This document shows positions 1 to 35,005 of a stretch of DNA of 35,005 bases, in pieces. This stretch comes from an uncultured Anaerobiospirillum sp. (lineage in GTDB: Bacteria > Pseudomonadota > Gammaproteobacteria > Enterobacterales > Succinivibrionaceae). Location of the stretch: positions 1 through 35,005 of the forward strand of contig CALXOW010000030.1 in NCBI GenBank assembly GCA_944390115.1, read 5' to 3'. The position numbers were made by a program, and so were the translations under genes. Each line of letters starts with the position of its first letter. The first letter of the stretch is position 1. The notes beneath the pieces were generated by a model. It saw only the letters and a list, made by a program, of their open reading frames with translations, was not told where the DNA came from and ran no database searches.

Positions 1-1
1 T

Positions 2-82
2 GGTTCCAAGATGTCTCATATGGCTAAAGGCAAAGCACGGAACGACTACTACTATAAGGTCGAACCGCCTCATGTGACCTAA
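2..82 (+). CDS. C-terminal end of an unidentified protein, altered by an element insertion
   Basis: An open frame enters from the left edge and ends at the TAA of 80-82, giving a 26-residue fragment that ends DYYYKVEPPHVT. I do not recognise the family. Codons 1-25 precede a MITE-like element (78-284), and the stop codon is supplied by the element's first bases. Removing the element and one copy of its 6-bp target repeat restores a frame that continues as PHVRHQNVAKFNL and stops at 320-322. The original protein was therefore probably about 9 residues longer. The fragment is too short to judge its function; a transposase is possible but not shown. Confidence 0.55.
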   Translation, partial: GSKMSHMAKGKARNDYYYKVEPPHVT

Positions 83-102
83 AAGTAACAAAAAAGGTGA
101 TA
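78..102 (+). repeat. Left terminal inverted repeat of the MITE-like element
   Basis: Pairs with 260-284 at 24 of 25 positions (mismatch at base 90). It contains the new stop codon of the interrupted upstream gene. Confidence 0.75.
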
Positions 103-259
103 AGCTAAGCAGACAATATCAGTAGATTGGCTTATATAAGCCTCAAACAAGGTGTAATTATATAAAATCAACCAATCATCCTAGTAATTTGGGTGGAAGT
201 TGCCATATAGCCAAAGTTTCGCTTACATATGAGCTTTTGGTTCAATGAACACTAGACCA

Positions 260-284
260 TATCACCTTTTTAGTTACTTTTAGG
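260..284 (-). repeat. Right terminal inverted repeat of the MITE-like element
   Basis: Reverse complement of 78-102 with one mismatch. It is followed directly by the second copy of the target hexamer ATGTGA (285-290). Confidence 0.75.
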
Positions 285-333
285 ATGTGAGACACCAAAA
301 TGTTGCAAAATTTAATTTGTAACAGCTCCCATC

Positions 334-756
334 TTGAACATCAACTATGAGGTGGAAGATCCCCGTGATTGTGTCAGCCGCCTCTTAGTAGGCATCGTGC
401 ACCAAGGCCAGTGGGTAGTCTGCCGCTCCTTTGAGCTGCTGTTAGAGCAATCGCAGCAGCGACAAGCGCAGCAGGAAGCTGAGCTTAAGGCGCAGCTGGC
501 GGCAGCTCAACAAGAAGAGCAAGCACTGACTCAAGAGCTGGAGGCGACTAAGCAAGCTATCGCTACTGCTCAGCAAGAGCAGGAAAAGCTTAAGGAGCAG
601 CAGGCTCAGCTTAAGGAGCGTATCGCTCAGCTGCAAGCACAACTGCAAACACCCGGCACAACAGAGGATGCCACGCCAGACGACGGATCGGACGATGAGC
701 CGGAAACGCAGCATCAAGTCATAAACGGGGCCGACTACGAAATCACCAAGCTTTAG
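334..756 (+). CDS. Hypothetical Gln/Ala/Glu-rich coiled-coil protein
   Basis: A 140-residue frame of unknown function. Residues 1-40 look globular (YEVEDPRDCVSRLLVG). Residues 40-107 are almost entirely Gln, Glu, Ala, Leu and Lys with heptad-like spacing (LKAQLAAAQQEEQALTQELE), as in a long coiled coil. Residues 108-140 are acidic and disordered. There is no signal peptide or membrane segment. The only start near the 5' end of the frame is TTG at 334, without a convincing SD, so the start is uncertain; GTG at 352 is an alternative. The gene begins 12 bases after the stop that the upstream gene would have had before the element inserted, so the two may once have been co-transcribed. Confidence 0.5.
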   Translation: MNINYEVEDPRDCVSRLLVGIVHQGQWVVCRSFELLLEQSQQRQAQQEAELKAQLAAAQQEEQALTQELEATKQAIATAQQEQEKLKEQQAQLKERIAQLQAQLQTPGTTEDATPDDGSDDEPETQHQVINGADYEITKL

Positions 757-923
757 CCCGCTTGGTATCAGGATTTACGCTTCGCTGCTTAGGGATTAGC
801 CACCATGCCTAAGCTCAGTTTGCTGCTGGGATTTGAGTGTAGTGAGGCTGCGGGCGCTGAGTCCGGACTATGAAATTGAGCCTCGTGTGTTCAGAGCGTG
901 TGGTGTGCGGCTGAAAATAGAAG

Positions 924-950
924 AGGCCCAAGCTCGTTGAGCTCAGGCCT
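924..950 (-). terminator. Probable terminator of the alpha/beta hydrolase gene
   Basis: Interrupted hairpin: AGGCC (924-928) pairs with GGCCT (946-950), and inside it AGCTC (931-935) pairs with GAGCT (939-943) around a GTT loop. Read on the minus strand it lies 24 bases past the hydrolase stop and is followed by a T-rich stretch (CTTCTATTTT). Confidence 0.5.
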
Positions 951-974
951 TGCCGCATAGTTAGTGAGATCTAA

Positions 975-2090
975 TTACTTGAGGTAAGTGTTGTAGAAGG
1001 ATACGATCTCATCCATAGGAATCTTGGTGAAGTCGTCGTAGAGGTCGGTGTGACGCGCATTCGGGACGATGATGAGCTGCTTGTTGTCACCGACCAGCTG
1101 CTGATAAGCGCCCTCGCCCATGTAGCGCGAGTGGGCATCAGCACCGTGGACGATTAAGACTGCACTGTCAATTTCATTGGCGTAGTGCAGAATTGGGGCA
1201 TTGAGCAGGGTTGAGGCGCTGGTGAAGAGCCAGCCGTCATTGGAACCTAAGGAGCGAGGGTGATAACCACGCTCGGTTTTGTAGAAGGCATGGTAGTCCT
1301 TCATAAACTGTGGAGCGTCCTCTGGCAGCTCAGCTGGTACGCCTCCGGCACGCTTGGCTAAAGGTGCGTTGTAGTCCAAGGTGCGCTGTTCACTAAAAGC
1401 CTTACGCATCGCGGCGCGTGCTTCCTTAGTGTCGGCAGCATCATCATAGCCCTTGGCGGTGACACGCGTCATATCGTACATGGTCGAGGCTACGGTGGCC
1501 TTGATGCGAGTATCGACGGCGGCGGTGTTAACGGCAAAGCCACCCCAGCCGCAGATACCTAAGATACCGATGGCATTGGCATCAACATCGTCGCGATTGG
1601 AGAGGTAGTCGACTGCGGCACTAAAGTCCTCGGTGCCAAAGTCAGGCGAGGCCATAAAACGGCCCTCACCGCCACTTTCACCGGTAAATGATGGGTCAAA
1701 AGCCAGGGCAATAAAGCCTTGCTCGGCCAGCTTCTGCGCATATTGACCGGAGACTTGCTCCTTGACTGCGCCAAATGGGCCGCTTACCGCAATGGCTGGG
1801 AGCTTGCTGTCACGATTTTTTGGCAGGTAGAGGTCGGCTGCCAACTTAATGCCGAAGCGATTGTGGAATACCACCTTGGAATGCTCCACGGCATCACTTT
1901 GCGCAAAAACCTTATCCCAATCGGTGGTCAAGGTTAAGCCGTCGATCACCTGGGTGTGTCCTGGAGCCATCGATGGGTCAACGATGCCCGCGCCTGCAGG
2001 TGAGCCTTGAGTTGGGCGGATATCAGCAGCGCTAGCGCACATAGTCAGAGCAGCAGCTGCTAATAAGGAAAAACGAAGCTTGGTTAACAT
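975..2090 (-). CDS. Exported alpha/beta hydrolase (dienelactone-hydrolase-like, Cys nucleophile)
   Basis: A 371-residue protein of the alpha/beta hydrolase fold. The start at 2090 is chosen because GGAG lies 9 bases upstream and the protein then begins with a clean signal peptide (MLTKLRFSLLAAAALTMCASA, cleavage near residue 21-22). The longer frame to 2135 would bury that signal. The nucleophile elbow reads GICGWGG, putting Cys180 where most hydrolases have Ser, as in dienelactone hydrolases. Asp318 (VHGADAH) and His347 (NARHTD) complete a plausible triad. The protein should be periplasmic or surface-exposed. The substrate is unknown; esters, lactones or acyl compounds are possible. It is divergent from an exported carboxymuconolactone-decarboxylase-like gene, suggesting shared control. 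Confidence 0.8.
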   Translation of the reverse strand: MLTKLRFSLLAAAALTMCASAADIRPTQGSPAGAGIVDPSMAPGHTQVIDGLTLTTDWDKVFAQSDAVEHSKVVFHNRFGIKLAADLYLPKNRDSKLPAIAVSGPFGAVKEQVSGQYAQKLAEQGFIALAFDPSFTGESGGEGRFMASPDFGTEDFSAAVDYLSNRDDVDANAIGILGICGWGGFAVNTAAVDTRIKATVASTMYDMTRVTAKGYDDAADTKEARAAMRKAFSEQRTLDYNAPLAKRAGGVPAELPEDAPQFMKDYHAFYKTERGYHPRSLGSNDGWLFTSASTLLNAPILHYANEIDSAVLIVHGADAHSRYMGEGAYQQLVGDNKQLIIVPNARHTDLYDDFTKIPMDEIVSFYNTYLK

Positions 2091-2178
2091 CGCGTCAATC
2101 TCCATAACAAGGGCGCAAGCACCGGGGCTTGCCATGCGTTTAATTTAGTCTTGCGCCATTGTCATAGCAAATTCTATT

Positions 2179-2194
2179 TTGACATTTCATGTCA
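2179..2194. promoter_or_regulatory. Palindrome TGACAT-TTC-ATGTCA overlapping a -35-like TTGACA
   Basis: TGACAT (2180-2185) and ATGTCA (2189-2194) form a perfect 6-bp inverted repeat with a 3-bp spacer. It lies between the divergent hydrolase (start 2090) and CMD-like gene (start 2360). TTGACA at 2179-2184 could be a -35 box on the plus strand, but no strong -10 stands at 17 bp. An operator for a dimeric regulator is the simplest reading; the regulator is not in view. Confidence 0.35.
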
Positions 2195-2280
2195 TAAGAA
2201 AAATCTATGGCATAGTGCGATAAATTTAGGCAAGGCTTTGAGAAGAATGGCGCTGGGCGATTAACCTTAACTTCCCTAAT

Positions 2281-2290
2281 ATGACGTCAT
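2281..2290. promoter_or_regulatory. Perfect 10-bp palindrome ATGACGTCAT
   Basis: Self-complementary decamer about 70 bp upstream of the CMD-like gene. It shares the TGAC/GTCA half-site with the palindrome at 2180-2194, so both may be bound by one regulator. Confidence 0.25.
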
Positions 2291-2292
2291 GC

Positions 2293-2330
2293 GCTCAAGG
2301 CGTCAGATTTCCGTTTGCGTGGCCTTGAGC
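2293..2330 (+). promoter_or_regulatory. Leader hairpin upstream of the CMD-like gene
   Basis: GCTCAAGGC (2293-2301) pairs perfectly with GCCTTGAGC (2322-2330). The 20-base loop is followed by TCTTAAAAAAATT and then the SD of the CMD-like gene. It could be a leader structure; the tail is mainly A on the plus strand, so it is a weak terminator in that direction. Confidence 0.3.
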
Positions 2331-2359
2331 TCTTAAAAAAATTAAGGTAAGGAGCGGAT

Positions 2360-3127
2360 ATGAAGTTTTGTGGTTTGAAGTTGGCTGTGTTAGCCGTATC
2401 GTGCAGTGCGGGCCTGTGCTTAGCTGCTGAAAGTGAGGGCGCGGTTTCGGCTGGTATGGGTGAGCACCAGATTTTAGCTGCCACCACCAGCACCACCACC
2501 CTGGGCGTACGTGAGTATGCCTTAGCCAAGGTTGCCGCCTATGCCGCCCAAGGCAAGACCACTGAGCTTAAGGCTGCCTTAGAGCAGGCTTTAGTCCAAG
2601 GTATGACCGTCAATGAGCTCAAGGCCGGGTTAGAGCATATCTACGCTTATTGCGGCTTCCCACGCAGCTTAACCGCCTTAGGCGTGCTTTTAGGCATCGT
2701 CGAGGAAAATAAGCAAAAGGGTGTCACCCTCAATATGGGCCCAGAGCCTACTCCATTACCAGAGGGCACTGACATCCGTGAGTTAGGCACCAAGGTCCAA
2801 ACTGAGTCCAGTGGCGCTCCAGTTAAGGGCCCGCTCTTTGACTTCAGCCCTAATATCGATACCTACCTCAAGGAACACCTCTTTGGTGATATCTTTGCCG
2901 TAGATGTCCTCTCCTTTAAGGATCGTGAGATCATCACCATCGCTGCTTTAGCCAGCTTACCTGCACCAGCCCAATTAGACTCGCACTATCGCATTGCCCA
3001 CAATGTCGGCTGGTCTTTTGAGCAGCTGCAAGACTTTGCTAACTTCATGCAAAAGGAAATCGGTGCCGCTGAAGGCAAGGTCGCCCAAGACGTCTTAGCT
3101 CAATACTTAAAGAACGCCAAGCAGTAA
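2360..3127 (+). CDS. Exported carboxymuconolactone-decarboxylase-like protein with two CMD domains
   Basis: A 255-residue protein with a signal peptide (MKFCGLKLAVLAVSCSAGLCLAA, about residues 1-23). The start is supported by AAGGAG 6 bases upstream. The first CMD-like helical domain covers about residues 52-120 and contains the conserved stretch LEHIYAYCGFPRS. A second, diverged one covers about 170-245 (FKDREIITIAALASL, then SHYRIAHNVGW). Cys98 is present but the CxxC pair of AhpD-type peroxidases is not, so peroxidase activity is not indicated. Many such proteins act in aromatic or lactone metabolism or redox defence. The divergent hydrolase neighbour suggests a joint role on an envelope substrate. 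The function remains unknown. Confidence 0.75.
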   Translation: MKFCGLKLAVLAVSCSAGLCLAAESEGAVSAGMGEHQILAATTSTTTLGVREYALAKVAAYAAQGKTTELKAALEQALVQGMTVNELKAGLEHIYAYCGFPRSLTALGVLLGIVEENKQKGVTLNMGPEPTPLPEGTDIRELGTKVQTESSGAPVKGPLFDFSPNIDTYLKEHLFGDIFAVDVLSFKDREIITIAALASLPAPAQLDSHYRIAHNVGWSFEQLQDFANFMQKEIGAAEGKVAQDVLAQYLKNAKQ

Positions 3128-3147
3128 AGCGTTCAGGCTGGGGGCAA

Positions 3148-3307
3148 GGTGCTAGAGGTCAAGGCGTTCAGGCCTTGGTCAAAGCACCACTAGGGTGCAT
3201 TTGCTCCCGGTGAGAGCAAATAGCGCAATTAGCGCTATGCTGTATAACCCTTGCGGTGAGCCGTCTGGACTTAGTTTTAGCTGGGCCGGGTACGCGGCTC
3301 ACCGCAA
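3148..3307. repeat. Cluster of four successive inverted repeats in an intergenic region
   Basis: Four hairpins fill the space between the CMD-like and DUF3737 genes. Hairpin 1: GGTGCT/AGCACC (3148-3153/3183-3188) enclosing CAAGGC/GCCTTG (3160-3165/3172-3177). Hairpin 2: ATTTGCTC/GAGCAAAT (3199-3206/3214-3221). Hairpin 3: ATAGCGC/GCGCTAT (3220-3226/3232-3238). Hairpin 4: TTGCGGTGAGCCG/CGGCTCACCGCAA, 13 perfect pairs (3251-3263/3295-3307). The first may end transcription of the upstream gene. The others have no obvious role. Confidence 0.55.
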
Positions 3308-3358
3308 TTTATTCCCGTCAGTAAATCAATAACGCCAATCTTTTAGGAACAGCGTGAT

Positions 3359-4267
3359 ATGCAAACAGAAGTAGCCACCGAGCAATTACCTAAATGGGCT
3401 CCTACCAGTTTTGCTCAGGAGCTGTCAGGTCAGTCCTTTGATGCTGAGCGTGCCCTCTACCATAGTGATGGCCTTAAGGTCACCAAGTGCCATTTTGGCG
3501 GTCCACTCGACGGTGAGTCGGCGCTCAAGGAGAGCTCCAACTTCTTAGTTGAAGACAGCACCTTTGCCATGCGCTATGTCATGTGGCATGACCGCAATTT
3601 CATTATGCGCGGCTGCACCTTCAACGAAGAGACGCGCGCCCCGCTGTGGTACGACGAGCACGGCTTAATTGAGAATTGCACTCTGCACTCGGTTAAGAAT
3701 ATCCGTGAGTGCCACGACATCATTATGCGCGGCTGCGATATCGACTCGGAGGAGTTTGGCTGGAAGAGCTCGGACATCGTTATGACCGACTGCCGCTTAA
3801 ACTCGGTTTATACGTTCTTAGAGGCCAAGAACCTCACCTTAAAGAACGTCAAGGCTACCGGCAAGTACGCCTTCCAGTACGTAGAAAATGCCGTGATTGA
3901 GGACAGCACGATCGAGACTAAGGACTTGCTGTGGCACGCGAAGAATGTCACGGTCAAGAACTGCACGATTAGCACTGAGTACTTTGCTTGGTACTCCGAT
4001 GGTCTGACCCTGATCAACTGCCATATCAAGAGCTTACAGCCGCTGTGCTATTGCAAGAACTTAAAGCTGATCAACTGCACGATGGAGCATGCAGATCGCG
4101 CCTTTGAGTACTCTGAGATCGAGGCTACGATTAAAGGTCATGTCGATTCGATCAAGAATCCGCTCTCAGGTTCCATCAGCTGCGACAGCTTAGGCGAGCT
4201 GATTACCTCAGAGCAGGTGCGCCCATGTCACTGTGCGGTGTACGTGGCAGGTAAGCAATTACTCTAA
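3359..4267 (+). CDS. DUF3737-type right-handed beta-helix protein
   Basis: A 302-residue cytoplasmic-looking protein (no signal peptide). From residue about 40 to 265 it is built of short repeats of about 20 residues, each ending in a turn such as NFIMRGCTF, GLIENCTL, DIIMRGCDI, NLTLKNVKA, NVTVKNCTI, GLTLINCHI and NLKLINCTM. This periodic pattern of beta strands with Asn/Cys ladders is the hallmark of DUF3737 proteins, which are predicted parallel beta helices. AGGAA lies upstream of the ATG at 3359. The molecular function of the family is not established; pectate-lyase-like folds suggest sugar binding, but no catalytic residues can be assigned. A strong terminator follows. Confidence 0.8.
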   Translation: MQTEVATEQLPKWAPTSFAQELSGQSFDAERALYHSDGLKVTKCHFGGPLDGESALKESSNFLVEDSTFAMRYVMWHDRNFIMRGCTFNEETRAPLWYDEHGLIENCTLHSVKNIRECHDIIMRGCDIDSEEFGWKSSDIVMTDCRLNSVYTFLEAKNLTLKNVKATGKYAFQYVENAVIEDSTIETKDLLWHAKNVTVKNCTISTEYFAWYSDGLTLINCHIKSLQPLCYCKNLKLINCTMEHADRAFEYSEIEATIKGHVDSIKNPLSGSISCDSLGELITSEQVRPCHCAVYVAGKQLL

Positions 4268-4288
4268 GCTCCTAAAGCGGTGCGTCAT

Positions 4289-4324
4289 TAACACAAAGCC
4301 CTCCATTTGGAGGGCTTTGTGTTA
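4289..4324. terminator. Intrinsic terminator after the DUF3737 gene, probably bidirectional
   Basis: A perfect 16-bp stem (4289-4304 with 4309-4324) closed by the tetraloop ATTT. The GC-rich inner part is GCCCTCC/GGAGGGC. It lies between convergent genes and could serve both. Confidence 0.8.
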
Positions 4325-4349
4325 AGTAAGCACTTTAAGCTTACGGCCC

Positions 4350-4394
4350 AGGCCGCCTCTTGACCGACCGCTGTGTCGATCGCTTGGGCGGCCT
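4350..4394 (-). terminator. Possible second hairpin downstream of the oxidoreductase gene
   Basis: AGGCCGCC (4350-4357) pairs with GGCGGCCT (4387-4394) across a 29-base loop, 15 bases beyond the oxidoreductase stop on the minus strand. There is no T tract, so termination here is doubtful. Confidence 0.3.
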
Positions 4395-4408
4395 GTGTGC
4401 CGGGCGGC

Positions 4409-5383
4409 CTATTCAAATGGGTACTTGATGTCCCATTGCTTTCTTAAGGCATCCATGACATGCATGACGTCTAAGGTGTGCTGGTGAGGCATCTCTGGGC
4501 ACTCCAGACGGCCTTCCTTTAAGGCATGCAGGCACGAGATAACTTGGTACTCGTAGCCGGTGACCTGCTGGGGCAGCGGCAGCTCTTCCATCAGCTGGTG
4601 ATCCTTGTTGAAGATCTTAACCTTCTCAGGGTTGTTGATGTTTTGGACCTCGATATAGCCCTCAGAACCCATGATGATACCGATGCGGTTGGCAGGTCCC
4701 ATTGCCGTAGCATGCAGCGAGGCCATCTTGCCGTCCTTGAAGATGAGGCAGATGTTATCTAACAGGTCTACGCCGCTTGGGCCCTTGACGCAGACACCCT
4801 TAACTTCCTTGATGTCATGGCCAAAGAACATCATAGCAAAGTTGATTGGGTACACACCTAAGTCAAGTAAGGCCCCGCCTGCAAGCTCAGGGCGCACAAT
4901 GCGCTCCTTTAAGCAAATTGGGTAGCCTAAGTTTGCCTGAATCGAGTATGGAGTGCCGATATTACCTGCATTAATCGCTTCCATAATGATGGCACGCGAT
5001 GGCATATAGCGCGTCCAAATAGCCTCGGTGACCAAGGTGTTTTGGGCCTTGCCGTAGTCTAAGACTTCACGGGCCATCTGCTCATTGGCGGTAAAGGCCT
5101 TCTCAACCAAGATAGCCTTCTTATGGTCAAGGCAGAGCTTAGCGTGGATATGGTGCTCGGAGTGTGGGGAGGCAATGTAAATGAGGTCAACCTCAGGATC
5201 GGCCACTAAGGCCTCGTACGAGCCATAGGCCTTAGGTACGCCAAATTCCTGGGCAAAGGCGTCCGCACGCTCTTGGGAGCGCGAGCCGACAGCGTAGAGC
5301 TCAATCTCGGGATGCTTGAGGTCGTTTAAAGTACGAGCCATGGTCTTGGCGATACCGCCAGCAGCGAGAATACCAACTTTCAT
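4409..5383 (-). CDS. Gfo/Idh/MocA-family NAD(P)-dependent oxidoreductase
   Basis: A 324-residue protein with the two-domain layout of glucose-fructose oxidoreductase/inositol dehydrogenase relatives. The N-terminal Rossmann fold begins MKVGILAAGGIAKTMA, with Gly4, Gly9 and Gly10 forming the dinucleotide loop. The family's EKP motif appears as VEKAF (Glu94-Lys95), where the Lys is usually catalytic. GGALLDLGVYPI (169-180) supplies the Asp174 and Tyr178 region typical of the dihydrodiol-dehydrogenase-like branch. The protein is cytosolic; the substrate is probably a sugar or polyol derivative and cannot be named. A hairpin (GGCGC/GCGCC) lies in the leader and the SD is weak. It is convergent with the DUF3737 gene. 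Confidence 0.85.
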   Translation of the reverse strand: MKVGILAAGGIAKTMARTLNDLKHPEIELYAVGSRSQERADAFAQEFGVPKAYGSYEALVADPEVDLIYIASPHSEHHIHAKLCLDHKKAILVEKAFTANEQMAREVLDYGKAQNTLVTEAIWTRYMPSRAIIMEAINAGNIGTPYSIQANLGYPICLKERIVRPELAGGALLDLGVYPINFAMMFFGHDIKEVKGVCVKGPSGVDLLDNICLIFKDGKMASLHATAMGPANRIGIIMGSEGYIEVQNINNPEKVKIFNKDHQLMEELPLPQQVTGYEYQVISCLHALKEGRLECPEMPHQHTLDVMHVMDALRKQWDIKYPFE

Positions 5384-5459
5384 CTAAAACCGGCGCCAAG
5401 CTTACATGGCTGAGCGCCGCCTCCAAAAAAGAAAAAAAACTGAGCAAAATCCTAAAGCA

Positions 5460-6278
5460 TTAGAGCGCAGGCACATCGCCATTGGCCGCAGTCACATCAG
5501 TTACGGCAGGTACGTCCGTGCTGCCTGTCTCTAGGCTCGAAGCAGATTCAAGTGCCGGGACATCGCCTTGCGGCACACTCATCAAGTTGATGATTGGCGT
5601 GGCGACCAAGGTCAGCTCATCGATTGGACCTGCGTTAAAGGTGGTGCGGTACTCAAAGTGGGCCGATTGCACCACGGTCGGTTCAAAGTTCTTGTCGTCA
5701 GGGTTGGCGTCTAAGGCTGGAACCAGGCCGAAATTGTTCATAACCTCATGGGCGCGCTCCATGGTCGCGTTAGGATCGGCCATGCGCTCACAGGCTAAGA
5801 TGAAGTTCTCAAAGGCAACCAAGCTCTCAGGTGGGAAGGCGTCAGGGTAGCGTGTTTGAATTTGGACGCTTTGTAATTCCTTGGAGTTAGGCTTAGCGTA
5901 ACCCTGCATTTCGACTGCAGTGGAGAGCACGGCAATGAAGCCCTCTGGGGTGTCGTTAGCGTTAGCCGTAGGCAGGGAAGTATCAGCGGCGTTGATTAAG
6001 CTGTTGAAGGTGTTACGAAAATCCTGTGGGTTGGCTAAAGGATTGGCCATATTCTGAGCGACGATCGCACCTTGCTCTAATTGCGACTCTTGGTACCACG
6101 AGTAGCCCGCACTAGCAAAATAATAGATCGCTAAGACGATCGCGACTAAGCGCAGGTTGCGGCGCATCTTTTCGTGCCGTTCCTTTTTTTCTTGCTCGAC
6201 CTCCTCAGTAGTCTTAACTTTACCTTGGTTGCGCAGGTCATATACCTTGCCATCAGGGGGTACGGGCTTAAAGTCCAC
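5460..6278 (-). CDS. Single-pass membrane protein of unknown function
   Basis: A 272-residue protein if it starts at the GTG of 6278, which has GAGG about 8 bases upstream. An ATG-led frame reaching 6365 would add an Arg-rich, implausible leader. Residues 1-40 are charged and cytosolic (VYDLRNQGKVKTTEEVEQEK). One membrane helix follows at about 41-60 (LRLVAIVLAIYYFASAGYSW). The remaining 210 residues would be periplasmic with helices and beta segments and no motif I know. The C terminus repeats a short phrase: GDVPAL, TDVPAV, GDVPAL. It sits 76 bases upstream of the oxidoreductase and on the same strand, so co-transcription is possible. Confidence 0.6.
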   Translation of the reverse strand: MDFKPVPPDGKVYDLRNQGKVKTTEEVEQEKKERHEKMRRNLRLVAIVLAIYYFASAGYSWYQESQLEQGAIVAQNMANPLANPQDFRNTFNSLINAADTSLPTANANDTPEGFIAVLSTAVEMQGYAKPNSKELQSVQIQTRYPDAFPPESLVAFENFILACERMADPNATMERAHEVMNNFGLVPALDANPDDKNFEPTVVQSAHFEYRTTFNAGPIDELTLVATPIINLMSVPQGDVPALESASSLETGSTDVPAVTDVTAANGDVPAL

Positions 6279-6427
6279 GGCAGAAATCCTCGACAGAAAA
6301 TAACAACGGCTCATTCTAGCACGGGCCCGCGCCCAAAAAAGGCGTAGCGCCCCGCAAAGCCGCATAGTGTGAGCGCGCTCAAGCTCACAGCTTCAGCTCA
6401 TGACTTTCAGCTTTAGCTCTAAGACGC

Positions 6428-6462
6428 GACGGCCCGCCGCAGCACAGGCTGGGCGGGCCGTC
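6428..6462 (-). terminator. Hairpin after glgX
   Basis: GACGGCCCGCC (6428-6438) pairs perfectly with GGCGGGCCGTC (6452-6462), a very GC-rich 11-bp stem. It lies 38 bases past the glgX stop on the minus strand. The T tract is weak (GTCTTAG). Confidence 0.55.
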
Positions 6463-6500
6463 TTGGGAGCTTGCTCCAAGTTTACTTGGCTGGGCCGAGC

Positions 6501-8588
6501 TTAGAAGGCTGGGCTGACCAAGATAATGAGGGAGCGGGCCTCGATGTTTAAGATGCTGCCTGGGCCATACTTTGGCATGGCAAAGATGTTGGTGACATCC
6601 TGTGGGGTCTCGTCGGCGGTGTTAACTAAAAGACTCCATTGGCTCTTAGCATTGCGCGGCAGTGGTGGCAGCTCGATTTGCAGATCTTCCCAGAAGGCGT
6701 TGACGAAGACGTAAGCGTAAATCTGGTATTGACCCCAATAGGCGAGCACACCAATAGTGTGGCTTTGGTCCGACCAATCAGGCTGGAATGGTCGTACGCC
6801 GTGCCATTGCAGCTTGGTGCTGCGCAAGACGCGATCGAGCATGGTGTAGGACTTACGGCGATGGGTCGCGGAGCTTCTGGTACGCATGGTACGGCGACGG
6901 ATCATCTGGCGGGTGAAGTTGAGCATGTCCTCTTGTTCTGGGGTTAATTCCCAGTTCATATAGCTCAGCTCATTGTCCTGGCAGTAGGCGTTGTTGTTGC
7001 CCTTTTGGGTGCGCAAGATTTCGTCACCCATTAAGATCATCGGGGTACCCATCGATAAGATGGTCAAGGCCATCATATTCTTGCACTGACGCAGACGCAG
7101 ACGGTTTAAGCTCTCGTTGTCGGTCTCGCCCTCAATGCCGTAGTTGGCCGAGTAGTTGTTGTCATTGCCGTCACGGCCCATCTCGCCATTGTCGAGGTTG
7201 TGGCGATAGGCGTAGGTTACCAGGTCATGCAGGGTGAAACCGTCGTGACAGGTAATGAAGTTGATGCTCTTTTGTGGGTCGATCTCACGCTCGTTGTAGA
7301 TGTCTGGCGAACCGATTAAGCGCAGCACAAACTTCTTGAGCGAGTGGGAGTCGCCACGGATAAAGGAGCGGACGTCATCGCGGAATTGACCATTCCACTC
7401 ACGCCACTTGGAACCTGCGATATTGCCCAGCTGATAGAGGCCACCGGCATCCCAAGGCTCGGCGATGATCTTGGCATCGGCCAAGCGGCAGTTGCGGTCG
7501 ATATCAAGCAGCGCTGGGGCATTCATGAGCGGAGTGCCATTGGCGTCACGGGCTAAGATCGAGGCCAGATCAAAGCGGAAGCCGTCGACGTGCATCTCCT
7601 CCTTCCAGAAGATTAAGGAGTCGAGGATTAAGGCGCGTACCACTGCGTTGTTGGCGTTTAAGGTGTTACCGCAACCAGAGTAGTTGTAGTAATCGCCTTG
7701 GTCATTCATGATGTAGTAGGTGCGCTTATCTAAACCCTTGAAGCAATAGCATGGGCCTTGGGCGTTACCTTCGGAGGTGTGGTTGTACACCACGTCCAAG
7801 ATAACTTCAATGCCGTTGCGGTGCAGCGCCTTGACCATATCACGGAACTCATCTAATGGGCCCATGATTGATTGGTCAGAGGAGTAGGCTTCGTGCACGG
7901 CAAAGAAGCTCATTGGGCAGTAGCCCCAGTAGTTGAACTTGCCCGGCAGCGCGTCGTACTTATCGTATTGATAGACCGGTAAGAGCTCAACGGCCGTGAT
8001 ACCCAGATCCACTAAGTATGGAATCTTCTCAATCAGGCCGCGATAGGTACCGCGAATGTCATCGGCCACCCCTGAGTTCTTATTGGCGGTGAAGCCCTTG
8101 ACGTGCATCTCATAGATGATGGTGCGGTTTAATGGGTGGCGTGGGTAGCAATCAAGACCCCAATCGTAGGTCGAGGTGTCGATGACGACCGAGCGGGCGG
8201 CAGTGGCCATATTCTCTGCTTCGTCATTGCCTTGCATGCGCTGATAGGCCTTAGGGAACAAGACGCGCTTACCGTATGGGTCTAATAAGACCTTGCCCAC
8301 TTCCACGTGCTGGCTTGAGGACTTGTAGGTGCGAATGGCCTCACGCACACGCCAAGCGTAGACTTGACCGGCTTTGACGCCATGGACAAAGACGTGCCAA
8401 TAGTAAATGGAACGGTAGATCTGGCTCGACAGTGGAATCACAGTCGGATTGGCATCATCGACGTCCTTGAAGAGGAGCAGTTCGATAATCGAGGCGGCGG
8501 GGCAATAGATAGCGAAGTTGACACCACCTTCTTCGATGGTCGCACCGAGCTTGTTGCAGTGGCCTTGAGAAATGACAAATTGCTCCAA
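6501..8588 (-). CDS. glgX: Glycogen debranching enzyme GlgX (isoamylase type)
   Basis: A 695-residue GH13 enzyme that hydrolyses alpha-1,6 branches of phosphorylase-trimmed glycogen. The N-terminal carbohydrate-binding (CBM48) domain starts with LGATIEEGGVNFAIYCP. The (beta/alpha)8 barrel shows the four conserved regions: DVVYNH (265-270), DGFRFDLA with nucleophile Asp340, AEPWDAGG with acid/base Glu377, and ITCHDGF with Asp449. Length is close to that of known GlgX (about 660). The start is TTG at 8588, supported by AGGAG six bases upstream. No other glg genes are in the window. It is divergent from nadE across a 602-bp gap with operator-like repeats. Confidence 0.93.
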   Translation of the reverse strand: MEQFVISQGHCNKLGATIEEGGVNFAIYCPAASIIELLLFKDVDDANPTVIPLSSQIYRSIYYWHVFVHGVKAGQVYAWRVREAIRTYKSSSQHVEVGKVLLDPYGKRVLFPKAYQRMQGNDEAENMATAARSVVIDTSTYDWGLDCYPRHPLNRTIIYEMHVKGFTANKNSGVADDIRGTYRGLIEKIPYLVDLGITAVELLPVYQYDKYDALPGKFNYWGYCPMSFFAVHEAYSSDQSIMGPLDEFRDMVKALHRNGIEVILDVVYNHTSEGNAQGPCYCFKGLDKRTYYIMNDQGDYYNYSGCGNTLNANNAVVRALILDSLIFWKEEMHVDGFRFDLASILARDANGTPLMNAPALLDIDRNCRLADAKIIAEPWDAGGLYQLGNIAGSKWREWNGQFRDDVRSFIRGDSHSLKKFVLRLIGSPDIYNEREIDPQKSINFITCHDGFTLHDLVTYAYRHNLDNGEMGRDGNDNNYSANYGIEGETDNESLNRLRLRQCKNMMALTILSMGTPMILMGDEILRTQKGNNNAYCQDNELSYMNWELTPEQEDMLNFTRQMIRRRTMRTRSSATHRRKSYTMLDRVLRSTKLQWHGVRPFQPDWSDQSHTIGVLAYWGQYQIYAYVFVNAFWEDLQIELPPLPRNAKSQWSLLVNTADETPQDVTNIFAMPKYGPGSILNIEARSLIILVSPAF

Positions 8589-8703
8589 AGTGATCTCCTA
8601 TGCCAATACTATCCCGCGCTGTTCCTGCTGTCACTGGAACAAGGCGCGTGACCCCCACCAGAGCAAGTTTATTGGCTCTCATGGGCACGGGCACAATGTG
8701 CTG

Positions 8704-8840
8704 TTTTGGCTCAACTAACTGATCTAACTCAGCGCCACGCTGCCGTTTGAACAGCGGGACTTACGGTGCTGAGTACACGCAAATTTGGCTCAAACCAAAT
8801 CCTGAGAAGAATGCTTATTTTGACACTGTGTGAGCCAAAA
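8704..8840. repeat. Three copies of TTTGGCTCA (two direct, one inverted)
   Basis: TTTTGGCTCA at 8704-8713, TTTGGCTCA at 8784-8792 and its inverse TGAGCCAAAA at 8831-8840. The last two form an inverted repeat with a 38-bp gap. Repeated 9- to 10-mers between divergent genes suggest a regulator-binding array. Confidence 0.4.
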
Positions 8841-8916
8841 TCAAGCCTTAATTTAGCCCTTTTTCATGGTTTTATGCGGGCAAAATGCCCAATCAGATCC
8901 CCAATCAGTGCAAGCT

Positions 8917-8932
8917 TTGCAAACGTTTACGC
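8917..8932. promoter_or_regulatory. LacI-family-like operator (GCAAACGTTTAC)
   Basis: The 16 bases centred on AAACGTTT match the well-known PurR operator consensus (ACGCAAACGTTTTCGT) at 12 of 16 positions, including the central CG shared by LacI/GalR-type operators. The position between glgX and nadE would fit control by a sugar- or purine-responsive repressor. Single-site evidence only. Confidence 0.35.
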
Positions 8933-9190
8933 TCAGGCCGCATGGGGCGGGCGCTGGCGCAAAATTAGCTTTTGATCCATAACCTTAACGGGCGGTTTTG
9001 TGCTCCACAAAATCCCGTGCTTTATCCCGTGCCCTGTGTGTTTTGGCGCAAAAGTGCACTGTGCGGTGGCAGGCTGGTTGAAAGTCGGCTTGGGGGGCTC
9101 AGTCATGGCGCAGGCACAATCATCACCGCAAAATAGTCTATAGTGATGCTCAAAGCGCGCGTGCGCGTTACTGTTTTTGGGAGTTTTTGG

Positions 9191-11287
9191 ATGAAGCTTA
9201 GCATCAATGATGTGGCCGCAATGGGCCTTAATACTAAGACTTTTGGCTTAGAGTCCAACCTCGGGACCATTGTCGCGCTGGCGCGTCAAGCTAAGGCCCA
9301 GGGCAAAAAGGCGCTCTTTACCGGCGAGCTCAGTGCCACGGGCGTTGAGGGCGGCATGATGCTAGCCCATCCGCACTTATTAGAGAGCTTGAACTTAGAG
9401 CAGCTTGCGGCCCAATTGCCGGAGGACTTTGTCTTAGGCTTGGGTTTACCCGCCGCCGGTGTGGCTGGGGGCTGCGTGAGTGATTACGCCATCTTGCGCC
9501 ACGGTCACAAGCCACAACGTGGGCTGCTGCGTCTGCCGAGCATCAGCACCGCTGTCACCGATAGCGTGGCTAAAAACTGCGCCGCCACGGCCATGAGTGC
9601 GCTGGGCGGGGCCTTTGCCCTAAGCCACGGTACTTACGGTTTGTTAGGGGCTGAGCGCGATGCGCTGACCTTAGGTCAGATCGTCGATAGCCATACCGTA
9701 GTTGTGGATGAGAGCAAGTTCTTAGTGCTGCCATTCTACGATAGCACCCACTTGGCTTTAGGTGAGCTCTCGGGCTTAGCTGCTTTAGAAGAGTTAGGGC
9801 GCTACATCGGGGCTAATTGCGCTGATTACGCCTTTATTGTGATGCCATCGGTGCACGCCTTTGAAAGCCCAGCAAGCTATCGCGGTGACCAAGATGCCGC
9901 TGATTTATCGCGTCTGACGGGCCTGCCAGTTATCACCATCAACAATTTAGGCTGTGAGGGTGGCTCCTTAATCTACGATGGACGCTGCCAAATTTTTAGT
10001 GCCGGTTCCCTTAGTGCCACCTCGACTCAATTTAGCTTTGCCCCGTACAGCTACGTCGACTTAGGGTGCAGTGCCGATCCGCATCAGTTAGCGGTTTTTG
10101 ATGCTGAGCTCAAGGCGGTGGCCTTAGGCCTGCGCGATTGGATGGTTAAGACCCACTCCAAGGGCTATACCCTGTCCTTATCAGGCGGTGCAGACAGTGC
10201 ACTGTGCGCTACTTGCGTGGCTTTAAGCCAGCTCTACAGCCTGTTAGATTTAGGTGTGGTCGCCTATGGCCAGATGCTCACCGACTTAGGTATTGCCTGC
10301 GACAAGGCCGCGCTTGACACCAAGATCGGCGCCTTAACCGGCGGTTACTTAGGCCCATGGCGTGACGGCCAGATTTTAAGCGGCGAGCAAGCGGGGATGG
10401 AGCTGACGCAAGAGCAAATCGACGGCATGATTGCCGTGCTCAAGGCCGAGGTTATGCCGCAGCTCTTAGTGTGCGCTTACCAAGCCTCTGATTACTCGGG
10501 CTCGGTCACTCGTACTGCCGCCACTGAGATGGCAGCCAGCGTGGGTGCGACCTTCTATCAGTGGTCGATTGCTCCAGCGGTCAAGGACTATGTCGATACC
10601 GTCAGCAATGCCTTAGGCTATGAGCTCACTTGGGATAAGGACGATATCGCCCTGCAAAACATTCAGGCGCGTTCGCGTCTGCCGAGCATTTGGCTCTTAG
10701 CCAACCACAAGGGCATGCTCTTGATTGCTACCTCGAACCTCTCGGAGGCGGCAGTAGGTTATTGCACCATGGACGGTGATACCGCCGGTGGCCTTTCGCC
10801 GATTGCGGGCATCGATAAGAGCACGATCTTAAAGATCAATCGTCATATCGCCGAGGAAGGTGTGGCCCTCTTTGGTGCTAACAATCGCACCCACGTTTGC
10901 CTTGAGGGTATGAAGTACGTGGTCGCTCAAGAGCCAACGGCGGAGCTGCGTCCAGGTGGTGAGCAGACCGATGAAAAGGATCTGATGCCATATCCACTGT
11001 TAGACGAGATTCGCCGTCTCTTCCTCACCGGCATGCTGCCTAAGGCATTGGTAGCAAGCTTAGTTGAGGACTTACAAGCCAAGCGCGTCTTGCAGGACTA
11101 TCCGCACTTACAGGACTTAAGCGCAGCGGATATCGAGCGCTTTGTCGCGCGCTTTATCACGCTGTTCCAGCGTAGCCAGTGGAAGCGTGAGCGCTTTGCT
11201 ACAGGCTTCCACATCCAGCCAGATGATGTCAGCCCTAAGGCCGGTTGTGCCTTCCCAATCTTAGCTGAGAGCCTGCTCAAGCTCTAA
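9191..11287 (+). CDS. nadE: NAD+ synthase, two-domain form with degenerate glutaminase domain
   Basis: A 698-residue protein making NAD+ from nicotinate adenine dinucleotide. The C-terminal synthetase domain is well conserved: P-loop SLSGGADSA (329-337), then TSNLSEAAVGY and GDTAGGLSPIAGIDKS. The end (QWKRERFATGFH, CAFPIL) matches the long glutamine-dependent bacterial type. Residues 1-320 occupy the place of the nitrilase-type glutaminase. Glu46 (GELSATG) is kept. By my alignment the catalytic Lys is missing (QRGLLRLPS where VPKTYLP is expected) and the Cys of EICEDLW is replaced near GELSG (Ser194). The enzyme may therefore use free ammonia. ATG at 9191 is preferred because GGGAG stands 7 bases upstream; GTG 9143 and ATG 9146 are alternatives. 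Confidence 0.9.
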   Translation: MKLSINDVAAMGLNTKTFGLESNLGTIVALARQAKAQGKKALFTGELSATGVEGGMMLAHPHLLESLNLEQLAAQLPEDFVLGLGLPAAGVAGGCVSDYAILRHGHKPQRGLLRLPSISTAVTDSVAKNCAATAMSALGGAFALSHGTYGLLGAERDALTLGQIVDSHTVVVDESKFLVLPFYDSTHLALGELSGLAALEELGRYIGANCADYAFIVMPSVHAFESPASYRGDQDAADLSRLTGLPVITINNLGCEGGSLIYDGRCQIFSAGSLSATSTQFSFAPYSYVDLGCSADPHQLAVFDAELKAVALGLRDWMVKTHSKGYTLSLSGGADSALCATCVALSQLYSLLDLGVVAYGQMLTDLGIACDKAALDTKIGALTGGYLGPWRDGQILSGEQAGMELTQEQIDGMIAVLKAEVMPQLLVCAYQASDYSGSVTRTAATEMAASVGATFYQWSIAPAVKDYVDTVSNALGYELTWDKDDIALQNIQARSRLPSIWLLANHKGMLLIATSNLSEAAVGYCTMDGDTAGGLSPIAGIDKSTILKINRHIAEEGVALFGANNRTHVCLEGMKYVVAQEPTAELRPGGEQTDEKDLMPYPLLDEIRRLFLTGMLPKALVASLVEDLQAKRVLQDYPHLQDLSAADIERFVARFITLFQRSQWKRERFATGFHIQPDDVSPKAGCAFPILAESLLKL

Positions 11288-11312
11288 GCCGCACAACAAA
11301 AAATCAAAAATG

Positions 11313-11355
11313 AAAAAAACGGCATACTCTCGCAACGAGGGGATGCCGTTTTTTC
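11313..11355. terminator. Strong bidirectional intrinsic terminator between nadE and the MFS gene
   Basis: AAAAAACGGCAT (11314-11325) pairs with ATGCCGTTTTTT (11343-11354). An inner stem CTCTCG/CGAGGG (11327-11332/11336-11341) closes on CAA. A-tract on one side and T-tract on the other allow termination in both directions between these convergent genes. Confidence 0.88.
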
Positions 11356-11432
11356 ATGGGGCGCAGCAGTAACCCGGCTCAGCCGGGCGGCTGGTTGGAA
11401 CAGCACAGCTGAGCTTAGGATTGGGGTGGGCG

Positions 11433-12731
11433 CTACTTAACTTGCTCGCGCTCCTTGGCCTCCATTTCGGCCTTGATTTCGGCCGCAGCTTCACGCTTCA
11501 AGCTGTCAATAACATCTTGGGCTGGACGATCCTTGGCCACTTCTTGCGGCTTGGCGCGCATTGATGCTGGAGCCTTGAGGTAGACCATGAAGGCGATAGC
11601 CACCAAGGTCAGGCCTGAGAGCAAGAAGATATAGGACAGATGGATAAAGGTTGCGATAACACCGCCAATGATAGGGCCAATCGCACCACCGATTTGCTGG
11701 GCAGAGAACATCATGCCAAAGGCGGAGCCACGCTCGATTGGGCTGGTCAGATTGATTACCATGGCGTTAGCCGATGGGAAGATGCCTGAGAAGCCAAGTC
11801 CGACGCAGAACTGCAAGATCGCAAATGGAACTAAGGAGCTTGGGATAAATTGGCATGCGATCAAGATACCAGCGGCTGATAGCGCAATCACCAAGGTCTT
11901 GTAGAAGCCCTTGATCTGACCTTGACGCCCCCAGATTGGCGCAGCAATAGCACCGGCAATACCTGAAAGCGAGAAGACCAAACCTGAAATCATCATCAGA
12001 TTTTCTTCGGTGCCACGCAGCACGCCGATGTACAAGGTCATGATTGGCTGCAAGAGCAGGATGACCATATTGGTCAGGCCGGTAGCTAACAGCAGAATTA
12101 AGATGCCATCACGCTTCATCAGCTCACGATAGGAAGCCGGAGGAGCCTTTTTGTCGGCATCGCTCTTAGGTGGCTCCTTGATGAAGAAGATAGTCACCAA
12201 GGTAATAGCGAGCAAGGCGCAGGCGGCAATGACAAAAGAGGTACGAATACCAAAGGCTTCGGCCAAGACACCGCCAAAGAGTGGTCCTAAGATACCGCCG
12301 CAGATGTTGGCGCTTTGCATCACGCCCATGCAGATACCGATTTTATTTTTCGGGGTGTAGGCAGAGGTCAAGGCCAAGGAAGCAGGCCATAGACCTGCGG
12401 CAAAGCCTTGGAGAATGCGTACTAAGAAAAGCTGGAGGGGCGTTTGGACAATCGAGCCACAGAAGTAGGTCAGGGCAATCAAGGAACTGGATCTGATTAA
12501 CATCAGTTTCTTGCCCTTGGAGTCCGACATCTTGCCCCAGATCGGCGCCATAATGGCGCACACAGCAAAGGAAATAGCGAAGATGGCACCCGTCCACAGA
12601 TTTAAGGTCTCAGGATCAGCACCTAAATCATTGCGCAGATACAGGGGTAAGAAAGGAATAAGCATGGTGTAACTTGCCGACATCAATACGACGTTGCAAG
12701 TCATGATGGCTAAGACCACTTTCCAGTTCAT
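11433..12731 (-). CDS. MFS transporter, MdtG-like multidrug exporter family
   Basis: A 432-residue inner-membrane protein with about 12 hydrophobic helices. It opens MNWKVVLAIMTCNVV and soon reads MLIPFLPLYLRNDLG, resembling drug:proton antiporters such as MdtG. Motif A between helices 2 and 3 is present (GKMSDSKGKKLML). The second half repeats the pattern more loosely (IWGRQGQIKGFYK). A charged cytosolic tail of about 45 residues ends KREAAAEIKAEMEAKEREQ. ATG 12731 is chosen over the TTG at 12785 because the extra 18 residues have no family counterpart; the SD (GGGTGG) is distant. The substrate cannot be told from sequence. Confidence 0.85.
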   Translation of the reverse strand: MNWKVVLAIMTCNVVLMSASYTMLIPFLPLYLRNDLGADPETLNLWTGAIFAISFAVCAIMAPIWGKMSDSKGKKLMLIRSSSLIALTYFCGSIVQTPLQLFLVRILQGFAAGLWPASLALTSAYTPKNKIGICMGVMQSANICGGILGPLFGGVLAEAFGIRTSFVIAACALLAITLVTIFFIKEPPKSDADKKAPPASYRELMKRDGILILLLATGLTNMVILLLQPIMTLYIGVLRGTEENLMMISGLVFSLSGIAGAIAAPIWGRQGQIKGFYKTLVIALSAAGILIACQFIPSSLVPFAILQFCVGLGFSGIFPSANAMVINLTSPIERGSAFGMMFSAQQIGGAIGPIIGGVIATFIHLSYIFLLSGLTLVAIAFMVYLKAPASMRAKPQEVAKDRPAQDVIDSLKREAAAEIKAEMEAKEREQVK

Positions 12732-13132
12732 GAAAATCAGCGCCACCCTAAAAGGCGCGCTGCCTCCGATGTGAGCAAGAGCCAATCAGAAATCTTGGAC
12801 TTTTAGGCGGCGGGAGGTTGAGCATCAGGGGCGGTAACCTACTGGTGGACAATCTCTGATCCTAATTGAGCAGATGATCTGACCCCGGCGGAGCTCAGCC
12901 TAAGCATGTGATAAGTGAGCGTCCTATGCTAAGTATAAGCCCATTTGGGGGCTTAAGATACCGGCTGTGCGCAACTGGGATCCAACTTTACTCAACTAAA
13001 TTGAGCTATTTGGTGCGCATAATCGTGATAGGAACTGGGATATCAGTGCAATGAAGGCTGGGCGCAGCACGCTCGCCATAAAACTTAGGCCGCTCGGTAT
13101 GCTGTGGGGCGGCCTAGTGGGGCGGGTTTTAG
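12732..13132. other. Intergenic region between the MFS gene and the higA-like gene
   Basis: About 400 bases without a gene. It should contain the MFS promoter (minus strand) and holds the higA-side terminator. The phrase AACTGGGAT occurs twice (near 12970 and 13030). No integrase, attachment site or tRNA is visible at this left edge of the trb block. Confidence 0.5.
13086..13116 (-). terminator. Terminator after the higA-like gene (end of the trb block)
   Basis: TAGGCCGC (13086-13093) pairs with GCGGCCTA (13109-13116). On the minus strand the stem is followed by AGTTTTATGG. It lies 17 bases beyond the higA-like stop. Confidence 0.6.
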
Positions 13133-13471
13133 CTAGGGTTGAAGGCCTTGCTGGACGGCGAGGAAGCCATCCATGAAGCTCGGATCAAGATTGTGCTTTT
13201 TGAGCACCTGCATTTGCCATTGCCGGTTATGATTGGCTTGCCAGGCGTCGTATTCGGCTTGCATGCTGATCCATAATTCTGGAGTTTCTCCAGGAAAAAT
13301 GCCTGCCAATAGGAGGGCTATTTCTGGGGTGATCGGGGCTTTGCCAGATATGATGTCGGTTAGGTTTTGTTCCGGAACCCCCATTTTGAGCGCGGCATCC
13401 GCAACGGTAAAGTTTTCGTCGAAGCTTTCAGCAAGCACTAGTCCTGGATGTGGCGGGTCGTACATACGCAT
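13133..13471 (-). CDS. higA: HigA-family antitoxin (XRE-type HTH), apparently without a partner toxin
   Basis: A 112-residue protein that follows the HigA pattern closely. It opens with MYDPPHPGLVLAESF, has a helix-turn-helix (VADAALKMGVPEQNLTDIISGKAPITPEIALLLAGIF, residues about 22-58), and then PELWISMQAEYDAWQA, the typical HigA tail. GGAGA lies about 7 bases before the ATG. HigA normally binds and represses its own operon and neutralises the ribosome-dependent RNase HigB encoded just upstream. The upstream 260 bases contain no recognisable HigB. It could act as an orphan antitoxin or a regulator, and it lies on the same strand as the trb genes, near their end. Confidence 0.85.
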   Translation of the reverse strand: MRMYDPPHPGLVLAESFDENFTVADAALKMGVPEQNLTDIISGKAPITPEIALLLAGIFPGETPELWISMQAEYDAWQANHNRQWQMQVLKKHNLDPSFMDGFLAVQQGLQP

Positions 13472-13731
13472 AGCTTGTCTCCATTGATGCTAATCTGGGG
13501 TTGGCTCTGAGCCTTGCCTTTGAGGTAAAGCTCCCCCAGTACCTGTTACGAAATCGCTCAATCGTTTTTTATCGCACGAATTGGTGAAATCATAGCGCCA
13601 AATTAGCCTCTTAAGCAAAGAGATCTGTGATGTTCGCGCGGGGTGAAGTGGTCGTCCCATTGTGGCTACGTAGCCCAAACTAAGCGCGGATCCAACGCTC
13701 AGTTTGAGCCTGGGGCAAGTGGGACTCAATC

Positions 13732-15810
13732 CTACTTGCGGTTACGTGCGGCCTTGCGCTGCTTGCGGACTTCCTTGTTGTGCTTGCGGCGCGACTCCTT
13801 TTGCTTGAGCGCTCGGCGCTGTGCTAACTCAGCCCTTGCGGCCTCACGGTCGCGCAGCAAGGAGTCATCGATGGCCACTTGGTAGCGCCCATTAGGGTCC
13901 ACCACCCACTTCTGATTAGGATCATTCCATGCGTTGGCAGCCTGAGCCGATGGTGTGCTCTGAGCGTCAGCGGGAGCCTGAGGATCACCCTTGGTGCCTA
14001 CTGAAGCCTCACTGAGGACTGCGCTGTCAGCAGCGGCTTCAGCATCAGCGCCCAAAGCATCGTCCGAAGCAACAGTCTCGAGGTTAAGCTCGGTGGTAGC
14101 CGACGTCAGGTCGGTTGCGGTCGACAACAGCTCGGTAGTGACTGGCGTCTGCGCAGCTGCGTTCGACGTTGCTTGCTGCGGTGCAGCCGGAGCCTGAGGG
14201 TTAAACTCAGTGCCGTCTGGAGCCTCACTGAGGACTGCGCTGTCAGCAGCGGCTTCAGCATCAGCGCCCAAAGCATCGTCCGAAGCAACAGTCTCGAGGT
14301 TAAGCTCGGTGGTAGTCGGCGTCAGGTCGGCAGCGGTCGACGACAGCTCGGTAGTGACTGGCGTCTGCGCAGCTTCGTTCGACGTTACTTGCTGTGGGGC
14401 AGCCTGAGCCTGAGGGTTAAACTCAGTACCGTCTGGAGTCTTACTGAGGACTGCGCTTTCAGCTGCGGCTTCAGCATCAGCGTCCAAAGCATCGTTCGAA
14501 GCAGCAGCCTCGAGGTTAAGCTTGGAGGCGACTGGCTTCAGCTCAGTGGCAACTGGCGTCAGGTCGGTAGTGGTCGACGACAGCTCGGTAGTGACTGGTG
14601 TCTGTGCAGCAACGTTCGGAGTCGTTTGCTGAGGTGCGGCCTGAGTCTGCGGTGTGGCTTGAGCCTGCGGGGCTGCGCGCTTAGCCTGGGCGGCATTACG
14701 ATTAGCCTGGGCGGCATTACGCTTAGCGCTGGCATTCTTATCCGCACTCTGCTTTAACGCAACCTTCTTCAGCGTTGACTTCTTGGTCTTAGGGACGATC
14801 ATGAGCGCTTGCAGGCGCTTGCGCAGATCGCCACCGGCGGCCTCGAACTCCTTTGGATGAATCAGGAAATCAATGCCTGCCTCTTGAATCATATGCTGGC
14901 CCAGCTCAATGAGCGCAGCGATCAGATCTTTTGAGCTCAGCGTGAGCAGCCCTTTCACCATTTCCATGCAGTCGTGGAGCTTGCTCGATTGGCAGTCGCT
15001 CAAGATCCTGATGAGATCCTTGAGCACCAGACGAAATGGCTCAGGGAGCAAGGCGCAGCGCTCGCTTAAGGCGGCAATGCAGTCGTTGGCATCCTTGACC
15101 TTAGGGCGCGCTGGCACCTCACCCTCGTAGAGGGCAAGTTGAGCTTTTACCGGATCGGTCCAAGCCTCATTGGCTTCGGCAATGAAGTCCTGCCAAACCT
15201 GCAACTTATAGTTGTGCGCCAAGTCCAGAATGTGGCGCGGAGTCATGCGCTCTAAGAGAACGCGCGTGCGCTGATGATCCTCGCGGCCTAAGCCGTTAGG
15301 GGCCATAAAGTAGTTAAGCAGCTGATCGACATAGTCCTCGCGCTTAGCAGGCTTGAGAACTTCGACCTGCAAGGTCAAAAGCAAGGCCTCATCGCGCGTG
15401 GCAGGCTTGAACACAATGCGCGTGATCTTGCCCTGTTCGTCGGTGACTTCTTGGACGCGCTCTGAGCGCATGCACTTGACTAAGTAGTTGACTTGGCTGG
15501 CGGAGGATGGAACGAAGCTGAAGACCTTTTCGCGCTCAGCTTCAGTTGGCTGCGGGACGGCTTCGCGCCCGGCGCTTACCGGATAGTAACGAGCTGCGGC
15601 GCCATGGGTCGCGTGACCTTGGCACTTGAGCTTGTGGAGCTTACGGCGCATTGCCCGCGTTAAGGCCAGCTCATCAGTTGAGGCCAGCTCATTAGTTGAG
15701 GCAGGCTTCGTATCGATGCTGTCCTTAGGTGGTAAGTCGGTTGGCGCAAGTTCGGGCGCTTGCGCTGGGGTCGTGGCGCTCAGGGCGTCTGGGATCGGAT
15801 TGGGATTCAC
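13732..15810 (-). CDS. Unknown 692-residue repeat protein with basic C-terminal tail, last gene of the trb block
   Basis: I do not recognise this protein. Start GTG 15810 has AAGGAG 5 bases upstream. There is no signal peptide. Residues about 85-345 look helical and globular (DYVDQLLNYFMAPNGL, CMEMVKGLLTLSSKDL). Residues 350-400 are Ala/Gln/Lys/Arg rich. Then come three tandem repeats of 72-79 residues rich in Thr, Ala, Asp and Glu (VTTELSSTATDLT, DALGADAEAAADSAVLSEA). The end is strongly basic (RRKHNKEVRKQRKAARNRK). It follows trbL by 31 bases and is absent from the RP4 set. A basic C terminus is a feature of some type IV secretion substrates, so a secreted or apparatus-associated protein is a hypothesis only. 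Confidence 0.7.
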   Translation of the reverse strand: MNPNPIPDALSATTPAQAPELAPTDLPPKDSIDTKPASTNELASTDELALTRAMRRKLHKLKCQGHATHGAAARYYPVSAGREAVPQPTEAEREKVFSFVPSSASQVNYLVKCMRSERVQEVTDEQGKITRIVFKPATRDEALLLTLQVEVLKPAKREDYVDQLLNYFMAPNGLGREDHQRTRVLLERMTPRHILDLAHNYKLQVWQDFIAEANEAWTDPVKAQLALYEGEVPARPKVKDANDCIAALSERCALLPEPFRLVLKDLIRILSDCQSSKLHDCMEMVKGLLTLSSKDLIAALIELGQHMIQEAGIDFLIHPKEFEAAGGDLRKRLQALMIVPKTKKSTLKKVALKQSADKNASAKRNAAQANRNAAQAKRAAPQAQATPQTQAAPQQTTPNVAAQTPVTTELSSTTTDLTPVATELKPVASKLNLEAAASNDALDADAEAAAESAVLSKTPDGTEFNPQAQAAPQQVTSNEAAQTPVTTELSSTAADLTPTTTELNLETVASDDALGADAEAAADSAVLSEAPDGTEFNPQAPAAPQQATSNAAAQTPVTTELLSTATDLTSATTELNLETVASDDALGADAEAAADSAVLSEASVGTKGDPQAPADAQSTPSAQAANAWNDPNQKWVVDPNGRYQVAIDDSLLRDREAARAELAQRRALKQKESRRKHNKEVRKQRKAARNRK
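13975..14595 (-). repeat. Tandem 216-bp coding repeats in the 692-residue protein
   Basis: Units begin at 14595, 14358 and 14142 on the minus strand. The first is 237 bp (an extra 7 codons), the second 216 bp, and the third diverges at its end. The second and third are nearly identical over long stretches, including silent positions, indicating recent duplication. Confidence 0.85.
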
Positions 15811-15841
15811 ATCTTCTCCTTATGATTACGTTTGTTGTAAG

Positions 15842-16768
15842 TTAGGCTCTTAAGAAAGTGCGCAGGCTTGGGTAGAGGTTGGTCGAGTGGGTAGTGCAGG
15901 TGTTGCTGACTAGGCTTGCCACCATATTGGGCATGCTTACCGCCAGGCCCACAATCAAGAACATCACCGAGAGCAAGAGCCCCAAGTACTGCAAACTGAT
16001 GGTGGCATTGGCCTCATTGATCGCATTGAGATCGGTGAAGATGCCATTTAAGACGCGCGTACCAATGGTATAGATCAGGCACAAGGTAAAGAGCTTGAGA
16101 CCGTAGGCTAGGGTGTGAAAGAGGTAGTGCAGGGAAATGGAGCGGGTGAAGCCAAACACACCCAGTACCACCACTAAGACACCGCACACCGCATTGAAGT
16201 AGGCGTTGAGATAGGTCACGGCAAAGATGACGGTCAAAAGCGCCACCAAGCCGTGAATCAAGATAAAGCTGAGTAGAGCCATGAGCGAGGCGGTGCTGAT
16301 GCCTAGGTCGGGCTCGACTAAATTGCGCAGCAATTCGCTTTGCGCTAAAAAGTCTGAGATGACGAAGAGCTGGCTGACCCCATCAAATTTTTCGCCGCTG
16401 CCAGCGATGGGGTGGTCAAGTGCCAGGCTAATTAAGGAATTGACGATATCGGTCGAAATGGCCGGGCCATTGAAGATGAGAAAGTAGACCGCGCCCACCG
16501 TGAACATCAGGCGTACCATGTTGTAGCAAAAGAGCTTGATTTCTCCTTGGAGCAAGATGAGCTTGATGCCCGTGGTGACAAAGGCAAAGGATGCGAGGTA
16601 AAAGAGCAGGTCGCGGCAAAAGTTGATGACGCGCGTTTGAATCTGGGCAAATTCATAGCGATAGAGCTCAACCACGTAGTCCATAGTGAAGACCGGTTGC
16701 ACTTCCGCAGCCTGGGCGCTGGCCCAGCTTGCGGCCCAGCATAAGAGCAGAAAGATGACAGGACGCAT
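15842..16768 (-). CDS. trbL: TrbL, polytopic inner-membrane T4SS protein (VirB6 type)
   Basis: A 308-residue hydrophobic protein. ATG 16768 is preferred over the GTG three bases before it because GGAGG then lies 6 bases upstream. A cleavable-looking signal (IFLLLCWAASWASAQAAE) is followed by about six membrane helices, including LLFYLASFAFVTTGIKLILL and LGLLLSVMFLIVGLAVSMPN. The ending VASLVSNTCTT is like P-type TrbL. The family forms part of the inner-membrane channel of the type IV secretion complex. It directly follows trbJ with an 18-base gap, so the entry-exclusion gene trbK that sits here in RP4 is absent. Confidence 0.83.
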   Translation of the reverse strand: MRPVIFLLLCWAASWASAQAAEVQPVFTMDYVVELYRYEFAQIQTRVINFCRDLLFYLASFAFVTTGIKLILLQGEIKLFCYNMVRLMFTVGAVYFLIFNGPAISTDIVNSLISLALDHPIAGSGEKFDGVSQLFVISDFLAQSELLRNLVEPDLGISTASLMALLSFILIHGLVALLTVIFAVTYLNAYFNAVCGVLVVVLGVFGFTRSISLHYLFHTLAYGLKLFTLCLIYTIGTRVLNGIFTDLNAINEANATISLQYLGLLLSVMFLIVGLAVSMPNMVASLVSNTCTTHSTNLYPSLRTFLRA

Positions 16769-16786
16769 CACACACCTCCGTGATGG

Positions 16787-17569
16787 TTAGTAAGGCCAGC
16801 GATACTCAATTTCCGGTAAGAACGCAGGCAGCCCCCGCTGACGTACTGGGCTGGTTTTAAGCAGCGCTTCATCGCGCGCGGCACTGCTGCGCTTTTGGCT
16901 ATTGGCACGGGCGATTTCATGGCTTTGCAGCCGAGTCATCAGGGCTACTTGGGAATTGAGATCAACTAAGGATGAGGCCACGGAGCCGTTGATCTTGCTT
17001 AAGGCATCCAAGGTCCCGGCGGCGCTGGTGGAGTCTTGGCTTTCGCGACTTAAGCTTTGCAGTTCCTGCACTTGGTGCTCAAGGCGCGCACTCATGGCTT
17101 CAGCATGGCGATAGGCCGTAAGGGCTTGCTCGATCGCTTCGTCATCGAGCTTTTTGACTACTTGGGCAAAGGTGCAGCGCGTACCGGAGTTAAAGCACTC
17201 CTCCCAAGCGTTAGCCTTATAAAAGGATGAGAGGTATTGCCCCACTGAACCAAATTCCTCCCACGCGGACTTGGTGGCATGCAAGAGCACCAGGGAATCC
17301 TCTTGGAGCGCGTTGATTTGCTCCCAGGTGCCCTTAAAGTCCATGGCATAGTTCTGATCCATCAGGTTCTGAGTGCCTTGGGCGATGTCGTTACCGACAT
17401 TAAGCGAGCTTAATTGGTCGGCTTGGGCTAAGTTGTCACGGGCCCATTGATCGAGATACAAGATGCGGTGCAGGATGTTCTCGGTCAAGGCAGCCGCATC
17501 AAAGACCGGGAAGGCAGCGCCCGGCAGGGCCAGGGCGCACAGTAGCAGCGCTAAACACAGACGCTTCAT
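16787..17569 (-). CDS. trbJ: TrbJ, periplasmic pilus-assembly protein (VirB5 type)
   Basis: A 260-residue protein with signal peptide MKRLCLALLLCALALPGAAF (about residues 1-19). The body is mostly helical, with coiled-coil stretches (LEHQVQELQSLSRESQD) and the two-Cys segment WEECFNSGTRCTF. It opens after the signal as FPVFDAAALTENILH, close to the usual P-type TrbJ beginning (VFDPANFAQN-like). VirB5/TrbJ proteins reside in the periplasm and at the pilus tip. AGGAG precedes the ATG. The gene lies between the 443-residue unknown gene and trbL. The length is near the family norm. Confidence 0.82.
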   Translation of the reverse strand: MKRLCLALLLCALALPGAAFPVFDAAALTENILHRILYLDQWARDNLAQADQLSSLNVGNDIAQGTQNLMDQNYAMDFKGTWEQINALQEDSLVLLHATKSAWEEFGSVGQYLSSFYKANAWEECFNSGTRCTFAQVVKKLDDEAIEQALTAYRHAEAMSARLEHQVQELQSLSRESQDSTSAAGTLDALSKINGSVASSLVDLNSQVALMTRLQSHEIARANSQKRSSAARDEALLKTSPVRQRGLPAFLPEIEYRWPY

Positions 17570-17584
17570 GAAGTACTCCTTAGG

Positions 17585-18916
17585 TTAAATGTCAAGTACG
17601 GCCTCGTCCCAGCTGCGCAGCTTGTAGGTGAACGGCGTATTGCGCAGCAGGGCGTCGTGACAATCTTGGGCGTGGACGTAGCTCGAGAGCGCCAATAAGT
17701 CCAAGACGGTGTTAGGCACCAAGGCCCCCAAAATGCGCTTGCTGCAGGATTTATTGTTCTCAGGGGTATCGCGCGCGGTGAGCTCAGGGTAGGCGCTCAC
17801 GACATTAAAGCCGTATTGCTTCAGGGCCACGGTGGTACGTAGCACGCTGTGCGCAATAATGCTTTCGGGGTGGCGCAGGGCGTAGACCGCCATGCACATG
17901 TCGTAACACTGCAGCACCAGGCGCCGCTGGATCAGGACGCTACTCCAAGCGCGATCGGCGTTGATCGGCCAGAGCTTGGGGCCCTTGAGCTCGAGCGCTC
18001 TTTTCAGCTGCGCTAAGTGCTGGGAGAAAGGCTCAAGCTCAGTCTCAATCACGTCTGGGATCTGATAGTGCAGCAGGGTGTAATTGCTCAGGCGGCTGAA
18101 GCGGTTAACTCCGGTGACGATGGGCTGCGGTAATTCATTGACGTCAATGAAATTAAGGCAGTGCTCCAGGCGCAGGTAGGTGGAGCTTAAGGCCTTGAGC
18201 TGAACCCGCACGAGCGGCGAGGTCAGAAGAGGTCCTGAGTGCTGCGTTTCAGCGGCCTTAAGTAAAGGCAGGCCTAAGCAGGCATGCAGCGCCCATGGGG
18301 CTTCATGGGGCTGGCCTAAGGCGCGCGGGCTGTTCTGATGCCCCCGACTTTTGCGCTTTAAGCCTTGCTGCCATTGCAAGTGAGCCAAGATGAGCAAATG
18401 CGCGGCTGGATTGCGCTGGAGGCAGGCGTGTACCTCTGGGCCAAACTGATCGAGCCAATTGCTGGCAACTTTGCCTAACTGGGCTTGGTACAGCTTAACC
18501 TGCTGGGTGCACTCCTGCAGAAAGTCAAAGTCAGGACAAGGTGGCTGGGCAAAGAGCACGTGGGCCTGGGCGCGCACAAAGGCGGCGGCCTTGATGTAGA
18601 AATCGATGTAGTTAGGGTACATCTTATACTCTGGGGCTAGGCCCGCCACCAGAGCCAAGGCTGGGCGCACCCCCGCCAGCGGATCATAGCTGCGGTAGCT
18701 GCGCGGATAGAGCTCTAAGAGCAGCTTAAGGGGTACGCCGCTGGGGGTGTGCAATTGCCAAGGCTGAGCCGGGCTGGCAGGCGTGCTCGGGAGCGCTGGA
18801 GCCTCAGTAGGCTGAGGTGCTACCTGTGCCTTAATCAGCGGTAGGGTGGTGTTAAGGCGCAGGGGCTCAGGTAGGAGCGCAGGGGCGGGCGCAAGCGGAG
18901 TCTCAATAGCTAACAT
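17585..18916 (-). CDS. Unknown 443-residue protein inserted between trbI and trbJ
   Basis: Not recognised. AGGAGG lies 5 bases before the ATG and the gene fits the operon spacing (9 bases after trbI, 15 before trbJ), so it is clearly translated. Residues 1-50 are Pro/Ala rich (ALLPEPLRLNTTLPLIKAQV). The rest looks helical and soluble, with a conserved-looking core (LEHCLNFIDVNELPQPI, WSSVLIQRRLVLQCYDMCMA). There is no signal peptide, membrane helix or nucleotide-binding motif, so a cytosolic location is likely. RP4 has no gene at this point in trbI-trbJ. It may be an apparatus accessory, a chaperone or a substrate; the sequence does not tell which. Confidence 0.7.
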   Translation of the reverse strand: MLAIETPLAPAPALLPEPLRLNTTLPLIKAQVAPQPTEAPALPSTPASPAQPWQLHTPSGVPLKLLLELYPRSYRSYDPLAGVRPALALVAGLAPEYKMYPNYIDFYIKAAAFVRAQAHVLFAQPPCPDFDFLQECTQQVKLYQAQLGKVASNWLDQFGPEVHACLQRNPAAHLLILAHLQWQQGLKRKSRGHQNSPRALGQPHEAPWALHACLGLPLLKAAETQHSGPLLTSPLVRVQLKALSSTYLRLEHCLNFIDVNELPQPIVTGVNRFSRLSNYTLLHYQIPDVIETELEPFSQHLAQLKRALELKGPKLWPINADRAWSSVLIQRRLVLQCYDMCMAVYALRHPESIIAHSVLRTTVALKQYGFNVVSAYPELTARDTPENNKSCSKRILGALVPNTVLDLLALSSYVHAQDCHDALLRNTPFTYKLRSWDEAVLDI

Positions 18917-18925
18917 AGGAACCTC

Positions 18926-20215
18926 CTAAAAACCGAAGTTCGGTTGTTGCTCGTAGTCGTAACCGCGATACGGGCCATCAAAGTAGATGTCTTGGGTTAA
19001 GGTGACGTTGAAGAGAAAGCCGGGGGCTACCGTCAGGGTCGGGGACACGCTCAAATTGCGTTCAATCACCGTGGTGATCACCCGCCCTAAGGACTGGCCC
19101 ATGCCTTGGCTTAAGGCGCCGTTTAAGGTGAGGCGTCCTTCTTCGTCGTAGGCGTCGTTATCAACCGCCAAGGACACACCAGCCGTGACGCCGCCTAGGA
19201 GCACGGCGTTACTAAAGAGGCGCCACATGTGGTTGTCGACTTCAGCGGAAAATCCAGCAAAGCCATCGAGGCTGGCACCGGGCATAGAGCCTAATGACAG
19301 GGCCTTACCGTCAGGGAAAATGACGCGGTTAAAGCCCAGCATGACGCGCTCTTGGCCCATCAGCGGGGCCGAAGCATATTGGCCGATGATCTTGGAGCCC
19401 TTAGGAATGAGCACATGGCGCCCATAGGGGGTATCAAAGACATCGCTCGTGACCTGGGCCTGGACTTGACCGGGCAGATCGGAGTTGACACCGCTTAGCA
19501 AGACACAAGGAATGAGCACGCCTTGGCGCAGTAAGTAAGGGGAGAGGACGCTCTCGACCTTTTCCTTGAGCAAGGTAGCCCCACCCTTTAAGCGCTCATA
19601 GGCGGCCAAAGTCTTAGGGTTGCCGGTACTGCCGCCCGCCAGGTTCTTAAGCTTAGTGACCCCATCTTGAGCTAAAGCAGATTGCAGCGTAGTGCGCTCG
19701 GAAGCCTCAACCTGGGTGGTCGCACTGCCCTGAGGAATGGCCGCCAGGGCTTGTGGGGCAGCCGTGTCGACAGCGGTGCTGGCCTTTAAGGCAGCCACTA
19801 AGGCTTGGGCGCGACTTTGCGCTAAGGCATCTTGAGCGGCCTCAAGGGGTGACACCTTCTCAGGCTCTGGCGCAGGCTTAGCTTCAGTGAGCTCTTGGTA
19901 GCGCTCATAGTCAGCCCGAAAATCTGAACTGCGCTCTGGAGGCTCAGCGAGCTCCTCGAGCTCATAGACTAGGGGCTGGTACTTTTCTTCCTCAGCCCCG
20001 GCGCGCTCGAGGCGAGCGACCGCCAGCATCGGGCGCATGGCGTCGAGGCTTAACGGCTCGCTTGTTGCCGTGCCTTGCGCCTCATAGGCGGCTTGGCGTT
20101 GCATCATCACGGTGATGCCGACCACCAACAAGGCTAAAAGCACGCCCAAGACCAAGATTAGGACCAAACGCCCCCGAACACGTCCGGAGCGTACCACTTG
20201 ATTGACTCGTTCCAT
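18926..20215 (-). CDS. trbI: TrbI, envelope-spanning T4SS scaffold (VirB10 type)
   Basis: A 429-residue protein. One membrane helix near the N terminus (LVLILVLGVLLALLVVGITV, about 17-37) is followed by a proline/acidic periplasmic linker and the conserved VirB10/TrbI beta-barrel domain: LIPCVLLSGVNSDLPGQVQA, DVFDTPYGRHVLIPKGSKII, FNRVIFPDGKALSLG and VAPGFLFNVTLTQDIYF. TrbI couples inner and outer membrane parts of the channel. The start codon follows the trbH-like stop by 2 bases with GGAGG 7 bases upstream, so the two genes are probably translationally coupled. Length and domain order are normal for P-type TrbI. Confidence 0.93.
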   Translation of the reverse strand: MERVNQVVRSGRVRGRLVLILVLGVLLALLVVGITVMMQRQAAYEAQGTATSEPLSLDAMRPMLAVARLERAGAEEEKYQPLVYELEELAEPPERSSDFRADYERYQELTEAKPAPEPEKVSPLEAAQDALAQSRAQALVAALKASTAVDTAAPQALAAIPQGSATTQVEASERTTLQSALAQDGVTKLKNLAGGSTGNPKTLAAYERLKGGATLLKEKVESVLSPYLLRQGVLIPCVLLSGVNSDLPGQVQAQVTSDVFDTPYGRHVLIPKGSKIIGQYASAPLMGQERVMLGFNRVIFPDGKALSLGSMPGASLDGFAGFSAEVDNHMWRLFSNAVLLGGVTAGVSLAVDNDAYDEEGRLTLNGALSQGMGQSLGRVITTVIERNLSVSPTLTVAPGFLFNVTLTQDIYFDGPYRGYDYEQQPNFGF

Positions 20216-20217
20216 CG

Positions 20218-21528
20218 TTAGTCCTCCGTAGGCTTAAACGGACCGCTGGCAAAGACCGCGCTGGTGCTGCCGCCGTCGTTACCTGGACGCGGCTGCGTGG
20301 TCTGAGGCTCACTTAAGGCCCCCAGTACGCGCTGGGAGCTGGAGCTTAGGACGCGAGCGGCATTTAAGGCAGTAGGCAGCTTGTTCTCACCTGAGCCCAG
20401 GTTGCGCATACTGGTAGCAGCGTTGGTTGCAGCCCCTTGAATCGTGTTCAATGTGGACCCAGTATTAGGGCTGACGCTACCTAAGGTCGCGCCCAGGGTG
20501 CCTTGGAGCTGGGAACTACCCAGTGAGCCTTGGGGCGCCATCCGCTGGAGATTGATAAAGGCAGCATCGGCGCGGCGCAGAGCTTCAGCTTGGAGCTTGC
20601 GGCGCTCACTTTCACTCGGGACGTCTAACTCTTGGGTGCGCTGATTCATGGCCTGAGTGAGCGCACCGTGCGCGGCGGCCTTGCCTTGTGGGGCAGGCGT
20701 ACCTTGTGGTGCGGGCGCTCGGTGAGCGGTAGTTGGAGCAGCCTTGGTTGTGCTGGTCTTAGGTGCCGTACTTTGAGGTGCAGCGTTCTTGGTCGCAGCG
20801 GCCTTGGTCGGGGCGACCTTGTTCGCGGTCAAGATCGCGATCGTCTTGCCCTTGGGGGTAGGTTCGTACTTAGGCTTAGGGCTTGCCTTGGTCTTAGAGT
20901 TCGACTTGGGCTGGGCACGGGTCACCTTATTTTGCTTAGTGCGGGTCTGAGCGGAAGTTGGGACTTGCTCCAGGGCATCTGGGCTTAAGGCGTGCGGAGT
21001 CAGGGACTGCTTTTGGAGCAGGCTTAAGTCATAGAGCGGGGCACGGCTTGCTTGGATGCTCAAGGCACTAAGCGGGGTTAAGCTCGTGCGCTCATAGAGG
21101 CGCTGGAGCGTCAGCTCCGGGGTCTTGAGCTCGACCAAGACGTAGGCGGCGTCATCAGGACTTAACATCGTGGTGGTGATGTAGGTCGGATTGAGTCCCT
21201 GGCAGTGGGCACTGCTGGTGCAGCTGCTGGCACCGCTGTGGCGTAACGCTGCGCTCAGGGCTGCAAGCTCGGGACTAAAGCCGGAGATGGCGGCACTGTC
21301 GTCAGGCTCTTGGTGCGCTTGCACTTTGGCATAGTCCTCGGGACTTAAGGGCAAGAAGGTGGTGGTGCCTAAGGCGTAGTAGGAGCCTACGACCGGCATC
21401 AGATCTTGGTAGATGGGGTCGAGAGCGATTTGAGGGGCCTCAGGCTTGGGGCTTAACATCGCCTCTAGCGACTGACAGCCGGTTAGGCTTGCCACAAACA
21501 GGACGGTGGCTAACAGTAGAGTGCGCAT
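20218..21528 (-). CDS. trbH: TrbH-like outer-membrane lipoprotein with long basic linker
   Basis: A 436-residue protein with a lipoprotein signal: hydrophobic run and lipobox SLTGC, lipidated Cys18. It occupies the trbH position between trbG and trbI. Residues 25-170 appear folded (DDAAYVLVELKTPELTLQRL). Residues about 185-300 are a low-complexity linker rich in Lys, Ala, Pro and Thr (KSNSKTKASPKPKYEPTPKG). The tail is Gly/Ser/Asn rich. RP4 TrbH is much shorter (about 160 residues), so assignment rests on position and lipobox rather than clear similarity. A VirB7-like role in the outer-membrane core is inferred. AGGAGG precedes the ATG. Confidence 0.6.
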   Translation of the reverse strand: MRTLLLATVLFVASLTGCQSLEAMLSPKPEAPQIALDPIYQDLMPVVGSYYALGTTTFLPLSPEDYAKVQAHQEPDDSAAISGFSPELAALSAALRHSGASSCTSSAHCQGLNPTYITTTMLSPDDAAYVLVELKTPELTLQRLYERTSLTPLSALSIQASRAPLYDLSLLQKQSLTPHALSPDALEQVPTSAQTRTKQNKVTRAQPKSNSKTKASPKPKYEPTPKGKTIAILTANKVAPTKAAATKNAAPQSTAPKTSTTKAAPTTAHRAPAPQGTPAPQGKAAAHGALTQAMNQRTQELDVPSESERRKLQAEALRRADAAFINLQRMAPQGSLGSSQLQGTLGATLGSVSPNTGSTLNTIQGAATNAATSMRNLGSGENKLPTALNAARVLSSSSQRVLGALSEPQTTQPRPGNDGGSTSAVFASGPFKPTED

Positions 21529-21539
21529 AGAACCTCCTC

Positions 21540-22508
21540 TTAGTGTTCTTGAGCCATGAGTTCGATATCGGCGCGTAAGGCCGAGCGATCGGCGCTGCTA
21601 CCTAAGAGCAGGCGCAGGTGCGTAGGTAGGCCGTCAATGACAAAGCTGGTACCGACCACGCGGTAGTTGATAAGACCCATGCCGCTATCGGACCCAGAAC
21701 CCATGGCATTGCCGCCTTCGTTGACCATGACGAGGGCCGGGAGGCGCGCGCCGGTGGCCATGAGCTTGGTTGGCATCTGGATAAAGGTCTGGCGCCCGTC
21801 ATTGAAGACGCGCAGCGGATAGAGCGCCTCGTCGCCCGAGAGCTCATAGTTGAAGTTGAGCTGCTCGAGGAGCATAGAGCCACCGGCCTGACCGGTTTGC
21901 GGGGCACCGGCAAAGGCGCGGGCTTGCTGGGCGCGGCTGAGCTCAGCCTTGAGGCTGTGGTAGCGCTCTAACGTGGCCTCGGGATAGATAAAGGACACCT
22001 GGGGCATGAACTCGGCGGCGGTCGACTTAAGATCCAGGTAGTAGGTGCGCTTGTCGGTGTAGATGCGCAGATTGGTATTAAGGCCGATGTCGGTCGGCTT
22101 TAAAGCGATATGCTCGACAATCGCGCCTTCGTGCCCACTGACCGAACGCTCGATGAGCCAGCGCGCGCCATCGCCGATCTTGAGGTCCAGCACGTTTTCG
22201 CCTGGCTCCATGGCGATGTCGCACACGTGCAAGAGGGAGCACACCACCATAGGGCGCGAGGCGCCGTAGATAAAGCGCACTTCGTTCGGGCCGGTGATCA
22301 CTGGCTTGGTGCTGGCTCCCTTAGCGCCCCGTTGATTGCTTTGCTCTAAGGCCTTAAGCACGGCGCGCTCTTGGGGCGTGAGCACTTGGCGTGCGGCTTG
22401 GTCCGGACTTAAGGCCAGCAGTTGCTCTAAGGCCGCATCGGCCTGGGCGCTGGGTCCTAGTTGCGCCAGGAGCAGCGCGGTCGCGAGGGTACAGATAGTA
22501 CGGTTCAT
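21540..22508 (-). CDS. trbG: TrbG, outer-membrane core T4SS protein (VirB9 type)
   Basis: A 322-residue protein with a signal peptide (ICTLATALLLAQLGPSAQADA, cleavage near 23-24). The VirB9/CagX domain follows: VRFIYGASRPMVVCSLLHVC, LQ-like segment ENVLDLKIGDGARWLIE, LRIYTDKRTYYLDLKS and the C-terminal stretch ALYPLRVFNDGRQTFIQMP, GLPTHLRLLLG. With TrbI and TrbH it would build the outer-membrane ring. The start has AGGAG about 11 bases upstream. Length and domain order are as expected for P-type TrbG (about 300-330). Confidence 0.92.
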   Translation of the reverse strand: MNRTICTLATALLLAQLGPSAQADAALEQLLALSPDQAARQVLTPQERAVLKALEQSNQRGAKGASTKPVITGPNEVRFIYGASRPMVVCSLLHVCDIAMEPGENVLDLKIGDGARWLIERSVSGHEGAIVEHIALKPTDIGLNTNLRIYTDKRTYYLDLKSTAAEFMPQVSFIYPEATLERYHSLKAELSRAQQARAFAGAPQTGQAGGSMLLEQLNFNYELSGDEALYPLRVFNDGRQTFIQMPTKLMATGARLPALVMVNEGGNAMGSGSDSGMGLINYRVVGTSFVIDGLPTHLRLLLGSSADRSALRADIELMAQEH

Positions 22509-22558
22509 AGTAAGAAAATCTCCTCTAGAAAGGCGCGGCGGGCGCGCCTTAATGGGGC

Positions 22559-23935
22559 TTAGGCCATGACGTCCGAGACCACAAACTCGGTGACGATAAG
22601 ACCTAAGGGGTTGAGTAAGAGCAGGCGCTCTGAGCCTTCGGCCGTGCCCTGGGTGAGCGCGCTGTCCTGTTCAAAGGACACCAAGGCGCGCATAGTGCGC
22701 TCATAGCTTTCCGCAGGAGCGCTGATTGTGGAGTCAGCCGCGCCTGCGTGGCTTTGCTCGCGCCAATCGATTTGCAGGGTGTGCTCACCGGTGGCGATGA
22801 CATTGAGAATGTCCACGCTGACGGCGTAAGGCGCCTTATTGCTCAAGGGGTTATGGGCGTTAAAGTAGGCGTCCAGGTCAAAGAAGACCTTGGAGTTGGG
22901 CGCTACTAAGGCGTAAGCCTTGGTCATCAGCTCGCGTTGGAGCGTCTTATCAGGCGTCACCATGCGCACATTGCGCACAAAGTCCGAGAGCTCGGCGGCG
23001 ACCAAGGCAGGCGTGAGCGCCTCTGAAGCCGGGGTTAAGGGGCCGCGATTTAAGACCACGCCTTGGCGATCGACCGTCACGACGTAGGGTTGCAGCGCCG
23101 GGCGGCTGCTTTGGGCGATGAGGGCGGCCAGGCAGAAAAAGGACAGTGCCAGAGAGCCAAAGCTAAAGAGGACCCAGGTTAAGTGCGAGCGCAGGCCATT
23201 TAACATGACCTCACTGCGCTTTAAGCCTAGGGTCTTGCTCAGGCTTAAGTCCTCTAAGGCCGCTGCGCGGGCTTGGCGGTTTAGGACCTGCGTGCCATTG
23301 AGCTCATAAGCCTCCTCATAAAATGAGTTTGTCGGCTGTGGTGTCAGGTCCTTAGGGCCAGGGCCGCTGTCATCGTTCTCAGCGGCTGCATCCAGCGCAT
23401 TTAAGATCGCGCTCTCCTCGCGCGGGTCGAGGTCGGTGGCCACGATTTCGCGGTCGCACAGGGGCGGGCGCTGGCTGGCGCGGCGCGCATCACTGACCGG
23501 GTCGCCCAAGGTAAATTCCTCAGCCCACAGGCTGACTTCTTGGGTCGTGGTGCGCTTAACGAAGTGGCGGCGCGCCGCTAGGACATCGTTGAGCACACAG
23601 TCATTGGGCTCGGGACATGGTGCCGCTTGGGGATTTGCGGGCGGCACCTGTTGGGGCTTAGCCTCGGGCACCAGACCCTCTGGCGCCGGGGCAAGCTCCG
23701 GCTGGAGTTCCTGGGCGGGCTCTGGGGCCTGCTGGAGCGTATCGCCTTGCAACAGACGCTTGAGCTCTGGGGATTGCTCGGGGAGCGGACTTGGCTGAGG
23801 GCGCTTGCCCGCTTGCAGCTCATCGCTTTCGGCGTCTAACAGCTCCAGCTCAGCTTCGGATAAGCCGGTCGGATCTTCTAAGCAATATGGAGGGTCGCTT
23901 AAAGCGTCGTGGGGATTTAATGGAAGGCGTGGCAT
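22559..23935 (-). CDS. trbF: TrbF (VirB8 type) with a 200-residue N-terminal extension
   Basis: A 458-residue protein in which the family part begins near residue 203 (NSFYEEAYELNGTQVLNRQA). A membrane helix at about 252-274 (TWVLFSFGSLALSFFCLAAL) is followed by the periplasmic VirB8-like domain (LQPYVVTVDRQGVVLNRG, then RALVSFEQD and NPLGLIVTEFVVSD). P-type TrbF is normally about 230-260 residues. The extra 200 residues are Pro/Glu/Gln rich and acidic (PEPAQELQPELAPAPEGLVP) and would lie in the cytosol. GAGGT lies 5-6 bases before the ATG, so the extension is probably translated. VirB8 proteins organise the inner-membrane complex. Confidence 0.85.
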   Translation of the reverse strand: MPRLPLNPHDALSDPPYCLEDPTGLSEAELELLDAESDELQAGKRPQPSPLPEQSPELKRLLQGDTLQQAPEPAQELQPELAPAPEGLVPEAKPQQVPPANPQAAPCPEPNDCVLNDVLAARRHFVKRTTTQEVSLWAEEFTLGDPVSDARRASQRPPLCDREIVATDLDPREESAILNALDAAAENDDSGPGPKDLTPQPTNSFYEEAYELNGTQVLNRQARAAALEDLSLSKTLGLKRSEVMLNGLRSHLTWVLFSFGSLALSFFCLAALIAQSSRPALQPYVVTVDRQGVVLNRGPLTPASEALTPALVAAELSDFVRNVRMVTPDKTLQRELMTKAYALVAPNSKVFFDLDAYFNAHNPLSNKAPYAVSVDILNVIATGEHTLQIDWREQSHAGAADSTISAPAESYERTMRALVSFEQDSALTQGTAEGSERLLLLNPLGLIVTEFVVSDVMA

Positions 23936-24011
23936 ATTTACCTCTGTTCTGGTGGGTGCGGGGCACGTGGATTAAGCCGTGGGTGGTTTAGTCCACGTGA
24001 CCGCAGGTGGT

Positions 24012-26666
24012 TTAGGCCGCGTGAGCGCCGAGGTGGTGGTAGAACTCGGGCCCAAATTGGGCGTAGAGCTCGTCAACCTGGGCACAGTTGTGGTCACCGG
24101 CAATGGACAAAAGCTGGAGCTCCTGGGGCGGCAAAATCAGATTGACCATGATGCGTTCGGTCCCCTTGATGAAGTAGTAATCGCGCTTAGGGGTCGCGTG
24201 GACTAAGCCTTCGATTTCATTGGGGCTTAAGCCCATCACTTGGTAGGTGTCCTTTAAGGCGGCACTGGCGGCGTCGCAGTTAGCCAAGAAGAAGCGGGTC
24301 TTGGCGCAATCGAGCAGGTTTTCAAAGAAGCTCGATTGCTTTAAGTCCGCTAAGCTTTGGGTCGCTAAGATCACCGCGACATTGAACTTACGTAAGGTCT
24401 TGAACCACTTGAGCAATTCGTCGGCAAAGACTGGGTCTTGCAGCATGAGCCAGGCTTCGTCTAAGACGATGGCCGCCGGGCGCCCATCAAATTGCTGCTC
24501 GATTAAGTGGAAGATCTGCTTTAACACCGGCACGGCAAAGGCAGGCGAGCTCGAGAAGATCTCGGCGCACTCAAAAGTGGTGAGGGCGCGCGTGCCAATC
24601 TCCAAGTTGCTGGTGCCATCAAGCAGGGCACTGCGGGCCGCGCCCACTTGGGTCGAACCTGTTGGTGCATTTGCTGTTGCTGCGGCCTCAGGTTGCTCAG
24701 CGCCCAACTGCTCGGCCACCAATTGCTGCGAGAGTGACTTGAGGTCACCGCCCATGGTGGTGTACGCGGCCAAGGCGGTGCGAATCTCCGGGCGCTGGGT
24801 CGTGATGTAGAACTCACTTAAGGAGCGGCGATTCTTGGGTTGGCTCGAGAGCAAGTTGATGCAGGTGATGATTTCGTTGCGCAGCTCTGGGGTGATGGTG
24901 ACGGAGCTCAGGCGCAGCAAGGTCTCGACAAAGGACACGGCGTAATCGCGCTGTAAGTCGCTCTCAAGGTCATAAAGAGGGCACAGCTGGGCGCGCTCAT
25001 TGTTAAAGGTCAAATGGGTGCCTTCAAGCGCGCGGGTTAAGGCGTAGAAGGAGTAGCCCTTATCAAAGGCAAAGATACGCATGCCCTGATAGCGTAAGAG
25101 ATTGAGCATGAGCTCGCCTAAGAGCACCGACTTGCCTGAGCCGGTCGGTCCAATCACCAAGGTGTGGCCGATGTCGTGGGCGTGCAGATTCAATAGGTAA
25201 TTGCTCGCGCCCTTGGCTCGCACCTGCATTAAAGGCGAGCGCGTGGTGCCCATCATAGGGTTAGGGCAATAGGCCTCGCCGGGCAGCGACTGTTGCAGCG
25301 GCAAAAGGTCGAGCACTACGTCTTGTGAGACGATCGGACGGCGCAGATTCTCGTAGTAGTGGCCTGGTAAGCTGCCTAAATAGGCATCGGTGGCGTTGAT
25401 CGACTCGACTCTACCGATTAAGCCGGTGCGCTCAATGGCCTGCAGCGCGGCGCGCGTGTATTGGGCTAACACCTTGGGATCATCATGGTAGATGAGTAAG
25501 GTGGCGCAATAGGCCCCAAAGACCACTTCGTTGTTGTCGAGGGCGCGCTTGGCCTTATCTAAATCTGCGATCTGGTCTAAAGCGTTTTGGTTGAGCCGGG
25601 CCTCAGGCAGATTGAAGAGTTGGGCGAAGAGACCCTTGCTCTTTTGGGCCCAAAAGCGGCGGTACTTGCCGAGCAAAAAGGTGCTCTTGAGCTGGTCAAA
25701 GTAGATAAAGCGCGTGTTGAAGCGATAAGGGAAGGGCAGCAGGCCTAAGGCATTTAAAAATCCGGGCTCACTCATCTGCGGCAGTCCCTCTAAGGCGATG
25801 ACGCTCACGTAGTTGGGGCCAATCTTCGGCATAAAGCCGTGGATAAAGTCTTGATTGCCGAGCACGGCATCAAGGTAGAGTGGCACTTGTGGCGTCCGTA
25901 CCTTTTGATAGTGGCCGCTGATGCACTCTTGGATATGGCTTAAACCGGCGTGGTAGGTAAAGTCGCCCTCAGCGCAGTACTCACTGCCAAGGGGCTTAAC
26001 CTTAAAGCACAGCTCCAAGGTCGAAATGACCGAGGCGCAGGCCAGTTCAAATTCGTGGACCAAGGCGCGGCTTTGGTTGAGGTCGCTGTCAGGTTGCGCG
26101 CTGAGATTGCCTTGCAGCTGCTCAGGGGCATGATCCGGCTTGGTAATGAGGCGCTCTAAGTGCTGGGCCTTATGATCGGTGCCCAGGTAGGTGATAGTGA
26201 GCACTAAGCGCGAGCGCAGGCCCGGATGCTGCGCACAGTACAAGACGCGTGCGTCTTCAAGCTCTTGGAGCACTTGGTGTGTGCTCCCGCAGGTCCCAGC
26301 ATCAGCTTCGAGCTCAGGGTAATAGGCCTCATCGCGATTGCGGATGAGATCGACGTGGATGCAGTAATTGCCTACGAGCTTGAGCAAGGCCTTTTGCGCC
26401 AGCTCGTAGGTCAGGGCGACTTGTGCCTCACTCATCAGCCCTAAATCGGGCGGCGTGAGCTCATAAAGTGACATCAGGCCGCCTGACTTGAGCACAATGA
26501 CATGGTCGTTTGCTTGCGTGGCGTAATCCAAAAGGTCGCAGGTGGCAGGCAGATCCGGGCAGCGCTGCGCCCACAGTCCCGAGCGCTTAATGGTGGTGAT
26601 GACCCCGGCGACACAGGCCACCCCCATGGTGGCGCATAGGCCAAAGAGGATGCTCAATGTAGTCAT
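24012..26666 (-). CDS. trbE: TrbE, T4SS assembly ATPase (VirB4 type)
   Basis: An 884-residue ATPase that powers pilus assembly and substrate transfer. A short hydrophobic N terminus (LFGLCATMGVACVAGVITTI) may touch the membrane. The N-terminal VirB4 domain follows, then Walker A GPTGSGKSVLL (from 506), Walker B AAIVLDEAWLML and the family's AVILATQSLADL motif. Length is close to RP4 TrbE (about 850). A low-complexity insert (EQPEAAATANAPTGS) interrupts the ATPase domain. SD GAGGAG is close to the ATG. It is the largest gene of the cluster and its motifs are intact, arguing against decay. Confidence 0.94.
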   Translation of the reverse strand: MTTLSILFGLCATMGVACVAGVITTIKRSGLWAQRCPDLPATCDLLDYATQANDHVIVLKSGGLMSLYELTPPDLGLMSEAQVALTYELAQKALLKLVGNYCIHVDLIRNRDEAYYPELEADAGTCGSTHQVLQELEDARVLYCAQHPGLRSRLVLTITYLGTDHKAQHLERLITKPDHAPEQLQGNLSAQPDSDLNQSRALVHEFELACASVISTLELCFKVKPLGSEYCAEGDFTYHAGLSHIQECISGHYQKVRTPQVPLYLDAVLGNQDFIHGFMPKIGPNYVSVIALEGLPQMSEPGFLNALGLLPFPYRFNTRFIYFDQLKSTFLLGKYRRFWAQKSKGLFAQLFNLPEARLNQNALDQIADLDKAKRALDNNEVVFGAYCATLLIYHDDPKVLAQYTRAALQAIERTGLIGRVESINATDAYLGSLPGHYYENLRRPIVSQDVVLDLLPLQQSLPGEAYCPNPMMGTTRSPLMQVRAKGASNYLLNLHAHDIGHTLVIGPTGSGKSVLLGELMLNLLRYQGMRIFAFDKGYSFYALTRALEGTHLTFNNERAQLCPLYDLESDLQRDYAVSFVETLLRLSSVTITPELRNEIITCINLLSSQPKNRRSLSEFYITTQRPEIRTALAAYTTMGGDLKSLSQQLVAEQLGAEQPEAAATANAPTGSTQVGAARSALLDGTSNLEIGTRALTTFECAEIFSSSPAFAVPVLKQIFHLIEQQFDGRPAAIVLDEAWLMLQDPVFADELLKWFKTLRKFNVAVILATQSLADLKQSSFFENLLDCAKTRFFLANCDAASAALKDTYQVMGLSPNEIEGLVHATPKRDYYFIKGTERIMVNLILPPQELQLLSIAGDHNCAQVDELYAQFGPEFYHHLGAHAA

Positions 26667-26723
26667 AATGACTCCTCAGAAAGCCTAGGCCTTACGCGGC
26701 CTAGGCACAATTTAAGGGCTGGA

Positions 26724-27428
26724 CTAATAGCGTTTACGCGGCGGCAAGCCAATGCGTGCTTGCGCGAGGTAGTAATGCTGGTAGTGCAGCTGCCGAATAA
26801 AGACGTGGCGTAAGAGCAAGTCACGCTTACCCATTTGGTGGAGTCCCAAGAACAACAGGAGTGCGACCGGCGTCGTGATCGCAAAGACCACCAAGCTGTG
26901 AGACAAGAAGATGAGGGCGGCGGCGACCAAGAGATTGATTAAGAACAACTCACGGTCACAGCCCAGCATCTGGTTGCTATTACCCAAGGCATGGTAGATG
27001 CGATGCTTGGGCAGCGTGCACGGGCTACTGCCTTTGAGCGCGGCGCTTGGGCCCAAGCCCTCGGGGGCCTCCTGCCCCCTGTGCGCCTGGACTTCCTGCC
27101 CCGCCTGAGCCGCTTGTCCTGCCTGAGCCTCAGGCTTCCCCTGAGCCGTCGGTTCGGGCTGAGCCTCCTGCCATGGCGCAGCCTCTTGGCTGAGCGTGCG
27201 CTCCTGCTGTGGCAGGCTCTCCGGTTCCACTTGCACCTGTGCTAGCGTGGCGTCATCGTCACCGCAGGTTCCAGCGTCAGCTGAACGTAGAGGTTGAGTT
27301 GCCACAGCGGGTGTTGACAGGGCTTCGTGGGATGACGGATGCTCAGGCAAATCGGGTGGAGTGTCCCGTACACTGTGGGCAGCGCGTCCTCCTCGTCCCA
27401 AGAGCCGAGCGATGATGCTAAGTGCCAT
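26724..27428 (-). CDS. trbD: TrbD (VirB3 type) with a 130-residue N-terminal extension
   Basis: A 234-residue protein. The family part is residues about 138-234: HRIYHALGNSNQMLGCDREL, two membrane helices (FLINLLVAAALIFLS and LVVFAITTPVALLLFLG) and a basic tail (LAQARIGLPPRKRY). P-type TrbD/VirB3 is normally about 90-105 residues. The extra N-terminal segment is acidic, Pro/Gln/Glu/Ala rich (QEAAPWQEAQPEPTAQGKPE) and would be cytosolic. GAGGAGG lies about 10 bases before the ATG at 27428, so the extension looks genuine; internal starts near residue 138 are lacking. VirB3 works with VirB4 in the inner membrane. Confidence 0.85.
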   Translation of the reverse strand: MALSIIARLLGRGGRAAHSVRDTPPDLPEHPSSHEALSTPAVATQPLRSADAGTCGDDDATLAQVQVEPESLPQQERTLSQEAAPWQEAQPEPTAQGKPEAQAGQAAQAGQEVQAHRGQEAPEGLGPSAALKGSSPCTLPKHRIYHALGNSNQMLGCDRELFLINLLVAAALIFLSHSLVVFAITTPVALLLFLGLHQMGKRDLLLRHVFIRQLHYQHYYLAQARIGLPPRKRY

Positions 27429-27446
27429 GACACTACGTCCTCCTCA

Positions 27447-28460
27447 TTAGCGCTGGGCTAAGTGGTACGGCTGAGGCAGGTACTCGCTTGGCTCTTGCTC
27501 CTCAATCAAGACCGCCCCCTCAAAGTTAGCTTCCTCTAAGCTGCGGGCAATCTCGTCCCACGGGACTTCTTGGTAGCTATCGAAGTCGGAGCGATCTAAG
27601 TCGTAGAGCGCCATAATCTCGGGGATAAAGACCGTCTCCTGGCGCTGCTTATTGAGGACGTGCGCTGGGTCAGTCTGCTCCTTAGAGACCACGTTCTGCG
27701 AGGTCGCTTCGTTCTCGGGCATAGGAATGGCGGCACCGTTGAAGAAGTTGCTCATCAGCGAGTTGGCGCCGATAAGTAAGGTCATCACTAAGACGATATA
27801 GACCATCGTGCGGGCAAAGCCTCGGATCTCACCGCCACCTAGGATGAGCGTGATACCGCTGACCACGATGCCGATAAGCGAGATGGCAAAGGCCACCGGT
27901 CCAGTTAAGGACTTTTGAAAGTCCGACAGCCACGACTCATACGGCAGCGCCGTGCCCGCGCTGGTATCGGCGGCCCAGGCAGGTTGCAGGTACAAGCCTA
28001 AAAAGCACAGCACTAAGACGGCTGCGCAGGTGAGGCTCAGGCGCAAGAACCACGGCATACTGCTCGAAGCTGCCGGGGCCTCAAGTCCCGAGAGCTCGGA
28101 CTGAGTCGCCAAAGGCGCGGCCGTGCTGGTGCCCGCAAGCGAAGCGAGCTTAGGCAGACGCGCAGCGTCCTGGACCGTACTGTCCCCTGCGCTGTCCTGA
28201 GCAGCGTTCTGAGCTGCGTTGTCCGCTACCGCACCCTGTGCCACCTCGTCAGAGGCGCTGACGAAGGGCTCGTCCTCATAATGAGTGACGGTGGCATCAA
28301 CGGAGAAGTCGCGGGCCCATGGCTCGGCACGCTCCGGGCTTGGAGCGCAGCCTAAGACCTCATCGCGCAACCAGTTGTAGTTGAGCATGGTCTGCAGCGC
28401 ATCAAAGGAGGAGACGGAGGCCTGAGCCTCAGGCCAAGTAGGTGTTATAAGTTGAGACAT
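27447..28460 (-). CDS. trbC: TrbC pilin (VirB2 type) with long N- and C-terminal extensions
   Basis: A 337-residue protein containing a canonical P-type pilin: signal-like segment [20 protein letters not shown] (from 135) with cleavage after AWA (163). The mature part then reads [37 protein letters not shown] and [18 protein letters not shown]. This closely resembles RP4 TrbC, which is only about 145 residues. Residues 1-134 precede the signal and are acidic and Ala/Gln rich; about 90 acidic residues follow the pilin core. ATG 28460 has GAGGA 8 bases upstream and is preferred over ATG 28583, which overlaps trbB and lacks an SD. Met135 (28058) could give a normal prepilin but has no visible SD. 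The TraF-type cyclase is not in the window. Confidence 0.85.
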
Positions 28461-28563
28461 GACAAGATCCTCAAGGGTTAAAAGAGGCTTGGGCTCTCGG
28501 TAAGAATGCGCCCAAGCTATAGGGTGAGCCGGGGTCCATTGGGACGCGACGGCTTGCCTCCGG

Positions 28564-29766
28564 CTAAGCGACGCGGCGTTCATGGGCGCGGCGCTGCTCT
28601 AAGGCGGCGGCTAAATCGGTGGTTACGGGAATGAGGGCAAAGTGCCCGTTCTGGTAGCCGGCGCAGACGGCGATGTCCGTGACTTGGCGCGTCAGGTCCA
28701 CGCGCTCGGTTTGCACGATGAGGTCGATGGCGCTGGCGACCATGGGCTCAATCTGGCGCGGGCAGCTGGGGTTGCGCGACACCAGTAAGGTCAGGCGTTG
28801 CAGTGCTTGCTCCGGTGACCCCGCGTGAATGGTGGCCAGGCCGCCTCGGTGGCCGGTGGTCAGGGCGTCGACCAAATCTAGGGCCTCCGGGCCTCGTACT
28901 TCGCCCACCACAATGCGATCGGGGCGCAGGCGCAGGGCTGAGCGCAGCAAGGTGGAAAGCTCAACCTTGCCATTGCCCACTAAGTGGACGTAATTGCCCG
29001 GCAGACTCGAGAGCTCCTTGGTGTCCTCAATGGAGATCACGCGCTCTTGCGGCTGCGTGAGGCTCAGCTCATTGAGCAGGGTGTCAACCAAGGTGGTCTT
29101 ACCTGAGCCGGTCGCACCTGAAATCAGAATTGAGAGGTGCTGGTCTAAGGCTGAGCGCAGAATCTGAGCTTGCACCGAAGTGAGCGTGCTCAGGGCCACT
29201 AAGTCCTCTAAGGTATGGCTTTGGTCTTGGTGACGGCGAATGGCGAAGACCGGAGCGCTGACCAAGGGCGGTAATAGGCCTTCAAAGCGGGCGTTATGGG
29301 CGCTGATATCACCCGACAAAATCGGGCAAGCGCAGCTGAGGTCTTGCCCCAGCAAGGTGGCCAAGGCGCGCATCGCGTTTTGCGCCGCTGCTGCGCTCAT
29401 GGTGCCTAAGTGGCACATGCCATACTGCTTGTGCTCGACCATGAGTTCACCTGAGTCATTGAGCATGATCTCGGTGATCTCAGGCTCGTTGAAGGCACTG
29501 CTGACCGCCCGGCCAAATAATCGCTCAATGAGCGGATCGCGGCTAGCGTCAGGCTCAAAGACCAATTGCTTGCTGCTGCCCGTTTGGTTTAAAGCGCAGG
29601 CTAAAACCGTTGGGCCTTCAGGCGCCGCTTTCTGCTGAGTGGGTGCAGGGCGGCTGGCAGTTGCCTGGGACAAAGCGGCACGGCGCGTGGTAATGGCGTT
29701 GAGGGCGGCGCTGAGCGCGATGGGCGCTTCAGGCGCGGGGTGCAGCGGGAAATCTGAAAGTATCAT
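28564..29766 (-). CDS. trbB: TrbB, hexameric T4SS traffic ATPase (VirB11 type)
   Basis: A 400-residue cytosolic ATPase. Walker A GATGSGKT lies at 217-224, the Asp box ISIEDTKEL near 245, Walker B IVVGEVRG near 285-292 and the His box [13 protein letters not shown] at 304-316. Together these define the VirB11/TrbB family. The first 65 residues are an Ala/Pro-rich lead-in. ATG 29766 with GAGG 6 bases upstream is preferred to the GTG at 29790. It is the first gene of the trb block, as in RP4, and the promoter should lie in the AT-rich gap before it. Confidence 0.94.
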
Positions 29767-30965
29767 GGCAAGCCTCGCAAACTTGGTCACTTAACAAAAC
29801 GCTTGCAATCTGCTTCTTTGCGTTTTTTCTTGATTTCAGGATAGAAAGTGACCAGCGCTGCCATGGGGGCTAAATCGCTCTGAAGCAACATGAGCGCGTA
29901 TAAAAGTCTTTAATAGGCTCTTTTTCTGGGCATAAAGAACACGAACAATGTCAGAGGCAGGGATAAATAGGGTTAAAAAGGGGGTAAAAAGGCCTGATTT
30001 ACGGAACGTTCTATATCTAGTTTATTCCGAGTATTGGTACAATAAGCCCCAAAATCTGCTATTAAAGCGCATATTTAAGCCATTCTTGGTTTGTATCAAA
30101 AAGCTGATGTATGCGATTACATTGAAGCCAAGCTGCTCAGGCTGTAGCTAGTGCAGGTCAGAAAAAGTATCTAGTTTTTTCTGATTTGCTCCGAACAGCT
30201 AGAAGGCTGATAAATAGCGCGATTTAGGCGCTCTCTGCGTTATAAAGTTTTGTATTGTTGTAAGTGATAAATCCGATAAATAAGCCAAGTTTTGGCCAAA
30301 TATTCTTTGGCACTTGTTCGGCGCCATATCTAGGAAGGGCTAAATTGACCAAATAGTGAGGTTTAGTGCTAACACAGGTTTAGAGCATGGATACTCGGCT
30401 CTTGAGGTTGCAGCTACTACGATGTTTGGGCTTAGGATTAGGCGTGGCGCGATGGCTCTAATTTTTTAAATCTACGGCTCAAGTGGGGTGAGCAGGGAGG
30501 GGGCGGTCTGTGGGAAAATTATTTTTGCATCACATCAATTAACCAATTTGGGGGTGGGTATTGGCTTGGCGCGCGCTGCTTGATGCGGTGGTGCAATAGG
30601 ATAGAGCTGGGATTAGCTGGGGCGCTGTGCTTTAGCTAAGCCAGTGGCGCTATGCTGATGCTGTGGCTTGAGAGGCTGCGCTATAATCGTACGCAGTATG
30701 CGGTGCAGGGTGCATTCTTTATGCATTCTTTGCTGGCAATTTGAGCTAAGTCCATAATTGCTTGGTCAAGTTGGGGTAAAGTAAAAGGTGCCGGGCTTGT
30801 CCCGCGTATTATCATGTGTCGTGGTACCTCTTGGTGCGTGCAACTGTCTTAAGCAGGCGGCTCTTTTTTGGGGGGCGCGCCTTTGCAGGCTTAAGCTTAG
30901 TGCTTTAGGTGCTGGGGCGGGCATGGGCAAACGCCACCACAGAGCTTTGGTGAGGAGTGATTTTC
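29767..30965. other. AT-rich intergenic region between trbB and cpoB
   Basis: About 1.2 kb without a supported gene. Roughly 29880-30540 is clearly richer in A+T than its surroundings. Frames at 29948-30151 and 30788-30991 (67 codons each) lack an SD or a recognisable product. An AT-rich hairpin TCAGAAAAA/TTTTTCTGA (30158-30166/30176-30184) is present. TATAAT occurs at 30682-30687 with no good -35 box, a weak candidate for the cpoB promoter. No tRNA, integrase or clear att repeat was found. Confidence 0.55.
30682..30687 (+). promoter_or_regulatory. TATAAT -10-like box, possible cpoB promoter
   Basis: Perfect -10 hexamer 278 bases before the cpoB start. The hexamer at 17-bp spacing is TGCTGT, a poor -35, so the assignment is tentative. 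Confidence 0.25.
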
Positions 30966-31727
30966 GTGCAGGTCAATACTTTATGGCCTAAGGCAGTTTG
31001 CTTAGGTGCAATGCTGACGTTAGGAGCACATAGTGCGCTCGCCGATGAGGCGTCCTTACAGCGCCAGATTAACGCGCAGCAAAATCAAATTTATCAGCTG
31101 CAACAAGACATCGCTTACCTGCGTGGTGAGCTCGAGCAGCTACGCTACTTATCAAGCCGCCAAGGTTCAATGGGGGCTAATACGGTGGTGCCGGTGCAGC
31201 AAACTCCGGTGGCGGTCAACCAGCCTACTAATGTCAATGGCACTGCCGGTCCGGTCACTCCGATGGGCAATGACAATTTAGCCAGCCATAGAGCTCAGGC
31301 CGTGCAGCCGACGACCCCTGCTACTTCGGGCAATACCATTGCCTTACGTGGGGTGGATGCTACGGCCCAGCAGGCCTATAACGCCGCTTATGCTTGCGTA
31401 CAGCGCAACGATTTACAAGGGGCGCAAACCGCCTTTAAGAATTACGTTGAGACCTATCCTGACAATGCCCTCACCCCTAATGCGTGGTATTGGTTAGGTC
31501 AGGTCCAGTACCAACAAGCGATCTACGATCAGGCCCGTTTAAGCTTCTTAAACGTCGCCCGCTTTAACGATTCGCAGAAGCGTCCAGACGCTTTGTATAA
31601 GCTGGGCATGATCAGCAAGTTTATCGGGGATCAGGATAAGGCCACCCGTTACTTCCAATTGGTGCTGCAATCCTATCCTAATGATGCGGCTGCCACTCTC
31701 GCAAGCCGCGAATTGCAACGCCAGTAA
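30966..31727 (+). CDS. cpoB: CpoB (YbgF), periplasmic cell-division coordinator
   Basis: A 253-residue periplasmic protein that links PBP1B activity with the Tol-Pal system during constriction. The signal peptide ends SALA (about residue 26). The trimerising coiled coil covers about 28-62 (LQRQINAQQNQIYQLQQDIA). A Pro/Thr/Asn-rich linker runs to about 130. Three TPR repeats then fill the C-terminal third (AYNAAYACVQRNDLQGAQTA, NAWYWLGQVQYQQAIYDQA, DALYKLGMISKFIGDQDKA). GTG 30966 is chosen since GAGGA stands 9 bases before it; GTG 30957 would be too close to that SD. No tol or pal gene lies upstream here; trb genes occupy that side instead. Confidence 0.9.
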   Translation: MQVNTLWPKAVCLGAMLTLGAHSALADEASLQRQINAQQNQIYQLQQDIAYLRGELEQLRYLSSRQGSMGANTVVPVQQTPVAVNQPTNVNGTAGPVTPMGNDNLASHRAQAVQPTTPATSGNTIALRGVDATAQQAYNAAYACVQRNDLQGAQTAFKNYVETYPDNALTPNAWYWLGQVQYQQAIYDQARLSFLNVARFNDSQKRPDALYKLGMISKFIGDQDKATRYFQLVLQSYPNDAAATLASRELQRQ

Positions 31728-31761
31728 GGCTCAGGCCCTTAAGGGCTAGGTTTTAATGAAA

Positions 31762-31789
31762 ACCAAAGCGGCCTGAGGGCCGCTTTGGT
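31762..31789 (+). terminator. Terminator after cpoB
   Basis: ACCAAAGCGGCC (31762-31773) pairs perfectly with GGCCGCTTTGGT (31778-31789) around TGAG. It lies 34 bases past the cpoB stop. The downstream tract is CTATCTGG, so the T run is weak. Confidence 0.65.
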
Positions 31790-31803
31790 CTATCTGGCGT
31801 GTC

Positions 31804-31892
31804 GCATCTATTGCGTTGCATCTTACTTAATTGCAGCTTGCTTGATTGCAGCTTACCTGGCTGCATCTTGCAGGGGTGCATCTGAGTTGGTT
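31804..31892 (+). repeat. Tandem array of six 14-15-bp units upstream of tamA
   Basis: Units start at 31804, 31818, 31833, 31848, 31863 and 31878, each opening GCATCT or GCAGCTT, with consensus near GCATCTTGCTTGATT. The first unit is 14 bp and the others 15 bp. The array fills the gap between the cpoB terminator and the tamA start. It is imperfect, so it is old or under selection. Confidence 0.65.
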
Positions 31893-31944
31893 TTTGTGGG
31901 GCTGCGGTCTTGAAGACTGCTGGCGTGAGATTAGAGGTGCGCTT

Positions 31945-33771
31945 GTGCGAGTCGATCCTAAAACTTCACTTAATCGCACGCTGTTAAGCTGGGGGCGGGT
32001 GCTGGTATTAGCCGTGATGGGGCTGATCTTGTGCTCGTGTGCTTCAGACAATGAGCTGCCTGAGCATGAGGTCTTGGTGACCGACCCGGTATCTTTTGAC
32101 GTCAGCGGTATCTCTGGTGAGCTTTTGACCAATGTCGAAGCCCACTTAAACGCGATGGCCGTGATCTCCAAAAAGCGCGTCTTCTTCTACCGCCGTGAGA
32201 TCCAAGAAACTGCAACTCGTGCCCTGCGCGCCTACGGCTATTACCACCCGACGATCGAGGTCAAGATGCCGGAGCGCGAAGATCCTAATGATCGCGTAGT
32301 GCATCTGACCATTGCCCAAGGCAAGCCTTTGTATGTGCGCTACTGCACGATGGAGATCTTAGGTGACGGCGCCCAGTATCAGGTGTTCAATGACTTGCTC
32401 GAGCAAAGCCCGATTAAGTCCTATGCCATCTTAAATCACGGTGCCTATGAGGATTTAAAGAACAAGATCCACCAAAATGCCTTGGCGCTAGGTATGTTCG
32501 ACGGCCGTTTTATCTCCTCACGCATTATGGTCTATCAAGACCAAAATATGGCCGATATCGAGCTTATCTACGATAGCGGCAAGCGTTATCGCTTCGGCGA
32601 CATCGTGATGGATGAAGAGACGGCCCGCCTCTATCGTCCGTCACAGACCCTGCAGACTTTTAAGCCGGGGGATGAATTTGCCACCAGCACGGTCAACTCC
32701 TTTGTCTCCGCGCTCAACCAGACCAATTACTACAACGCGGTTGACGTGCGTCCTAATACTGATGCCTTGAAGGATTACACCGTGCCAATTGAGATGCACT
32801 TAGAGCGCCGTCCTAACAACTTAATGCGCCTGGGTTTAGGCTATAACACGGACGAGGGCGTGCGCTTGCTCGCTGAGTGGAATAAGCCGCTGCTCAATGA
32901 GCGTGGTGACTCCTTGGCGACCTTGACCACTTTGACCATGGAGACCCAAGAGGCGCAGCTTATCTACAAGATTCCGCATAAGAATCCTAATCTTGATTTC
33001 TACACCTTAAATGCCTCGCAGGCTCACACCGAGCTCAACGATACCAACAGCAACCGCTCGCAGCTGGCGGCCCACTACATTGCCAATATGACCGGCGCGT
33101 GGCGTCGTGACTATGCTCTGCGTTTAGAGTACGAAGACTACACTCAAGGCAGTGAAGATGGCTATGCCTTAAACCTGATTCCGGCGCTTAAAGTCACGCG
33201 ACGCGAGAGCACCGGCGGCTTTGATCCAACCCGTGGCTATTCGTTGTCGCTTGAGGTCTTAGGCGCCAGCTCCGCCTGGGGCAGTGATAATGACTTTGTC
33301 CAGTTCAATGCGCTCTATCGCGGCCAAATTGCGCCGACTGACAACACGCGTGTGCTCTTTCGTTTAGAGCAGGGTGCCACCTTTGGTTCTGACTCCTTAA
33401 ACGTACCACCGAGTCTGCGTTATTTCGCCGGTGGCGATAACTCGATTCGTGGTTTTAGCTACCGCACCAAGGCGCCGCACCACACTGATGGCACGGGCTT
33501 AAAAGGTGGCCGTTATATTACGACCGGCACCATTGAGTACCAATTCCCGTGTGGCATTACCAACTCGCGTTTGGCGGTGTTCTTAGATGCGGGCCTTGCT
33601 ACCGATAATTACGATAATGATGTCAGCGATAATATGCTCTATGGTCCTGGTATCGGTTATCGTTTCCTCTCGCCTTATGGCATTGTGCGCGTAGATATTG
33701 CTATGGGTATCCAGCGCAATACTGACGAGCGTGATTACAACCTCCACTTTGCCTTTGGTCCGGAGTTCTAG
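31945..33771 (+). CDS. tamA: TamA, Omp85-family outer-membrane protein
   Basis: A 608-residue protein of the translocation and assembly module that helps insert autotransporters and other outer-membrane proteins. After a signal segment (VLVLAVMGLILCSCAS) come POTRA-like domains (about 45-280: ALRAYGYYHPTIEV, IELIYDSGKRYRFGDIVMDE), then the 16-strand barrel with the L6 motif GGDNSIRGFSYR (497-508). The end is NLHFAFGPEF, with the terminal Phe expected for outer-membrane barrels. GTG 31945 is chosen because AGAGG lies 7 bases upstream; a TTG frame from 31846 runs through a repeat array. The Cys pair in LCSCAS resembles a lipobox but has an unusual Cys at -2. tamB follows by 2 bases. Confidence 0.9.
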   Translation: MRVDPKTSLNRTLLSWGRVLVLAVMGLILCSCASDNELPEHEVLVTDPVSFDVSGISGELLTNVEAHLNAMAVISKKRVFFYRREIQETATRALRAYGYYHPTIEVKMPEREDPNDRVVHLTIAQGKPLYVRYCTMEILGDGAQYQVFNDLLEQSPIKSYAILNHGAYEDLKNKIHQNALALGMFDGRFISSRIMVYQDQNMADIELIYDSGKRYRFGDIVMDEETARLYRPSQTLQTFKPGDEFATSTVNSFVSALNQTNYYNAVDVRPNTDALKDYTVPIEMHLERRPNNLMRLGLGYNTDEGVRLLAEWNKPLLNERGDSLATLTTLTMETQEAQLIYKIPHKNPNLDFYTLNASQAHTELNDTNSNRSQLAAHYIANMTGAWRRDYALRLEYEDYTQGSEDGYALNLIPALKVTRRESTGGFDPTRGYSLSLEVLGASSAWGSDNDFVQFNALYRGQIAPTDNTRVLFRLEQGATFGSDSLNVPPSLRYFAGGDNSIRGFSYRTKAPHHTDGTGLKGGRYITTGTIEYQFPCGITNSRLAVFLDAGLATDNYDNDVSDNMLYGPGIGYRFLSPYGIVRVDIAMGIQRNTDERDYNLHFAFGPEF

Positions 33772-33773
33772 TT

Positions 33774-35005
33774 ATGGCACAGCTTCAAGATAAGAAAGAA
33801 AACGCAAGCTTAAGTGCCATCAGCACTCCTGAGGTAAGCCCAGAGCGAGCTCATCAGCCTAAGCGCCATCGGCGCTGCTGGTGCGTCATAAAGCTCGGCT
33901 TGTTGTCATTTTTCTTGCTGCTCTCAGGCTTAGGCGCGCTGCTCTACTATCTGCTCTTTACTACCTCCGGTGCCCGTCAGGGCCTGCAGGTGGCACAGCA
34001 GTTTATTCCGCAGTCGATCATCATCGATACCACAATTGAATCAGGTTCGGTCTATGAAGGCATGGTGCTGGGCAAGACCTTAGTTGATATCAAGGACGTG
34101 GTCGCGATTACGGCCGATGACTTGGTGCTCCACTACGACTTAACGCAGCTGTTAAATCAAGAGCGTTTGTTCAAGGTTCATGAGTTAAGCTCCTCGCATC
34201 TGACCGTGGCGCTCTCAGACGCCCTCTTTGCCCCTAAGCCAAAGGAGCCGGAGTCGCCTGCAGGCGAGCCTTTCCGCCTGGTATTCCCAGTGGGGATCGA
34301 TATCGATCGCTTCTTAGTCACCGACTTTAACTTCACCTCACAGATCGTTGATGTGGCGGTGGGTGAGCTCGATTCCGTGCTGTGGGCCCGTGCGGACAAT
34401 TTGGGCGTCAACCGCGCCGACGTCGATACGGTCACGGTGCACCTTAAGAACCAAGATGACGTCGCCGCCGACAAGGCCGAGGCGATCGCCGCCGATCAAT
34501 TCGATGAGAGCCTGGCCTTAGCCGTGGACGGCACCATTACCCCTTTGACCGACTTAGAAGGTACGGTCAACGCGGTGGTGCGCGCCGCGCAAGAGGGCAA
34601 GTCGGTTGAGATGGTGGTGGTGCGCGAGCATCAGCAAGCGCAAGCTGCGGCCACGGAAAAGGATATTTTGCGTGCCTTAAAGCCGAACTTCACCCCAGAG
34701 AGTGTGCAGGCGGTAGCTGAAGCCAAGAAGAGCAATGACAAGGCTTTCTCCGATCCTGAGCGCTTTGCCCAGGCGATGGAAGAGGCTTTACTCAATAACA
34801 CTGAGGCACCAGCCCTCGTCAATGAGCGCCCGGCGATCCACGATCCGCGTGTGAGCCAGTTTGCCGCAGCTGAAACTCAAGCGACCGCCTCAGAACAGTC
34901 CGATGCGACCACTGAGTCTGCGCCAGCTGCTGAGTCGGCCGCTCCAGCAGAGCAGCTTACTGCGTCCGCTGAGTCGACCACTCCAGCAGAGCAGCTTACT
35001 GCGTC
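33774..35005 (+). CDS. tamB: TamB, N-terminal part (continues beyond the window)
   Basis: The first 410 codons of a large inner-membrane-anchored protein. TamB pairs with TamA and, as an AsmA-like beta-groove protein, is thought to move phospholipids between membranes. A charged N terminus (about 1-40) is followed by one membrane helix (LGLLSFFLLLSGLGALLYYL, about 42-61). Repetitive amphipathic beta segments follow (SIIIDTTIESGSVYEGMVLG, DVVAITADDLVLHYDL). From about residue 360 there is an Ala/Glu/Ser/Thr-rich linker with a 13-residue repeat. GGAG lies 9 bases before the ATG and the gap to tamA is 2 bases, so translation is likely coupled. Confidence 0.88.
   Translation, partial: MAQLQDKKENASLSAISTPEVSPERAHQPKRHRRCWCVIKLGLLSFFLLLSGLGALLYYLLFTTSGARQGLQVAQQFIPQSIIIDTTIESGSVYEGMVLGKTLVDIKDVVAITADDLVLHYDLTQLLNQERLFKVHELSSSHLTVALSDALFAPKPKEPESPAGEPFRLVFPVGIDIDRFLVTDFNFTSQIVDVAVGELDSVLWARADNLGVNRADVDTVTVHLKNQDDVAADKAEAIAADQFDESLALAVDGTITPLTDLEGTVNAVVRAAQEGKSVEMVVVREHQQAQAAATEKDILRALKPNFTPESVQAVAEAKKSNDKAFSDPERFAQAMEEALLNNTEAPALVNERPAIHDPRVSQFAAAETQATASEQSDATTESAPAAESAAPAEQLTASAESTTPAEQLTA
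34929..35005 (+). repeat. 39-bp direct repeat in tamB
   Basis: Two units (34929-34967 and 34968 to the window end), two mismatches, in frame, encoding AESAAPAEQLTAS and AESTTPAEQLTAS. More copies may lie beyond the window. Confidence 0.8.

Follow-up and report, generated by a model that had tools for sequence, protein, structure and literature searches.

The window examined here, a stretch of 35,005 nucleotides from an uncultured Anaerobiospirillum sp. of the Succinivibrionaceae (assembly GCA_944390115.1, contig CALXOW010000030.1), ends on both sides where its contig ends, and the window data stop there. It carries a minus-strand operon with all frames open and the gene order trbB-C-D-E-F-G-H-I-[orfX]-J-L, set, as a preliminary description had it, between nadE and an MFS transporter gene on one side and cpoB, tamA and tamB on the other, neighbours that recur in several relatives. 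The features are as follows, with E-values given after profile names:

9143..12785, nadE (plus strand) and an MFS transporter gene (minus strand; MFS by Pfam)
13732..15810, minus strand, orfY, 692 aa, directly after trbL
15842..16771, minus strand, trbL, VirB6-like (PF04610, 9.9e-13, above cut-off; TIGR02783, 3.1e-25)
16787..17569, minus strand, trbJ, VirB5-like (TIGR02780, 5.3e-5; PF07996, 0.006; position)
17585..18916, minus strand, orfX, 443 aa, between trbI and trbJ
18926..20215, minus strand, trbI, VirB10-like (PF03743, 5.1e-54)
20218..21528, minus strand, trbH-like lipoprotein candidate (position and lipobox-like N-terminus LTGC)
21540..22508, minus strand, trbG, VirB9-like (TIGR02775, 3.3e-55, above cut-off)
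22559..23935, minus strand, trbF, VirB8-like (PF04335, 2.2e-24)
24012..26666, minus strand, trbE, VirB4-type ATPase (NF010466, 1.9e-156; PF03135, above cut-off)
26724..27428, minus strand, trbD, VirB3-like (NF010395, 6.2e-16; PF05101, 3.7e-5)
27447..28583, minus strand, trbC, pilin (PF04956, 3e-15; NF010467, 7.6e-34)
28564..29790, minus strand, trbB, VirB11-type ATPase (TIGR02782, 6.9e-85; T2SSE, 3.4e-38; Walker motif)
30957..35003, plus strand, cpoB, tamA and tamB, the last cut by the contig end (TPR, Omp85 and TamB profiles)

Homologs of VirB4, VirB11, VirB3, VirB6, VirB8, VirB9 and VirB10 and a pilin thus stand in one operon, as in channels of the P-type (RP4 Trb, MPF_T). The trb genes of RP4 run from trbB to trbL, and the preliminary description had found trbBCDEFGHI, J and L intact in that order; the frames are indeed all open, but with orfX between trbI and trbJ the order is better called RP4-like with an insertion. 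The interval first given, 13732..29766, does hold every named trb gene, the longest reading frame placing the trbB start at 29790, and the Walker A motifs reported for the two ATPases can be read in the translations (GATGSGKTT in TrbB, GPTGSGKS in TrbE). TrbB scores 285 bits against TIGR02782, below the cut-off of 304.55, and its T2SSE match lies above cut-off. The names trbH and trbJ stand less firmly, the TrbJ matches being weak (22.8 bits for TIGR02780 and 17.4 bits for PF07996, both below cut-off) and TrbH having no T4SS profile match. Low-complexity N-terminal extensions are present in TrbC, TrbD (~138 aa) and TrbF (~249 aa); that of TrbC is long, the core occupying residues ~184-296, and the true start may be internal. 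In P-type channels the TrbC pilin is matured by a TraF-type peptidase, none of which was found among the window proteins scanned. The inserted orfX has no Pfam or NCBIfam match, an ortholog in the same place in one relative (G009, 38% identity) and an omega of 0.47. The protein of orfY consists of a ~290-aa domain, a low-complexity linker with 216-nt tandem repeats in its gene and an Arg/Lys-rich tail, in which the signal R-x7-R-x-R-x-R was sought and not found; predicted structures are poor (mean pLDDT 51.9 for the orfY domain and 39.0 for orfX), and orfY is a candidate secreted protein only.

Of the 22 window ORFs of at least 200 aa, 20 were scanned with Pfam (all but glgX and nadE, the latter named from its own sequence). 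In agreement with the preliminary description, the scans found neither a relaxase nor an integrase, nor a coupling protein apart from TrbE; a cross-match to the coupling-protein profile PF10412 is confined to TrbE and arises through its P-loop (23.5 bits, cut-off 20.5). The window has no tRNA, no Rfam match and no obvious HigB partner for a HigA-like gene, and no direct repeats of at least 24 nt flank trb within 11400-31000, shorter att repeats falling below this limit. Profile searches of the window's whole genome (G000), a check of the kind proposed earlier for a relaxase or coupling protein elsewhere, return no PF02534 coupling protein, no PF03432 relaxase and TrbE as the sole PF03135 match.

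TrbE is present in 11 of 11 Anaerobiospirillum genomes, and cpoB and/or the MFS gene adjoin trb in seven of the nine others with a readable flank (G001, G002, G003, G004, G007, G008 and G009), although on the trbB side of G002 a 546-aa ORF stands instead of cpoB before the contig ends. The operon lies at other sites in G005 and in G006 (A. succiniciproducens), where trbB and trbE alone are recognised before housekeeping genes follow, and outside Anaerobiospirillum its site varies even inside one genus (g3, G012 versus G024). Compared with G003, dS is 0.43-0.53 for trbB-E and 0.51, 0.33 and 0.54 for cpoB, tamA and tamB. The two omega values are 0.087 and 0.153 for trbE and 0.105 and 0.221 for trbB; the trb operon is under purifying selection, and the proposal that selection keeps the apparatus is borne out by this dN/dS check. 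In a tree, 23 TrbE proteins of the family separate from seven ICE-type rows with 100/100 support; plasmid TrbEs reach at most 34.4% identity among the 15 records listed, and matches over all 4,569 records stay below 60%. That the operon belongs to a recently inserted or decaying ICE with its other genes on other contigs would suit the conjugation-type nature of all its genes, the poorly recognised G006 locus and the variable site in G005, G006 and other genera, but is very improbable in view of the recurrent neighbours, dS like that of the flanks, omega far below 1, the distant plasmid TrbEs, the lack of an integrase among the window proteins scanned, and the lack of a tRNA and of flanking repeats of at least 24 nt. 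An ordinary ICE just outside the window, the outcome that would have overturned the preliminary description, is likewise rejected, as the whole-genome searches return neither a PF02534 coupling protein nor a PF03432 relaxase to form a cluster with VirB4, no integrase among the proteins scanned and no flanking repeats of at least 24 nt were found, dS is like that of the flanks, and the cpoB and MFS flanks are common in the genus.

A putative coupling protein is found at a second chromosomal locus in relatives. By TIGR03743/TIGR03754 matches, a TraD occurs in 33 of 35 family genomes (20/22 in a first set, 13/13 in a second), the matches of the SXT-like L-type lying below the curated cut-off save in G028 (366.3 versus 366). 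L-type TraD is carried by 21 of the 23 Trb-clade genomes and is absent from all 12 remaining genomes of the family, a fresh test on seven added Trb-clade genomes having found it in all seven. It forms one branch (100/100) with the N-type on the other side, and G012 and G016, in which both kinds of channel occur, contribute one TraD to each of the two sides. The TraD of G014, broken over two frames, was kept out of the final tree and, from its place in an earlier tree, counted as not L-type in the Fisher count; the misfits are G021, with two L-type TraDs, and G013, with TraD and neither TrbE nor TraC. Distances of TrbE and L-type TraD correlate (Mantel r 0.49, a value reached in 0 of 5000 permutations) over 21 genomes that are not independent; the coefficient is moderate and is disturbed by inserts in TraD, which in some Anaerobiospirillum are large (with open frames of as many as 2,233 aa). 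The co-occurrence of Trb and L-type TraD may also reflect one shared ancestral gain, the genomes not being independent, which weighs against a split system. In G028 both loci lie on one 1.30-Mb contig, ~240 kb apart.

Searches for PF02534, PF03432 and TraC left out G022-G034. A strong TraG-type PF02534 match occurs in 2 of the 16 clade genomes tested, both times on a separate contig with its own VirB4-like match and relaxase. Six more clade genomes have weak matches, those in G001, G002, G006, G008 and G021 being TraD itself; a verdict of no coupling protein from the PF02534 search alone was rejected, weak matches in unusually long ORFs having pointed to the TraD family. No F-type TraC scores above cut-off in genus g1.

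In the assembly of the window itself, the partner TraD was found neither by profile nor with the proteins of the closest relative, and none is found in G004; G000 also has no match to the TraI-like protein of G003. This, too, counts against a split system, loss being possible. Assembly gaps could explain the absence of TraD from G000 and G004, with 0.92 absences expected from gaps among 11 genomes and a chance of 0.23 for two or more. A link between trb and traD through orfY was considered and weakened: a paralog lies close to traD in G003 (74%), but orfY belongs to a dispersed family, with further copies in the window's genome on contigs C49 (90%) and C6 (45-48%), and the C49 copy has no traD within ~700 bases after it and no traD start at the contig end.

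In relatives a MOBH-like TraI often lies close to TraD, and several genomes have a small ORF (~180 aa) after TraD. Every one of the 10 readable N-type TraI has HH in the 3H motif, as do three of three plasmid MobH, whereas the motif is intact in none of 13 readable L-type TraI (HD in nine, HN in one, lost in three, namely G003, G006 and G010). All 13 keep the HD motif, so that of the two MOBH relaxase motifs one is retained and the other is not. The doubtful 323-aa row G016C8 was left out of this count, and the TraI model was built on 14 first picks, whose own scores follow by construction. In several Anaerobiospirillum the TraI is displaced, exists as a fragment or was not found, and none appears in the stretch fetched around the L-type TraD of G001, G005, G007, G009, G022, G023, G026 and G031, several of these contigs being short. 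According to a review (PMC12857230), cleavage at oriT requires both 3H and HD. Loss of nicking is a prediction from the motif, since metal may still be bound after a change from H to D. The system probably does not serve site-specific conjugation, given that the 3H motif of TraI is not intact and that in several Anaerobiospirillum TraI is out of place, incomplete or undetected, and it is probably not self-transmissible.

The reading that we favour, at a probability of roughly two in three, is that the window holds the channel half of a two-locus, chromosomally settled and vertically inherited T4SS of RP4-type descent that has ceased to belong to an ICE. Of the three functions first suggested for the apparatus (protein export, contact killing or a split conjugative element), the split is the best supported, given the partner TraD at a second locus in relatives, with the amendment that the locus is not an element on the move. 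A channel derived from a P-type mating apparatus would now reside in the Succinivibrionaceae chromosome, where TraD in the inner membrane would pick the cargo and hand it to the Trb channel, TrbE and TrbB would supply the power, and TrbC and TrbJ would extend the channel from the cell. The cargo is most likely a protein or nucleoprotein that would pass to neighbouring cells or into the medium; release of DNA comes second. A further proposal, put forward tentatively and at clearly less than even odds, is that the Succinivibrionaceae possess a distinct resident class of T4SS. In it, a P-type channel would have been joined anew to a TraD of SXT type and to a protein derived from a relaxase (3H to H-D), would have turned from conjugation to exporting protein or nucleoprotein from one gut bacterium to another, and would be encoded in two halves that lie far apart on the chromosome and are inherited together in at least eight genera.

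The rival that survives best, although we consider it rather unlikely, is DNA release or exchange like that of the gonococcal genetic island. Here TraI and TraD would load single-stranded chromosomal DNA onto the Trb channel for release to the medium or to kin. TraI, TraD and the small ORF are grouped in several genomes as in GGI and SXT (PMC4207684), the TraI_2 profile is found in L-type partners of three genera (G002, G011 and G018), and all 13 readable L-type TraI keep the HD motif; the altered 3H motif, and retrieved flanks of TraD in G005 and G007 with no convincing TraI match, speak against it. Less probable still is a system that works without a coupling protein, the TraD locus being unrelated and TraD truly lost from the window's genome: it fits G000 and G004, and T4SSs without VirD4 exist (PMC12857230), but not the distribution of L-type TraD, and two absences from draft genomes fit gaps. 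No more probable is that TraI-TraD pairs are independent mobilisable elements hijacking Trb; the neighbours of L-type TraD do differ between most genomes compared, yet its confinement to the Trb clade, its single branch, the correlated distances and the flagellin-like genes near TraD in G007, G010, G011 and G018 (three genera) argue otherwise.

If the two-locus reading is true, a conjugation machine has turned into a resident chromosomal organelle across a gut bacterial family, with possible intermediate stages still visible (an H-to-D relaxase, a displaced relaxase, no relaxase found), which would offer a natural test of how a T4SS changes from DNA to other cargo. On that reading, systems divided over two loci would also escape scans that demand VirB4, a coupling protein and a relaxase within a single cluster. 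A literature search, most subscription papers being outside its reach, found no paper on this system.

The VirB operon of Brucella is not known to contain a coupling protein. The Ptl and ComB T4SSs have none in the operon, as a review describes them (PMC12857230); the window differs from ComB in having TrbB (VirB11), and from all three in that L-type TraD lies elsewhere in most relatives. The SXT, TOL and GGI TraI-TraD-Yaa modules (MOBH, usually with F-type channels) resemble the second locus in its SXT_TraD and TOL_TraD profile matches (for the L-type mostly below cut-off), MOBH-like TraI and, in several genomes, ~180-aa ORF. The second locus differs from them in the changed 3H motif of L-type TraI and in the large inserts in TraD of some Anaerobiospirillum, and no F-type TraC accompanies it above cut-off in genus g1. 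The chromosomal MOBless T4SSs, putative protein exporters, likewise have a VirB4 whose cluster lacks a relaxase (Guglielmini et al. 2011, PMC3158045), whereas relatives of the window carry a putative coupling protein and an altered relaxase at another locus, and a 60-gene clustering rule would file these apart. The Trb/Tra2 system of RP4 (IncP, MPF_T) is like the window in the content and order of trbB-L and in the profiles of TrbB to TrbG, TrbI and TrbL; in contrast to RP4, neither a coupling protein of the TraG type nor a relaxase of the MOBP class was detected for the window, its TrbC, TrbD and TrbF are extended and orfX intervenes, and its trb operon, with a TrbE far from the plasmid TrbEs listed, keeps chromosomal neighbours common to most of the genus.

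The window comprises the entire contig C30 of the G000 assembly (123 contigs, 3.64 Mb, completeness 92.9%), and carries the following features:

Minus strand: trb operon of trbB, trbC, trbD, trbE, trbF, trbG, a TrbH-like lipoprotein candidate, trbI, orfX, trbJ, trbL and orfY, all reading frames open
13968-14615: interior of orfY, three 216-nt tandem repeats encoding a linker whose length varies among orfY paralogs
13133-13471: between the MFS gene and orfY, HigA-family antitoxin-like gene (TIGR02607, 65.9 bits, over the cut-off) next to which no HigB toxin could be recognised
3359-4267: DUF3737 protein (E 5.4e-101) with a beta-helix match

Every gene from trbB to orfY except trbH, orfX and orfY is supported by profile matches, that of trbJ being weak. 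Omega is 0.09-0.41 for trbB to trbE. In comparison with G009, another Anaerobiospirillum genome, the trb genes have values of 0.12-0.31, orfY 0.34 and orfX 0.47. The fast-evolving orfX marks a variable site, genes unrelated to it lying between trbI and trbJ in G007 and between trbJ and trbL in G002 and G008. At least three copies of the orfY paralog family are found in G000, all three with a basic tail at the end, for example RRKHNKEVRKQRKAARNRK, and orfY could encode a substrate or a nucleic-acid-binding accessory. Several Trb proteins of Anaerobiospirillum are lengthened, as are some TraD frames.

TrbE (E <= 0.001) is found in 11/11 genomes of the genus and 33 of the 35 family genomes, 28 with strong matches, and outside the family in 2 of 24 genomes, both matches being weak. 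Within Anaerobiospirillum, cpoB and/or the MFS gene adjoins the operon in G001-G004 and G007-G009, both flanks being visible only in G007, G008 and G009; on contig C102 of G002 (L069) the MFS flank agrees and the trbB side holds a 546-aa open reading frame without a match in place of cpoB, followed by the contig end. The operon lies at another site in G005 and G006, and the G010 contig carries trb genes alone. At the G006 locus (A. succiniciproducens, L074) trbB and trbE are the only trb genes recognised, trbC, trbD and trbF to trbL not being so there, and trbE is followed by a 1,015-aa open reading frame without a Pfam match, then by proQ and genes encoding tail-specific protease, M1 peptidase and dihydroorotate dehydrogenase. 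Lone operons outside the genus also adjoin housekeeping-type genes, but not at one common site: in G012 these are lpxK and genes for a cytidylyltransferase and a class I tRNA synthetase; in G024, which like G012 belongs to genus g3, DJ-1 and SrfB; and in G028 a dicarboxylate symporter. A TnpB/Cas12f-like zinc-ribbon fragment adjoins the operon in G031 (L081, 19687-19965).

The reading of the operon as an integrative and conjugative element (ICE) was rejected given its common neighbours in the genus, its low omega, dS values to G003 for trbB to trbE (0.43-0.53) within the range of cpoB, tamA and tamB (0.33-0.54), and a window with no tRNA, no Rfam family and no direct repeat of at least 24 nt flanking the operon. 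In the TrbE tree, a 100/100 branch of length 1.73 separates the 11 Anaerobiospirillum rows, together with 12 from other genera of the family (g2, g3, g7, g9, g12, g13 and g14), from G015, G017, G029, G030, G033, Janthinobacterium and Pseudoduganella. The contigs that carry the Trb loci of G015 and G017 also encode TraG-type coupling proteins and relaxases of the MOBP type; G029, G030 and G033 are termed ICE-type by clade only.

Neither PF02534 nor PF03432 has a match in the whole G000 genome. Among 16 clade genomes searched, strong PF02534 matches occur only on G003:C13 and G007:C1, each contig also holding a relaxase and a VirB4-like match. Weak matches occur in G001, G002, G006, G008, G018 and G021; those in open frames of 1,277-2,233 aa represent SXT/TOL-type TraD with long low-complexity inserts, an identity confirmed for three of the four frames scanned, all four being recovered by the TIGR03754 TraD search. 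Such inserts account for the same span of lengths in some Anaerobiospirillum TraD frames (L037-L041, L119-L123). With TIGR03754, TraD is found in 20 of 22 family genomes, G000 and G004 lacking it, and with TIGR03743 in 13/13 additional ones. F-type TraC exceeds the cut-off in G012, G014-G017, G019 and G020 among the 22 family genomes searched with TIGR03754, and in none of genus g1, Anaerobiospirillum.

The TraD tree (35 family TraDs and one outgroup, G014 omitted) is divided by a 100/100 branch into 20 L-type rows from 19 Trb-clade genomes and 11 N-type rows from genomes without that Trb; G012 and G016, which have both channel types, place one TraD on either side. L-type TraD occurs in 21 of 23 genomes with clade Trb and in none of the 12 that lack this Trb (Fisher p 1.1e-7, kinship ignored); counted by genus, the figures are 8/8 versus 0/6 (p 3.3e-4, kinship likewise ignored). 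A single shared gain could also be the source of this pattern. The one-to-one relation has exceptions: G021 has two L-type TraDs, G013 a TraD without a TrbE or TraC match, and G000 and G004 no TraD. Were TraD universal in the genus, incompleteness would predict 0.92 absences in 11 genomes, with a probability of 0.23 for two or more. In G028, the Trb and TraD loci lie about 240 kb apart on one 1.30-Mb contig. Flagellin-like genes, named from sequence and found by comparison to share a family, lie near L-type TraD in G010, G007, G011 and G018 (L116, L123, L124, L134), representing three genera.

TraI_2 (PF07514) proteins adjoin TraD in several genomes. The 3H motif region retains HH in all three plasmid MobH proteins fetched and in 10/10 readable N-type TraI (that of G014 being unreadable), two of which have lost the HD motif (G019, L132; G029, L223). 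Among 13 L-type TraI, this region reads HD in nine and HN in one and is lost in three (G003, G006, G010), the later HD motif being retained in all 13. Cleavage of oriT by the one characterised MOBH relaxase is stated in a review (PMC12857230) to need both motifs. In G003, a separate open reading frame on the far side of traD weakly resembles the MobH N-terminus (E 1e-4, far under the cut-off); the TraI-like gene of G010 is on a different contig from TraD, and the fetched TraD flanks of G005 and G007 hold no convincing TraI match. Because the 3H region of L-type TraI is altered or lost, and TraI is displaced or not found near TraD in some genomes, a protein or nucleoprotein cargo is favoured over conjugative DNA.

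Phylogeny and presence/absence support the proposed pairing of Trb with TraD, the partner not being seen in the G000 assembly. The sequences thus far compared support a variant of the type IV secretion system that would combine a P-type channel, an SXT-type coupling protein and an altered MOBH protein, encoded at two loci and vertically inherited across the family.
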